In this document: positions 1 through 53,356 of the stretch, piece after piece
How positions within the stretch are numbered: position 1 is the stretch's first letter
Layout: each line of letters opens with the position of its first letter
Program-made: the position numbers and the translations under genes
DNA from: Prevotella sp.
Lineage (GTDB): Bacteria; Bacteroidota; Bacteroidia; Bacteroidales; Bacteroidaceae
Direction of reading: 5' to 3'
Assembly: GCA_017417465.1 (NCBI GenBank)
Contig: JAFPZD010000261.1
Span: forward strand, 1 to 53,356
Length of the DNA: 53,356 bases
Notes under the pieces: model-generated
The model's database searches: none
What the model saw: the letters and a program-made list of their open reading frames with translations, nothing else
What the model was told of the DNA's origin: nothing

Positions 1-73
1 GCTGCCCCTCGACTTGCATGTGTTAAGCCTGTAGCTAGCGTTCATCCTGAGCCAGGATCAAACTCTTCATTGT
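1..73 (-). rRNA. rrs: 16S ribosomal RNA, 5' end (partial)
   Basis: The complement reads AGAGTTTGATCCTGGCTCAG, the universal 27F site at the 5' end of 16S rRNA, followed by GATGAACGCTAGC and ACATGCAAGTCGA, which is typical of Bacteroidales. The mature 5' end lies near 70-75; the rest of the gene runs off the left edge. It is transcribed leftward and begins an rRNA operon of which nothing else is in the window. Confidence 0.97.
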
Positions 74-322
74 AAAAATATCTTTGGACAGCGTACCACG
101 GCAAAAGCCGCGGACACTGAACCGTGTCTGAATCTGTGCGTCAGGACGAGTATCCAGTAATCAAGTTGAAAAAGAATTAAACGGTTTGTTTTTCTTCTAC
201 CCAAGTACTCACAAGGAGTACTCGCTTCTTGTACTACTTCTCTGCTTATGTAAGTCTTTCAAAGAACTCTTTCTAAGTGCCCTTGCAGGCGGCGCTCAGG
301 GCGCCTCTCCTGTTTAGCGGGT
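74..322 (-). other. rRNA operon leader
   Basis: This is the untranslated stretch between the rRNA promoter and the mature 16S 5' end. It holds a clear small hairpin (AGTACTC 204-210 with GAGTACT 216-222) and a GC-rich inverted stretch around 290-310 (GGCGGCGC / GGCGCC). Such leader structures commonly take part in rRNA processing and antitermination. I could not identify a boxA with confidence. No gene is visible. Confidence 0.6.
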
Positions 323-355
323 GCAAAGGTACAACAAATTTTTGAACCAGCAAAA
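323..355 (-). promoter_or_regulatory. rRNA operon promoter, Bacteroidetes type
   Basis: On the minus strand a -7 box TACCTTTG followed by C (complement of 323-331) is preceded by TTTTG (complement of 351-355) with 19 bp between them. This matches the Bacteroidetes sigma consensus TTTG-N19/20-TAnnTTTG. It points at the 16S gene about 250 bp downstream. Confidence 0.8.
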
Positions 356-440
356 CTTTTCGGCACTTTTTTTTCAATTATTCATCGAAAAAAAGTGTAG
401 ATTTGACATAAGTCAACGTACGAAGTGGCTTTCCACCTTA

Positions 441-1229
441 TTATATATACGCGCGCAAGAGATTTTCCTCCTTTTCTTTTGCTTGAGCTAAGAAGCGTTG
501 GTAGTCGTCGCTCTCGGGGTGGAAGGGGCGGTGGCGAAGGGCATCCTTCACCGGCTGCCAGTCGCGGATGAACTGCTTCGTGCGCGGACTGAAGTAAACG
601 TCGGCAAAGCGCTCCCAGATGAAATCGACAGTCTGCGGTGATGGATGGAGCATGTCAGGCTGGTAGAAGCGATAGTCGCGAAGCTCGTCAAGCACAATCT
701 CGTAGGCCGGAAAGTAGTCGACACAGGAGGCCGCCGCCATCAGTTGGCGGATGGCCAATAGCAGCGTGGCCTTCGACAGCTGGCTGCCGTGGTAGCCGTA
801 TTTGCGATAACGTATGGGGCTGACAGTGACGACGACACGTACATCAGCATTGCGCCCTTGCAGGATGTCAACGGTCTGCCGCAGGTAGTCAGCGCAGTCG
901 TCCACCGACAGTTCCTCCTCCTGAAACAGCGACTGCGGCCGCTTCTGGCAGTTGTCTACAATCTCGCCCGTCGTTTTGAGACGATAGACGTGGTTGGTGC
1001 CCAGGGTGAGGAAGACGATGCGTGGTACCACCTCGCAGCGCTGCACAGTATGAAGCACGGAGGCGGGATTGTACATGACACCAAACGGATTGACGGTGAC
1101 GGGGAAGTGCTCCTCCTCGAAGCGGTGGCCGATGCTGTCGGCAAAGCAGGAGCCCACGAAGAGCATGGGTTCCAGCGGCTCAATGAGGAAGCCGGGGTTG
1201 TCGATGGTTACGATGGTTCGGAAATCCAT
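441..1229 (-). CDS. GSCFA domain protein (SGNH-hydrolase-like)
   Basis: A 262-residue protein starting MDFRTIVTID. The family signature GSCFADSIG is at residues 26-34, followed later by LGTNHVYRL, a VVVTVSPIR strand and a C-terminal DMLHPS. That gives the G(D/S)S...GxN...DxxH layout of SGNH/GDSL esterase-like enzymes, to which GSCFA proteins are related; substrate unknown. The reading frame stays open for 98 codons upstream, but that part is low-complexity Pro/Ser-rich, lies in repeat-rich DNA and runs into fkp, so I chose the ATG at 1229. It follows fkp by 121 bp on the same strand and may be co-transcribed. Family assignment is firm, function is not known. Confidence 0.88.
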   Translation of the reverse strand: MDFRTIVTIDNPGFLIEPLEPMLFVGSCFADSIGHRFEEEHFPVTVNPFGVMYNPASVLHTVQRCEVVPRIVFLTLGTNHVYRLKTTGEIVDNCQKRPQSLFQEEELSVDDCADYLRQTVDILQGRNADVRVVVTVSPIRYRKYGYHGSQLSKATLLLAIRQLMAAASCVDYFPAYEIVLDELRDYRFYQPDMLHPSPQTVDFIWERFADVYFSPRTKQFIRDWQPVKDALRHRPFHPESDDYQRFLAQAKEKEENLLRAYI

Positions 1230-1350
1230 GGAGAGGGGGTGAAGGGTGAGAGGGAGTGAAGGGGCTGAAGGGGGAAAGGGAGATGAAGGGGAAGGGAAGC
1301 CGCAACAATGTTGCGGCCTACGAGGAAGGCAAGGCAGCAGGAGGCGAGGA
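1230..1350. repeat. Purine-rich short-word repeat plus hairpin between fkp and GSCFA gene
   Basis: Positions 1230-1298 are built from variants of GGGTGAAGG / GGGAGTGAAGG, one of the junction-specific repeat words found throughout this window. Next to it is a hairpin GCCGCAA-CAATG-TTGCGGC (1299-1317). It could attenuate or stabilise the fkp-GSCFA transcript; this is inference. Confidence 0.55.
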
Positions 1351-4167
1351 TTAGCTCCGACTGACTTGGAGACCGGTGGCTGAGAGAGACATGTCGACAA
1401 AGCGGGCGTTGGCCGACTGGCGGTCGGCTGCAAGCCGCTGCTTGATGCGAGCAGCAGCCTCAGGGTCTTTGGCAACCATGTAGAGGAAGCCGCCACCCCC
1501 GGCACCGGGTAGCTTGTAGCCATAGCAGAGATCGTCGACGAGGGCCGTCAGCCGTCTCACAGCTTCCGGATTGGTGCCGCTGTCGAGCTGCTGGTTATGC
1601 AGCCAGTTCTGACGTATGAGGCGTCCCATCTGCCGGAAGTCCTGGCGCTGTATGGCTTCGTACATCTCAATGGCGTAATCCTTCATCTGGCGCAGCAAGA
1701 GCAACTGGTCGTGGCTGTTGAGGAACATCCGCCGCACGATTTCGGCCAGTATCTGCTTGGCAGTGCGCGTGATGCCCGTGTAATAGAGCAGGTGGCACTG
1801 GCTGTACTCTGGCTGGGTGTAGATGTCGGTAGGTAGCCATCGCACCACAGGATCCTGAACGAAGCCCGCCTGCGTCTGCAGCAGTTTGACGCCATTGAGG
1901 ACGCCACCAAACTGGTCCTGCCATCCGCCGCCCGTGGTGAGCAGTTGCTCAAGGACGAGCGTGCGGCGCCCTATCTCGTTCTTGTCCCACGCCAACGCGC
2001 AGAAGTCGTTGACAGCCCCTAGGACCGTGGCAGCGAGAATACTACTGGTGCCCAGTCCGCTGCCTGCGGGCACGGCAGAGAGCAGTGTCAGCTCGATGCC
2101 GCTGCCGAAGTCCTCGAGCTGCTGGTGCAACGAGGTGTACTGCTCAGCAGCGAATGACGGCACGAAGCCAGCCAGCGCCAGTGCTGCCTTGGGAATGGAG
2201 AATGGCGACCCCACACGGTTGAACTGCTGCAGATCGTCGAATGTCTCGACCACCTCTGTGGCGCCAAGGTCGATGCTACGCAATATAATCTTTGGTTCGC
2301 GCGAGGGCTTGATATAAGCCTGCAAGGGCGGCTGACCGTTCAGTTCAATGGCCAGGTTGACCACATTGCCTCCCTCGAACAGGCAAAACGGCGGTGTGTC
2401 AGTCCATCCGCCAGAGATGTCGATGCGCACGGGGCTTCGTGCCCACACAATCTGGTCATGGCAGACGTTAAGACGTGGCAGCTGCCGCTCGGCCAGCGCC
2501 CGCTGCGTCAGCCCCTCGCGGAGCAGTCCAAAGGCAAGGTCGCTGTCGCCACGGAACATGGCATCGTGGATGCGTGTCAGCAACGGTGCATCGGCAGACA
2601 GTGGCTGTGGCAGCGGTATCTGGTGGGCAGCAAACAGAGCAGCGGCATCGTTCAGGTCGAGCTGATAGAACACGCTATGCTGCCAGTTGCGAGCCAGTGC
2701 CGGTAGGACGCGGGCCCTGAACATGTCGCGCTGGCCGAAGAGGCGCACCAGGTTGGCCTGCGCCGAAAGCTCCTCGGCGCTGAGGAATTGAGGATTGAGA
2801 ATTGAGGATTGAGAATTATTGTTAGCACCAAGCTTCTCTCTGAGCCAAGATTCAATCTCGTTGTAGGAGAGCACTGGGAACTGCGGCCGCTGCTGCTCGT
2901 CGCCAGCGAAGCGGTCGTCGATGTGGTAGGGGCGCACGGCATAGCGGTCGTCGCCGATGGGTACGATGTCGAGGCACTGGCCTGGGCCGAGTGTCACCTG
3001 CCAGTCGTTCTCAGGCACACCAGTGACAATGTTGTCGTGGGAGAACACCCATCGCGGCCCGATGTAACTGTTCTCCACCCACACGTTCGTATTCTCAGCA
3101 GTGAAGGCGATGTTGGTAACAGCGTTCTGCACGAAGATGCTGGGATGGGGTTTACGGTCGTGGTGCATGATTTGCCGCTGATCGGAGACCACGTTCTGCA
3201 TAGCCACCGTCGAGGAGATCATCTCGGACGACGTTCCAAAATGGTAGAACTCGCCACCCGGCAGGGGGATGATGGCCACCGTCAGCTGCCGCAGCTCGGG
3301 GTCGTCGATAAGCGGGTCGGTGCCGAGCGTGCATCCGAAGTCGGCATAGAGGTCGTAGTATTTGAATTGAGAGTTGAGAGGCGAGAAATGAGAAGTAGGC
3401 TGCGCTGCTGGTTCCACGGAACGACTCATCAGCAACTTCACGGCACGGTCGCTCAGCAGCCAGATGCCAATGTCGGTCAGGTAGAAATGACCATTCTGGA
3501 GAGCCTGTAGCTCGGCGACAGACGGTTTCTGCAACATGCGCTTGAGCACGGTGGGTGTGCGGCGGTCGGCAACGAACACGCCGTGGTCCTTGGCGATGTC
3601 GGCATCGAGCCATAGGCCATAGCAGACGACGTCGGTCTGCGGGATGGGTGGCAACGTCTGCGTGGCCCTGATGAGCACGTCGCCGCTGACCACCATCGTG
3701 TTCAGTCCCTCAGGTGCCATGCCCATCATCTGCTCATACAGCGGCAATTGCAGCGACAACAGGTCCTGCGACAGCCGCTGTCCCCGCTCCCAGCGGAACA
3801 CAGGAACAGGCGTCAGAATCTTTCCCGACGGCGCATAGGCAGGCAGGCGGCGGCTCTGTCCGCCAGCATGCAGCAGGATGCGTTTCTCCTGCTTCAGCCA
3901 GTGGCTAAAAGCCTCCGAAGGGGCTTCAGTCGCTCCCACCGCAGCATCTATCGTGTCCCCCTCGGGGGACGAAAGAGGGGCTTCCTCTTCCTTAAATGCT
4001 TGCATCAGCAGCCATGCGGTACCGCCACCACTACCAATGCGGTGGCCCTCAGGATCGCAGGTGCAGAAATACTCATTGTCGGGAAGTCCCGTTATGGTGT
4101 GGAACACGGTCTTGCCCTCACTGGTCTTTCGCACCAGGTTGGGGGGCAGTGAAAGGAGTTTCTTCAT
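1351..4167 (-). CDS. fkp: Bifunctional L-fucokinase / GDP-L-fucose pyrophosphorylase
   Basis: About 938 residues, close to the usual ~950 of Fkp. It phosphorylates free L-fucose and couples the product to GTP, giving GDP-fucose for fucosylation of surface polysaccharide and glycoprotein. The N-terminal half is the pyrophosphorylase (GSGGGTAWLL near the start, LLHAGGQSRRLPAYAPSGK later). The C-terminal third is a GHMP kinase (RIDISGGWTDTPP, PAGSGLGTSS, and LPGAGGGGF near the end). I start at ATG 4167 (MKKLLSLPPN): an upstream in-frame TTG overlaps the -7 promoter box. Compared with the family it seems to carry three extra in-frame stretches made of repeat DNA (complements of 2781-2820, 3361-3395 and about 3905-3985), all in loop-like positions, so the enzyme is probably still active. 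Confidence 0.95.
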   Translation of the reverse strand: MKKLLSLPPNLVRKTSEGKTVFHTITGLPDNEYFCTCDPEGHRIGSGGGTAWLLMQAFKEEEAPLSSPEGDTIDAAVGATEAPSEAFSHWLKQEKRILLHAGGQSRRLPAYAPSGKILTPVPVFRWERGQRLSQDLLSLQLPLYEQMMGMAPEGLNTMVVSGDVLIRATQTLPPIPQTDVVCYGLWLDADIAKDHGVFVADRRTPTVLKRMLQKPSVAELQALQNGHFYLTDIGIWLLSDRAVKLLMSRSVEPAAQPTSHFSPLNSQFKYYDLYADFGCTLGTDPLIDDPELRQLTVAIIPLPGGEFYHFGTSSEMISSTVAMQNVVSDQRQIMHHDRKPHPSIFVQNAVTNIAFTAENTNVWVENSYIGPRWVFSHDNIVTGVPENDWQVTLGPGQCLDIVPIGDDRYAVRPYHIDDRFAGDEQQRPQFPVLSYNEIESWLREKLGANNNSQSSILNPQFLSAEELSAQANLVRLFGQRDMFRARVLPALARNWQHSVFYQLDLNDAAALFAAHQIPLPQPLSADAPLLTRIHDAMFRGDSDLAFGLLREGLTQRALAERQLPRLNVCHDQIVWARSPVRIDISGGWTDTPPFCLFEGGNVVNLAIELNGQPPLQAYIKPSREPKIILRSIDLGATEVVETFDDLQQFNRVGSPFSIPKAALALAGFVPSFAAEQYTSLHQQLEDFGSGIELTLLSAVPAGSGLGTSSILAATVLGAVNDFCALAWDKNEIGRRTLVLEQLLTTGGGWQDQFGGVLNGVKLLQTQAGFVQDPVVRWLPTDIYTQPEYSQCHLLYYTGITRTAKQILAEIVRRMFLNSHDQLLLLRQMKDYAIEMYEAIQRQDFRQMGRLIRQNWLHNQQLDSGTNPEAVRRLTALVDDLCYGYKLPGAGGGGFLYMVAKDPEAAARIKQRLAADRQSANARFVDMSLSATGLQVSRS
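2781..2820. repeat. AATTCTCAATCC-type repeat inside fkp
   Basis: On the coding strand this is AATTCTCAATCCTC repeated, coding for a stretch containing NNNSQSSILNPQF. The same words (NSQFSIL) occur inside prmC at 12231-12276. It looks like an in-frame expansion in a linker between the pyrophosphorylase and kinase parts. Confidence 0.75.
3361..3395. repeat. Second AATTCTCAA-like repeat inside fkp
   Basis: The coding strand reads TCATTTCTC, CTCTCAACTCTCAATTC and codes for SHFSPLNSQF, just before KYYDLYADFG. This is a diverged copy of the same repeat word as at 2781-2820 and in prmC. Confidence 0.65.
3905..3985. repeat. GC-rich palindromic insertion inside fkp
   Basis: Contains the palindrome GTCCCC-CTCG-GGGGAC (3955-3970) flanked by two GAAGCCCC-type words (complements of about 3912-3927 and 3975-3987). 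It encodes APLSSPEGD and TEAPSEAF between the N-terminal glycine-rich motif and LKQEKRILLHAGG, an interval I recall as shorter in other Fkp proteins. It resembles palindromic elements that insert in frame in genes. Confidence 0.5.
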
Positions 4168-4191
4168 AGATTCATCGTTGCTTTGAGGTGG

Positions 4192-4199
4192 CAAAGTTA
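4192..4199 (-). promoter_or_regulatory. fkp promoter -7 box
   Basis: The complement reads TAACTTTGC, a good Bacteroidetes -7 box, 25 bp upstream of the chosen ATG. No TTTG is seen at the expected upstream distance, so the promoter is incomplete or activator-dependent. It decides the start codon because the alternative TTG start lies within the box. Confidence 0.6.
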
Positions 4200-4372
4200 C
4201 AAAAAACTTACGTAATAACCGCCTTTTTCCAGCAAAAAATCGTCTTTAACGTTTTTTACGGTTCATTGGCGCAGGATTTTCACGCCTCTTCGGTTTAGTG
4301 AGTAAAGAGTCGGCGCCCCTCTGACACAATGAAACAGACAAACAAGCTAAACCATCCATAAGAATAACAACA

Positions 4373-5908
4373 ATGAAAAAGAACATCCAAACACTACTGC
4401 CTGCGGCTTTGGCACTGCTCATTGCCGCATGTTCGACCACTGGCGACAGCTATTACGAAGCACCCATGCCACAAGAGGCCTTCTACGGCTACACTAACGA
4501 CGAGCCCATGCCCCCACAGCAAGGCGGCGGCGACCGCTTCGAGGCGTTTGCCGACAACCCATTCGTAGCCGCTGCCAAGCAGCCCACCTCCACCTTCTCG
4601 GTCGATGCCGACGGGGCTTCGTATGCCATTATGCGCCGCTTCTTCAGCAGTGGCTACTGGGACTTGCAGCCGTCGAGCGTCCGCATTGAGGAGTTCCTGA
4701 ACTACTTTACCTTCGACTACCCGGCACCCACTGGCAACGACAATGTAGCCATCAACGCCGAGGCCGCCGCCTGCCCCTGGAACGCCGAGCATCTGCTGCT
4801 GCGCTTAGGTATCAAAGGCAAAGAGCTGGCGCCCGCCGAGGTGCCGCTGGCCAACTTCGTGTTCCTCGTCGACGTCTCTGGCTCGATGGATGGCAGCGAC
4901 CGTCTTGACCTGCTGAAGGCGGGCCTCCGCGAACTGCTCTATCAGCTGAACCCCGACGACCGCATCTCGCTCATCACCTATTCGGGCGAAGTGAAGAAGT
5001 TGCTGGAGTCGACACCCGTCAGGGAGGCTGGTAAAATCGAAAAAGCCATCAATCAGCTGAAAGCCAGTGGGTGCACCGCCGGCGGCGAAGCTCTGAAGAT
5101 GGCCTACGAGGAAGCCCTGGCCAACTACGACGCCACGAAGAACAACCGCGTCATCATGGGTACCGATGGCGACTTCAATGTGGGAGTCACCAGCACCGAA
5201 GCCCTGGTCGAAATGGTCGAGAGCTACGCCAAGCGGGGCATCTACATGACCTGCCTGGGCTTCGGCATGGGCAACCTGAACGACGCCATGATGGAGCGCA
5301 TCAGCAACAAAGGCAACGGCACCTATCATTATATAGACTGCGAGGACGAGATGATGAAGGTGATGGTTCATGAGCGCGAGCGCTTCGTCAGTGTAGCCAA
5401 CGACGCGAAGTGCCAGGTGACCTTCGACAGCACGGTCGTCAGCGAGTACCGACTGATAGGCTACGAGAACCGCGTGATGAGCAACGAAGACTTTGAGGAC
5501 GACGAGAAAGACGCCGCCGAGATTGGCGCCGGCCAGACCATCACCGCCCTCTACGAGGTGGTGCTGACTGAAGACGCCAGCAAAACTTTAGCCAACAAGG
5601 TACTCGCCACGTTCGACTTCCGCTACAAGAAGTCGCTCAACGGCGCCAGCATCCCCCTGAAGAAGCAGCTGACACTCATCGACGCCTTCAACAAGAAGGC
5701 ACGCTCAGCTGACTTCAGCTTTGCTGCCGGCGTGGCTGCCTATGGCATGCTGCTGCGGCAGTCGCCTTACAAAGGGGACGCCACCTTCGACATGGCCGAA
5801 CGCCTGGTAAACGAAGGCCTGAGCTTCGACCCCCACGGCTATCGCGCCAAGCTGCTCTCACTGATAAAATTGGCAGATCAGATGAAAGCATCCCGGGAAG
5901 TCCATTGA
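4373..5908 (+). CDS. VWA-domain lipoprotein, YfbK-like
   Basis: A 511-residue predicted lipoprotein with lipobox LIAAC (Cys20). A von Willebrand N-terminal segment at about residues 65-135 (FSVDADGASYAIMRRFF, RIEEFLNYF) is followed by a VWA domain with MIDAS motif DVSGSMDGSDR starting at residue 167, and later TDGDFNVG. The C-terminal part resembles DUF3520 of E. coli YfbK (LVNEGLSFDPHGYR near the end). VWA domains bind metal and protein ligands, so an envelope adhesion or scaffolding role is likely, but the partner is unknown. A poorly defined 200-bp upstream region gives no convincing promoter. Immediately 3' is a 22-bp repeat array and a strong terminator. Confidence 0.9.
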   Translation: MKKNIQTLLPAALALLIAACSTTGDSYYEAPMPQEAFYGYTNDEPMPPQQGGGDRFEAFADNPFVAAAKQPTSTFSVDADGASYAIMRRFFSSGYWDLQPSSVRIEEFLNYFTFDYPAPTGNDNVAINAEAAACPWNAEHLLLRLGIKGKELAPAEVPLANFVFLVDVSGSMDGSDRLDLLKAGLRELLYQLNPDDRISLITYSGEVKKLLESTPVREAGKIEKAINQLKASGCTAGGEALKMAYEEALANYDATKNNRVIMGTDGDFNVGVTSTEALVEMVESYAKRGIYMTCLGFGMGNLNDAMMERISNKGNGTYHYIDCEDEMMKVMVHERERFVSVANDAKCQVTFDSTVVSEYRLIGYENRVMSNEDFEDDEKDAAEIGAGQTITALYEVVLTEDASKTLANKVLATFDFRYKKSLNGASIPLKKQLTLIDAFNKKARSADFSFAAGVAAYGMLLRQSPYKGDATFDMAERLVNEGLSFDPHGYRAKLLSLIKLADQMKASREVH

Positions 5909-5950
5909 AGGCATGCATCACAGTCCTTTTCGCAGGGGAAGACTTTGCAC

Positions 5951-6060
5951 CGAGAAGTCTCACACCTTTCTCCGAGAAGTCTCACACCTTTCTCCGAGAA
6001 GTCTCCCACCTTTCTCCTAGAAGTCTCACACCTTTCTCCTAGAAGTCTCCCCCTCCCTTT
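5951..6060. repeat. 22-bp tandem array A (five units)
   Basis: Exactly five 22-bp units (5951, 5973, 5995, 6017, 6039). Each begins CGAGAAGTCTC (CTAGAAG in units 4 and 5), and the first four end TTTCTC. Units 1 and 2 are identical; unit 5 is degenerate. Each unit is close to a dyad (GAGAA ... TTCTC). The same unit occurs at 41941-42033, 36 kb away. The period is not a multiple of three, so coding is unlikely. Confidence 0.95.
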
Positions 6061-6118
6061 AGCGGACACTTCGGACTGATGCAAATACCGCATAGGAAGC
6101 AGCACCAGCACACTACAA

Positions 6119-6169
6119 TAAGCCCCGACAGGCCCATCGCACATTGATGTGCAGGCCTATCGGGGCTTA
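6119..6169. terminator. Bidirectional hairpin terminator
   Basis: Arms TAAGCCCCGACAGGCC (6119-6134) and GGCCTATCGGGGCTTA (6154-6169) pair almost perfectly, and an inner stem GCACAT/ATGTGC (6139-6152) continues the hairpin. It lies between the convergent VWA lipoprotein gene and the secreted-protein gene, where a shared terminator is expected. Confidence 0.85.
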
Positions 6170-6193
6170 CTGATAGCGAATGGCTGTCTGGCT

Positions 6194-7645
6194 TTACTTC
6201 ACAACCACCTTCTTGCCGCCTTTAATGAAGATGCCCTTTGAGGGATGAGCGACGCGCACGCCCTGCTGTGAGTACCAAGCATCATCGGCCGACTTATTGT
6301 CAGTCACGCTCTCGATGGCCGTGTAGGTACCAGGTCTCAGCGTGGCGGTTACAAATATCTCGATAGGTGCGGGCTGGTTAGCCATGAGGTTGAGCACCAG
6401 ATAGACGCCACCGTCGTTGGTAAACGTCTTGGTCATCTCATCGTAATTGAACACCATGTCGGTGAGTTGGTTGCCATAGCGAGCTACCATATAGAGCGGA
6501 TAAAGACCATACTGCCCATAGTACTGACCGGCTGCGAAGGTGACAGGCTTGTCGCCTAAGAAGTCCTCACCCACAGTGCCCTTGACCCATGCCTCAGGCA
6601 GATACTGGCACAAGCCCTGAATGTAGACCTCGCTGTTATTGTTATAGAAGCCCACCTTCACATTGTAGTTCACCTCTTCGGTGCCCGCATAGTTGCCTTC
6701 GTCGTCGGTCAGCATCCTCAGACCAGTAAACACGTAAGGCGAGGCCTGAAGGTCTGCAGGAGGCGTCACCACTTGAGGAGCAACGTTGTCGCCACTCTTC
6801 GGCGACAGCACCACGTTTTGCAGCATCTGATAGGTACCGCCTCCAGCAGAAATGCAGAGGATGTACTGTTGAGCTACCAGCACGCCCGTGGCTTCGTCGT
6901 AGCTGAAGGTGATGTCGGTCTCCTTGCCGTCGTAGCCGATGAAATAGAGCGCGGTGTCATTGTAGCTGCCTGCCGACTGGCGCTTGGCAAAGGTGGCCAC
7001 GCCGTCGCTGATGGTTCCCGTCAGCCAGATGGTCGGGTCGAAGCCACTCAGTCCCTGGACGGCAATGCTGCTGCCGTCGATCCTTACTTTCACGTCTTCG
7101 TTCAAGTCCTCGCTCTGGCTCTCGTTGTTGGGATTGACGTTCTGTCCCGTCAGTACATAGGCCAGCTCATCCTCGGCCATGCCCCCATCCCTTGTGATCA
7201 TCACCGGCGAGAAGTAGCCCCACGCGTCGACGACCGTCAGGCTGGAGTTAATCAGCAAGTACATGTCGTTCAGCATGAACACGCCGGCTGCCTCCTCATA
7301 GTAGAACTCTATGTCGCAGAGGCCCTCATCATTCTGGCCCATATAGTAAACGTCGCCACCGTAGTTTCCGACGAGCTGTCCCTTGGGGAATGTCACAATC
7401 TGCCCGTTGCGTGTACCCTTCATCCACGTGTTGCCGGTGATGGGGTTAGGGAAGTCGAAATAGACGTCATCGCCGTCGAAGACCACTTTCATGGGCTCCG
7501 TTCCATCTTCCTCTCCACCATTATAATGGAAGGTGTAGGTCACTGACCACGATTCCTCTTCTATGCCCGACGGAGGAGTAACTTGTGCATTAACGCTGAG
7601 TGCTGCAGCCACAACGGCTGTAATCATCAATAAGATTTTCTTCAT
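6194..7645 (-). CDS. Secreted protein with three homologous repeats, function unknown
   Basis: 483 residues with a signal peptide (MKKILLMITAVVAAALSVNAQ, cleavage after about residue 21). I see three diverged copies of a roughly 110-residue unit, each with a 'W(M/L/V)KGT' or 'WLTGT' turn, a 'TFAxGQ.xGxY' strand, a 'YxxGxxG / MVARYG' turn and an 'xxFxYDExTGxF' strand. These span about 28-140, 165-290 and 305-430. The C-terminus (WYSQQGVRVAHPSKGIFIKGG, then basic/valine residues) is the short tail common on secreted Bacteroidales proteins. The unit is probably a beta-rich domain. It has its own good promoter. I do not recognise a named family and give no function. Confidence 0.85.
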   Translation of the reverse strand: MKKILLMITAVVAAALSVNAQVTPPSGIEEESWSVTYTFHYNGGEEDGTEPMKVVFDGDDVYFDFPNPITGNTWMKGTRNGQIVTFPKGQLVGNYGGDVYYMGQNDEGLCDIEFYYEEAAGVFMLNDMYLLINSSLTVVDAWGYFSPVMITRDGGMAEDELAYVLTGQNVNPNNESQSEDLNEDVKVRIDGSSIAVQGLSGFDPTIWLTGTISDGVATFAKRQSAGSYNDTALYFIGYDGKETDITFSYDEATGVLVAQQYILCISAGGGTYQMLQNVVLSPKSGDNVAPQVVTPPADLQASPYVFTGLRMLTDDEGNYAGTEEVNYNVKVGFYNNNSEVYIQGLCQYLPEAWVKGTVGEDFLGDKPVTFAAGQYYGQYGLYPLYMVARYGNQLTDMVFNYDEMTKTFTNDGGVYLVLNLMANQPAPIEIFVTATLRPGTYTAIESVTDNKSADDAWYSQQGVRVAHPSKGIFIKGGKKVVVK

Positions 7646-7675
7646 GACTTATGGGTTTTTAGTAATTTGCGGGTG

Positions 7676-7707
7676 CAAAGGTACGGTTTTTTATTCGTTC
7701 CACCAAA
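7676..7707 (-). promoter_or_regulatory. Promoter of the three-repeat secreted protein gene
   Basis: Complement: TACCTTTG (7676-7683) preceded after 20 bp by TTTG (7704-7707). It is a full match to the Bacteroidetes consensus, 31 bp upstream of the start codon, and shares GTACCTTTGCACCCG with the rRNA and TonB-receptor promoters. Confidence 0.8.
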
Positions 7708-7889
7708 CATTATGAAAGAAAAAGATTCAAAAAGGCATGACCGGTAACGCCGATGGCTACATCTGTTTTTGTTACTTTCGGGTGTCAAAATGGTGCATTG
7801 CGAGATGTTTTTTTAACACTTTAACAAAAAAAGCCTCTTCACAATTGAAATAAATGGGTTTACGCCTTCGATAATTCGCAAAAACTTTG

Positions 7890-7897
7890 TAACTTTG
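7890..7897 (+). promoter_or_regulatory. pckA promoter -7 box
   Basis: TAACTTTG followed by CAGCCG, with transcription expected to start near 7902-7905. This leaves a leader of about 55 nt. The upstream stretch 7708-7889 is AT-rich without a recognisable gene, and no TTTG is seen at the standard distance. Confidence 0.6.
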
Positions 7898-7959
7898 CAG
7901 CCGTTATTAGGAAAAGAACTATCAGTATAACCATAAAAGTAAAAGAAAGGTAAAGAGAA

Positions 7960-9573
<1,614 letters not shown>

Positions 9574-9599
9574 ACGCAACAAGGCCAAAGGCCAGAAGA

Positions 9600-9632
9600 C
9601 GCCCGGAGCGAAGTGCTCCGGGCGCTTTTTTA
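9600..9632 (+). terminator. Intrinsic terminator of pckA
   Basis: Stem CGCCCGGAGC (9600-9609) with GCTCCGGGCG (9615-9624), loop GAAGT, then a seven-T run (9626-9632). Textbook intrinsic terminator 26 bp after the pckA stop. Confidence 0.93.
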
Positions 9633-9687
9633 TCCTCGCTTTTTCACTCTTTAACAAAGAAAAGTGGATGATGTCGATATTTATTCG

Positions 9688-9695
9688 TAACTTTG
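9688..9695 (+). promoter_or_regulatory. ruvB operon promoter -7 box
   Basis: TAACTTTG within TTATTCGTAACTTTGCAG. The same TTATTCGTA(A/C)CTTTGCAG string is in front of pyrE, and GTAACTTTGCAGCCG is shared with pckA. The predicted transcription start is at 9700-9704, right in front of the small ORF at 9705. Confidence 0.65.
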
Positions 9696-9704
9696 CAGCC
9701 GAGT

Positions 9705-9806
9705 ATGGCCATCTTTGACAACAGCGATACTCCCCGGAAGAAGGTGGCCGTTGGGGGAAAAGATGCAGACACGGGCATCATTCTAACGAGAGCAATAAAG
9801 CAATGA
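9705..9806 (+). CDS. Putative 33-residue leader peptide overlapping ruvB
   Basis: Open frame of 33 codons beginning [13 protein letters not shown] and ending TRAIKQ. Its TGA overlaps the ruvB start as ATGA (9803-9806), the arrangement used for translational coupling. Its ATG lies only a few bases after the predicted transcription start, so the message would be nearly leaderless. The peptide is hydrophilic and not recognised. Alternatives: a chance frame, since ATGA overlaps arise easily. Conservation of the peptide next to ruvB would decide. Confidence 0.4.
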
Positions 9807-10852
9807 TTGATGATAATTTTGACATCCATGAAGAGCGCTATGCCTCTTCGAGCAATAGCGAGAAGGATTTCGAGAACGCCCTTCGACCTCTATCGTTTGG
9901 CGACTTCAGCGGACAGCAGAAGATTGTAGAGAATCTGAAGGTGTTTGTCGAGGCCGCCAAATACCGTGGTGAGCCACTCGACCATACGTTGCTACACGGT
10001 CCTCCCGGCCTGGGCAAGACCACACTTTCGAACATCATTGCCAACGAACTGGGCGTGGGATTCAAGATCACCAGCGGCCCCGTGCTCGACAAGCCCGGTG
10101 ACCTGGCAGGCATCCTGACGAGCCTGGAGCCACGCGACGTGCTGTTCATCGACGAGATTCACCGTCTGTCGCCCATCGTCGAGGAGTATCTCTACTCGGC
10201 CATGGAGGACTATCGCATCGACATCATGATTGACAAAGGGCCGTCGGCTCGTTCGATACAAATCGACCTGAATCCTTTTACGCTTGTAGGCGCCACTACC
10301 CGCAGCGGATTGCTGACGGCACCACTGCGTGCCCGCTTCGGCATCAACATGCACTTGGAGTACTACGACCCCGCAACGCTGGCCATCATCATCGAGCGCT
10401 CGGCAGCCATTCTCGGTGTGCCCATCACGGAGGATGCTGCCCGCGAGATAGCAGGCCGCTCACGAGGCACACCACGTATTGCCAACGCCCTGCTGCGGCG
10501 TGTGCGTGACTTCGCCCAGGTGAAAGGAACGGGGCGCATTGACACCAGCATCTCGCGAGTGGCACTGGAAGCCCTGAACATCGACAAGTTTGGACTCGAC
10601 GAGATTGACAACAAGATCCTGCTTACCATCATCGATAAGTTCCGGGGCGGACCCGTGGGCATCACCACCATTGCCACGGCCATCGGCGAGGACGGCGGCA
10701 CCGTGGAAGAGGTCTATGAGCCCTTCCTCATCATGGAGGGCTTCATCAAGCGCACACCACGCGGCCGCATGGCCACCGAGCTGGCCTACCGCCACTTTGG
10801 ACGCAATCCCTATGGTGGCAACATCATGGAGCCTGACTTATTTAACCAGTGA
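9803..10852 (+). CDS. ruvB: Holliday junction branch-migration helicase RuvB
   Basis: 349 residues, the family length. AAA+ motor that, with RuvA, moves Holliday junctions during recombinational repair. Walker [11 protein letters not shown] near residue 66, Walker B with DEIHR near 117, sensor 1 VGATTRSG, arginine finger region LRARFG, then the C-terminal winged helix ([25 protein letters not shown]). ruvA and ruvC are not adjacent. Start chosen at ATG 9803, which overlaps the stop of the small upstream ORF. coaD follows after 40 bp. Confidence 0.97.
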
Positions 10853-10892
10853 CTTTTGCCTCCTCAGTTGGAGGCTGAACATACGAAGAACA

Positions 10893-11435
10893 ATGATGGA
10901 AGAAGAAACAACTGCAACGGACATAAACGCTTGTTCAGACCCCCAGTCCCCTCATTTAGGGGGCAAGAAAAAGACTACCGGCGTATTCGTCGGAAGCTTC
11001 AACCCATTTACCATCGGCCACGACAGCATTGTGCGCCGTGCACTGCCACTCTTCGACCGTATGGTCATCGGCGTCGTTGGCGACCATGTGGGCAAGCCTG
11101 GCCTACCCTCCACGGAGTCACGCATCCAGGCCATCCGCCAGCTCTATGCTGGGGAGCCACGCATCGAAGTGCTGCCTTACTACGGACTGGCAGTAGACTT
11201 TGCCCGAAGCATCGGCGCCCACTTCATCGTCAAGGGTGTGCGGTCGGCGAAGGATTTTGAGTATGAGCGTGAGCAAGCCGACATCAACCGCCAGATCAGC
11301 GGCGGACAGGTAGAGACGCTACTGCTCTATAGTGAGCCGGAGCTGAGCAGTGTGTCATCATCGATGGTTCGTGAGCTGCAACACTTCGGCGTCGACGTCA
11401 GCCCGTTCCTGCCAAAGAAAGCAGGAAAAGAATAG
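10893..11435 (+). CDS. coaD: Phosphopantetheine adenylyltransferase
   Basis: Joins 4'-phosphopantetheine and ATP to give dephospho-CoA, the fourth step of CoA synthesis. GVFVGSFNPFTIGHDSIV is the nucleotidyltransferase signature, with Asn in place of the usual Asp of GSFDP. SSSMVREL near the end is the usual second ATP motif. From ATG 10893 (or 10896) the product has 180 residues, about 25 more than typical CoaD. The extra N-terminus (MMEEETTATDINACSDPQSP and on) contains a small GC palindrome CCCCT-CATTT-AGGGG (10948-10962). There is no closer in-frame start before the signature, so either the extension is translated or a non-standard start is used. Confidence 0.93.
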   Translation: MMEEETTATDINACSDPQSPHLGGKKKTTGVFVGSFNPFTIGHDSIVRRALPLFDRMVIGVVGDHVGKPGLPSTESRIQAIRQLYAGEPRIEVLPYYGLAVDFARSIGAHFIVKGVRSAKDFEYEREQADINRQISGGQVETLLLYSEPELSSVSSSMVRELQHFGVDVSPFLPKKAGKE

Positions 11436-11487
11436 TCAAATAGTGAAATAGTCAATTAGTGAAATAGTCAAATAGTGAAATAAAAAG
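11436..11487. repeat. AATAGTCAAATAGTGA repeat between coaD and ybeY
   Basis: The whole 52-bp junction consists of alternating words AATAGTCAA and TAGTGAAATAG. It begins at the coaD stop codon and ends just before the ybeY ATG, so it replaces a normal intercistronic region and provides no Shine-Dalgarno sequence. Confidence 0.9.
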
Positions 11488-11904
11488 ATGATAAGCTATT
11501 CCGCTGAAAACGTTAAGATGCCTGCCCTGCGCCGTCGCGACACGTCAGCCTGGATACGCCGCGTCGCCAGCAGTTACGGCAAGCGGGTCGGTGAAGTGGG
11601 CTACCTCTTCTGCGACGATGCCCATATCCTCGACGTCAACCGTGAGTTTCTGGGGCACGACTACTACACCGACATCATCACCTTCGACTATTGCGAAGGC
11701 GACACCCTCAACGGCGACATCGTCATCTCGCTCGATACGGTGCGGTCAAATGCTGAGCAGTTGGGAAAGGACTACGACGACGAGTTGCACCGCGTCATTA
11801 TCCACGGCATACTGCACCTCTGCGGGCTGAACGACAAGGGTCCCGGTGAGCGCGAACAGATGGAGGCTGCCGAGGACAAGGCGCTGGGGCTCATTAATTC
11901 ATAA
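11488..11904 (+). CDS. ybeY: Endoribonuclease / rRNA maturation factor YbeY
   Basis: 138 residues. Zinc-dependent RNase acting in 16S rRNA 3' maturation and ribosome quality control. The metal site is the HGILHLCG motif near residue 106, followed by an ND pair where many homologues have YDH; that variant is usual in Bacteroidetes. The upstream strand NREFLGHDYYTDIITFDY fits the family fold. In a plus-strand run ruvB-coaD-ybeY-prmC-recX-comF; the gap to coaD is filled entirely by a short-word repeat. Confidence 0.95.
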   Translation: MISYSAENVKMPALRRRDTSAWIRRVASSYGKRVGEVGYLFCDDAHILDVNREFLGHDYYTDIITFDYCEGDTLNGDIVISLDTVRSNAEQLGKDYDDELHRVIIHGILHLCGLNDKGPGEREQMEAAEDKALGLINS

Positions 11905-11936
11905 TGCATAATTCATAGTGCATAATTATAATTTGT
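11893..11936. repeat. AATTCATAATGCATAATTC repeat at the ybeY-prmC junction
   Basis: ATTCATAATGCATAATTCATA and following variants; the word starts within the last codons of ybeY and supplies its stop codon. Known informally in many Bacteroidales genomes as a junction repeat; function unknown. Confidence 0.8.
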
Positions 11937-11940
11937 GTTG

Positions 11941-12786
11941 ATGGGTTTCAGGGAACTGTGGCAACCGCTGTGTGGGCTTTATGGGGCTGATGAGGCGAAG
12001 GCCATTGCCCGTTTGGTGCTGGAGGTGAAGTATGGACTGACTATGGCCGACATCCTTTACGGCAAGATGGAACAACTTGACAGCCAAGCCCTTCAAGCCT
12101 TACAAGACCGACTGCTGACGGGCGAGCCAGTGCAGTACGTGCTTGGCGAAGCGGAGTTCGGCGGGCGCCGCTTTTTGGTTGACCGCCGCGTGCTGATCCC
12201 CCGTCCAGAAACCTACGAGCTGTGCCAGCTCATTCTCAATTCACAATTCTCAATTCGCAATTCACAATTCTCAATACTCGACATTGGCACGGGCAGCGGT
12301 TGCATAGCCTGCACCCTGGCCGCCGACCTCCCGGGTGCCGACGTGACGGCATGGGACATCTCGGCCGACGCGCTTGATGTGGCCCGCGAGAATGCCCGTC
12401 GGCTCGATGTCAGCGTAACGTTTCAGCAGCGAGACGCCCTCACGCTCCCACTTGACACCCCGTCGCACTGGTCGCTCATTGTCAGCAACCCGCCTTACAT
12501 CTGCGACCATGAGCGGGCGGCAATGGCTCCAAACGTAGTGGACTACGAACCAGCGCAGGCGCTCTTCGTGCCCGACGACGACCCATTGCGCTTCTACCGC
12601 AGCATTGGGCACTACGCCCTGTCGGCACTGGTGCCAGGCGGCCGTCTCTACTTCGAGCTTAACGCCGGACACGCCGACGAGGTGCGCGAGCTCCTGCTGA
12701 CACAGGGCTTCGCCGACGTTGAGCTGCGCCGTGACCAATACGACAAACCAAGATTCGCCAAGGCATGCAAACCAATCAAACCATAA
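11941..12786 (+). CDS. prmC: Peptide chain release factor N5-glutamine methyltransferase
   Basis: 281 residues from ATG 11941 (in-frame GTG and TTG just upstream lie in the repeat). Methylates the GGQ glutamine of release factors with S-adenosylmethionine. Motifs: LIPRPETYEL, the SAM-binding LDIGTGSGCIA, and the catalytic NPPY (SNPPYICDHE). Between YELCQLIL and LDIGTGSG is an insertion NSQFSIRNSQFSI encoded by the AATTCTCAATTC repeat (12231-12276). It sits just before strand 1 of the methyltransferase fold, where a lengthened loop could be tolerated. The 3' end overlaps recX by 22 bp. Confidence 0.95.
   Translation: MGFRELWQPLCGLYGADEAKAIARLVLEVKYGLTMADILYGKMEQLDSQALQALQDRLLTGEPVQYVLGEAEFGGRRFLVDRRVLIPRPETYELCQLILNSQFSIRNSQFSILDIGTGSGCIACTLAADLPGADVTAWDISADALDVARENARRLDVSVTFQQRDALTLPLDTPSHWSLIVSNPPYICDHERAAMAPNVVDYEPAQALFVPDDDPLRFYRSIGHYALSALVPGGRLYFELNAGHADEVRELLLTQGFADVELRRDQYDKPRFAKACKPIKP
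12231..12276. repeat. In-frame AATTCTCAATTC repeat inside prmC
   Basis: The words CAATTCACAATTCTCAATTCG alternate in one frame to give NSQFSIRNSQFSI. The frame remains intact on both sides. It is the same repeat word as in fkp. Confidence 0.85.
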
Positions 12787-13262
12787 CCGAACAAGAGGCT
12801 TACCTACGGCTGGCCGCCCTCTGCGCACAAGCCGAGCACTGCCACCACGAGATGGACGAAAAGATGCGCCGCTGGGGACTCGACGACGAGGCCCGCGAAC
12901 GGGTACTGACACGCCTTGTGGCCGAGCGCTACATCGACGAAGAGCGCTACTGCCGTGCTTTTGTGGCCGACAAGATTCGCTATAACAAGTGGGGCCGCCG
13001 CAAAGTGGAGCAGGCGCTCTGGATGAAGCGCATCGACGCAGCCATCAGCCAGCAAGTGCTCGACGACGTCGACGAACGTGAATATGTGGCTGTGCTGAAA
13101 CCACTGATAGCCCAGAAGCGCCGCTCGACAAAAGCCCGCAGCGACTATGAACTGAACATGAAGCTCATCCAGTTTGCACGCTCGCGTGGCTTCGGCTTCG
13201 ACATCATCAAACAGTGCATGGACGTCGACGACGATGAACTGCTCGGCGACGACGATGACTAA
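12765..13262 (+). CDS. recX: Regulatory protein RecX
   Basis: 165 residues. RecX caps RecA filaments and inhibits recombinase activity. The three-helix repeats are visible: a first unit EAYLRLAALCAQAEHC, the conserved LVAERYIDEERYCRAFVADKI with RYNKWGRRKVEQAL, then a third unit ending FDIIKQCMD. The tail is very acidic (DDDELLGDDDD). Starts inside the prmC 3' end (22-bp overlap), so translation is probably coupled. RecX near ruvB gives a DNA-repair flavour to this transcription unit, although recA is absent. Confidence 0.93.
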   Translation: MQTNQTITEQEAYLRLAALCAQAEHCHHEMDEKMRRWGLDDEARERVLTRLVAERYIDEERYCRAFVADKIRYNKWGRRKVEQALWMKRIDAAISQQVLDDVDEREYVAVLKPLIAQKRRSTKARSDYELNMKLIQFARSRGFGFDIIKQCMDVDDDELLGDDDD

Positions 13263-13282
13263 CCGCCCCTACCCCAACAATC

Positions 13283-13990
13283 ATGGCAATGATGACCATC
13301 AGCTTCTGGCGACGACTGCTCGACATAGTCATGCCACGCACGTGTGCCATCTGCGGCCGTCGGCTCACACCCTCCGAATCGATCATCTGCGCCAGTTGTC
13401 TGACTGAGCTGCCCTTCACACGGCAGTGGCTGTCGGCCGACGACAACCACATGGCACGCCTCTTCTGGGGTGTCTTTCCCATCGAGCGGGCTGCTGCGCT
13501 GTGGTACTATGCTCCCCACTCAGAGAGCAGCAATCCCATCTACAACCTGAAATACCACGGCAGCCAGGAGACAGGTGTTGAGCTGGGCATGATGGCTGCC
13601 AACTACTACAGCACGGCAGGATTCTTCGACGGCATTGATGCCATCGTTCCCGTGCCACTGGCTCCTAAACGCCAGCGTCAGCGTGGCTACAACCAAAGTC
13701 TGATGATTGCCAAGGGCGTGCAAAGCGTGACGGGCCTCCCTATATATAATAAGGTGGTGCGCCGGACGCACTTCAAAGGCAGCCAGACGCAGAAGAACAC
13801 CTGGCAACGACAGGAGAACGTTGCCGACGTGTTCATGCTGACCGATGCAGCGACCATCACTGGCAAGCACCTATTGATTGTCGACGACGTGGTGACAACG
13901 GGCGCTACTGTCAGTGCCTGCGCCCAGCAGCTATGCCGTGCCAGCGATGTGCGCATCAGCGTACTCGCCCTGGGCTTCACTGTGCACTGA
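13283..13990 (+). CDS. ComF-family phosphoribosyltransferase-like protein
   Basis: 235 residues. N-terminal zinc-ribbon cysteines CAICGRRL and CASCLTEL, then a type I phosphoribosyltransferase domain with PVPLAPKRQRQRGYNQS and the PRPP motif LLIVDDVVTTGATVSAC. ComF/GntX proteins support DNA uptake in some bacteria; whether this one does is unknown. It follows recX by 20 bp. Three Met codons lie close together at the start (M1, M3, M4), so the exact start may vary by a few residues. Confidence 0.9.
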   Translation: MAMMTISFWRRLLDIVMPRTCAICGRRLTPSESIICASCLTELPFTRQWLSADDNHMARLFWGVFPIERAAALWYYAPHSESSNPIYNLKYHGSQETGVELGMMAANYYSTAGFFDGIDAIVPVPLAPKRQRQRGYNQSLMIAKGVQSVTGLPIYNKVVRRTHFKGSQTQKNTWQRQENVADVFMLTDAATITGKHLLIVDDVVTTGATVSACAQQLCRASDVRISVLALGFTVH

Positions 13991-14041
13991 GCCGAGAAAG
14001 TCAGTCTCTTAAGCGCTGGTTTCAAAAAAGGCGGAAGAAAA

Positions 14042-14073
14042 TTTGGAATTCTGCCTACTTATTCGTACCTTTG
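14042..14073 (+). promoter_or_regulatory. pyrE promoter
   Basis: TTTG (14042-14045), 20 bp, TACCTTTG (14066-14073) then CAG. A complete Bacteroidetes promoter placed 30 bp before the pyrE ATG. Confidence 0.85.
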
Positions 14074-14103
14074 CAGACAATTACTGAAACCAATACCAAT
14101 CTT

Positions 14104-14745
14104 ATGGAAGCTATTAAGAAGCAATTTGCACAGAAACTGCTCGAGGTGAAAGCCATCAAGCTACAGCCCGCCGACCCTTTCACTTGGGCCAGCGGATGGA
14201 AGTCGCCCTTCTACTGCGACAACCGCAAAACCCTCTCATTCCCCGCCCTGCGCTCGTTCGTAAAGGTGGAACTGTGTCATCTCATACAGCAGCACTTCCC
14301 TGAGGCCGACGCCGTGGCAGGCGTAGCCACCGGTGCCATCGCCCAGGGTGCCCTCGTTGCCGACCAGCTGGGACTGCCCTTCTGCTATGTACGCTCGAAA
14401 GCCAAGGACCACGGCATGCAGAACCTCATTGAGGGCCAGCTGCCTGAGGGCGCACGTGTCGTCGTCGTCGAGGATCTTATCTCCACTGGCGGCTCGTCGC
14501 TGAAAGCCGTCGGGGCACTTCGTCAGGCAGGTTTTGAGGTCGTAGGCATGGTGGCCAGCTACACCTACGGGTTCCCCGTGGCCGAAGCCGCCTTCCGCGA
14601 GGCCGGCGTGACACTCATCACGTTGACCGACTATGAGGCCGTCGTCGAGCAGGCAGCCCAGACCGGCTACATCCAGCCGTCCGACAAAGCCGTGCTGGCC
14701 GAGTGGCGTCAGGCTCCCGATGTGTGGAGCGGTCCCCAAAAGTAA
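14104..14745 (+). CDS. pyrE: Orotate phosphoribosyltransferase
   Basis: 213 residues. Converts orotate + PRPP to OMP in UMP synthesis. ASGWKSPFYCDNRK is the N-terminal family motif; VVVVEDLISTGGSSLKA is the PRPP-binding loop; YVRSKAKDHG carries the flexible-loop lysines. ATG 14104 was chosen because the frame upstream overlaps comF and the promoter lies at 14042-14073. No other pyr genes are adjacent. Confidence 0.96.
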   Translation: MEAIKKQFAQKLLEVKAIKLQPADPFTWASGWKSPFYCDNRKTLSFPALRSFVKVELCHLIQQHFPEADAVAGVATGAIAQGALVADQLGLPFCYVRSKAKDHGMQNLIEGQLPEGARVVVVEDLISTGGSSLKAVGALRQAGFEVVGMVASYTYGFPVAEAAFREAGVTLITLTDYEAVVEQAAQTGYIQPSDKAVLAEWRQAPDVWSGPQK

Positions 14746-14771
14746 TCACGAAATCTTTAGTACCAACCATT

Positions 14772-14817
14772 TAACTTTGGGGGCACGACAGCAGGCCACA
14801 CTGCTGTTTGCACCCCC
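14772..14817 (+). promoter_or_regulatory. Possible promoter and hairpin before the SRPBCC gene
   Basis: TAACTTTG (14772-14779) resembles a -7 box. It is directly followed by a hairpin with GGGGG (14779-14783) against CCCCC (14813-14817) and CAGCAG/CTGCTG inside (14789-14806). It could be a leader structure for the following gene or part of pyrE termination; a clear T-run is absent. Confidence 0.45.
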
Positions 14818-14832
14818 TACCCTTTTCAAGCA

Positions 14833-15246
14833 ATGACAAATTATGAAAGTAGCGTAAAGCAAATCCCCTATACACAGGAAGCCGTCTATCGCAAGCTCAG
14901 CGACCTTCGCAACCTGGAGAGCATCCGTGAGCATCTGCCACAGGAACAGTTACAGGACTTCAAGTTCGATGCCGACTCAGTGTCGGCCGAAGTGCCCATG
15001 CTGGGCAACGTCGCCGTGGAAGTCGTGGAGCGCGACGAGCCCAAGCTCGTGAAGTTTGGCAGCCGACAGTCGCCCATGGCTTTCAACGTGAGTCTCCAGA
15101 TAGAGCCCAACGACGAGCAGTCGTCGACGCTGAAAGTCATCGTCGACGCCGACCTCCCTTTCATGCTCAAGGCAATGATTGGCGGTCAGTTGCAGCAAGG
15201 TGTCGAAAAGATTGCCGATGTGTTGGCAACGCTCAACTACGAGTAA
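14833..15246 (+). CDS. SRPBCC/START-like domain protein
   Basis: 137 residues, no signal peptide. The pattern YESSVKQIPYTQEAVYRKLSDLRNLESI at the start and a long C-terminal helix (GQLQQGVEKIADVLATLN) around an antiparallel sheet resembles the SRPBCC ligand-binding fold seen next to pyrE in Bacteroidales. The ligand is unknown. The lipoprotein gene follows after 6 bp, so they form an operon. Confidence 0.7.
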   Translation: MTNYESSVKQIPYTQEAVYRKLSDLRNLESIREHLPQEQLQDFKFDADSVSAEVPMLGNVAVEVVERDEPKLVKFGSRQSPMAFNVSLQIEPNDEQSSTLKVIVDADLPFMLKAMIGGQLQQGVEKIADVLATLNYE

Positions 15247-15252
15247 CCGGTC

Positions 15253-15837
15253 ATGAGGGTGTGCCGCTGGATACTTCTTGCAATGGTTGCACTGTTGTCG
15301 GCTTGTGATGCCGAGAACAAGTACAACACGTACTATCCCTGCAGCTTTGTGTTCTTCACACAGCTCTACCCCACCAGTGCCCTCACACGCGCCCTCTCCA
15401 ACCCTGGCGAGTTCGTCATCGTGCAGCCAGAGACCGTGCAGGGCGTCGTTCACCTGAAGCTGACGCCCAACCACGGCAAGTGGGACCAGAGCGATGTTGA
15501 CCTTATCATGCGCACCGCCATCACCGGCGAGCGTATCAGCTACAACAACATGGGTGCTGGACGGGGGCTCGTCATCGGTCGTTCGAACTTCTTTGGTTTG
15601 AAAGCTTACGATTTGCAATGTCCTAACTGCCTGGCCGACTACGACGTGGCTCGCTACCCGCTACAGTGGACGGCCGACGGCAGCTATCTGTCGTGTCCGC
15701 AATGCCACCGCACCTACCAGCCGGACAACGACGACGGCCTCGTCATCAGTGGTGGAAAGAAAGACGACCGCATGCTCATCCAGTATCGCAGCATCAGCTA
15801 TCACGAGGCAGAAGGACGCCTCTATGTGCATAACTGA
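15253..15837 (+). CDS. Predicted lipoprotein with a CxxC pair, function unknown
   Basis: 194 residues with lipobox LLSAC (Cys at about 18). The C-terminal half has CPNC and CPQC about 30 residues apart, separated by a tryptophan strand, forming a zinc-ribbon or Rieske-like arrangement. In a Rieske centre one Cys-His pair would be expected twice; here HRTY follows the second pair but none follows the first, so metal-binding by four cysteines is more likely. I do not recognise the family. Co-transcribed with the SRPBCC-like gene. Confidence 0.75.
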   Translation: MRVCRWILLAMVALLSACDAENKYNTYYPCSFVFFTQLYPTSALTRALSNPGEFVIVQPETVQGVVHLKLTPNHGKWDQSDVDLIMRTAITGERISYNNMGAGRGLVIGRSNFFGLKAYDLQCPNCLADYDVARYPLQWTADGSYLSCPQCHRTYQPDNDDGLVISGGKKDDRMLIQYRSISYHEAEGRLYVHN

Positions 15838-15838
15838 G

Positions 15839-15945
15839 GAGAGTTAGGAGTTAGGAATTAGGAGTTGAGGAGGTGTGGAGTTGAGGAGGTAAAGTAGAAT
15901 GCCTTTTACGCGACCTAACTCTTAATTCCTAACTCCTAATTCAAA
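15839..15945. repeat. Inverted short-word repeat between convergent genes
   Basis: Left arm GAGTTAGGAGTTAGGAATTAGG (15840-15861, variants to about 15892), right arm CTAACTCTTAATTCCTAAC and on (15915-15941). The arms are complementary and can form a long hairpin between the lipoprotein gene and ackA, which are convergent. It may act as a shared terminator. The words TTAGGAGTTAGG are used again in a variant form at 20395-20492. Confidence 0.75.
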
Positions 15946-15953
15946 CAAGCTCC

Positions 15954-17144
15954 TTACAACAGGTTCATCGTGTCGGTGGCAATCATCAGCTCCTCGTCGG
16001 TGGGGATGACACAAACAGTCACCTTCGAGTCGTCGGCAGAGATGATAGTCTCCTCGCCACGTGTCTTGTTCTTTTCAGTGTCGAACTTCACACCGAGGAA
16101 CTCCAGCCCGCGGCAGACCTCCTCACGCATGCCAGCCTGGTTCTCGCCCACACCAGCGGTGAAGACAATAATGTCGACGCCACCCATGGCGGCAGCGTAG
16201 GCACCGATATACTTCTTGATGCGATAGAAGTACATGTCGAGGGCCAGCTGTGCACGCTCGTTGCCGGCAGCGGCAGCACTCTCCACGTCGCGCATGTCGC
16301 TCGACTCGCCAGTGATACCCAGCACACCACTCTGCTTGTTCAGCAGGTTCGACATGCCATCGGGGTCAAGGTCGAGCTTCTTCTCAAGGAACGTGATGGC
16401 ACCACCATCGATGTCGCCAGAGCGTGTTCCCATCATCAGGCCCTCCAGTGGGGTGAGGCCCATCGTGGTGTCGATACACTTGCCGTCGACGACAGCAGCG
16501 ATGGAGCCACCATTACCGATGTGGCAGGTGATGATACGCTTGCCCTTGGGATTCACGTCGAGGAACTCGCAGACACGGGCCGACACATAGCGGTGACTGG
16601 TGCCGTGGAAGCCGTAGCGGCGCACACCATACTGCTTGTAGAGGTAGTAAGGAATGGCATACATGAAGGCCTTCTTCGGCATGGTCTGGTGGAAGGCAGT
16701 GTCGAACACGCCCACCTGCGGCAGGCCGGGCATCAGTTCGCTGACGGCGCGCACACCCTTCAGGTTGGCAGGATTGTGCAGCGGTGCCAAGTCGATGCAG
16801 GCCTCGAAAGCGTCGAGCACCTCCTCGGTAAGCACCACGCTCTGGTTGAACTTCTCGCCACCATGCACCATACGGTGACCGACGGCGTCAATCTCTTTCA
16901 GGTCCTTGATGACCCCAATCTTCGGGTCGGTCAGCAACGAGAATATGAACTTTACACCCTCGGTATGCTCGGGAATGTCGTGCATAATCTGCTTCTTCTC
17001 ACCGTTAGGCAGTTTCACCTTCACGAAGGCACCTTCCATGCCGACGCGCTCTGCGCCGCCACTGGTCATCACACTCTTGTCGTCCATATTGTACAATGCG
17101 TACTTGATAGAGGACGAACCACAGTTAAGAACTAAAATCTTCAT
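15954..17144 (-). CDS. ackA: Acetate kinase
   Basis: 396 residues from ATG 17144 (MKILVLNCGSSSIKYAL, the canonical ASKHA N-terminus); the longer frame reads into repeat DNA. Makes ATP + acetate from acetyl phosphate, the final step of acetate fermentation. Further motifs: HRMVHGGEKF, FDTAFH, RRYGFHGTSHRYV, CHIGNGGSIAAV, GLTPLEGLMMGTRSGD and FTAGVGEN. Partner of pta immediately upstream; the 213-bp space between them contains three copies of a dispersed repeat. Confidence 0.97.
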   Translation of the reverse strand: MKILVLNCGSSSIKYALYNMDDKSVMTSGGAERVGMEGAFVKVKLPNGEKKQIMHDIPEHTEGVKFIFSLLTDPKIGVIKDLKEIDAVGHRMVHGGEKFNQSVVLTEEVLDAFEACIDLAPLHNPANLKGVRAVSELMPGLPQVGVFDTAFHQTMPKKAFMYAIPYYLYKQYGVRRYGFHGTSHRYVSARVCEFLDVNPKGKRIITCHIGNGGSIAAVVDGKCIDTTMGLTPLEGLMMGTRSGDIDGGAITFLEKKLDLDPDGMSNLLNKQSGVLGITGESSDMRDVESAAAAGNERAQLALDMYFYRIKKYIGAYAAAMGGVDIIVFTAGVGENQAGMREEVCRGLEFLGVKFDTEKNKTRGEETIISADDSKVTVCVIPTDEELMIATDTMNLL

Positions 17145-17152
17145 AGTTTTAA

Positions 17153-17193
17153 AAGCCCACCCAAGCCCTCCCAAAGGGAGGGATGTTTGGTTA
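17153..17193. repeat. Dispersed GC-palindromic repeat, copy 1
   Basis: 41 bp, starting AAGCCCACCCAAGCCCTCCC, then AAAGGGAGGGATGTTTGGTTA. CCCTCCC-AAA-GGGAGGG is a hairpin. Identical to copy 2. Confidence 0.95.
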
Positions 17194-17200
17194 GATAATT

Positions 17201-17241
17201 AAGCCCACCCAAGCCCTCCCAAAGGGAGGGATGTTTGGTTA
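17201..17241. repeat. Dispersed GC-palindromic repeat, copy 2
   Basis: Perfect 41-bp direct copy of 17153-17193, separated by 7 bp (GATAATT); GATAAT/CATAAT also follow the two copies, making the real duplication about 48 bp. Confidence 0.95.
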
Positions 17242-17313
17242 CATAATGGATGGAAATGTTTGTTTAATTGGTTATACTGTCTTTTACTAATAGCCCACCG
17301 CTGAATAGCTATC

Positions 17314-17348
17314 TAAACATCCATCCCTTCGGGAGGGCTTGGGTGGGC
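17314..17348. repeat. Dispersed GC-palindromic repeat, inverted copy 3
   Basis: Inverted orientation: TAAACATCCATCCCTTCGGG then AGGGCTTGGGTGGGC. With copies 1 and 2 it could fold the pta-ackA intergenic RNA into a long stem. A fourth, diverged copy sits inside the 5' end of murC (28622-28650). Confidence 0.92.
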
Positions 17349-17357
17349 CTTCACTTC

Positions 17358-18368
17358 TCACTTCTTCGCGTCCATAGCCTGGCAGGCGGTGATAGCCACC
17401 AGATAATAAATATCTTCCACACTACAGCCACGTGAGAGGTCGTTGACCGGACGGGCGATGCCCTGAAGGATGGGGCCGACGGCGACGGCGTCACCAAGGC
17501 GCTGCACCAGCTTGTAGGCAATGTTACCCACCTCGAGACAGGGGAAGACGAGGACATTGGCATTGCCGGCGATGTCCGAGCCGGGAGCTTTCTTCTTGCC
17601 GACAGCGGGCACGAGGGCGGCGTCAGCCTGCAGCTCACCGTCGATCTTCAACGTCGGGTCGAGCTCCTTTGCCAGACGTGTGGCATCAATCACCTTGTCG
17701 ACCACCTCATGCTGTGCCGAGCCCTTCGTCGAGAAGCTCAGCATGGCCACGCGTGGGTCAGCGAAGCCGGCAACGCTCTTGGCGGTCTGCGCCGTGCAGA
17801 CGGCAATCTGGCTGAGCTGGTTAGCATCGGGCATGGGCGTCACGGCAACGTCGCCGACCACCAGCACGCCATTCTCGCCGTACTCCGGTTTCTGCGTAAT
17901 CATCAGCATGGCGCCACTGACGCAGGTGATGCCCGGCGCACACTTGATGATCTGCAGGGCGGGTCTGAGCGTCTCACCCGTCGTCGACAAGGCACCGCTG
18001 ATCTGGCCGTCAGCGCCCTCGGTCTTGATGATCATGCAGCCCAAATATAGCGGGTCCTTCACCAGCTCACGGGCCTTCTCAATCGTCATGCCCTTCTTCT
18101 CACGCAACTTCGTCAGCAGCTGGGCATACTCCTCACTGCGCTCGCAGTTCAGGGGGTCGATGAGTGTAGCCTTGTCAATGTGAGTCAGACCTTTCTCCTT
18201 GGCCAAGGCATGCACCTTGTCGGGGTTTCCAATCAGGATGAGGTCGGCGATATCGTCGGCCAGCACACGGTCGGCGGCCGTCAGTGTGCGCTCCTCTTCA
18301 GCTTCGGGAAGCACGATGCGCTGCTTGTTACTCTTGGCACGCGCAATAATTTGTTCTAATAATCCCAT
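17358..18368 (-). CDS. pta: Phosphate acetyltransferase
   Basis: 336 residues, the short form of Pta lacking an N-terminal DRTGG region. Converts acetyl-CoA + phosphate to acetyl phosphate, which AckA then uses. Motifs: RIVLPEAEEERTL at the start, GALSTTGETLRPALQII, FPCLEVGNIAYKLVQRLG and GPILQGIARPVNDLSRG at the end. Own promoter upstream; transcription continues to ackA through the repeat-filled spacer. Confidence 0.97.
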   Translation of the reverse strand: MGLLEQIIARAKSNKQRIVLPEAEEERTLTAADRVLADDIADLILIGNPDKVHALAKEKGLTHIDKATLIDPLNCERSEEYAQLLTKLREKKGMTIEKARELVKDPLYLGCMIIKTEGADGQISGALSTTGETLRPALQIIKCAPGITCVSGAMLMITQKPEYGENGVLVVGDVAVTPMPDANQLSQIAVCTAQTAKSVAGFADPRVAMLSFSTKGSAQHEVVDKVIDATRLAKELDPTLKIDGELQADAALVPAVGKKKAPGSDIAGNANVLVFPCLEVGNIAYKLVQRLGDAVAVGPILQGIARPVNDLSRGCSVEDIYYLVAITACQAMDAKK

Positions 18369-18399
18369 AGTTTGTTTTGATTAAAATATAATATCCGTG

Positions 18400-18407
18400 C
18401 AAAAGTA
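18400..18407 (-). promoter_or_regulatory. pta-ackA promoter -7 box
   Basis: The complement reads TACTTTTGCAC, 32 bp before the pta start. No well-spaced TTTG upstream. The rest of 18408-18608, between pta and ccsA, contains no gene I can recognise; 18480-18600 is GC-rich like coding DNA but holds no convincing product. Confidence 0.55.
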
Positions 18408-18608
18408 CGAAAAAAAATCCAAATACGTGCCAGAAGCCAATATAATTAAATGTATTTTGCAGTTGCCACCATTTTCCGATATCCGCGCGCCCGACCTTGG
18501 TCGCTTGCCATCAGCGGGACACAAGAAATCAGTGCCTCACGACCGATGGTCATTGCTACGCTCGTCAAACCGCCTTTCAGTCAGCCCGTTGCTCCCGTTC
18601 CGTCCTCC

Positions 18609-19460
18609 TCATTTCTTATCGCTCATACTATAGGTATGAACGCTTGCGCCTTTGGCAGAGGGGAGATAGTTGATGCCCCACCAGCACATCTGCAAGAGGA
18701 CAAAAGAGATGACCAGCGTCCAGAGGGCCAGCCGCTCGCGATGACGAGGGTACTGGCGATAGTGGACATAGACAAGATAGGCGAGCCAGGTGATGGCGGC
18801 CCACGTCTCCTTCGGATCCCACGACCAGTAGTGCCCCCAAGCTTCCTTCGCCCAAAGAGCACCGAAGAGCATGCCGATGGTAAGGAAGGCAAGTCCGACA
18901 TAGACAAGATTATCGGTGATGTCGAGCTCGGGCAGTCCGTTTTGTCCCGCAACGACCTCTTCGTCTGCCATGGGCCGATTGGTGCTCACCGTCGGCTCCT
19001 TCTTAAAAAACAGCAGATAGATGGCCATCACCGTAGCTGCACCGAGCACGGCATATGCGAACATATAGACAATGACGTGTGGTGCGAACCAAGGACTCTG
19101 CAGCGCTGGCATCAGCGTCTTGTCATGAATCTCCGGCTTGAAAAGGTTCACACAGATGAACACCAATGCCAATAGGGTCGAGAACGACAGAATCCACTTG
19201 TATTTCCATCGTGTGTAGACAATGATACCCGCCAAGGGCAGGAAGAACGAGTACCATAGACGCGTCTCGCCCATCGTGCGCAGTGGCGGACGCTCCAGCG
19301 AGACCCACATTAAAATAATGAACGCAAAGAAAACCAGCAAGCCTGCAATGGTCGTCGTGTGGGCCATACCCGTCTTGCCCTTCCAAGCAGCCCAGGCTCC
19401 TACCGCCCACAGCAGCACCGACGTTATCGCGAAATATATGAATTGCTCCCAGCTAATCAT
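18609..19460 (-). CDS. ccsA: Cytochrome c biogenesis protein CcsA/ResC
   Basis: 283 residues, about eight membrane segments. With ResB (Ccs1) it forms the System II haem exporter and cytochrome c synthetase. The haem-binding WWD-type motif WAKEAWGHYWSWDPKETW is present, along with conserved histidines (HVIVYMFAYAVLGA; VHYRQYPRHRE). Placed directly 3' of resB (21 bp) at the end of the nrfHA operon, so its job is presumably haem attachment to NrfH and NrfA. Confidence 0.93.
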   Translation of the reverse strand: MISWEQFIYFAITSVLLWAVGAWAAWKGKTGMAHTTTIAGLLVFFAFIILMWVSLERPPLRTMGETRLWYSFFLPLAGIIVYTRWKYKWILSFSTLLALVFICVNLFKPEIHDKTLMPALQSPWFAPHVIVYMFAYAVLGAATVMAIYLLFFKKEPTVSTNRPMADEEVVAGQNGLPELDITDNLVYVGLAFLTIGMLFGALWAKEAWGHYWSWDPKETWAAITWLAYLVYVHYRQYPRHRERLALWTLVISFVLLQMCWWGINYLPSAKGASVHTYSMSDKK

Positions 19461-19481
19461 CTATAAACTAAAATCTTTAAG

Positions 19482-20372
19482 CTATAAAACTTTTTTCCTT
19501 CCTCCGATAACGAACATGCAAACGGCACCTGCCAGCATCATATAAATGCCCGTATAGACCAGCGGCAGCCACGGGTCGCTCACCAATTCGAGTATCGAAA
19601 TCTGGCTCTGAGCACCCATCTGCGTGTCATAGCCGTACTGGTAGATTTTCCAGCCGTCCACCTCGTAGGGTTTGTTGACGTCGACCGTGGTTTCGATGTT
19701 CTTGCCCGTCTTGGTCAGTATCTGAATCTCCGAGGCAAAGCGCTTGGGCGAACCATCGTCGTAGGTCTCCATAATGAACTTTTTCAGTTCGATGGCCAAC
19801 GCCATCTCCTTGACGGCACCGTCGGCCGTAAGTGCGCGCCACTCCGGTTCCCCGATGGAGGTAATCATTTTGACCCGCTGCATGTCGGCATTGCCCAGCG
19901 TGGCCGTGGTAAGGGCGAGAAACAGTCCGAGGTGATTCAGCAGGAAGGCGATGTTTCGCATGTTGCAGTGCCACGGCAACAGGCACAACCGTTTCAGTAT
20001 GACAACACCCAGAATGACAGCTATATACACATAGACCAGCACGAACGGCCAAAACGACAGCATGTTGTTCAGCCATGTGCCGCCGACCTGCTGCCGCGTC
20101 AGTCCCATGATAATCGTCATCAACACAGCATACGCCATCGCCGGTATCGCAGCCTGATAGGTGGCGATGAAATGGAAAGCATAAACCTTCTTACGCAGCA
20201 TGTATACCACCGCGATGATTGCAAGGAATCCAGCCAACACGATTCCATTTAAAGGCCACGCAAACGCTTCCCATACCACAGAGCCGACACTCAGTTCCAG
20301 TGCAAGTCCTGCAAAGATAAGGCCCCCTCCGACGAGGAAGCCTTCCTTAAATGTCCATGGTTTAGTCCACAC
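19482..20372 (-). CDS. resB: Cytochrome c biogenesis protein ResB/Ccs1-like
   Basis: 296 residues: four or five N-terminal membrane segments, then a periplasmic domain from about residue 150 (AFLLNHLGLFLALTTATLG, then a beta-rich part including YEVDGWKIYQYGYDTQMG), and a last membrane helix near the C-terminus. The YEVDGW.IYQ.GYD segment is the typical ResB signature. Partner of CcsA downstream. Confidence 0.88.
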   Translation of the reverse strand: MWTKPWTFKEGFLVGGGLIFAGLALELSVGSVVWEAFAWPLNGIVLAGFLAIIAVVYMLRKKVYAFHFIATYQAAIPAMAYAVLMTIIMGLTRQQVGGTWLNNMLSFWPFVLVYVYIAVILGVVILKRLCLLPWHCNMRNIAFLLNHLGLFLALTTATLGNADMQRVKMITSIGEPEWRALTADGAVKEMALAIELKKFIMETYDDGSPKRFASEIQILTKTGKNIETTVDVNKPYEVDGWKIYQYGYDTQMGAQSQISILELVSDPWLPLVYTGIYMMLAGAVCMFVIGGRKKVL

Positions 20373-20394
20373 TTTTTTAATTTACTATTAGATA

Positions 20395-20492
20395 AAGTTA
20401 GAAGGAGTTAGAGGTAGATAGAGATAGTTAGAAGGAGTAAGAGGTAGTTAGAAGGAGTTAGAGGTAGTTAGAAGGAGTTAGAAGTCATTAGT
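20395..20492. repeat. TTAGAAGGAGTTAGAGGTAG repeat between nrfA and resB
   Basis: At least four repeats of a roughly 20-bp word AGTTAGAAGGAGTTAGAGGT in the 185-bp space between nrfA and resB. It separates the structural genes from the maturation genes and could set their relative expression. Confidence 0.85.
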
Positions 20493-20557
20493 ATAGTCCT
20501 CTCAGGTGTATCGAAGCTCAAGTCTATCCTACTTTACTCCTTAACCTCCTATACTCC

Positions 20558-22105
20558 TCAAATCTCAATCAGCTTACCGTTCTTCTTAGCCTCCTCAATC
20601 CACTTGGGCTCGATTTCCTGCAAGAACTTCTGCTTGTTCTCTTTCAGCGTCTTCATGTCGAGACCGATATACTCCTGGGCCTTAGCCTTAGTCGAGATGT
20701 CAGGCATAGGCACATCGCCGATAAAACCATGCTTGGCCAACACCTTCGACAGCATCAGACGGGCCTCCTGAGCCTGTACCAGTCCGTCGCTGAACAGACG
20801 CTGGACTTCCTGTGGGGCATGGAATGAAGCACCATGCGAGGCAAAGGCATAGTCCCAGCGCCACTGGCTGCTGCGGATCAGTTGCAGGATAGGCTTCATC
20901 TCTGCCTCTGTGGCACCCTTCTCCCAAGCAAACTTCGCCTCGATATGGGCTGCCGCCAGCTGCTTCTCTAACTTCGTGCGGCTCTCGCGTGTCTTGGCTT
21001 GACGCTCATAGACGTTCTGTTTCAAGACCTCTGCATCCTGACGGTGACAGGTCTGACAGGTACGGTCGATATTTGCCAATGGCGAGGTAACGCGGTGGTC
21101 GCTGAACTTCACGCCGCCTTCCTGTTTATACGGCATGTGGCAGTCGGCACACGAGACGCCACGCTGGCCGTGAATACCTTGCAATGCCATCTCGTAGCCG
21201 GGATGCTGCGCCTTCAGAATAGGAGTCTTCGACAGCGGATGGATATAGTCGTAGAAACCTATCGAGTCGTAATACTCCTCAGCAGTCTCGCAGGTAAAGC
21301 CCTTGTCATGCGGGAACATCAGGTAGTTAGCCTTGCCAGGATTGTTGGGATCGTTAGGCTTGATGAAGTAGTACTCCGTATGACACTGGGCACAGACCAG
21401 CGAGCGCATCTCCTGATGGGAGGCCTTCTTCAGGTCAAGGCCACGACGGGCAAAAGCCTCGTAGATAGCAGGACGGGCAGGACGTAGATTCATCGTGCGG
21501 GCATCGTGACAGTCAGAGCATCCGATGGTGTTCACCTCCTCGGCACCCAGCTCACTCCATTTCTTGGCATAGAAGTTGGCAGGATCCATCACTGATTTCG
21601 AGTCACTGAGCTCACGCATCATACGAGGCACATCGGGACCTTTACACGTCCAACACGTAGCAGGCTGCATGTCGGCAGCGATGGAGTCGTCAGTAATCTG
21701 GATGCCGGGATTGCCCGTACGCAGAATCTTACGCATGTCCTCCAACGCATGCTTGTGGCCGCGAGGCGTGTTGTAGTGACGCGAGAAGGCATAGCCTGCC
21801 CACAGGATGACCATCTCCGGACGGTCGGCCAGTTCATCTGTTTCCTGAGAGCCGTTGAACATCGAACGGAATGTGGTGTCCTCAGTCATCGCCCACGTCT
21901 CATACTCACGCGGGTAGTCGGCCTTGAACTTCTCGTTCTGCGCCACGATTGAGTCTTCGAACACCGTACGCTTGTTATTGAACACGCTGGCCACCTCGGC
22001 TCTGCGCTCCATCAGCGACGACACGAGCAGTCCCAGGATAAAAACTACTGCTATCGATCCTCCGAACAGGATCCAACCTTGCCATTGTTTTAATGTCTTT
22101 GCCAT
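20558..22105 (-). CDS. nrfA: Cytochrome c nitrite reductase, pentahaem catalytic subunit
   Basis: 515 residues. Reduces nitrite to ammonium with six electrons in the periplasm. Five haem sites are visible: the active-site CWTCK (residues 151-155, lysine in place of histidine), then CSDCH (196), CAQCH (238), CADCH (319) and CQTCH (350). CHTEYYF after the third site supplies the active-site tyrosine. The N-terminal helix GWILFGGSIAVVFILGLLVSS is a signal anchor. Pairs with NrfH upstream; resB-ccsA downstream. Confidence 0.98.
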   Translation of the reverse strand: MAKTLKQWQGWILFGGSIAVVFILGLLVSSLMERRAEVASVFNNKRTVFEDSIVAQNEKFKADYPREYETWAMTEDTTFRSMFNGSQETDELADRPEMVILWAGYAFSRHYNTPRGHKHALEDMRKILRTGNPGIQITDDSIAADMQPATCWTCKGPDVPRMMRELSDSKSVMDPANFYAKKWSELGAEEVNTIGCSDCHDARTMNLRPARPAIYEAFARRGLDLKKASHQEMRSLVCAQCHTEYYFIKPNDPNNPGKANYLMFPHDKGFTCETAEEYYDSIGFYDYIHPLSKTPILKAQHPGYEMALQGIHGQRGVSCADCHMPYKQEGGVKFSDHRVTSPLANIDRTCQTCHRQDAEVLKQNVYERQAKTRESRTKLEKQLAAAHIEAKFAWEKGATEAEMKPILQLIRSSQWRWDYAFASHGASFHAPQEVQRLFSDGLVQAQEARLMLSKVLAKHGFIGDVPMPDISTKAKAQEYIGLDMKTLKENKQKFLQEIEPKWIEEAKKNGKLIEI

Positions 22106-22137
22106 ATCTAGTAATTTACAATTTATCGATTTACGCT

Positions 22138-22743
22138 TTATTTCCTATTTCTCAATTTCTGAATCCACTCAGGCACTGGCGATGGTGGCAGCGGCGTCAC
22201 ACCTTCGGCATTCGGCGTCGCCATCAGCGAGTTCATACCGCCATGGGGCACATTGCGGTGACAGTCCCAGCACACCCTACCGCCCTGCGCCTGCTGCTGC
22301 ATATAGCCCATGCGGCCCGTCTTCACAAACTCCGTGTTCAGCTGTTCATGGCAGCGGATACAGTTGTCCATCACCACCTGTCCCGTCAGCTTCTCAGCCT
22401 TGATGGCCTGATGCTCCATGTGGGCCACGAAGTACGCCGTGTGCTTCAGTCCGTCAACAGCCTTGAAACCGTAATACACCGCCATATTTTGATGCGGCAC
22501 ATGACAGTCGTTGCATGTGGCATCCCGTCCGTGCGACGAATGGCTCCACGTGGCGTAGTAAGGCGTCATGATGTGACAGTTGACGCAGGCCGACGGGTTG
22601 TCGCCCACAAAATAAGTATGCGCCCTGAGCAGATACATAAACAATCCGCCGAGGCCGCATACGATCCCCGCTATCACCAGCAAACCAACCTTCTGTCGAT
22701 ACGATAGCCAGTCTTTAAAAGCTAATATTTCCTTTAGTTTCAT
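22138..22743 (-). CDS. nrfH: Cytochrome c nitrite reductase, tetrahaem quinol dehydrogenase subunit
   Basis: 201 residues, NapC/NirT family. An N-terminal membrane helix (VGLLVIAGIVCGLGGLFMYLL, about 19-39) anchors four CxxCH haem sites: CVNCH (53), CNDCH (77), CIRCH (128), CWDCH (158). It takes electrons from the menaquinol pool and passes them to NrfA. First gene of the operon, 32 bp before nrfA, behind a complete promoter. Confidence 0.97.
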   Translation of the reverse strand: MKLKEILAFKDWLSYRQKVGLLVIAGIVCGLGGLFMYLLRAHTYFVGDNPSACVNCHIMTPYYATWSHSSHGRDATCNDCHVPHQNMAVYYGFKAVDGLKHTAYFVAHMEHQAIKAEKLTGQVVMDNCIRCHEQLNTEFVKTGRMGYMQQQAQGGRVCWDCHRNVPHGGMNSLMATPNAEGVTPLPPSPVPEWIQKLRNRK

Positions 22744-22766
22744 CCGCTACTGGTGTAATTTGTGGG

Positions 22767-22798
22767 CAAATTTACAAAAAATATTTAATAGTACCAAA
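22767..22798 (-). promoter_or_regulatory. nrf operon promoter
   Basis: Complement: TTTG (22795-22798), 20 bp, TAAATTTG (22767-22774), then C. Complete consensus 24 bp before nrfH, giving a very short leader. I looked for an FNR/CRP-type palindrome upstream and found none clear. Confidence 0.8.
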
Positions 22799-22915
22799 TT
22801 TTCAGCCACTTATTTGACATAAAAAATGCTAATCCCGTTATTCTAGCAGAAAAGGAGCTTGCAATTCCCGAGATTCAGATTATTTCTCACAAACATAATA
22901 ATTAACTGAAAATTA

Positions 22916-22940
22916 TCCCGCTTCGTTTTTTGAAGCGGGA
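22916..22940 (-). terminator. Hairpin after the dcw cluster
   Basis: TCCCGCTTC (22916-22924) pairs with GAAGCGGGA (22932-22940) with a 7-nt loop. On the minus strand the stem is followed by TAATTTT, so it may stop transcripts coming from ftsZ before they reach nrfH. Confidence 0.6.
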
Positions 22941-22998
22941 AAAGCGCGAAAGGTCACAACAGTCACGTATAGAAAGTCACATTTACGTGTTTGCAATG

Positions 22999-23024
22999 CC
23001 ATGGTTCTACACGGTTTAACACGG
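22999..23024. repeat. AACCGTGT-type repeat, diverged copy
   Basis: The complement reads GTTAAACCGTGTAGAACCATGG, clearly related to the two copies at 38217-38283 at the other end of the dcw cluster. The rest of 22941-23059 holds no gene I can support. Confidence 0.65.
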
Positions 23025-23059
23025 CTGGCCGCGTTTTCGGGGACGTTGGCGATGCGCGC

Positions 23060-23147
23060 CGAGCGGGTGGCCGATGTGCGCCGAGCGGGTGGCCGATGCG
23101 CGCCGAGCGGAACAGTGGTGCGCGCCGAGCTGTCGAAAACTGCACGA
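23060..23147. repeat. 22-bp tandem array C (GC-rich)
   Basis: Four units in 22-bp register (23060, 23082, 23104, 23126), each starting CGAG. The first two read CGAGCGGGTGGCCGAT then GYGCGC, the third shares the ends only, the fourth is diverged. Same period and same CGAG anchor as arrays A and B but with a different interior. Located 3' of ftsZ. Confidence 0.8.
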
Positions 23148-23160
23148 TGAAACGTTAAAG

Positions 23161-23198
23161 AACATCACAAAGGCCCAGTTTTGGGCCTTTGTGATGTT
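23161..23198. terminator. Perfect 17-bp-stem hairpin after ftsZ
   Basis: AACATCACAAAGGCCCA (23161-23177) pairs perfectly with TGGGCCTTTGTGATGTT (23182-23198), loop of 4. It is 61 bp after the ftsZ stop. No strong T-run follows on either strand, so it may be an RNA 3'-end stabiliser or an interspersed palindrome rather than a classic intrinsic terminator. Confidence 0.7.
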
Positions 23199-23259
23199 CA
23201 CCATCTTGTTCAGATTCACTCTGGTGGGCACGACGCCCGCTCCAAGAGGGGGCTAAACT

Positions 23260-24573
23260 TTAGACGAAGCTGATGACGCCCTGCTGCACATCGGCGTTAT
23301 CGGGTCGCTGTGGCTCTGCGGTGGGTGCAGGATTACCGATGCTGGCCAAGATTTCGCGTGTGCGCTTATAGGTTGGTGTCTGCTCGACGGCTGAGATGAC
23401 GTTGTCGTTGTCGAGGTCCTCGGGCGAGAAGATGTAGATGTTCGGGCGGCGCTTGTAGCGCTTTGCCGAGTCGCTGTCGCCATAGTAGTGACCGCGGCGC
23501 TCGTCGCGCTTGGCGGCGCGCTCCTGCTCTTCGGCCAAGCGGTTGGCGTCCTCGCGTGTCTGTTGCTTGAGCATACGCTCCTCCATACCGTCGACGTCCT
23601 GCATGCCGAAGCCTGTGGCGAGGATGGTGACCTTGACCTTCTTGCCGAGGTCGGGGTCGATGGCGACACCCCACTTTATTTCGAAGTCTCCGAACTTGTC
23701 CATGAACTCGTGGACGTAGTTCATCTCCTCCATCATGAAGTTGTCCTTCGAGTCCTTCTCGTGACTGAACGAGATGTTGAGCAGGATCTTTTTCGAGTTG
23801 AAGATGTCGTTGTCGTTGAGGAGCGGCGAGTTGAGGGCATCATCGATGGCCTTCTTCACACGGTCTTCGCCCTCGCCGTAACCTGTCGACATGATGGCTA
23901 CGCCACCGTCCTGCAGCACGGTCTTCACATCGTTGAAGTCGAGGTTCATGGTGCCGTGAAGGGTGATGATCTCGGCGATAGACTTGGCAGCCACCGAGAG
24001 GGTGTCATCGGCCTTGCCGAAAGCGTCGAGGAAGCTAAGATCGGGATAGATCTCACGCAGACGCTCGTTGTTGATGACGAGGAGGGCGTCGACATGCTTG
24101 CCCATCTCCTCAACACCGTCGAGGGCCTGGTCGATCTTCTTGTTGCCTTCGAAGCGGAAGGGGATGGTGACGATGCCGACGGTGAGGATGCCCATCTCCT
24201 TCGACACGCGGGCAATAACGGGGGCGGCGCCGGTGCCGGTGCCACCACCCATACCGGCGGTAATGAAGGCCATGCGGGTGCCATCACTGAGCATGTTCTT
24301 GATTTCGTCCAGACTCTCCTCGGCAGCAGCGCGCGCCTTTGCGGGGCGGTTGCCGGCACCGAGGCCCTCGCTGCCCAACTGTAGCTTGACGGGCACAGGC
24401 GAGTCGTTAAGTGCCTGGTTGTCGGTGTTGCACACTACGAAGGTCACGTCGTGGATGCCTTCCTTATACATGTGGTTGACAGCATTGCCGCCACCGCCTC
24501 CTACGCCGATGACTTTGATGATGCTGTGCTTCTCCTCGGGAATGCCGAAGTCGAGTATTTCGTTGCCTACCAT
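23260..24573 (-). CDS. ftsZ: Cell division GTPase FtsZ
   Basis: 437 residues. Tubulin-like GTPase forming the Z ring. IKVIGVGGGGGNAVNHM at 19-35, tubulin signature GGGTGTGAAPVI near 109, T7-loop region LNFDDVKTV equivalent (LDFNDVKTVL). A long charged linker (MLKQQTREDANRLAEEQERAA, then a Arg/Lys-rich part) leads to a C-terminal tail ending GVISFV. Last gene of the dcw cluster; separated from ftsA by 229 bp of repeat DNA and followed by two hairpins. Confidence 0.98.
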   Translation of the reverse strand: MVGNEILDFGIPEEKHSIIKVIGVGGGGGNAVNHMYKEGIHDVTFVVCNTDNQALNDSPVPVKLQLGSEGLGAGNRPAKARAAAEESLDEIKNMLSDGTRMAFITAGMGGGTGTGAAPVIARVSKEMGILTVGIVTIPFRFEGNKKIDQALDGVEEMGKHVDALLVINNERLREIYPDLSFLDAFGKADDTLSVAAKSIAEIITLHGTMNLDFNDVKTVLQDGGVAIMSTGYGEGEDRVKKAIDDALNSPLLNDNDIFNSKKILLNISFSHEKDSKDNFMMEEMNYVHEFMDKFGDFEIKWGVAIDPDLGKKVKVTILATGFGMQDVDGMEERMLKQQTREDANRLAEEQERAAKRDERRGHYYGDSDSAKRYKRRPNIYIFSPEDLDNDNVISAVEQTPTYKRTREILASIGNPAPTAEPQRPDNADVQQGVISFV

Positions 24574-24802
24574 TGCTATTTACTATTTGACTATTTACAA
24601 TTTACTTTTTATTTTCGATCCTAGTTTATTTACTATTTGACTATTTTAGATTTACTATTTATTTACGATCTGATTATTTCACTATTTCAAGATTACACCA
24701 TTTCTTTATTTCAGCATTTCACCATTTTCGACACAGCGAATCGTCAAATAGCTAAATTGTAAATAAATAGTAAATCGTAAATCGTCAAATAGTAAATTAC
24801 CA
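24574..24802. repeat. TTTACTATTTGACTATTTAC repeat block, ftsA-ftsZ junction
   Basis: Almost the full 229 bp consist of variants of TTTACTATTTGACTATT, TTTCACCATT and, near the ftsA end, the inverse words AAATCGTCAAATAGTAAAT. The two halves are complementary, so the RNA could fold into a long AT-rich hairpin between ftsA and ftsZ. No promoter consensus is obvious, though FtsZ is normally needed in greater amount than FtsA. Confidence 0.85.
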
Positions 24803-26272
24803 TCATTCTTCAGCGAAGATGTCGTTGCCGAACTTCTTAAGACCTTTCTTGGTCCTGTTCCACCAACTGTTCTCCTTCTTGCGCCGACGCTCCTCTTCGC
24901 GACGCTGGCGCTCCTCCTCTTCAGCTTTCTCCTGTTCTTGGCGTTGGCGCTCTTCTTCTTCCTCTTTCTTGCGACGAGCCTCCTCGGCAGCTCGTTCCTC
25001 CTCCTTGATGGGGCGGATGGTGCCAGTCTCTATTTCGTGTGCCTGGCGTGCCTTGCGGTCGTCGGCACGGCGCAGGTTGTCGTCGTCGGCAAAGAGGTTG
25101 CCCTGCTCATCGATGGGTGAGCCAGCGCAATTGATGTCGCCCTTTGCGAGCAATCCAAGCACGGTGTTGAACATGCCGTTGTGCGACTTTATCTGCTCGT
25201 TGCCCGAATTGATGGTCATGGTGACAAACTTGGCCACGCGCACCTTATCGACCCGCATGTAAGTGTTGAAGGCCTTCTCGATGTTGCGCATGTTGGCACC
25301 GCCACCGGTGAGGATGATGCCGCCCAGAAGCTTGTCGGAATACTCTGAGGGAATCTGGTAGCTGACGTTCTCGATGATCTCCTCCATGCGGCCCTCAACA
25401 ATCTCGATGAAGCGGCGGCTCTCCACCTGACGGTCCATGTCGATAGAGAACTTCAGGTTGGGGTCGATCTCGGTGTTGTCGGTGTAGGCGGAGGCATGCT
25501 TGAGCTTCATCTGTTCGGCATCCGACTCTTCCATCTGGAGGGAGGCGATGTCCTTAGTGATGTTGTTCGAGCCCAGGGGGATGACTGCGAGATGGCGCAG
25601 CACGTTCTTCCAGAAGACGGAGACGGTGGTAGTGTCGGCACCGATGTCGACGAGTGCGCAGCCCGAGCGTTTCTCAGTCTCGGTGAGCACGGCGTTGGCC
25701 AGTGCCAGTGGTGCGAGGTACATGTCGGCCACCTCGATGCCTGCCGTCTCGAAGCAGCGGTTGAGGTTCAGGAAGAAGGCCTTTCGCTCCAGGATGTTGA
25801 GGAAGTTGCCCTCCAAATGTGTTGCGCGAATGCCCACGGGGTCCATCTGCAGCTGGTTGTCGACGCGGTACTCCTGCTCGGCGACGTCGAGAATCTTCTG
25901 CTCGGGATAGTCGAGGGCGCGGTTGGCGTCCATCAGCTCGACGACCATCTCCTGAGTGATGATGCTGTCGGCGGGCAGCACCTTGCTGATGGTATTACGG
26001 ACGCTGCGGATAGACTGTCCACCGACGCCGACGAACACCTGGGTGATGCGCGTCTTGAGCTGTGCCTCCAGTTTCTTGACGATGTTGGTGAGGCACTGCG
26101 CCGTTTTGTCGATGTTGTAAACCACACCCTTACGAATAAACGACGAAGACTCCTCCTTGACCATGGCGAGCACCGAGATGCTGCCATCGGGCTTCTTCTG
26201 TCCGGCAATGCCCGTCACCTTCGATGAGCCGAGCTCTATTGCCACGATAAATTCTTTTACTTCTACTGCCAT
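24803..26272 (-). CDS. ftsA: Cell division protein FtsA
   Basis: 489 residues, actin-like ATPase that ties FtsZ to the membrane. FIVAIELGSSKVTGIAGQK is the phosphate-1 motif, ALVDIGADTTTVSVF phosphate-2, IILTGGGANMRNIEKAF the adenosine motif. After the core there is a long Glu/Arg/Lys-rich coiled coil (about residues 415-465) and a C-terminal basic amphipathic helix (NSWWNRTKKGLKKFGNDIF), the membrane-targeting sequence on an extended stalk. Confidence 0.97.
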   Translation of the reverse strand: MAVEVKEFIVAIELGSSKVTGIAGQKKPDGSISVLAMVKEESSSFIRKGVVYNIDKTAQCLTNIVKKLEAQLKTRITQVFVGVGGQSIRSVRNTISKVLPADSIITQEMVVELMDANRALDYPEQKILDVAEQEYRVDNQLQMDPVGIRATHLEGNFLNILERKAFFLNLNRCFETAGIEVADMYLAPLALANAVLTETEKRSGCALVDIGADTTTVSVFWKNVLRHLAVIPLGSNNITKDIASLQMEESDAEQMKLKHASAYTDNTEIDPNLKFSIDMDRQVESRRFIEIVEGRMEEIIENVSYQIPSEYSDKLLGGIILTGGGANMRNIEKAFNTYMRVDKVRVAKFVTMTINSGNEQIKSHNGMFNTVLGLLAKGDINCAGSPIDEQGNLFADDDNLRRADDRKARQAHEIETGTIRPIKEEERAAEEARRKKEEEEERQRQEQEKAEEEERQRREEERRRKKENSWWNRTKKGLKKFGNDIFAEE

Positions 26273-26386
26273 AGCTATGTTGATATTTACGATTTGACGA
26301 TCTATTTCTATTTACGATTTGACGATTTACTATTTATTTACGATTTGAGGATTTAACTATTTGCTGCGCCGGACATATTTGACGAT
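26273..26386. repeat. TTTACGATTTGACGATTTAC repeat, ftsQ-ftsA junction
   Basis: The 114-bp junction repeats TTTACGATTTGACGAT variants; it also contains TTTGCTGCGCCGG, a word that recurs in the ftsL-ftsI junction as TTTGGCTGCGCCAG. Confidence 0.85.
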
Positions 26387-27136
26387 TTACTGTTTGTTGT
26401 GTCGTCGTTTGCAGATGATCTGGTTGTCGAACTCGGCACTGATGCTCGAATACTTGTTCCAGCCAGCCTCGTTCAAGCCGTAGAGGTAGAACTTACGCAG
26501 CCGCTCCAGCTTGCGCTTGACACCGACGGGCGGGCCGAGGTAGAGAATGTGGTCGCCCACACGGGGCACAAGCTCGACGGTGCTATCGGGCAACACGTTG
26601 ATTTGCACCACCTGGTTGTACCAGAAGCCATCGCCCACGAGCAGGTTACCGATAGGTGCCAGCACCCGCTTGGCATAGGATGGCGAGATGCTGCCAGTGG
26701 CCACAATGAGGTCGCAGGCATAGTTGGTGTCACGGAGCAGCTTGCCGTCTTCGTCGACATAGTAGTTGGCACCATTGCCAGCCATGACATGGAGCACGGG
26801 GAAACGCTGGCGCAGGTCGATGACGACGGTGCCCGACTGTGTCTTGTAGACCTCAACCTTGTCGATGTACTCCTTTTCCTGCAGGCAGTCCTCGATGTCG
26901 CGGGTGTTGATGGTGGCCAGGTCCTTGCCCGTGGGGTCCATCTGCGCATCGCTGAGCAGCTGCTTGACGTCGTTGGCGTTGAGGAAGCCCTCGGTGATGC
27001 CTTCGAGGATGTTCACGCGCACCCCTTGGCACACCTGCGGCTCTGCTGTGTCGAGCTTTTTGAAAGCCGTGAACGCCAGCAGCAGGTAGGCGCAGATGAG
27101 GATATTGATGACGGTGATGACTACGCGTTTCATCAT
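26387..27136 (-). CDS. ftsQ: Cell division protein FtsQ
   Basis: 249 residues: short cytoplasmic end, one membrane helix (VVITVINILICAYLLLAFTAF), then a periplasmic POTRA-like part (VRVNILEG... LLSDAQMDPTGKDLATINTRDIEDCLQ) and the FtsQ beta domain (YIDKVEVYKTQSGTVVIDLRQRFPVLHV). Scaffolds FtsL/FtsB in the divisome. Position between murC and ftsA is the standard dcw order. Weak sequence conservation is normal for this family. Confidence 0.93.
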   Translation of the reverse strand: MMKRVVITVINILICAYLLLAFTAFKKLDTAEPQVCQGVRVNILEGITEGFLNANDVKQLLSDAQMDPTGKDLATINTRDIEDCLQEKEYIDKVEVYKTQSGTVVIDLRQRFPVLHVMAGNGANYYVDEDGKLLRDTNYACDLIVATGSISPSYAKRVLAPIGNLLVGDGFWYNQVVQINVLPDSTVELVPRVGDHILYLGPPVGVKRKLERLRKFYLYGLNEAGWNKYSSISAEFDNQIICKRRHNKQ

Positions 27137-27247
27137 ATTATTTGACTATTCTAATTTATTTACTATTTGACGATTTACAATTTACTATTTATCTACGATT
27201 GGGCTATTTACTACTTATTTACGATTTGACGATTTACTATTTATTGA
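27137..27247. repeat. TTTACGATTTGACGATTTAC repeat, murC-ftsQ junction
   Basis: Entire 111-bp space made of TTTACTATTTGACGATTTAC and close variants, the same word as at the two following junctions. Confidence 0.85.
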
Positions 27248-28678
27248 CTATTTCATGTTTGCCTTTTCCTTGAGCAGACGGGTGATTTCGGGCACTTGCT
27301 CGTCAAGGTCGCCGGCGCCAAGGACGATGAGCACGTCGAAGGAGCGGCTCTTGATGAGCGACAGCACGTCGGCGGTATGGATGAGCTGACGCTGCACGCC
27401 CGGTGTCAGCAGGTCGTAGATGAGCTTCGACGACACACCCTCGATGGGGGCTTCGCGTGCCGGATAAATGTCGGTGAGGATGACCTCGTCGAGCAGGCTC
27501 AGAGCCTCGGCGAACTCGCGGTAGAAGTCGCGGGTGCGGGTGTAGAGGTGTGGCTGGAAGATGGCGGTGATGTGGCGGTCGCGATAGAGCTCGCGGATGC
27601 TGCGTGCACTCTGCAGGATCTCCTGCGGATGGTGAGCATAGTCGCTGAGGAACACCAGCTCGGGCGTCTTTATCTTGAAGTCGAAACGACGGTCGACACC
27701 GCTGAAGGTGCGCATGCCGTAGCGCAGCTCCTCGGCGTCACAGCCTGCCAGCTGGGCCATGGCCATGGCGGCAATGCCGTTGTCGATATTGATGGGTATG
27801 GGGTTGCCGAGCACCACGTTCGGGACACACTCGATGGGCGACACGAAGTCGAACGTGATGTCGCCATTCGCAATGCGGATGTTCTCGGCATGGAAGTCAC
27901 CCTCGTCGCGGCTGTAGTCATAGCGGCGCACACCGTCGCGCAGCCGCTCTTTCAGCTCGAGGCCACGGTGGACGATGAGTGCGCCACCAGGCTCGATGAG
28001 CTCGGTGTAGTGGGCGAAGCTCTCAAGATAGGCCTCCTTCGTACCGTAGATGTCGAGGTGGTCGGGGTCGGTGGCGGTGATGACCGACATGTAGGGCCGC
28101 AGCCAGTGGAACGAGCGGTCGAACTCGTCGGCCTCGATAACCACGAAGTCGGAGTCGGAGACGATATAGTTGGTACCGTAGTTCTTCGTGATGCCGCCGA
28201 GGAAGGCGTTGCAGTCGAGATGGCCCTGGTGCATGATGTGTGCACACATCGAGCTGGTGGTCGTCTTGCCGTGGGTGCCGGCAACGCAGAGGCCACGCAT
28301 CTGGCGTGTCAAGGTGCCCAACACCTGGGCGCGCTTCTGAATGTCGAAGCCGTGCTCACGGAAGTAGACCAGCTCCTTATGGTCGGCAGGCACTGCCGGC
28401 GTATAGACGACGAGGCATTGTTCGGGGTTCTTGCAGGCGTGGGGAATGGCATCGATATCCTCCTCGTAGTGCAAGAGCATGCCCTCCTTCTCCAGGTGGC
28501 GTGTGAGTGCCGAGGGTGTCTTGTCGTAGCCTCCCACGACGAGTCCACGGCTGATGAAGTAGCGAGCGATGGCGCTCATGCCAATGCCGCCCGCACCGAT
28601 GAAATAGACGGCGGAAAGCTTGCCCAAGCCCTCGCGGAGGGAGGGATGTGGATTTGTTGTAGCTGTATTGTTGTTCAT
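27248..28678 (-). CDS. murC: UDP-N-acetylmuramate--L-alanine ligase
   Basis: 476 residues. Adds L-Ala to UDP-MurNAc in the cytoplasm. Rossmann start VYFIGAGGIGMSAIARYF, ATP P-loop GTHGKTTTSSM, YAHHPQEI near the central domain end and GAGDL near the C-terminus. The ATG overlaps the murG stop (ATGA). The first ~20 residues (MNNNTATTNPHPSLREGLGK) are not part of the MurC fold: they are encoded by a copy of the dispersed GC palindrome (28622-28650), so the protein has gained an N-terminal tail from a repeat. Confidence 0.97.
   Translation of the reverse strand: MNNNTATTNPHPSLREGLGKLSAVYFIGAGGIGMSAIARYFISRGLVVGGYDKTPSALTRHLEKEGMLLHYEEDIDAIPHACKNPEQCLVVYTPAVPADHKELVYFREHGFDIQKRAQVLGTLTRQMRGLCVAGTHGKTTTSSMCAHIMHQGHLDCNAFLGGITKNYGTNYIVSDSDFVVIEADEFDRSFHWLRPYMSVITATDPDHLDIYGTKEAYLESFAHYTELIEPGGALIVHRGLELKERLRDGVRRYDYSRDEGDFHAENIRIANGDITFDFVSPIECVPNVVLGNPIPINIDNGIAAMAMAQLAGCDAEELRYGMRTFSGVDRRFDFKIKTPELVFLSDYAHHPQEILQSARSIRELYRDRHITAIFQPHLYTRTRDFYREFAEALSLLDEVILTDIYPAREAPIEGVSSKLIYDLLTPGVQRQLIHTADVLSLIKSRSFDVLIVLGAGDLDEQVPEITRLLKEKANMK
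28622..28650. repeat. Dispersed GC-palindromic repeat inside the murC 5' end
   Basis: GCCCAAGCCCTCGCGGAGGG then AGGGATGTG: a diverged fourth copy of the pta-ackA spacer repeat (17153-17193 and 17201-17241), same hairpin arms with a different loop. It is translated in frame as NPHPSLREGLG. Confidence 0.88.
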
Positions 28679-29787
28679 GCTTTTGCTAACTTTATGACTT
28701 CCTTGGCGATGACGGCGGCCGCATCGGGCAGTGCCATCTTCAGAATGTTCTCGTGCAGCAGCGACAGCTTCTGCGCGTCGCTGACGGTGCTGATGGCCAG
28801 CGGGATGAGCTGGTCCTTGGCATCGGCATCCTTGACGTAGAGGGCTGCCTCCTTGTTGACCAGCGCCAGCGCATTCTTGGTCTGATGGTCCTCGGCCACA
28901 TTAGGGCTGGGTACGAGGATGACCGGCATGCCGAGGAGACAGAACTCGGAGATGCTGCCTGCTCCAGCACGGCTGATGACCAGGTCGGCAGCGCGATAGG
29001 CTGCTCCCATGTCGCTGATGAAGTCGGTGGCCTTGAGGTTGGGGACCGGCGACTGGAGGCTGGCGAGCCGCGACTGGATGTCGGCATAGTAGTACTTGCC
29101 CGTCTGCCAGATGAACTGCAGACCGTCGGCCTGCTCAATGTCCTTCAGGTGGCTGAGGACGCTCTCGTTGAGCGTACGGGCACCGAGACTGCCCCCAACG
29201 ATGAGGACGGTGCGCTTGGCTGGCGACAGCCCGAAAGAGGCGATAGCCTCCTCGCGCGTACCTTTATAATATAAGAGCGACTGGCGCACAGGGTTGCCCG
29301 TGAGCATGATCTTTTCCTGGGGGAAGAAGCGCTCCATGCCCTCATAGGCGACACATATCTTCGACGCCTTCTTTGCCAGCAGCTTGTTAGTCACGCCAGC
29401 ATACGAGTTCTGCTCCTGAATGAGGCAGGGAATGCCCATGGCTGCGGCCTTGTTAAGCGTGGGGCCACTGGCATAGCCACCGACGCCCACAGCCACCTGT
29501 GGCCGAAACTCGCGGAGGATGCGACGGGCCATGCGCTGGCTCTTCCACACGTGGTAGAGCACGTTGATGTTCTTCAGCAGATTCTTACGGTCGAAGCCCA
29601 TGATGGGCAGGCCCTTGATCTCGTAGCCGGCCTGAGGCACACGCTGCATTTCCATGCGCCCTTCGGCGCCGACAAACAGTATCTGCGCATCGGGGCGCAG
29701 CTCACGGATGGCGTTGGCAATGGAGATAGCGGGGAAGATGTGGCCGCCAGTGCCACCACCGCTGACGATGACTCTTAGTTCTTTCAT
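28675..29787 (-). CDS. murG: Undecaprenyl-PP-MurNAc-pentapeptide GlcNAc transferase
   Basis: 370 residues. Converts lipid I to lipid II at the inner face of the membrane. VSGGGTGGHIFPAISIA is the N-terminal G-loop, HEQNS-type motif here IQEQNSYAGVTNKLL, then VGGSLGAR and the UDP-GlcNAc site RAGAGSISEFCLLGMPVILVPSP. Overlaps ftsW and murC by 4 bp each (ATGA), a tightly coupled ftsW-murG-murC block with no repeats at its junctions. Confidence 0.98.
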   Translation of the reverse strand: MKELRVIVSGGGTGGHIFPAISIANAIRELRPDAQILFVGAEGRMEMQRVPQAGYEIKGLPIMGFDRKNLLKNINVLYHVWKSQRMARRILREFRPQVAVGVGGYASGPTLNKAAAMGIPCLIQEQNSYAGVTNKLLAKKASKICVAYEGMERFFPQEKIMLTGNPVRQSLLYYKGTREEAIASFGLSPAKRTVLIVGGSLGARTLNESVLSHLKDIEQADGLQFIWQTGKYYYADIQSRLASLQSPVPNLKATDFISDMGAAYRAADLVISRAGAGSISEFCLLGMPVILVPSPNVAEDHQTKNALALVNKEAALYVKDADAKDQLIPLAISTVSDAQKLSLLHENILKMALPDAAAVIAKEVIKLAKA

Positions 29788-31088
29788 TGTGCTGTGGTTT
29801 TAGATGTGAGGTTGGAAGTGGTGCCCATCGGCTGAGTGCGTTTTGCCGAACGGCTGACACTGAGGATGACACCGATGTATGCACAGTTGACGATGGTCGA
29901 CGTGCCACCCTTCGAGACGAGGGGCAGCGGCTGGCCTGTCACGGGCATCAGGTCGACAGCCACCATCATGTTGATGACGGCCTGGAACACCAACAGCAAG
30001 GCAAGTCCGAGAACGAGGAACGCTGGGAAATTGTTCTCGCAACGGCTGGCGATGCGTGCGGCGCGGAAGAGCAGTATGACGTAGAGGAAGGCCACGGCGA
30101 AGGCGCCGAAGATACCCATCTCCTCAATGATAATGGCATAGATGAAGTCGGAGAAAGCCTGCGGCAGGTAGTCGCGCTCAACAGAGTTGCCTGGCCCCTT
30201 GCCAATGATACCCGATGAGGCGATGGCGAACTTGGCGTGGGCCACCTGGAAGTTGTCGCTCACCTTGTAGTCTTTGGGATCGTCGGTCTTGTCACCCGAG
30301 TGGTTCAGGATGCGGTTCTTCCATGTGCCGAAGCGGTGGGTGATCTTTTCCCAACGGCTCACCTCGTCGGCAGCAGGCGGCGTGGCCTCGGCAACGACCA
30401 GCTCGGTCTTCCTGCCATCCACGGCGGTGGCCTCAGCCTCGGCTGCCTGCTTGTCAAGGTTGCCAAGCCAGAAGATGAGGCCAATGAAAGCACCCGCCAA
30501 GAGGACAAGGGCGCCCGTCAGCTTCCCCATCTGAATGATGGGCACACGACCAATGAACATCATCACGTAAATAACGCCAAAGAGGATGACGGCCGTGGAG
30601 AGGTTCTCACGACCGATGAGTAACACGGTGGGCACCACCAGCAGCAAGATGTACCACATCGCATGCTTGTCGGCACCGCTACCGTCTTCGCGCTGCAAGG
30701 CACTGAGTATCTGCGCCGAGGCCAACACCATCGTACCCTTGGCAATCTCGGAAGGCTGGAAGGTGAACCCCGGCAGCTGAATGACGCGGTTGGCACCATT
30801 GATGCTTTCGCCCCACACCAGCACCCACAGCAGGGTGGCGAAGGAGATGAAGATCATGATGGGCGTGAGCAGCTTGAAATAGCGGCACGGTATGTTCAGT
30901 GTGATAATGGCTACGACAACGCCCACAATGATGGTGGTCAGATGGTAGACCATCGGCCCAATGTAGTTGTGGGTCTTATAGGTCAGCGTACTCGAAGCGG
31001 AAAACACCTCGACGACGCTGATGAGGCAGAGGCAGAAGAACACCATCCAGATGCCTTTGTCGCCTTTGAAGAGATTGCCTAATTTCAT
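29784..31088 (-). CDS. ftsW: Peptidoglycan glycosyltransferase FtsW (SEDS)
   Basis: 434 residues, about ten membrane helices. Polymerises lipid II at the septum together with the division transpeptidase. Signatures: LPGFTFQPSEIAKG, the extracellular loop with YLPQAFSDFIYAIIIEEMG, and LPLVSKGGTSTI near the end. A long polar loop between about residues 215 and 275 (QAAEAEATAVDGRKTELVV, then basic/aromatic residues) is larger than in E. coli FtsW and seems usual for Bacteroidetes. Confidence 0.97.
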   Translation of the reverse strand: MKLGNLFKGDKGIWMVFFCLCLISVVEVFSASSTLTYKTHNYIGPMVYHLTTIIVGVVVAIITLNIPCRYFKLLTPIMIFISFATLLWVLVWGESINGANRVIQLPGFTFQPSEIAKGTMVLASAQILSALQREDGSGADKHAMWYILLLVVPTVLLIGRENLSTAVILFGVIYVMMFIGRVPIIQMGKLTGALVLLAGAFIGLIFWLGNLDKQAAEAEATAVDGRKTELVVAEATPPAADEVSRWEKITHRFGTWKNRILNHSGDKTDDPKDYKVSDNFQVAHAKFAIASSGIIGKGPGNSVERDYLPQAFSDFIYAIIIEEMGIFGAFAVAFLYVILLFRAARIASRCENNFPAFLVLGLALLLVFQAVINMMVAVDLMPVTGQPLPLVSKGGTSTIVNCAYIGVILSVSRSAKRTQPMGTTSNLTSKTTAQ

Positions 31089-31130
31089 TGTCTGTTCGTT
31101 ATGTTGCCCCAGGAATTCCCGGGGTGACTC

Positions 31131-32462
31131 TTAGAGATTTCTGACCAGCTCCTTGAACTGTTCGCCACGATCCTCCATGTTCTTAAACAGGTCGAACGAT
31201 GCACAACAGGGTGAAAGGAGCACCGTGTCGCCAGGCTGTGCCAGCTCGTAGCAGGCCTCAACACAGGCTTTCATCGACTGCGTGTCGCGCACAGGGAGTC
31301 CCAGCGCGTCGAAGTTGTCGTGCAGCTTGCGGTTGTCGGCACCGAGGTATACCAATGCACGGCATTTCTCACGAATGAGCGGCTTGATGGGCTCGTAGTC
31401 GTTGCCCTTGTCCTTGCCGCCAATGATAAGCACGGTGGGCGTGCGCATCGAGTCGAGGGCGTACCAGCAGGCGTCGACATTGGTGGCCTTCGAGTCGTTG
31501 ACGTAGCTGACGCCACGGACGGTGGCCACCCGCTCCAAGCGGTGCTCCACACCAGGGAAGTCGCTGAGCGACTGGCGAATGATGTCCTTCTTGATGCCCG
31601 CAATATTGCCTGCGATGCCGGCCGCCAACGAGTTATAGATGTTATGACGGCCCGTCAGGCTCAGTGCCTCCTGCTCCATGTTGAAGGGCTCGGGCTGCTC
31701 GATGACGTACTGTCCCGCCTCGATATAGGCAATGGAGCCCTGCTCTTTCAGCTCGGAGAAGGGGAACTGTACGGCGCGGATGTCGTATTTCTCAAGCTCG
31801 CGGCGGATGATGGGGTCGTCGTTCCAGTAGATGAAGGCATCGCGCGACGTCTGGTTCTGTATGATGCGCATCTTGGCATCGACGTAGTTCTGCATCTTGA
31901 AGTCGTAGCGATCAAGATGGTCGGGCGTGATGTTCAGCAGAATGGCAATGTTGGCACGGAAGTCGTACATATTGTCGAGCTGGAACGAACTCAGCTCGAT
32001 GATGTAGTACTCGTGGGGCTCTTCAGCCACCTGCAGCGCCAACGAGTGGCCGATGTTGCCGGCCAGCCCAGCGTCGTAGCCGGCTTTTCGGAAGATATGG
32101 TAGATGAGGCTCGTCGTCGTGGTCTTGCCATTGGAGCCTGTGATGCAGATCATCTTCGCCCCCGTATAGCGGCCGGCGAACTCAATCTCGCTGATGATGG
32201 GAATACCGGCGGCAACGGCTTTGCGAACCAGGGGTGCCGTTTCGGGGATGCCCGGCGACTTGATGATCTCGTCGGCGTTCAGGATGAGGTCCTCGGTATG
32301 GTGGCCCTCCTCCCAGCTGATACCTCGTTCGTCGAGCATTGCTTTATAGTGAGGGGTAATGGCCGACATGTCCGAGACGAACACATCGAAACCTTCTTTC
32401 TTGGCCAAGGCAGCAGCGCCCACACCACTCTCTCCGGCACCAAGGATGACAATTCTTTTCAT
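31131..32462 (-). CDS. murD: UDP-MurNAc-L-alanine--D-glutamate ligase
   Basis: 443 residues. Adds D-Glu to UDP-MurNAc-Ala. Starts with RIVILGAGESGVGAAALAKK; ATP site ICITGSNGKTTTTSLIYH; NITPDHLDRY and VNDSKATNVDACWYAL are family motifs; LLSPCCASFDLFKN near the C-terminus. ftsW follows after 42 bp. Confidence 0.98.
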   Translation of the reverse strand: MKRIVILGAGESGVGAAALAKKEGFDVFVSDMSAITPHYKAMLDERGISWEEGHHTEDLILNADEIIKSPGIPETAPLVRKAVAAGIPIISEIEFAGRYTGAKMICITGSNGKTTTTSLIYHIFRKAGYDAGLAGNIGHSLALQVAEEPHEYYIIELSSFQLDNMYDFRANIAILLNITPDHLDRYDFKMQNYVDAKMRIIQNQTSRDAFIYWNDDPIIRRELEKYDIRAVQFPFSELKEQGSIAYIEAGQYVIEQPEPFNMEQEALSLTGRHNIYNSLAAGIAGNIAGIKKDIIRQSLSDFPGVEHRLERVATVRGVSYVNDSKATNVDACWYALDSMRTPTVLIIGGKDKGNDYEPIKPLIREKCRALVYLGADNRKLHDNFDALGLPVRDTQSMKACVEACYELAQPGDTVLLSPCCASFDLFKNMEDRGEQFKELVRNL

Positions 32463-32596
32463 TTGACTATTTGACGATTTGACGATTTACTATTTAACAA
32501 TTTACAATTTGACGATTTACGATTTGACGATTTTGCCCCGTCACTTCTTTCGGATGATCTATTCTGGCTCCTCTCCCTTGGGGAAGGGGCGGGGGG
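32463..32596. repeat. Repeat block, mraY-murD junction
   Basis: Two repeat types side by side: AT-rich TTTGACGATTTACTATTTAAC words (32463-32535), then a GC-rich palindrome CTCCTCTCCCTTGGGGAAGG then GGCGGGG (32569-32596) touching the mraY stop. The second type is the 'CTCTCC-TTGGGGA' class of small interspersed palindromes. Confidence 0.8.
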
Positions 32597-32598
32597 CC

Positions 32599-33870
32599 TT
32601 ACCTAATCTTCAGTGTGATGATGGTCAGTGCTGCGAGGATGATGGTGACAATCCAGAAACGGATAGTGATTTTCGCCTCATGGAAGGGGCGGTGCGGCCA
32701 GCCTTTCAGCAGATAGACCGACGTAGCGTCGAGCTGTGAGTCGAGCTTGCGGAAATTATCATGGATGGGCGTGGCACGGAACACACGCACACGGCGGCCC
32801 TTACGCTTCTGCAGCTTGAACCACTGCGTCTGGATAATCACGCTGAGGCTCTCGACGAAGAAGATGCCGCAAAGGATGGGCAACAGCAGCTCCTTATGCA
32901 CCAGCACGGCACAGACACCGAGGACGCCGCCAATGGTCAACGACCCCGTATCGCCCATGAACACCTGTGCCGGATAGGCATTGTACCAAAGGAAACCGAC
33001 CAGTGCGCCGACGAAGGCACTGAGGAACACTACCAGCTCTTCGGTGTGCGGGATGTACATGATGTCGAAGTAGCTGGCATACCCGATGTGGGACGACACA
33101 TACGCAAAGATGCCAAGGACGACACCGACAATGGCCGAGTTGCCAGCACACATGCCGTCCATACCGTCGTTAAGGTTCGCACCGTTCGAGACTGCCGTCA
33201 CCACAACGATGGTCATCAGCACGAAAAGCACCCAGCCTGCTGCCACCTTGTACTTGCCTGCAAAGGCCATCAGCTCAGAATAGCTCAGGTTGTTGTGCTT
33301 GACGAAGGGGATGGTGGTCTTCAGCGATTTGTGGGCCACAGGCTCATGCTTGATGACCATCTCCGTGCCCTGGGGCTGCGCCGCGACGTTCTCGCGCATC
33401 ACCACGTCGGGACTGAGCCACAGCGTCAGGCCAACGATGAAGCCTATCGACAGCTGGCCCACAATCTTGTACTTACCTTTCAGGCCCGCCTTGTCGCGCT
33501 TGAAGATTTTGATGTAGTCGTCCAAGAAGCCAAGGAAGCCAAGCCATAGCGTCGTGGCCACCATCAGGATGAGGTAGATGTTACGTATGCGGCCTAAGAG
33601 CAGCACGGGCACCAGTGTTGCCACGATGATGATAATGCCACCCATCGACGGCACGTTCTTCTTCTCGACACCGAAGGGATCGATGGCTGCGTCGCGCTCG
33701 GTCTCGAAAATCTTGTGGCGCTTCATCCACTTGATGAACCGCTCACCAAACCAGGCCGAGATGCCAAGCGAGAAAATGAGCGCCAATATGGCTCTGAAGG
33801 AGATGTAGCTCCAGAGGTGGCTGCCCGGTATGTTGAATTGCTCTAAGAAGCGAAAGAGATAGTATAGCAT
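32599..33870 (-). CDS. mraY: Phospho-MurNAc-pentapeptide transferase
   Basis: 423 residues, longer than the ~360 of E. coli MraY, with about ten membrane helices. Transfers phospho-MurNAc-pentapeptide to undecaprenyl phosphate (lipid I). Motifs: SMGGIIII near residue 75, FLDDYIKIF, NGANLNDGMDGMCAGNSAI (catalytic Asp), and MGDTGSLTIGG plus HDNFRK near the end. The extra length lies in an insertion after VGLTLWLSPDVVM (to about 'KTTIPFVKHNNLSY'), which seems general in Bacteroidetes. Confidence 0.97.
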   Translation of the reverse strand: MLYYLFRFLEQFNIPGSHLWSYISFRAILALIFSLGISAWFGERFIKWMKRHKIFETERDAAIDPFGVEKKNVPSMGGIIIIVATLVPVLLLGRIRNIYLILMVATTLWLGFLGFLDDYIKIFKRDKAGLKGKYKIVGQLSIGFIVGLTLWLSPDVVMRENVAAQPQGTEMVIKHEPVAHKSLKTTIPFVKHNNLSYSELMAFAGKYKVAAGWVLFVLMTIVVVTAVSNGANLNDGMDGMCAGNSAIVGVVLGIFAYVSSHIGYASYFDIMYIPHTEELVVFLSAFVGALVGFLWYNAYPAQVFMGDTGSLTIGGVLGVCAVLVHKELLLPILCGIFFVESLSVIIQTQWFKLQKRKGRRVRVFRATPIHDNFRKLDSQLDATSVYLLKGWPHRPFHEAKITIRFWIVTIILAALTIITLKIR

Positions 33871-33997
33871 TTTTTCGTTATTTCGTTATCTCGATTTGTC
33901 GTTATCTCGATTTTTCGTTATTTCGTTATATCGTTATTACGTTATTACGAGGCTCGTTATCACGTTATTACGAGGCACGTTATCACGAGGCCCATTA
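33871..33997. repeat. CGTTATTTCGTTATCTCG repeat, murE-mraY junction
   Basis: 127 bp of CGTTATTTCGTTAT/CTCGATTTTTCGTTAT words, changing gradually to CGTTATTACGAGGC / CGTTATCACGAGGC copies near murE. A different word from neighbouring junctions. Confidence 0.88.
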
Positions 33998-35464
33998 TCA
34001 CGACTGGAAAATCTCGCGCACCACCTCACGGTCATCGAAGTGGTGCTTCACACCCTTTATCTCCTGATAGTCCTCATGGCCCTTGCCGGCGATGAGAATA
34101 ACATCACCCTTGCGGGCCATCATCGTAGCGGTACGGATGGCCTCACGACGGTCGACGATGGTGACAACCTTCTTACGCTGCTGCGGCGTCAGACCAGCGA
34201 GCATGTCATCGATGATGGCCTGTGGCTCTTCGAAGCGTGGGTTATCACTGGTGATAATGACACGGTCACTCTGGCGAACAGCTTCCTGAGCCATGAGCGG
34301 GCGCTTACCTTTGTCGCGATTGCCGCCAGCACCACAGACGGTAATGACCGAGCCCTTGCCGCCCAGCACCTCGTGGATGGCCTTGAGCACGTTCTCCAAA
34401 GCGTCGGGGGTATGGGCGTAGTCGACGATGGCCGTAAAACCTTCCGGCGAGCGGATGGGCTCCAGCCGGCCGGCAACGCTCTTCAGCGTGCTCATCACCA
34501 CGAGCACATCCTCTGGCTGCTGGCCCAGCAGCACGGCGGTGGCATAGACGGCGAGAAGGTTGCTGACGTTGAACTTCCCAATAAACTGCACGCCCACCTC
34601 ACGGCCATTGATGTCGAGGTACATACCCTCGAAGTGGCACTCTATGAGGCGTGCCTTGAAGTCGGCCATGGTACGGGTGGAGTAGGTCTTGACAGTGGCC
34701 CGCGTGTTCTGCACCATATAGAGGCCGTTCTTGTCGTCGGCATTAGTGACGGCGAAGCTACCCTTGGGCAGCATGTCGAAGAAGCGCTTCTTGGCGTCGC
34801 GGTAGTTTTCCACCGTCTTGTGATAGTCCAAATGGTCACGTGTCAGGTTTGTGAAAATACCGCCGGCAAACTTCAAGCCACCGATGCGCTGCTGTGCGAT
34901 AGCGTGGCTCGAGCACTCCATGAACACATACTGGCAGCCTGCATCGGCCATGCGCCGCAACAGGCGGTTCAGCTCGATGGCATCGGGCGTGGTATGGCTG
35001 GCAGGCACCGCCTCATCCTCGATGTAGTTGCACACCGTTGAGAGCAGTCCGCAGCGAAAGCCTAAGCGCCGGAACATATTATATAATAAGGTGGCGATGG
35101 TCGTCTTGCCATTGGTACCGGTGACGCCCACCAGCTGGAGGTGTTCCGAGGGGCGTTCATTGAAAGCCGTTGCCACAGGACCGACGGCAGTCTCGGTGCT
35201 CTCGACGGTGACGAAGGTAACGCCGCGAGCGGCCGCCACCTGCCGGACATCATCTGGCACATGCTCGCAGAGCACGGCTGCTGCGCCCTGCTCCACTGCC
35301 TTTGCAATATACTGATGACCGTCGGTCTGTGTACCCTTGATAGCTACGAAGAGGTGGCCGTCGGCGACGCGCCGCGAGTCGATGTCGACATCCTTTATCT
35401 CTACGTCGACCGGACCGTCGATGGTTTTTACCTCAATGTCTCTGATGATTTCACTCAGCTTCAT
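33998..35464 (-). CDS. murE: UDP-MurNAc-tripeptide synthetase MurE (diaminopimelate-adding)
   Basis: 488 residues. Adds the third amino acid of the stem peptide. P-loop [10 protein letters not shown] (113-122), substrate region [35 protein letters not shown] with the carbamylated lysine, and DNPR at 407-410, the four-residue motif that selects meso-diaminopimelate. So the wall is probably DAP-type. 24 bp after ftsI with no repeat at that junction. Confidence 0.97.
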
Positions 35465-35488
35465 ATCTGTATTTGTTCTGTTTCTTTG

Positions 35489-37561
35489 TTAGTTCAGTTG
35501 CAGTGAGCATACCCTGTGCGCACCTATCGGCGTGCCCGGCGCTATACTCTGACTGCTGATGCTGCCACGACCATGGAGCATCACTTTCAGGCCACGTTTC
35601 TCTAACAGGTAGGTGGCATCGCGCGCGCCCATACCCGTCAGGTCGGGCATGGTATCGCCAATGGCCGTCAGCGTCCGCACATTGTCCTCGCTGAGTCCCA
35701 AGCGGTGCAGGACGATGGCCGTGGCACGGTTGTCGCCACGCTTCACCTGTGGTTCCATGGGCGTCTCATCATCGTGAGCGAGGGCAATGCCACGTCGGAG
35801 GTCCTTGGCGATGACTCCTTCGGCAATCTTGCGGAACACCGATGCTGAGACCGTTCCGCCAGAGCCGATGCCACCCTGCGTCTTCACACAGACGATGCAT
35901 GAGTAGCGGGGCTTATCGGCGGGGAAGAAGCCAGCAAAGCTAAGCCAGTGTTGGCGGGTGCTGCCGTGATACGACACGCCCTTGCCCGACACCTGTGCGG
36001 TGCCTGTCTTGCCTGCCACTGGGAACGTCATGGGGTCGGCACGTTTTCCTAAGCCTTGCGTCACCACGTGGTGGAGCACCGTCTGCATCATCTTCACGGC
36101 GGCGGGCTTGGCAATCTGCTCACGCAGTACCACGGGAGGATACTCCTGAATCATCTGACCATCCTTCTCCACACCTTTGATAAAACGGGGACGCATCAGG
36201 CGCCCGTCGTTGGCAATGGCGTTGTAGAATGCCAGCGTATTGATAGGGGCTATCTGCGTCTCATAGCCGATGCTCATCCAGGCCAATGTCGTGGCGTACC
36301 ACGGGTGTCCTTTCTGATCAGGCCAGCGTACATAGGGTGCCTTATAGCCGGCGATGTCAAGCTTCAGGTCTTCAGCAATACCCACACGGTGGAGGCCCTC
36401 GGCAAACTTCCAATGACCCTCCTCGGTGCCGAAGTGGCGCTCGATGATCTGGCTTACGCCGATGTTGCTACTATACTCCAGGCACTGCGAAGCACGCAGG
36501 TCGCCACGGCAACGCCGTGAGGCATCAGCCAAACGGTGACCATGAACGGAGGCCACGCCACCTCCCACATGGGCTATCTCGGAGGAGTCGACACCAGCAT
36601 CGAAGGCCACGAGCATCGAAGCCGTCTTAAACACTGAGCCTGGCTCACAGCGGTAGCTGATGGCATCGTTGTAGCGCTCACGATAGTCACCTTCGGCAAC
36701 CTTCGTCAGGTTGACGATGGCCTTGACGTCGCCTGTCTGTACCTCCATCAAGAGGGCCACGCCCATCAGGGCATCGCGCAAGATCAGCTCATCGCGGAGG
36801 GCTTTCTCGGCCATGTCCTGCATGCTCACGTCGAGCGTGGTGACAATGTCGGCACCTGGCACGGGCGGCGTAATGACACGATTCACAAACTGGTTGAGTG
36901 TCTTCTCCATGTGGACCACGCCGACCTCGCCACGCAAAATGCTGTCGCATGACAGCTCAATGCCATAGCGCGCCGTATCGCCGCGCGAACCGATGGTACG
37001 GTCGGCCAGCGACCCGAAGGGATGGCGACGGGCTGGGTGCTCAGTGGCATTGAAGCCGCCACGGTTGGGCGGCATGTTCAGGAAGGGCAGTTTCTTCACC
37101 TCGCAGTAGGTGTTGTAGTCCACAAGGCGGTTGTGCAGGCGGCAGTAGCGCTTCTTCTGGTCGTGCCCCTTCTTCAGCTTGGCACGAAACTCCTCGGTCG
37201 AGGTCTGTGGGAAGATGGCATGCAAACCGTCGCAGATGCTGTCGAACTTGTCGTACCACAGCGAGTCACGCTTACGGGCCCAGGCTGTGTCGTTGGGGTC
37301 GCCGGGGTTGAAGTCGATGAAAATCTCGTACTCAGGGATGCTCGTAGCCAACAGCTGACCGTCGCAGCTCAGGATGTTGCCACGTGTCGGAGGGATAGTA
37401 TCGAAGTGGGGCCGCTGTCCCTCCGACACGGCCATCCAGTAGTCACGGTCGATGGTCATGGTATGCCCCGCCTTGATAATCACGGCGATGCACACCAGCG
37501 TCAGCAAGACGGCGATGGCGAGGTAACGCTGTAGTACTTTATCTTTCTGAAACTTGCTCAC
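35489..37561 (-). CDS. ftsI: Division transpeptidase FtsI (class B PBP) with C-terminal PASTA domain
   Basis: 690 residues. N-terminal membrane helix (about 12-30), dimerisation domain starting with PPTRGNILSCDG, transpeptidase motifs SVFK (Ser309), SSN (364-366) and KTG (518-520). The last ~50 residues (MPDLTGMGARDATYLLEKRG and on) form a PASTA domain, which FtsI of E. coli lacks. Cross-links septal peptidoglycan with FtsW. Its upstream junction is one of the repeat blocks. Confidence 0.97.
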   Translation of the reverse strand: MSKFQKDKVLQRYLAIAVLLTLVCIAVIIKAGHTMTIDRDYWMAVSEGQRPHFDTIPPTRGNILSCDGQLLATSIPEYEIFIDFNPGDPNDTAWARKRDSLWYDKFDSICDGLHAIFPQTSTEEFRAKLKKGHDQKKRYCRLHNRLVDYNTYCEVKKLPFLNMPPNRGGFNATEHPARRHPFGSLADRTIGSRGDTARYGIELSCDSILRGEVGVVHMEKTLNQFVNRVITPPVPGADIVTTLDVSMQDMAEKALRDELILRDALMGVALLMEVQTGDVKAIVNLTKVAEGDYRERYNDAISYRCEPGSVFKTASMLVAFDAGVDSSEIAHVGGGVASVHGHRLADASRRCRGDLRASQCLEYSSNIGVSQIIERHFGTEEGHWKFAEGLHRVGIAEDLKLDIAGYKAPYVRWPDQKGHPWYATTLAWMSIGYETQIAPINTLAFYNAIANDGRLMRPRFIKGVEKDGQMIQEYPPVVLREQIAKPAAVKMMQTVLHHVVTQGLGKRADPMTFPVAGKTGTAQVSGKGVSYHGSTRQHWLSFAGFFPADKPRYSCIVCVKTQGGIGSGGTVSASVFRKIAEGVIAKDLRRGIALAHDDETPMEPQVKRGDNRATAIVLHRLGLSEDNVRTLTAIGDTMPDLTGMGARDATYLLEKRGLKVMLHGRGSISSQSIAPGTPIGAHRVCSLQLN

Positions 37562-37691
37562 CTTTTTATTTGACTATTTCACTAATTTACTATTTCACTA
37601 TTTGGCTGCGCCAGCATTCTACCAGAAGGGATGGCGGTAGCAAATTCTTCATTATTCACTATTCACTTTTCACTATTCACTATTCACTTCC
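37562..37691. repeat. Two-word repeat block, ftsL-ftsI junction
   Basis: Near ftsI: TTTGACTATTTCACTAATTTAC words; near ftsL: TTATTCACTATTCACTTTTCA words (37650-37690). Between them 37605-37645 (GGCTGCGCCAGCATTCTACC) shows no gene. Confidence 0.85.
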
Positions 37692-38198
37692 TCACTTCTC
37701 CCCCACTTTCACGCGATAGGGAGGCTGCAGATTATCCTTGATGAGTGAGTCCTGATTGGCTTTCAGCCCCTCGATGATATTACTCTTTCGACTGAGTATC
37801 GTGAGGGTACTCTTGCTCGAGAGGGCCTTGAACTTGGCGTCTTTCACCTCTTTCTCCAAGCGGGCGATGTTGATAATGTCCTGCTGGCATTGGTAGCGAA
37901 TGGCGACATATCCCGTGATGAACAGCACGATGAGCACGATAAGCCATACCTGCCCACGCAACAGGGTCACCAGAAAGTCGCCGCCCACCACCTGACGCAG
38001 CGTCAGCGACCCCGAGGGGGCTTCGTCGCCCTCGTTGGCCTCCTGACGTATCTGCTGCAGCACCGACGGTTTGTCGGCCTGCGGCTGCTGAGCCTCCGCT
38101 GGCTGTACGTCCTGTGACTGCTGCCCATCGGGGGCTGCTGACGGTTGTTCCTCACCGCCAGCCACAATCTCCATTTCAACGTCGTCCTTCTTTTTCAT
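37692..38198 (-). CDS. ftsL: Divisome protein FtsL-like
   Basis: 168 residues: an acidic, Gln/Pro-rich cytoplasmic N-terminus (about 1-70), one membrane helix (GQVWLIVLIVLFITGYVAIR, 82-101), then a short coiled coil (NIARLEKEVKDAKFKALSS). This is the bitopic FtsL architecture of Bacteroidetes and it has the dcw position between rsmH and ftsI. Sequence similarity within the family is low, so the assignment rests on topology and order. The EAPSGSL segment is encoded by a GC palindrome CCCCTCGGGG. Confidence 0.85.
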   Translation of the reverse strand: MKKKDDVEMEIVAGGEEQPSAAPDGQQSQDVQPAEAQQPQADKPSVLQQIRQEANEGDEAPSGSLTLRQVVGGDFLVTLLRGQVWLIVLIVLFITGYVAIRYQCQQDIINIARLEKEVKDAKFKALSSKSTLTILSRKSNIIEGLKANQDSLIKDNLQPPYRVKVGEK

Positions 38199-38216
38199 TC
38201 TTCACTCTTCATTTTC

Positions 38217-38283
38217 ACCGTCTCAAACCGTGTCGAACCGTGGCTCACTCTTCACCGTCTAAACCGTGTCGAACCGTGGCTCA
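38217..38283. repeat. AAACCGTGTCGAACCGTGG direct repeat, rsmH-ftsL junction
   Basis: Two near-identical copies (38217-38247 and 38254-38283) of a ~30-bp word ACCGTCTCAAACCGTGTCG then AACCGTGGCTCA. They reach the rsmH stop codon region. Third diverged copy at 22999-23024. Confidence 0.9.
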
Positions 38284-39192
38284 ACTCTTTTCAGCGATGC
38301 GCAGCTTGGCACTGCGACTACGCGGGTTGGCCTCCACCTCGGCAGCACCAGGCGTGATGACCTTATTGCTTAGCAGGCGCAGTGGAGACTGCACCCGTCC
38401 GTAGAAGTCCTGCTCCACATGGCCGTCGACATTGCCGGCACGCATCATATTTTTCACGATGCGATCTTCCAGCGAGTGATAGGTGATAACACTCAGTCGA
38501 CCGCCAGGCCGCAGTAGCTGACAGGCGCCTGTCAGCATGTCACGCAAGGCTTCCATCTCGCGGTTCACCTCAATACGCAGTGCCTGGAACAGCTTTGTCA
38601 CCTCTTTCTTTTCGCGCTCGCGCATGAAGAGATGCTCGGTGGCTTGCAACAACTGACCAGTGGTCAGCAGGGGTTGCTGCTCGCGGGCCTTCACCAACGT
38701 GGCGGCAATACGCCGCGACTGCTTCAGCTCACCATAGAGGTACAGCAAGTCAGCCAACTGCTCCTCGCTATAGTTGTTCACCACGTCGGCAGCTGTCAAC
38801 TGCGCCCGCTTGTTCATGCGCATGTCGAGAGGACTGTCGAAACGGAACGAGAAGCCACGCGTGGCATCGTCGAAATGGTGTGACGACACGCCCAAATCAG
38901 CCAGCAGACCGTCGATCTGGTCCACCCCGTAGTAGCGCATCCACTGCTTCAGGTACCTGAAGTTGCTACGGACGAAGGTGAACCGCCCATCGCTGACGAT
39001 GTTACGCTCAGCATCGGCATCCTGGTCGAAACCAAAGAGCCGACCCTCAGGGCCTAAACGCCTGAGGATCTCGCGCGAATGGCCACCACCGCCGAACGTG
39101 ACGTCTACGTAGACGCCGCCGGGCTGGATGTCCAGCCCGTCGACACTTTCCTTCAAGAGGACAGACACATGGTATGTCTCTGCGGTCGTCAT
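38281..39192 (-). CDS. rsmH: 16S rRNA (cytosine-1402-N4) methyltransferase
   Basis: 303 residues from ATG 39192 (MTTAETYHVSVLLKESVDGL); a longer frame would run into mraZ. Methylates C1402 of 16S rRNA in the decoding centre. Motifs: YVDVTFGGGGHSREIL for SAM, FGFDQDADA, ADLGVSSHHFDDATRGFSFR and the C-terminal ITYHSLEDRIVKNMM. Second gene of the dcw cluster, 22 bp after mraZ. Confidence 0.97.
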   Translation of the reverse strand: MTTAETYHVSVLLKESVDGLDIQPGGVYVDVTFGGGGHSREILRRLGPEGRLFGFDQDADAERNIVSDGRFTFVRSNFRYLKQWMRYYGVDQIDGLLADLGVSSHHFDDATRGFSFRFDSPLDMRMNKRAQLTAADVVNNYSEEQLADLLYLYGELKQSRRIAATLVKAREQQPLLTTGQLLQATEHLFMREREKKEVTKLFQALRIEVNREMEALRDMLTGACQLLRPGGRLSVITYHSLEDRIVKNMMRAGNVDGHVEQDFYGRVQSPLRLLSNKVITPGAAEVEANPRSRSAKLRIAEKS

Positions 39193-39214
39193 TGTTCGCC
39201 TTACACATGTTTGG

Positions 39215-39712
39215 TTAATCGGTTGACGGAGGCGTGGTAGCGGCAGCAACAAATGGATTGAAACCACCGGAGCCCGTCATGAGAGCCTTCAGTTTCGACG
39301 AGAACTCGGCTTGCGACATGAATGGCTGTTCGGCCTTGTCAGCAGCCCAGATCTCAATGAAATCGGTCATGCCGATGAATCGCACGGCATGGTCGATTTC
39401 GGCTGCAGCCAGAAACTCACTCTTGATGAGAAAGCGACCGTTGCCGTCGAGGATGATCACCTCGGCATCCTGCATGTACTGGCGCAGCACCATCATACCT
39501 TCGTCGTCCCACTCGCTGATGGAGGCACGCAGCGCGTCGACTCGCTTGTTCCACACGCTTTCGGGGTACAGCACAAGGCACTTCTGGTGGATGTCCTTAC
39601 GCATCACCAGCAGTTCCTCGCCCGATGCTTGCAGCACCTTGCGAAATGTCGACGGAAGGAAAACACGTCCCTTCGCGTCGGTCTTGGCTTCTATGTTACC
39701 CAAAAATCGCAT
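39215..39712 (-). CDS. mraZ: MraZ, transcriptional repressor of the dcw cluster
   Basis: 165 residues, two AbrB/SpoVT-like swapped-hairpin domains. RFLGNIEAKTDAKGRVFLPSTFRK is the first; the second is around EVIILDGNGRFLIKSEFL, each with the DxxGR core. MraZ binds direct TGGGN repeats in its own promoter; three such boxes in perfect 10-bp spacing are present at 39761-39786. First gene of the cluster. Confidence 0.96.
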   Translation of the reverse strand: MRFLGNIEAKTDAKGRVFLPSTFRKVLQASGEELLVMRKDIHQKCLVLYPESVWNKRVDALRASISEWDDEGMMVLRQYMQDAEVIILDGNGRFLIKSEFLAAAEIDHAVRFIGMTDFIEIWAADKAEQPFMSQAEFSSKLKALMTGSGGFNPFVAAATTPPSTD

Positions 39713-39743
39713 GCCAATCCTTCTATGCTTGAAACTTCGAGTG

Positions 39744-39751
39744 CAAAGTTA
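39744..39751 (-). promoter_or_regulatory. mraZ / dcw promoter -7 box
   Basis: The complement reads TAACTTTGC, 31 bp before mraZ. The place where a TTTG would stand is occupied by the MraZ boxes. Confidence 0.7.
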
Positions 39752-39760
39752 GGCATTTTT

Positions 39761-39786
39761 CCCCACATTCCCCCACTTTTCCCCAC
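39761..39786 (-). promoter_or_regulatory. MraZ operator: three TGGGG boxes
   Basis: On the minus strand, three GTGGGG boxes (complements of CCCCAC at 39761-39766, 39771-39776 and 39781-39786) follow each other in exact 10-bp steps. That equals TGGGN-N5-TGGGN-N5-TGGGN, the repeat known to bind MraZ. Their location just upstream of the -7 box predicts autorepression by blocking sigma binding. Confidence 0.88.
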
Positions 39787-39995
39787 AAATTTTCTAAAAA
39801 GAGCGAAAAAAGTTGTTTTTTAACATTTCGAGCCCTTCTTTTTTACACATTTCGGGCAATCTGTGCATTGAAAGACACCGCTTAAAAAACGTGCACGAAG
39901 TTCCTTTTCAACACTTAAAAGACGTTAAATAGCAAAAAAAAGTTCGATTTAGAACGTTTTTCGCCAAAAAAGTGCTGAGTTTTGAATATTTTTGC

Positions 39996-40003
39996 TAACT
40001 TTG
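39996..40003 (+). promoter_or_regulatory. Promoter -7 box of the acyltransferase pair
   Basis: TAACTTTG followed by CACATTG, 26 bp before the ATG at 40030. The 39787-39995 stretch between the divergent mraZ and this gene is AT-rich and shows no gene. Confidence 0.65.
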
Positions 40004-40029
40004 CACATTGTTAGCAACATTCGCGAGAG

Positions 40030-40863
40030 ATGCAGACAATAACCGAAAAGACGATAGACATCGAGGCAGTGCTTCGCTCGAAGATGGGCAGCAAGGCACG
40101 GTGGGTACCCCGCTTCGCCGTCAAGTGGCTGAAGCATATTGCCCACGAAGACCAAGTAAACGAGTTCCTCTGGCAGGCACGCGACCTTACAGGCACACCA
40201 TGGTTGGTGGCCTGTCTGAATTTCTTGGGCGTGAAGATTGAAGTGGAAGGCATGGAGAACCTGCCGTCGAAAGACGACGAGCGACTGTACACCTTCGTTT
40301 CAAACCACCCCCTGGGTGGCATCGACGGCGTGGCCATCGGCTCAGTGCTGGGCCGACAGTATAACGACCGCTTCCGCTATTTGGTGAACGACCTGCTGAT
40401 GAACCTACCAGGACTGGCACCGCTGTGCATACCCATCAACAAGACAGGCAAGCAGAGCCGTGACTTTCCGCGCATGGTGGAAGCAGGCTTCAAGAGCCAG
40501 AACCACATCTTGATGTTCCCCGCCGGTCTCTGCTCACGCCGCCGCCATGGTGAGGTCTGCGACCTCGACTGGAAGAAGACGTTCATCACGAAGAGCGTGG
40601 AGACGCAGCGCGACGTGGTACCTATTCACTTCGAGGGACACAACAGCAAGTTCTTCTACCGCCTGTCGAACATCAGCGACCGCTTGGTGAAAAAGGTGAA
40701 CATCGCCATGCTGTTCCTCGTCGACGAAATGTTCAAGAACACGGGCAACACCTTCCGCATTCACATCGGAAAGCCTATCTCCTGGCAGACTTTCGACAAG
40801 TCGCGCACACCTGCCGAATGGGCAGCCTTTGTCAAAGAGCAGGTCTACCGCCTGAACGCATAA
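40030..40863 (+). CDS. Lysophospholipid-acyltransferase-like O-acyltransferase, GlsA-like
   Basis: 277 residues. HPLGGIDG (about residue 97) is the HxxxxD catalytic motif of PlsC-type acyltransferases, and FPAGLCSRR is the substrate-binding block. A hydrophobic core precedes it but no strong membrane helix. The next gene is a GNAT-type N-acyltransferase, a pairing known from Bacteroides, where GlsB makes N-acyl-3-hydroxyacyl glycine (commendamide) and GlsA adds the second acyl chain to form glycine lipid. Assigned to that role by order and motif, not by a sequence search. It might instead be an ornithine-lipid OlsA. Confidence 0.75.
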   Translation: MQTITEKTIDIEAVLRSKMGSKARWVPRFAVKWLKHIAHEDQVNEFLWQARDLTGTPWLVACLNFLGVKIEVEGMENLPSKDDERLYTFVSNHPLGGIDGVAIGSVLGRQYNDRFRYLVNDLLMNLPGLAPLCIPINKTGKQSRDFPRMVEAGFKSQNHILMFPAGLCSRRRHGEVCDLDWKKTFITKSVETQRDVVPIHFEGHNSKFFYRLSNISDRLVKKVNIAMLFLVDEMFKNTGNTFRIHIGKPISWQTFDKSRTPAEWAAFVKEQVYRLNA

Positions 40864-40900
40864 CTTCCAAACAGACAAACTACTAAAAGCCAACCATCTC

Positions 40901-41893
40901 ATGGAACTCCCCATAATTGAACCCATCCCTAAAGATGTCCTGAAAGCCGAGCTGACACCCGACCGCCAGTTGCGCATGACCAATAAGAGCAACAACAAAA
41001 TCTACATCATCACTGCCCACAATGCCCCTAACGTGATGCGCGAAATAGGACGACTGCGTGAGATAGCTTTCCGCGAAGCCGGCGGTGGTACAGGCAAGGA
41101 AATCGACATCGACGAGTTCGACACCTGCGAGAACTGCTATAAGCAACTTATCGTCTGGAACCCCGAGGCCGAGGAGATCATCGGCGGCTACCGCTACTTG
41201 GAGGGTACGAAGTGGGAGTTCGGCAGCGATGGCCAGCCACATCTCGCCACAAGCCACATGTTCCATTTCTCGGAACGGTTCCTGCGCGAGTACGCCCCTT
41301 ACACCATCGAGCTGGGGCGCTCGTTCGTCAGCGTCCCCTACCAGTCGTCGCGCATGGGAGCAAAGAGCCTGTTCGCCCTCGACAACCTGTGGGACGGCCT
41401 TGGCGCCCTGACGGTCATCATGCCCGACGTGAAGTACTTCTTTGGCAAGATGACCATGTATCCAAGTTACGTACGCAAGGGACGCGACATGATTCTCTAT
41501 TTCCTGAAGAAGTATTTCGACGACAAGGACAACCTCGTCATCCCGATGAAGCCATTGAAAGTGGAGGCCAACGAGGACGAGTTGGCCGCCCTCTTCTGCG
41601 AGCATAACTTCAAGGGCGACTACCGCATCCTGAACCGCGAGGTGCGGGCCTTGGGTTACAACATCCCACCACTGGTCAACGCCTACATGAGCCTGTCGCC
41701 GACGATGCGCCTTTTCGGCACCGCCATCAACTACGGCTTCGGCGATGTCGAGGAGACGGGCATCCTCATCGCCGTGGACGAAATATTGGAGGACAAGCGC
41801 AAGCGCCACATCGACTCGTTCGTGCGTCAGAACCCCGACGCTCTCAAGATCACCAGTGGTGCGGGTAAGGTGTTCTACACGAAGAACTACTAA
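40901..41893 (+). CDS. GNAT-family N-acyltransferase, GlsB/OlsB-like
   Basis: 330 residues. Conserved segments: RLREIAFREAGGGTGKEIDIDEFD, GGYRYLEG, ELGRSFVSVPYQSS and ALDNLWDGL. These belong to the acyl-ACP-dependent N-acyltransferase family of OlsB and GlsB. The expected product is N-(3-hydroxyacyl)-glycine or -ornithine. 37 bp after the O-acyltransferase gene, so one operon. Array B of 22-bp repeats lies 3'. Confidence 0.78.
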   Translation: MELPIIEPIPKDVLKAELTPDRQLRMTNKSNNKIYIITAHNAPNVMREIGRLREIAFREAGGGTGKEIDIDEFDTCENCYKQLIVWNPEAEEIIGGYRYLEGTKWEFGSDGQPHLATSHMFHFSERFLREYAPYTIELGRSFVSVPYQSSRMGAKSLFALDNLWDGLGALTVIMPDVKYFFGKMTMYPSYVRKGRDMILYFLKKYFDDKDNLVIPMKPLKVEANEDELAALFCEHNFKGDYRILNREVRALGYNIPPLVNAYMSLSPTMRLFGTAINYGFGDVEETGILIAVDEILEDKRKRHIDSFVRQNPDALKITSGAGKVFYTKNY

Positions 41894-41940
41894 TTCTTTC
41901 GGCAACAAACCCATTCTTTAGGAACCGACACTTCCCTATT

Positions 41941-42033
41941 CGAGAAGTGTCCCTTCCTTATCCGAGAAGTGTCACACCTTTCTCCGAGAAGTGTCTCACC
42001 TTTCTCCGAGAGGGCTCCCATCTTTCTCCGAGC
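41941..42033. repeat. 22-bp tandem array B
   Basis: Units at 41941, 41963, 41985 and 42007, and a partial one at 42029, each beginning CGAG; the first three begin CGAGAAGTGTC; units 2-4 end TTTCTC. Same unit as array A (5951-6060) with GTGTC in place of GTCTC. Lies between the convergent GlsB-like gene and pnuT, 18 bp before the pnuT stop. Confidence 0.93.
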
Positions 42034-42051
42034 CTTTCGCTGGAGTAATCC

Positions 42052-42729
42052 CTAACGTTGATTGGGAATCATTCTTAGCCACTTCCGATAACCGATGACG
42101 GCAAAGACTGTGTAGAAGCCGTAGATGGCAGCCTTGAACGGTATGCCCTTTTGCACGTAAAGCATGCAGCAGACGGCGTCGACAACGAGCCACAACAGCC
42201 ACTGCTCGGCATACTTACGTGCCAGTGCCCACAGCGCCACAATACTCAGGGCAGTCGTAAAGGCATCCGTGACAGGCACCGTCGAATTGGTGTAGTGCGT
42301 CAGCACCCACCAGATGCCCGCCCACACACACGCAAACACCACGGCAACAGGCACAACAAGGCGCAAGGGGAAACGGGTGATGGGGAGGGCTCCGGATTTT
42401 CCGGGAGCGCCGGATTCTCCGGAATTTCCGGAATTTCCGGAATTTCCGGATTCTCCGGGACCTCCGGATTCTCCGGGCTTTCCGGATTCTCCGGATTTTC
42501 CGGAATCTCCGGCGAACTGCCACACTGCAAATCCGTAGACTGCTGCCAGACAATAATAGATGGCCATGCTAAAGTCGGCATAGAGCCCCGCCTTGTAGTA
42601 GAGCACCATATCGATAGCGGGCATGACGATGCTCGCCACCCACAGCCAGATGCTGGCGCGGTACTCCAAATAGAGGTAAACGAGGCCGACAGTAAAGCCC
42701 AGTATGTCGAGCAGTCTCAGTGTGTCCAT
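42052..42729 (-). CDS. pnuT: Thiamine transporter PnuT (PnuC family) with collagen-like insertion
   Basis: 225 residues, about seven membrane helices of the PnuC fold. PnuC itself takes up nicotinamide riboside, but the gene sits 16 bp after a TonB receptor under a TPP riboswitch, which marks the thiamine-specific PnuT branch. Between AVYGFAVWQFA (end of helix 3) and LPITRFPLRLVV (next helix) are fourteen Gly-X-Y triplets (GDSGKSGESGKPGESG and on), encoded by a 9-bp minisatellite. This lengthens an extramembrane loop. The thiamine pyrophosphokinase gene often found in this operon is absent; array B follows instead. Confidence 0.9.
   Translation of the reverse strand: MDTLRLLDILGFTVGLVYLYLEYRASIWLWVASIVMPAIDMVLYYKAGLYADFSMAIYYCLAAVYGFAVWQFAGDSGKSGESGKPGESGGPGESGNSGNSGNSGESGAPGKSGALPITRFPLRLVVPVAVVFACVWAGIWWVLTHYTNSTVPVTDAFTTALSIVALWALARKYAEQWLLWLVVDAVCCMLYVQKGIPFKAAIYGFYTVFAVIGYRKWLRMIPNQR
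42390..42515. repeat. 9-bp minisatellite inside pnuT
   Basis: Fourteen units of 9 bp on the plus strand, consensus (C/T)TCCGGATT / TTCCGGAAT, each with a central CCGG. Nine is a multiple of three, so length changes keep the frame. On the coding strand it gives Gly-X-Ser/Pro triplets. Three consecutive TTCCGGAAT units are identical, consistent with recent slippage. Confidence 0.95.
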
Positions 42730-42745
42730 ACCTTTCAGTCAGTCT

Positions 42746-45163
42746 TTAGAATTTCAACGTTACGCTACCCAACACAGTGCGGCCAGCCATGGGGATAAAG
42801 CCAATCTGATAGTAACGGTTGTCGTTGGTGTGGCCGTAGTCGTCTAGGATGCTGGAGTAGACCCATCCGCTGGCGGCATAGTGCGCATCGAAGACGTTGC
42901 TTACATTGAAGCTGAAGATGGCTTCTTTGATGTGTGGGAATGGGAAAGCACATTGAGATGCGCGACGAGGCGTGCGAAGCGTATAGGAGAGGCGAAGGTT
43001 GCTGGCCGAGTAGGCGGGCAGCGAGCGATCCTTGTTCTCAGTGTTGTCTAAATACTGACGCGACACGAAGTTGGTGTGCCATGCAGCCTGCAGCCCACGC
43101 CAATGGAAATCGACAAATCCGTTGAGGATGGCCGACGGCGAGAAGGCCAGCGTGGTGTTGTCGTAGTGGATGGGGCGGAACGAACTCTCCCAGTCTACCG
43201 ATGCCATCTCGGTAAAGTCTTTCAGCTTGTTCTGGCTCAGGGCGGCATTGCCTTCCAGGGTGAGCACGGGCAGCACGTTCCATGCGGCTGTCAGTTCCAC
43301 GCCCATACGGTAGGAATCCTTGATGTTGGTAGTCAGGTTCTCGCCTATCTCGCTCAGCTCGCCAGTCTGTACAAACTGGTCGGTGTAGTCCATATAATAG
43401 AGGTTCGCACCGAGTCGCACCTGCCGCGTGCTGTAGTTGTAGCCCAGCTCATAGTCCATGAGGCTCTCAGCCTTGGGGAAAGGGTATTTGAAGTTGTCCG
43501 TGAAGTTGTTGCGCTCAGGCTCACGATGGCTTACAGCCACCGAGGCGAAAGCATGATGCGGGCCTTTGCTCCAGCTGATGCCGGCCTTCGGGTTCAGGAA
43601 GTCATACTTCTCGTCGATGTTTAGCTCCTGGTTATACCATCGGCTGGCCTCTTCATAGAACTTGTCGTTGATGCCGCTGGTCTTGTAGCCCACATGGCGG
43701 TATTGCAGGTCGGCAAACGCTTTCCACTGGTCAGTGAACTGGTAGGCAGCCTTCACATAGACGCTGGCATCGAACTTCGAGGCGTCACTGTCGTAGTACT
43801 GATAGTCACCGTCACGGAGGAATAGCTGTCGCACCGTGGCGTTGCTCGTGTAAGTGAGGTAGCCGAAGTGGTCGCTCTCGAAATTCTGCACCGACAGGCC
43901 GCCGATAATGTCCCAGCGGTCGTCGTTATAGTTCACGCTGCCCACCATGCCGTAAGCGTCCTGGTAGTAGCCTTTCTTACGGACGAAGTCGGCCTTCTTG
44001 ATGTTGTTGCCGTCGGCATCGGCAGCGATGAGACCGAACTTCGCCAGTTTATACTGCGGGCGAAACTCGTTGTAGTAGCCGTAGCCGTGGGTGTAGTGGA
44101 GCGTGGCGGTGGCTCTCCAGCGTTCGCCAAAGTCCAAGGCGGCAGTCAGCAGGTTATGGTTCTGCCAGAAGTTGTCGGTAGTCTTCGGCCAGTAACTGCC
44201 GTCGGCCATCTGATAGCGTTCGGTCAAGTAGTTGCCGTTAGCATCCTTCACGAAGAGGCCGTCATCGCCGGTGACGAGCCGCTCGTAGAGCGAGTTGTAC
44301 TTCCCAAGGCCATGGTCGTAGAGGTCACCGTAGGTCTTGATGCCCGTCTTTGTCTGGTAGGCCCAGGAGCCGTCGTCGTAGTTGCCGTCCATCAGCGAGT
44401 AGTCGTTCGAGCCGGCGGTGACGCCGTTCCATGCCTGGCCGGTCTTCTCGAAGTTGCCGAAGTTCTTGTATCTGACGATGACATCGTCAGACACCCAACT
44501 AAGCCCACCGTAATAGGAGCCCGAACGACCGGCGGTGCCATGTATGAAGCCGTCGGTGTTGGTCTCATGGTAGGCTCCATCGACGATGAAGTGTTTCCAC
44601 AGAAGCCCCGTGGAGAACGTGCCTCCCAAATTATAAGTATTGTAAGAGCCATAGCTGGCGCTGACCTCTGCCGACGGTCGCTGCATCGGAGCCTTCGACG
44701 CAAGGGCCACCGTACCGCCGAAAGCACCGTCTCCATTCGTCGACGTTCCCACGCCGCGCTGTATCTGCACCGAGCCAAGGAGTGCACCATAACTGTTCAT
44801 GTTAGCCCAGTAGACACACTGGTCCTCGGGCGAGTTAAGGGGCACGCCGTCGAGCGTCACGTTGATGCGCGAGTCGCCAGCACCACGGATCCTCATATAA
44901 GTAGTTCCCGTGCCTACGCCGTTCTCGCTCCATGCCAGCACGCCAGGCGTGCGGGCGAAGAGGAATGGCAACTCCTGCCCCGTCGTTGAGAAGCGGTTCA
45001 GCTCCTGCCGCTTGATGTTCGTCGTGGCGTAAGGGGCGTCCTTCTGTGTGCGCACGCCGCTGACCACCACTTCCTGCAGTTTCTCCATCTTCAGCGAGTC
45101 GGCATCCTGCGCCGTCGCCGTCATCGTCATGGCCGTCGCCACGAGTAGCATTGTCCTTTTCAT
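42746..45163 (-). CDS. TonB-dependent outer-membrane receptor, probably thiamine uptake
   Basis: 805 residues. Signal peptide (cleavage after about TMTATAQ), plug domain with LQEVVVSGVRTQKDAPY (TonB box region) and RIRGAGDSRINVTLDGVPLN, followed by a large beta barrel ending in phenylalanine (GSVTLKF), the outer-membrane insertion signal. A TPP riboswitch in the 5' leader predicts repression when thiamine is plentiful, so the substrate is likely thiamine (the OMR1 group). pnuT follows. Confidence 0.93.
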   Translation of the reverse strand: MKRTMLLVATAMTMTATAQDADSLKMEKLQEVVVSGVRTQKDAPYATTNIKRQELNRFSTTGQELPFLFARTPGVLAWSENGVGTGTTYMRIRGAGDSRINVTLDGVPLNSPEDQCVYWANMNSYGALLGSVQIQRGVGTSTNGDGAFGGTVALASKAPMQRPSAEVSASYGSYNTYNLGGTFSTGLLWKHFIVDGAYHETNTDGFIHGTAGRSGSYYGGLSWVSDDVIVRYKNFGNFEKTGQAWNGVTAGSNDYSLMDGNYDDGSWAYQTKTGIKTYGDLYDHGLGKYNSLYERLVTGDDGLFVKDANGNYLTERYQMADGSYWPKTTDNFWQNHNLLTAALDFGERWRATATLHYTHGYGYYNEFRPQYKLAKFGLIAADADGNNIKKADFVRKKGYYQDAYGMVGSVNYNDDRWDIIGGLSVQNFESDHFGYLTYTSNATVRQLFLRDGDYQYYDSDASKFDASVYVKAAYQFTDQWKAFADLQYRHVGYKTSGINDKFYEEASRWYNQELNIDEKYDFLNPKAGISWSKGPHHAFASVAVSHREPERNNFTDNFKYPFPKAESLMDYELGYNYSTRQVRLGANLYYMDYTDQFVQTGELSEIGENLTTNIKDSYRMGVELTAAWNVLPVLTLEGNAALSQNKLKDFTEMASVDWESSFRPIHYDNTTLAFSPSAILNGFVDFHWRGLQAAWHTNFVSRQYLDNTENKDRSLPAYSASNLRLSYTLRTPRRASQCAFPFPHIKEAIFSFNVSNVFDAHYAASGWVYSSILDDYGHTNDNRYYQIGFIPMAGRTVLGSVTLKF

Positions 45164-45206
45164 CTGACCTTAAATTGTTTAACGTTCAACAAAAAGGGGA
45201 CATTGA

Positions 45207-45290
45207 GAGCATTCCATCCCTTCGGCGGCACTACCCGCATCAGGTTCTGAGGGTATCATCTCAGCCCGCCAACAGGCAGGCACCCCTTGA
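45207..45290 (-). promoter_or_regulatory. TPP riboswitch (THI element)
   Basis: On the minus strand: GGGGTGCC (P1/P2 start), CTGAGAT, ACCCTCAGAACCTGAT (THI core; the usual CTGAnnA...ACCyTTGAACCTGA), GCGGGTAGTGCCGCCG (P4/P5) and GAAGGGATGG. All invariant segments are present in order. It lies in the leader between the promoter and the TonB receptor start. After the aptamer TCCCCTTTTTG could belong to a terminator-like expression platform. Confidence 0.96.
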
Positions 45291-45299
45291 ATTCGGGTG

Positions 45300-45331
45300 C
45301 AAAGGTACTAAGTTTTCGGCAAACGCCCAAA
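45300..45331 (-). promoter_or_regulatory. Promoter of the thiamine uptake operon
   Basis: Complement: TTTG (45328-45331), 20 bp, TACCTTTG (45300-45307), then CACCCG. It directly precedes the riboswitch, so the aptamer is at the very 5' end of the transcript. 45332-45491 between it and the next gene holds no feature I recognise. Confidence 0.82.
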
Positions 45332-45491
45332 CATTCGGCAGCTTTTTTTCGCTGTGTGCTGCCAAAGGGCTCTGCCCGATACGAAGAGAGGTGCGAAGCG
45401 GTCTGTTTCCGCCTCGCACCTCCGTCTGCTCTTCAAACTCTAATGCTTTTCGGAGCGGGTGACATGCTTTTCAGAACGGGTGACGACTGTC

Positions 45492-47603
45492 TTAGCGTCT
45501 CACCACCTTGCGGATGCTGCCGTCGGCGAAGCGCAAGATGTTCACGCCGCGCTGAAGGCCTGTCACCGGCTGTCCAGCACTGTTGAAGATGCTTGTCGTG
45601 TGTTTTCCAATATTGTTGTTATGCAGTGCGATGCCTGTCGTGCCTCCCGACTTCGAAATGCCGATGGCGTCGATGGTAAGCCAGGGCAGCCACTCGCCCT
45701 CGCCCTCGGCGTAGATGGCAAGGCGCACCAGTCCCGTCATGTTGGCGAACGGGGCGCTGAACCGATCCTGTTCGTCCATTTCGCACAGCTCTTCACTGTC
45801 GAGCTTTCCGATGACGTGGGCCTCGCTGAAGGCTTCTCCCTCGGGAGCCACCAACAGTTGCAGGTTGAAGTATTCGCCCTCGAACTCCTCGTCTGACGTG
45901 TAGTCGATGTAGGCCTCGAAGCTTGCCGTCGGGTCGTTGCCGAGGTCAATTAGCGGCGAGACCACCCATGAGTAGCTCTCCTCGTCCTCGGGCATGTAGC
46001 GCAGCAGCGTGTTCTCGCTGGTGTAGTAGCGCTTCACGCTGAAGTCGCCCTCGTCCTCCGCCAGTTCGTCGCCGAGCTGTCCGCCATAGGTCAGCCATCC
46101 GCCCATGTCGTCAAGGGGCGTCTCTTCCATGACCAGCTCGAAGGGAGCCGTGAGGGCCGCCTCGCTGTCGTCGGCTGTCGTCGGAACGGTGTAGTCGCCG
46201 TTCTCGTTGAAGATGCGGAACACCTTGATGCCGGGGGCTTTCGATTCCCCTTGCTCACGGTAGAAGAGGTAAGAGGCCTCGGGCTCGACAATCAGGATCG
46301 CGCCCGTCACTTCGAGGTTGCGGCCGATGGTGCGCTTCCACACCTGATTGCCTTCAGCGTCGTAGCGGGCAATGACGAACGAGTTCTGGACGTAGCCCTC
46401 AACGTCGCGGTAGGCCACGATCCAGTCGCCACCGGGCAGGGCACCGCTGCCTATCGGACCGAAGGAGTAATTGTTCGTCAGGTCCTTCTGGGCTATCTGC
46501 TGCGCTTCTTCGCCGAAGAGGTAGTCGCCGGCGTAATTGAACTTCTGGAGCATCACGGTGAAACCAGTGGCCAGCTTCGACTCGAAGTCGACGAGCACCT
46601 CTTCGGTCTCGGGGTTCAGCGCAATGTTGCAGTAGTTGTGGTCGTACTCTTCGCTGCAATAGGCGTCCAGGCCGCTCAGCCCGAAGCCCAGCGTTCCGTC
46701 GGCGCTGATGTACTGCACCCTGATGTTACTGGCGTTCTTCGTCTGGTCGTACATGTAGGCCACGGCCGCACCGCCCCTACCGTCGCTGGCTATGCGGTAG
46801 GGATTGACCGACTTCGTGGCGCTGACGTTGGAGTCGTAGACGACGGGTTCGCCCCACACTTCGGTCAGGTCGGGCGTCAGGCGATGCACTCTGGCCCCCT
46901 CCTCGCAGTCGTCGAAGAGCAGGAAGTCACCGTCGGCCGAAGGAACAATCTGCAAGGTCATCGACGACGATTCCCACTCGCGGGGCTCCGGCCAGGCTGC
47001 TACGCCGTCGTTGTCGATGCGCTGAATGAACTTGCGGTCGCTGGTCTTGAAGATGAAGTACGTGTCCTCGCCGACGACGTAGGCATCGGTCGTTGGCGTG
47101 CTGCCGTAGTCGCTGTACGTGATGCCGTCGAGGCCCCACAGGAAGTTGCCGTCCTGGTCAATCTTGTAGATGGCTGGCTGGAAAGCGCTGGGCTTGCCGC
47201 CAGCTTCTAACGAGGGTTCGTCGCACCGGCTGTCGGCAACCGTAACGATGGCACTGCCGTCAGCAGCAATGCAGAGGCGATGGCTCGACCACCACGTCGG
47301 CGTGGCGTGGTCGTTCACCAAGATGGGCTCGTCGAACACGGGGCATCCGTCGCTGTCGAGCAGCTGGACGTAAGTCCTCACCGCGGTGAAGGTGCTTTCG
47401 CCAATCTCCTTGCGGCCCCACGTCATCCAGTAGAGCCAAGTCTTGCCGTCGCTGGTGCGCTGTGCCTGCGGGTTACGGGCGTAGTTCTCACTCTGTCCTG
47501 TTGCGTCGTAAACGCAGTTAGGCGTTTCGTCAGTGTTCCACTGCGCGTGGATACCAAGGGTCGTAGCCAGGGCTACGGTGGTTAGGAATAATGCTTTCTT
47601 CAT
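45492..47603 (-). CDS. Large secreted protein, probably beta-propeller, function unknown
   Basis: 703 residues, signal peptide (MKKALFLTTVALATTLGIHAQ). Residues ~40-480 contain repeated blades of the type 'QxxDxDGxxxW', 'SDGRGGAAVAY', 'YDAEGNQVWKRT' and 'GDWIVAYRD', typical of a beta-propeller. About 495-650 looks like a jelly-roll module ('WVVSPLIDLG...', 'RLAIYAEG'). The C-terminus ends IFNSAGQPVTGLQRGVNILR, then FADGSIRKVVRR, the cell-surface tail of secreted Bacteroidales proteins. Own promoter. Adjacent to the TPR/HTH regulator, with which it may be linked. Ligand unknown. Confidence 0.85.
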   Translation of the reverse strand: MKKALFLTTVALATTLGIHAQWNTDETPNCVYDATGQSENYARNPQAQRTSDGKTWLYWMTWGRKEIGESTFTAVRTYVQLLDSDGCPVFDEPILVNDHATPTWWSSHRLCIAADGSAIVTVADSRCDEPSLEAGGKPSAFQPAIYKIDQDGNFLWGLDGITYSDYGSTPTTDAYVVGEDTYFIFKTSDRKFIQRIDNDGVAAWPEPREWESSSMTLQIVPSADGDFLLFDDCEEGARVHRLTPDLTEVWGEPVVYDSNVSATKSVNPYRIASDGRGGAAVAYMYDQTKNASNIRVQYISADGTLGFGLSGLDAYCSEEYDHNYCNIALNPETEEVLVDFESKLATGFTVMLQKFNYAGDYLFGEEAQQIAQKDLTNNYSFGPIGSGALPGGDWIVAYRDVEGYVQNSFVIARYDAEGNQVWKRTIGRNLEVTGAILIVEPEASYLFYREQGESKAPGIKVFRIFNENGDYTVPTTADDSEAALTAPFELVMEETPLDDMGGWLTYGGQLGDELAEDEGDFSVKRYYTSENTLLRYMPEDEESYSWVVSPLIDLGNDPTASFEAYIDYTSDEEFEGEYFNLQLLVAPEGEAFSEAHVIGKLDSEELCEMDEQDRFSAPFANMTGLVRLAIYAEGEGEWLPWLTIDAIGISKSGGTTGIALHNNNIGKHTTSIFNSAGQPVTGLQRGVNILRFADGSIRKVVRR

Positions 47604-47692
47604 AATTAATATGTTTAAGAGTTAATGGTTGTTGGTCGCCTCGTTCTGTAGGGAGAGGCGTGCAAAGCGATTGCCGCCCTCATTTCAGGCTG

Positions 47693-47723
47693 CAAAGGTA
47701 GCCCATTTCACCGAGACGGCAAA
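47693..47723 (-). promoter_or_regulatory. Promoter of the large secreted protein gene
   Basis: Complement: TTTG (47720-47723), 19 bp, TACCTTTG (47693-47700), then CAG. Located 90 bp before the start, within the 171-bp gap to the regulator gene; full consensus. Confidence 0.8.
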
Positions 47724-47774
47724 AGGGAAGGTATAGACAAAAGTATAGACAAGTGGATTAAAAAAGACTAATCC

Positions 47775-49196
47775 TTAGATTCCATCGACAAAGCGCTTCA
47801 GGTCGTCTTCGGGTGCCAGGCCGAGTTTCTTGCGCAGTCGGTAGCGGGCAGTGTTCAGGCTCGAGACAGAGATTCCTAAGGCGGTAGCCATAGCTTGCGT
47901 CTTAATGTTCATACGGATGAATCCGGCCAGCCGGACGTCGTTGTCGGTCAGTTGCGGGAAGCGAGCCTTAACGCGCTCTAAGAAGTCGGCCTGCTGCTCC
48001 CTGAGGTTCAGCTCGAGGGCGCTTAATTTACCGATGGAATCGGAGTTTTCTGCTATTTCGGCCAGTTGAATGCTCATGCTGACGTTGTGCTTGTAGGCGT
48101 GGTCGAGCTTCTCCTCGTTCTGTCGCATCTTCAGCTCCAGCAGTTCCCTCTCAAGCCGCTGCCGCTCTATTTCGGTGTCCAGCCGCTGTTTCTCCACCTC
48201 AGCCATGCGGCGGCGCGTCTCAGCCGCGCGTCGGAGGGCATGGATGACAATGACGAGGGCGATAATGACCAGCACCATAGCCGCGATGATAACAACGTGC
48301 ATCGTGCGGGTTCGGCGGTTCTCGAACTCCTTCTGTTCCAGCTGGATCTTTCCCTTCAGAGCGGCAATCTGGTAGTTCACCTGCGTGCCGCGCAGCTGCG
48401 TCGTGCGCGCCTCAAGCTCGTTGCGGTGGCGCATGTAGTTCTCCATGTCGGCTCGCAGGCTGTCGATGCTGCAGAGCAGGCGAAGCTGCAGAATCTCGTT
48501 GTCGGCGGCATCGTACTGGCGGGAGTATTCCACGCCTCTCTCTGCGTAGTGATAGGCCGAGTCGTAGGCGGCGTGGTGATAGAGCAGGCTGCTCTTCAGG
48601 TAGCAGTAGCCCACGAGGTAGAGCCCGTAGTCCATCGGCTTGCTGCGCTCAAACTCGTCGACCACCTCTTGCAGGTGCTCGTAGTCCTGCCCCATGAGGT
48701 ACGTCTCGCCGAGGTTGGCCAGCTCAATGTAGACGTAGGCCGTGTCCTGAGGGTAGAGCCGGCGGTCCAGTTCGATGACCTCTTTCCCGCAAGTGGCAGA
48801 GGCTTCGAAGTCGCCGTCTATCTTTGCCAGGAAGAGGGCCTTCATGCGGTAATAGTACTGCGAGGCAAAGGTTTCCGGTTGCGTGTTCTCCATGTAGTCC
48901 AGCGACTTCAGCAGCTCGTAGGCGTCTTCGCTACGGCCGGTCAGCTCATAGGTCATGACCATGTAGACGCCCGCAGTGAAGTAGGCCTCGTCGTTGCCCT
49001 CTTTCCGGGCAGCGTCCATGGCGGCCTGCAGGTGGTTGAGCGCTCCGATGATGTCGCTGTCGTAGTAGTCCTTGCAGCCTTGTTCAACGAGCGCCTTCGC
49101 CTTTTCTGTCTGCGAACCGGCACAGCCAACCAGCCCAGCGGAGGCCGCCAGAAGGGTCAGCAGGAAGAGTGTGGTTTTGCCTATGAAGTGTCTCAT
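47775..49196 (-). CDS. TPR lipoprotein-like, membrane-spanning HTH regulator
   Basis: 473 residues. N-terminal signal with a lipobox-like LVGC (Cys25), then helical TPR-like repeats (about 30-250), a single membrane helix (HVVIIAAMVLVIIALVIVIHA, 300-320), a coiled coil (about 325-395), and a C-terminal LuxR-like helix-turn-helix (LTDNDVRLAGFIRMNIKT...LGISVSSLNTARYRLRKKLG). So the sensor part would be outside and the DNA-binding part in the cytoplasm. This layout occurs in many Prevotella and Bacteroides regulators with no known signal. It precedes the secreted-protein gene by 171 bp. Confidence 0.85.
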   Translation of the reverse strand: MRHFIGKTTLFLLTLLAASAGLVGCAGSQTEKAKALVEQGCKDYYDSDIIGALNHLQAAMDAARKEGNDEAYFTAGVYMVMTYELTGRSEDAYELLKSLDYMENTQPETFASQYYYRMKALFLAKIDGDFEASATCGKEVIELDRRLYPQDTAYVYIELANLGETYLMGQDYEHLQEVVDEFERSKPMDYGLYLVGYCYLKSSLLYHHAAYDSAYHYAERGVEYSRQYDAADNEILQLRLLCSIDSLRADMENYMRHRNELEARTTQLRGTQVNYQIAALKGKIQLEQKEFENRRTRTMHVVIIAAMVLVIIALVIVIHALRRAAETRRRMAEVEKQRLDTEIERQRLERELLELKMRQNEEKLDHAYKHNVSMSIQLAEIAENSDSIGKLSALELNLREQQADFLERVKARFPQLTDNDVRLAGFIRMNIKTQAMATALGISVSSLNTARYRLRKKLGLAPEDDLKRFVDGI

Positions 49197-49203
49197 CGCC
49201 GTG

Positions 49204-49211
49204 CAAAATTA
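49204..49211 (-). promoter_or_regulatory. Promoter -7 box of the TPR/HTH regulator
   Basis: Complement TAATTTTGCAC, only 8 bp before the ATG at 49196, so the message would be nearly leaderless. Confidence 0.5.
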
Positions 49212-49357
49212 CACCTTTTTGGCGACTAACCGCGCCCGAAGCATCGAAAAGTCCCATTCTTTAACTCCCTTTAACGCCTTGCCCGCCCTTGACGGCAAAA
49301 CGCCCCTCTCCATGAAGAAAAAACGGCTCTGCCTGCACGTTTTTGCCAATTATTTTG

Positions 49358-49365
49358 TACTTTTG
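49358..49365 (+). promoter_or_regulatory. dgt promoter -7 box and leader hairpin
   Basis: TACTTTTG followed by CACCG; leader of about 90 nt. The leader carries a hairpin CAGTCCG/CGGACTG (49397-49403 and 49412-49418). TTTTTG lies 12 bp upstream instead of 19-20. Confidence 0.5.
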
Positions 49366-49459
49366 CACCGATTTTATGTAGGGGTGGGCCCTATCACAGT
49401 CCGAAAAGGTGCGGACTGCCGCGGTGTTTCCCCCTGTCAGAACAAGAGAATGTAGCAAT

Positions 49460-50800
49460 ATGATGGACTGGAAACAACTGATTTCAAACCGCCGCCTCGG
49501 GCAGGAACACCGCCATCCGGAGCGCCACGACGACCGCACGGAGTTCAAGCGCGACTACGACCGGCTGATCTTCTCGGCACCCTTCCGACGTCTCCAGAAC
49601 AAGACGCAGGTGTTCCCCCTGCCGGGCAGCATCTTCGTTCACAACCGGCTGACGCACTCCTTGGAGGTTGCCAGCGTGGGAATGTCGCTCGGCAACGATG
49701 TCAGCCAGCACCTCTGTGCCCGCAATGCCGACTACCGCAACAGCCTCGTGGCCGAAATCGGGCAGATCGTGGCCACCGCCTGCCTGGCCCACGACCTGGG
49801 GAACCCACCCTTCGGCCACTCTGGCGAAAAGGCCATCCAGACGTTCTTTACTGAGGGCAAGGGCAGCAGTCTCCGTGAGAAGGTATCGCCAACATTCTGG
49901 AGTGACATCACCCACTTCGAGGGCAACGCCAATGGCTTCCGTCTGCTCACCCACCAGTTCAAGGGACGCCGCCCAGGTGGCTTCGTCATGACCTACTCCA
50001 CGCTGGCCAGCATCGTGAAGTACCCCTTCGCGTCGTCGGTCGCCGGCAAGAAGGGCAAGTTTGGGTTCTTCAACAGCGAGGCGGAGACCTTCGAGCGCAT
50101 CGCCGACGCGATGGGCATCATACGTCTGTCAGCGCCCGGCGAGCCCCTGCGCTATGTCCGCCACCCGTTGGTCTACCTTGTCGAGGCTGCCGACGACATC
50201 TGCTACGAGATTATGGATATCGAGGATGCCCACAAACTGAAAATCCTCACCTTCGACGAGACGGTTCACCTCATGCTCGACTTCTTCGACGAGACGGTGC
50301 AGCGCCACATCCTCCAGCGCATCGACGAAGAGCAGCTGACCGACCGCAACGAGCAGGTGCAGTATCTGCGAGCCTGTGTCATTGGCAAGCTGGAGAACGA
50401 GTGTGTACAGACGTTCATCGACCATGAGGAGGAGATTCTCAGCGGCACCTTCACGGGCGCACTCATCGACCACATTGCGCCCGTGCCCCGTCAAGCCTAC
50501 GAGACCTGCTCGCGCATCTCAAAAGAGCGTATCTACATGAGCCAGCCCGTGCTCGACGTGGAGCTGTCGGGTTACCGCATCATGGCCACGCTGATGGAGC
50601 TGATGATTGAGGCCATCGAGCACCCCGAGCGTTTCTACTCACGACAGCTCATCGGGCGCGTCTCGTCGCAGTACGACATTGAGAACCTGTCGTTGGAAAC
50701 GCGTCTCATGGCCGTCATCGACTATATCAGCGGCATGACCGACGTCTATGCCCTCGATGTCTACCAGAAAATCTGTGGTATCTCGCTACCTATCGTATAA
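49460..50800 (+). CDS. dgt: Deoxyguanosinetriphosphate triphosphohydrolase-like protein
   Basis: 446 residues from ATG 49460 (MMDWKQLISNRRLG; a second ATG follows at once). HD-domain enzyme splitting dGTP to deoxyguanosine and triphosphate. FSAPFRRLQNKTQVFPL, HNRLTHSLEVASVG (first His, near 66), HDLGNPPFGHSGE (HD pair at 111-112) and YLVEAADDICYEIMDIED are all present. Substrate range of this subgroup is not certain. Convergent with the methyltransferase gene. Confidence 0.93.
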   Translation: MMDWKQLISNRRLGQEHRHPERHDDRTEFKRDYDRLIFSAPFRRLQNKTQVFPLPGSIFVHNRLTHSLEVASVGMSLGNDVSQHLCARNADYRNSLVAEIGQIVATACLAHDLGNPPFGHSGEKAIQTFFTEGKGSSLREKVSPTFWSDITHFEGNANGFRLLTHQFKGRRPGGFVMTYSTLASIVKYPFASSVAGKKGKFGFFNSEAETFERIADAMGIIRLSAPGEPLRYVRHPLVYLVEAADDICYEIMDIEDAHKLKILTFDETVHLMLDFFDETVQRHILQRIDEEQLTDRNEQVQYLRACVIGKLENECVQTFIDHEEEILSGTFTGALIDHIAPVPRQAYETCSRISKERIYMSQPVLDVELSGYRIMATLMELMIEAIEHPERFYSRQLIGRVSSQYDIENLSLETRLMAVIDYISGMTDVYALDVYQKICGISLPIV

Positions 50801-50804
50801 GAAG

Positions 50805-50876
50805 ATGAAAGATGAAAAATGAAAAATGAAAAATGAACTTCATCTTTCATCTTTAATCTTTAATCTTTAATCTTTC
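50805..50876. repeat. AATGAAAAATGAAAAATG / TCTTTAATCTTTAATC inverted repeat
   Basis: AGATGAAAGATGAAAAATG words followed by the complementary TTCATCTTTCATCTTTAATC. It overlaps the last codons of the methyltransferase gene (stop at 50867) and starts just after the dgt stop. It can form a hairpin between convergent genes and may serve both as terminator. Confidence 0.8.
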
Positions 50877-51661
50877 CGCCTCTGTCTTACTGCCTCAAAA
50901 AGGAGGATAGCGGCGCTGACGCTGACATTCAGCGAGTCGACGCGTCCCAGCATCGGGATGCGTATATGTGCGTCAGCCGCCTCACGCCACTGGGTGGTCA
51001 GTCCTGTGGCCTCAGTGCCCATGACGAGGGCGATGCCACGCCGCATGTCCGTGTCGTAGTAGAGCTTTGAGTCCTGCAGCTGGGCAGTAAGAATCGTAAT
51101 GCCCCGTTGCTTCAGGAAAGCGATACACGCCTCGGAGGTGCAGGCCACACAGGGCACACTGAAGAAGGCGCCCACGGAACTGCGAATGAGGTTAGGATTG
51201 TAGAGGTCGGTGAGCGGATCGCAGACCATCACGGCGTCGGCACCTGCCGCATCGGCACTGCGCAGCACGGCTCCCAGGTTGCCTGGCTTCTCGACTCGCT
51301 CCAGGACGACGATGAGGGGCGACGGCGACAGCCGAAGGTCATCCAGTATCCGTTCACGCATACGCACCGTGGCCATGAGCCCCTCCGTACCACCGCGATA
51401 GGCCATCTTCTCGTACACTTGCTCCGAGACCTCGTAGACGGGCGTCGACACTGGCAGAGACGGCATGCCCTCATGGCCATCGATGTCGGTAAGCAGCGAG
51501 TGGCAGCAGAACACGCTGCCCACCTCATAGCCCGTCTCCACACAGTGATGCAGCTCACGGCGCCCCTCCACGACGAAGAGCCCCGTCTTACGACGTTCTG
51601 ACGATTTCTGCTGCAAAAGGAGCAGCTCCTTCACTTTCGGGTTCTGTGCGCTGGTAATCAT
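50867..51661 (-). CDS. TrmH/SpoU-family RNA 2'-O-methyltransferase
   Basis: 264 residues. N-terminal substrate-binding part (AQNPKVKELLLLQQKSSERR, FVVEGRRELHHC) and a C-terminal SPOUT domain with the three motifs: EKPGNLGAVLRSADAAG, ALVMGTEATGL and IPMLGRVDSLNVSVSAAILL. Methylates a ribose of rRNA or tRNA; exact site not predictable here. 17 bp downstream of sufS and probably co-transcribed. Confidence 0.93.
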   Translation of the reverse strand: MITSAQNPKVKELLLLQQKSSERRKTGLFVVEGRRELHHCVETGYEVGSVFCCHSLLTDIDGHEGMPSLPVSTPVYEVSEQVYEKMAYRGGTEGLMATVRMRERILDDLRLSPSPLIVVLERVEKPGNLGAVLRSADAAGADAVMVCDPLTDLYNPNLIRSSVGAFFSVPCVACTSEACIAFLKQRGITILTAQLQDSKLYYDTDMRRGIALVMGTEATGLTTQWREAADAHIRIPMLGRVDSLNVSVSAAILLFEAVRQRRKD

Positions 51662-51678
51662 GGGGCCAGGGGTTTGGT

Positions 51679-52899
51679 TTAAAACATGGTTACGACGCGG
51701 CGGATGCCGGCCACAAGCAGGTCGACCTCCTCGCGGGTATTATACATGGCGAACGATGCACGCACGGTGCCAGTGACACCCAAGCGCGCCATGAGCGGCT
51801 GGGCGCAGTGGTGGCCGGTGCGCACGGCGATGCCAAGACGGTCGAGCAGCGTACCCATGTCGAGGTGATGAATATCGCCTACCAGAAAGCTTACCACGCC
51901 GGCCTTGTGCCCGGCCTCGCCGTAAATCCTCAGCCCTTCCACCTCGCGCAGCCTTTCTGTGCAGTAGTCTGTCAGGTCTTTCTCGTGTGCCGCGACATTG
52001 TCGAGACCCACCCGCTCCAAGTAGTCGATAGCAGTGGCCAACCCATGTGTCGCCACATAGTCGGGCGTGCCTGCCTCGAACTTGAAAGGCAGACGCTCGA
52101 ACGTCGTACGCTCCCAGCTGACCTTGTCGATCATCTCCCCGCCTCCCTGATAGGGCGGCAACCGGTCGAGCCATGCCTCCTTGCCATAGAGCACGCCAAT
52201 GCCCGTCGGCCCATACATCTTATGCCCGCTGAAGGCCAGGAAGTCGCAGTCCATGGCCTGCACGTCGAGGCGCAGGTGGGGCGCACTCTGCGCTGCATCG
52301 ACGAGCACGGGCACGCCATGCTCGTGAGCCACGCGGATGATGTCCTTCACGGGGTTCACGGTGCCGAGCACATTGCTCACATGGGTCACGCAGAGCAGGC
52401 GCGTACGGTCGCCCAACATCCGCTCGACCTCGTCCAGCGGGCACAGCTCGCCACGGTCGGTAATGGGCAGATGGCGCACGATGATGCCCCGCTGCTGTGC
52501 CTGCAGCTGCCACGGCACAATGTTCGAGTGGTGCTCCATGTCGGTCACGACCACCTCGTCGCCCTCGCGCATCTGCGAGGCACAGAAGGTGCTGGCCACC
52601 AGGTTGATGGCCTCCGTGGTGCCACGGGTGAACACCACCTCCTCCGTCTTACGCGCATTAATAAAGGTACGCACGCGCTCGCGAGCCGCCTCGTGCAGGT
52701 CGGTGGCCTGCTGGCTAAGAAAGTGCACGCCGCGGTGGACGTTAGCATTGACGTTCAAATACTCGTCGCGCATGGCATCGAGCACGCACAGCGGCTTCTG
52801 CGTCGTCGCTGCATTGTCTAAATAGACGAGGGGCCGCCCGTACACCTCCCGCGAAAGGATGGGGAAGTCGGCGCGAAGTGTTGTCAGGTCAATCATCAT
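51679..52899 (-). CDS. sufS: SufS-family cysteine desulfurase
   Basis: 406 residues from ATG 52899 (MMIDLTTLRADFPIL); an in-frame upstream start falls within the promoter. PLP enzyme releasing sulfur from cysteine for Fe-S cluster assembly. FLDNAATTQKP equivalent (YLDNAATTQKPL), VTDMEHHSNIVPWQ, PLP lysine in FSGHKMYGPTG, catalytic cysteine in RTGHHCAQPLM. sufBCD are not next to it, unusual for the Suf system but possible if they lie elsewhere. Confidence 0.96.
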   Translation of the reverse strand: MMIDLTTLRADFPILSREVYGRPLVYLDNAATTQKPLCVLDAMRDEYLNVNANVHRGVHFLSQQATDLHEAARERVRTFINARKTEEVVFTRGTTEAINLVASTFCASQMREGDEVVVTDMEHHSNIVPWQLQAQQRGIIVRHLPITDRGELCPLDEVERMLGDRTRLLCVTHVSNVLGTVNPVKDIIRVAHEHGVPVLVDAAQSAPHLRLDVQAMDCDFLAFSGHKMYGPTGIGVLYGKEAWLDRLPPYQGGGEMIDKVSWERTTFERLPFKFEAGTPDYVATHGLATAIDYLERVGLDNVAAHEKDLTDYCTERLREVEGLRIYGEAGHKAGVVSFLVGDIHHLDMGTLLDRLGIAVRTGHHCAQPLMARLGVTGTVRASFAMYNTREEVDLLVAGIRRVVTMF

Positions 52900-52923
52900 G
52901 ACTCGTTTTTCAGATTTTGCGTG

Positions 52924-52931
52924 CAAAGTTA
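52924..52931 (-). promoter_or_regulatory. sufS promoter -7 box
   Basis: Complement TAACTTTGCACGC, 25 bp before ATG 52899. No TTTG at the expected distance. Confidence 0.6.
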
Positions 52932-53271
52932 CAAAATAATGCTGAAACAGAAAAGCATTTTTGGATGATTAACGCAGTTCGCCCCATAAATAAAGGCAAT
53001 TCGAGGAAAATTGGGGAAAGTCCGCAAGGTGCCACTAAGCAAATCGAGGCGGATTGCGGAACGAATTAGGTTTCCAATTCGTAACCCCTGATAGCCTTAT
53101 GTCGGATAGTTAAACTTTCTTAACGACCTGCGCAAATCAAGGCATATCTCGGCTGTTCGAACCGTTTTCACACTTTGCGTTTTTCTTTCCTAAATCTGCC
53201 GCGATTTGCGTAGCAATTTATTCCCAGAAAGGTATTACTTTTGCAGCCCGAATTTTAAAAGGAATTAGAAG
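52932..53271. other. Non-coding boundary region before the integrase
   Basis: 340 bp without a gene. It holds inverted repeats TCCGCAA (53021-53027) / TTGCGGA (53054-53060) and, abutting the second arm, ACGAATT (53061-53067) / AATTCGT (53076-53082). A possible -7 box TACTTTTG (53236-53243) with GCAGCCCG follows. If a mobile element starts here, its left attachment site should be in this stretch; I cannot locate it without the other end. Confidence 0.5.
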
Positions 53272-53356
53272 ATGAGTAGAAGCACTTTTTCGGTATTGTT
53301 CTATGCGAACAAGAGTAAGGTAAAGAACGGCATCGTGCCAGTGATGGGCAGAATCA
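53272..53356 (+). CDS. Tyrosine-type integrase, N-terminus (partial)
   Basis: First 28 codons only; the gene runs off the right edge. MSRSTFSVLFYANKSKVKNG then IVPVMGRI matches the arm-binding N-terminus of Bacteroidetes tyrosine recombinases ('STFxVLFYxxKxxxKKNGxxPVMxRI'). These belong to integrative and conjugative or mobilisable elements and to phase-variation invertases. Start ATG 53272 with a -7 box 29 bp upstream. Which class it is cannot be told from 28 residues. Confidence 0.82.
   Translation, partial: MSRSTFSVLFYANKSKVKNGIVPVMGRI

Follow-up and report, generated by a model that had tools for sequence, protein, structure and literature searches.

Short-word tandem arrays at the gene junctions of a Prevotella genome and a dispersed palindromic element that accounts for a small part of them

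Blocks of short words repeated in tandem lie at gene junctions along a 53,356-nt stretch of DNA from a Prevotella genome bin (contig JAFPZD010000261.1 of assembly GCA_017417465.1; the whole stretch is hereafter the window), raising the question of whether each block was amplified from the sequence at its own junction or belongs to a system that spreads among junctions. The six blocks listed in the initial annotation were all called by Tandem Repeats Finder and all sit between called genes (Table 1). That list was sound but incomplete, the window holding 22 intergenic arrays, 22-bp and 48-bp ones included. An Rfam scan of the window and of L012, L015, L229 and L248 returned SSU rRNA and TPP only, with no block above gathering score, and a known structured RNA family was rejected as the identity of the blocks. 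A literature search found no description of such a repeat system in Prevotella.

Table 1. Tandem arrays and composite blocks of the window
Feature	Position	Strand	Remarks
Solo purine-rich word array, AGGGAGTGAAGGG type	1231..1297	.	Directly upstream of start of minus-strand gene 441-1229; no partner arm seen
In-gene array, variable linker of fucokinase/pyrophosphorylase-like gene	2781..2817	-	Stops: sense 0, antisense 5
Solo direct array AATAGTCA/AATAGTGA	11431..11482	+	Spans CTP_transf_like stop codon, reaches ybeY
Direct array TAATTCATAATGCA	11895..11932	+	Word contains ybeY stop TAA
In-gene array, length-variable linker of PrmC-like methyltransferase	12232..12279	+	Stops: sense 0, antisense 5
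Palindromic block between convergent genes	15839..15945	.	Array calls; weak model R1 match
Block between co-directional genes: arm, core, inverted arm	20395..20556	-	Array calls; weak model R1 match
ftsA-ftsZ junction, two inverted AAATAGTAAATCG-type arms	24576..24797	-	Array calls; pyrimidine arm first
Direct array, AAATCGTCAAATAG family	26284..26363	-	Between gene 26387-27136 (ftsQ by position) and ftsA
Direct array, AAATCGTCAAATAG family	27157..27253	-	Between murC and ftsQ-position gene
mraY-murD direct array, AAATCGTCAAATAG family	32461..32533	-	Array calls
murE-mraY array, CGTAATAACG type	33873..34003	-	Array calls
Composite element B: AGTGAAT array, core GAATTTGCTACCGC...GGCGCAGCC, AAATAGTGA array	37567..37689	-	Array and motif search
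Hairpin between convergent genes: ATGAAAA words and inverted ATCTTTA words	50801..50875	.	Array calls; right arm provides TAA of SpoU-family gene

Tandem arrays were present in 119 of the 237 intergenic gaps of a 452-kb sample of the genome, on which the genome-wide array statistics rest, compared with a mean of 8.4 and a maximum of 13 in shuffled gaps, and made up 24% of the intergenic bases of that sample. Arrays also occurred in other genomes of the genus, in agreement with the genome-wide process that had been proposed. The source bin comprises 278 contigs with 5.53% contamination, which lends something to the notion of a metagenome assembly or binning artefact. This is hardly credible, however, as other assemblies show arrays at the same junctions and the end motif described below occurs with GGAG words in named public records, Prevotella being the source in 7 of 14 stretches and 9 of 16 sites. 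Divergent gaps of the sampled genome were poor in arrays (10/39 vs 72/144); in other genomes the scarcity was absent (14/25 vs 55/142), and it was rejected as a general feature.

Words had been described as homogeneous within a block and distinct between blocks. Likeness within gaps was indeed raised, 7.0-7.7% of array pairs from the same gap being alike against 1.2-1.3% from different gaps, a difference of about six times. Three quarters of the arrays nevertheless share words elsewhere: 7-mers common to arrays of different gaps were found in 147 of 194 arrays, as opposed to 25-33 when units were shuffled and 13-39 when units were taken from real stop contexts, and the array at 11431..11482 uses the word family of the dcw arrays. 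Private word dialects were rejected on the basis of these sharing tests.

The association of blocks with stop codons was borne out. By eye, five of the six blocks have the flanking stop in the word, the contexts being AATAG followed by TCAAATAG, CATAA followed by TGCATAA, TGA followed by GGAG at 15837 and, at the right-hand ends of the 20395 and 50805 blocks, TTTGA followed by GGAG and GATTAA, respectively; none was seen in the 1230 block. Stop polarity favoured the sense strand by 38 to 8 in arrays within 12 nt behind an upstream stop codon and was 17 to 26 in arrays farther away. Stops in all three frames were found on the sense strand in 37 of 50 near-stop arrays and on the antisense strand in 16 of 50. 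The last 7 nt of a gene recurred downstream in 13 of 236 records of the sampled genome (3.1 when swapped) and in 10 of 191 records of other genomes (2.4 when swapped), the antisense control being flat in both.

Such recurrence is what pure local seeding would yield, each array being a duplicated gene 3' end and stop context grown by slippage, with words that differ because the seeds differ. The 7 nt preceding the stop codon recur as well (10/236 vs 2.0), as expected from gene-end duplication; what reappears downstream is thus not limited to sequence that includes the stop codon itself. The CTCTAG end of MurD, which terminates at the same residue in 14 aligned genomes, is repeated in short arrays of L081 and L087, and close relatives carry the same word in different unit numbers (L081/L082 and L087/L088/L089, by eye). 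In most of the 236 records, however, there was no recurrence; word sharing far exceeds the stop-context null and is highest in the stop-overlapping arrays, 31 of 33 of which have words found in another gap; and independent seeds cannot yield the common cores described below. Pure local seeding is accordingly rated as rather unlikely.

Runaway slippage after loss of mismatch repair (MutS) in this lineage was likewise considered. MutS1 was not above cut-off in the source bin, which is 90.8% complete, or in the 99% complete genome G009, but the array-rich genomes G083, G274, G337 and G121 have MutS1 above cut-off, and G358 has no MutS1 above cut-off and yet no called array in its dcw region. Repair by MutS, moreover, does not normally extend to units of 7 nt or more. 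MutS loss was rejected as a general cause and is a very improbable explanation here.

Words might instead be selected as binding sites, or as unstructured leaders aiding translation or mRNA processing. Near stop codons, sense polarity and stops exceed those of shuffles; short-word arrays are AT-rich, with a GC content of 0.40 against 0.56 for the window; and AGGAGGT within the GGAG arms resembles a Shine-Dalgarno sequence. Against this, array ends showed no concentration upstream of start codons (32 of 113 lay within 12 nt of one, with 30.1 expected under random placement) and no recurrence of first-codon contexts was found upstream of genes. A search found no close strain of the species itself, and relatives G083 and G247 were compared at the level of junctions: at 12 of 14 orthologous array junctions an array was called in one species only, a turnover that tells against selected sites. 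A regulatory function is thus quite improbable as the origin of the arrays.

Correlation with gene orientation was found across the sample in addition to that with stop codons. Inverted repeats occurred in 25 of 29 convergent, 38 of 130 co-directional and 6 of 39 divergent gaps, the difference between the first two being pronounced (p=1.7e-8). The proposed division into inverted repeats at convergent and direct repeats at co-directional junctions holds as an enrichment and was rejected as a strict rule, given the inverted repeats in those 38 co-directional gaps, the inverted arms of the block at 20395..20556 between co-directional genes, and the fact that, of the 60 co-directional gaps containing direct repeats, 29 have inverted ones as well. 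An inverted 10-mer partner in the same gap was found for 35 of 138 short-word arrays, as against 5.1 (maximum 10) in swapped gaps, leaving 103 of 138 partnerless. Purine-first order outnumbered the opposite by 23 to 5 in array gaps and by 18 to 15 in other gaps; the ftsA-ftsZ junction is an exception.

The blocks at 15839-15945 and 20395-20556 resemble a dispersed palindromic element comprising a purine array, inverted ends GAGGTAAAGTAGRATA, a core of about 52 nt and a mirrored array. The first arm of the former block consists of GAGTTAG/TTGAGGAG words (15841-15890) with inner end AGGTAAAGTAGAAT, followed by a short core and an inverted arm of CCTAACTCCTAATT at 15914-15942; model R1 matched it weakly at 15876-15937 (E 0.014). 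The block originally delimited as 20395-20492 contains a real array, but this is one arm only: the AGTTAGAAGG arm at 20396-20484 is followed by a core and an inverted GGAG-word arm ending at 20556, with a model R1 match at 20473-20550 of only E 0.15. By eye, the same core was seen in L003 (~102), L005 (~18920), L017 (~7640) and L020 (~14766).

The end motif of the element has 101 exact sites in the genome and none in a reversed control; among the sites listed, pairs within 100 bp were plus-then-minus in 17 cases and minus-then-plus in none. With a single consensus compiled by eye from the 20 copies examined, 19 of 20 cores aligned better than any of 50 shuffles of their own sequence. The inner ends look more conserved than they are, the copies having been found by that motif. 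In the source genome, where only 33 candidates were scored, the element model matched 31 times, at 30 separate sites; it matched 19 of 120 genomes, this one included. The fetched sites, representing about 19 places, lay outside called genes in 29 of 30 cases and between co-directional genes in 25. These figures display the MITE trait of many dispersed short non-coding copies. The word arrays lie outside the inverted ends that flank the core, so that these may not be the true ends of the element. The assertion of local amplification without transposition finds no support in the GGAG-word blocks, whose core is common to dispersed copies; it may hold for the solo direct arrays that form the majority. 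At E ≤0.001 the 452-kb sample yielded 6 distinct sites and the 615 kb examined from relatives yielded 2, and the family accounts for no more than a small fraction of the arrays. Likeness between the arms of one element barely exceeded that between arms of separate copies, the observed values being reached in 116, 370 and 556 of 5000 permutations, leaving at most weak arm co-evolution. Element B has a second copy at L015:7914-8019 (by eye), and its motif GAAGAATTTGCTACCGC has 4 sites in the genome and none in the control.

The joint reading, to which we give about an even chance, is an intergenic word system of the genus, dispersed partly as hairpin elements and combined with local growth and fast turnover. 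Words of 7-12 bp, poor in C, containing stop codons and drawn from a restricted set, would spread over gene junctions, some of them travelling, in a transposition-like manner, as the arms of small non-coding palindromic elements built of an array, inverted inner ends, a core of about 50 nt and a mirrored array. Landed copies would then lengthen or shorten by tandem duplication or slippage, rendering words locally alike, and would persist where a change of length is harmless: behind stop codons, between co-directional genes and in variable protein linkers. The purine-first order of the palindromes could explain why arrays that follow stops favour one strand, and inverted repeats would result where two arms face each other. 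The partnerless solo arrays would belong to the same system as the elements, and the process would be mostly neutral. The few arrays covered by the element model and the recurrence of pre-stop nucleotides weaken this explanation and strengthen local seeding. It is unlikely that the arrays instead represent a self-growing hairpin class across the genus, with tandem-word arms about a core of some 50 nt, in which out-of-register fold-back copying from arm to arm lengthens and rewrites the words, lineages acquire dialects while purine-first order is retained, and solo arrays are one-arm relics. Five other genomes (L232, L233, L235, L236 and L238) have stems of 37-45 nt with flawless mirror symmetry, which fit such copying but were chosen by model score. 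Should the joint reading hold, a repeat system has made a quarter of the sampled intergenic DNA, and part of that in relatives. It would account for rapid turnover both at junctions, those of the cell-division gene cluster included, and in variable protein linkers, and would offer a test case for the spread and growth of tandem words.

Among known systems, REP/BIME and BOX are dispersed intergenic palindromes, the latter with an internal module in variable number, whereas the arms here consist of tandem words. BrickBuilt, a MITE of the related bacterium Porphyromonas gingivalis with 19 copies, is likewise an intergenic, non-coding dispersed element with a tandem array and inverted ends; it has one array of a 23-nt unit between leader and tail (Klein 2015, PMC4596501), in contrast to the 7-10 bp words, two mirrored arms outside a core of about 52 nt and 101 end-motif sites found here. 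TAACTGA heptamers form direct intergenic repeats in bacteria including some Bacteroidetes, supply stops in all frames when forward, are often reversed within genes, can be absent from the same junction in close relatives and were proposed to have a regulatory-type role (MacGregor 2015, PMC4679880). The ~7-nt direct repeats with three-frame stops on one strand are similar, but many word families replace the single word, arrays are enriched behind stops and not, as there, mostly just before start codons, and a hairpin element with a core is present, none being described in the portions of that paper drawn on here. Long simple sequence repeats, discussed as slippage products (Mrazek 2007, as cited in MacGregor 2015, PMC4679880), share the excess of heptanucleotides and in-gene units in multiples of three, and differ from the present words, which recur from locus to locus and in part go with element cores.

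Similar arrays are not confined to junctions but also occur inside genes, where those of the window (Table 1 and, by eye, ~3361-3400) stand in variable protein linkers. Unit length was a multiple of three in 64 of 98 in-gene and 57 of 206 intergenic arrays of the call set of this genome sample. Stops were more frequent on the antisense strand in 21, on the sense strand in 8 and tied in 9 of the 38 in-gene arrays listed out of 94, an antisense preference that is only suggestive as the listing rule itself favoured antisense stops. AATAACG words at the murE-mraY junction were also present in several other genomes. Displacement of gene ends by arrays found no support for MurD, MraY, MraW, MurE and FtsA, the ends of which agree within ~0-3 residues. 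The tails of MurC and FtsQ differ by several residues among genomes, and FtsL ends differently in G083 and in G247, with an array-like end in the former; judged from these sequences, array-borne displacement may have occurred at the ends of all three.

Genes in the window (53,356 bp, GC 0.56; one of the 278 contigs that make up a 4.42-Mb genome bin) were called with a purpose-made caller trained on the long reading frames of the sample. Tandem Repeats Finder recovered arrays at all six gene junctions listed in the initial annotation, and 22 intergenic arrays were identified in the window as a whole. The sample comprised the window and 20 further stretches (452,356 bp in all) on contigs already known from search matches. 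Gaps were defined as uncovered stretches of at least 30 bp, ends of fetched pieces included, with a threshold score of 36 or more for arrays. Arrays were present in 119 of 237 gaps, against 8.4 on average and at most 13 in 20 dinucleotide shuffles, in agreement with the earlier proposal of a genome-wide process rather than incidental slippage. Arrays covered 24% of intergenic bases at a density of 3.4 per intergenic kb, compared with 0.25 per kb in genes. Among 206 intergenic arrays, 57 had a best period divisible by three, as did 64 of 98 in-gene arrays.

Each block had been described as homogeneous in its words and different from the others. The first part is retained to the extent that array pairs from the same gap were alike more often (10/142 direct, 11/142 inverted) than pairs from different gaps (231/18,579 direct, 248/18,579 inverted). 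Private words for each block are ruled out: 147 of 194 arrays matched an array from another gap in 30% or more of the 7-mers of the smaller of the two, above nulls of 25-33 for shuffled units and 13-39 for units cut out of real stop contexts (five runs each). A single chained word family linked 92 arrays across 67 gaps. The best period was 22 in 27 of the 206 intergenic arrays, and word clustering placed 22-bp minisatellites of the CTCCGAGAAGTCTCACACCTTT type in eight arrays in eight gaps.

A dispersed unit is built of GGAG words: its arrays finish in a constant sequence, GAGGTAAAGTAGRATA, beyond which come a core and then the mirror image. This 16-mer occurs at 101 sites in the genome and at none in a backward control, and at least 17 plus/minus pairs no more than 100 bp apart were found among the matches listed, every one with the core between two arrays. 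Core length was 19-84 nt (49-54 nt in 12 of 20 copies read), and 19 of 20 cores fitted one consensus, drawn by eye from the same 20 copies, better than did any of 50 shuffles of the core itself, in either orientation. Local amplification without transposition, as first proposed, is not supported for the GGAG-word blocks of the window, which share a core or inner end with dispersed copies. A covariance model built from 16 copies matched this genome 31 times, at 30 distinct sites, with scoring confined to 33 candidates; of 120 genomes, this one counted, 19 had a match. At E ≤0.001, six distinct sites were found in the 452-kb sample and two in 615 kb of relatives, so the family accounts for few of the arrays. 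By eye, the relative G083 retains both architecture and core and G121 the architecture, and the matches in several others form hairpins in which GGAGTTAA words enclose a different core with GACA and TGTC at its edges. A 17-mer scan of the species collection returned 14 stretches, with GGAG-like words upstream, as judged by eye, in all seven from Prevotella or Prevotellaceae and none of the seven others.

An inverted 10-mer partner within the same gap was found for 35 of 138 short-word arrays, against 5.1 expected by swapping (maximum 10); the remaining 103 were solo. Fold-back copying between arms would account for local word likeness, but arms of one element were only weakly more alike than swapped arms (observed value reached by 116, 370 and 556 of 5000 permutations at arm lengths 24, 36 and 50). 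Orientation was assessed by comparing the 7-mer pairs of each gap of 40-800 bp with those of 100 shuffles of that gap, 12 longer gaps being left out. Of 29 convergent gaps, 25 had significant inverted and 20 significant direct repeats; the counts were 38 and 60 among 130 co-directional gaps and 6 and 5 among 39 divergent ones. The suggested rule of inverted repeats between convergent genes and direct repeats between co-directional ones is thus a tendency and not a strict rule, as 29 of the 60 co-directional gaps having direct repeats also had inverted ones. Ordinary terminator hairpins, which these counts include, may account for part of the convergent excess of inverted repeats. In the sample, arrays were called in 72/144 co-directional gaps, 22/29 convergent gaps and 10/39 divergent gaps, and the respective fractions in relatives (24 of 34 fetched stretches, close copies left out) were 55/142, 3/9 and 14/25; scarcity in divergent gaps is therefore not general.

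The proposed tie between words and stop codons was borne out at gene ends. Among 113 co-directional short-word arrays, the sense strand was richer in stop codons in 38 and poorer in 8 of the 50 starting no more than 12 nt from the upstream stop (p=9e-6), and richer in 17 and poorer in 26 of the 63 starting further away. The near arrays contained 397 sense stops, compared with approximately 283 in base shuffles and 299 in dinucleotide shuffles, and 37 had stops in all three frames. The purine arm came first in 23, second in 5 and neither in 10 of 38 short-word-array gaps with inverted pairs (18, 15 and 7 of 40 other gaps). A purine-first palindrome beside a gene end shows that gene the stop-bearing strand either way round, so that the strand bias would arise from this order even if stops were not selected for. 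In 13 of 236 records the last 7 nt of the gene, stop included, reappeared in the 150 bp downstream, against 3.1 (maximum 9) when swapped with other genes having the same stop; antisense and start-side controls for 7-nt gene-edge sequences were flat in the sample. As the 7 nt preceding the stop also recurred (10 against 2.0), it is the end of the gene that is repeated and not the stop alone. Recurrence in relatives was 10/191 against 2.4 (maximum 8), and weaker with the last 6 nt (15 against 8.3, reached by 15 of 1000 swaps). MurD and MraY each ended at one and the same residue position across 14 aligned genomes; the MraW, MurE and FtsA ends lay within 0-3 residues and the MurC and FtsQ tails differed by several. 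A word such as CTAGGATAG behind the CTCTAG end of murD points to either local duplication or joining through a few nucleotides that match the stop codon. A clear stop-context array is present in G083 (stretch L117), where successive ACGTTGA/GCGTTGA words come after a gene that ends in ACGTTGA.

In 20 relatives, dcw-cluster junctions carried arrays of other words or no array, and AATAACG words were found at the murE-mraY junction in several species. Between relatives G083 and G247 (29 orthologues, median identity 92.8%), 24 common junctions had arrays in both in 2 cases, in G083 only in 9 and in G247 only in 3, at an array threshold of 30 that makes some calls weak; at 2 of these 12 one-species junctions the other species had, by eye, a shorter run of similar words. 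Arrays of the words seen between genes also occurred within variable linkers of PrmC-like and fucokinase/pyrophosphorylase-like proteins, where the linkers of relatives differ and are sometimes repeat-like too (minus-strand matches ignored). No MutS1 above the family cut-off was found in the bin or in the 99% complete relative G009, and mutS may truly be lost in some species.

Alongside the observed word sharing, element architecture, copy number, stop polarity and presence in one of two relatives, the most likely explanation is that array-bearing DNA, partly as hairpin elements, has spread among junctions by some putative route. Each landed array would then alter its length through tandem duplication, and arrays that break genes would be purged by selection. 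Heptamer arrays with three-frame stops, Bacteroidetes included (MacGregor 2015, PMC4679880), and a MITE carrying a minisatellite (Klein 2015, PMC4596501) have been described; mirrored word arms around a core, a feature of the Prevotella element, appear in the portions consulted of neither paper. No description of such a repeat system in Prevotella was returned by searches of a collection of open-licence papers, in which PMC8040213 (candidate structured RNAs in human microbiomes) and PMC4692102 (repeats in Xanthomonas and Nostoc) may be relevant.

Further features are collected in the table. The palindrome copies of ~240 bp are 91-92% identical to each other, and two of them adjoin or sit within AGTTAGAAGT arrays, as if inserted there.

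Coordinates of repeat elements and other features (L, fetched DNA stretches; G, genomes)
Feature	Location	Remarks
First GGAG-word block	window 15839-15945	Same inner end as second block
Second GGAG-word block	window 20395-20556	Core common, by eye, to L003, L005, L017, L020
Core not fitting the consensus	L004:12422	Array within loop
Higher-order tandem repeat	G000:C61:3100-3344	~57 bp; GGAG arm and part of core
Second composite element	window 37567-37689; L015:7914-8019	Two arrays around GAATTTGCTACCGC...GCGCAGCC; motif at 4 sites in own genome
22-bp minisatellites	window 5950-6051, 41931-42032; L005:7862; L008:7553; L002:13923	
~240-bp palindrome	L009:1365-1700; L017:7262-7770; L020:4400-5070	Ends TTCAAGTTTCGCAAG/CTTGCGAAACTTGAA
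16S rRNA gene, 5' end	window 1-73 (-)	Opens contig
TPP riboswitch	window 45200-45297 (-)	Rfam RF00059, 67.7 bits
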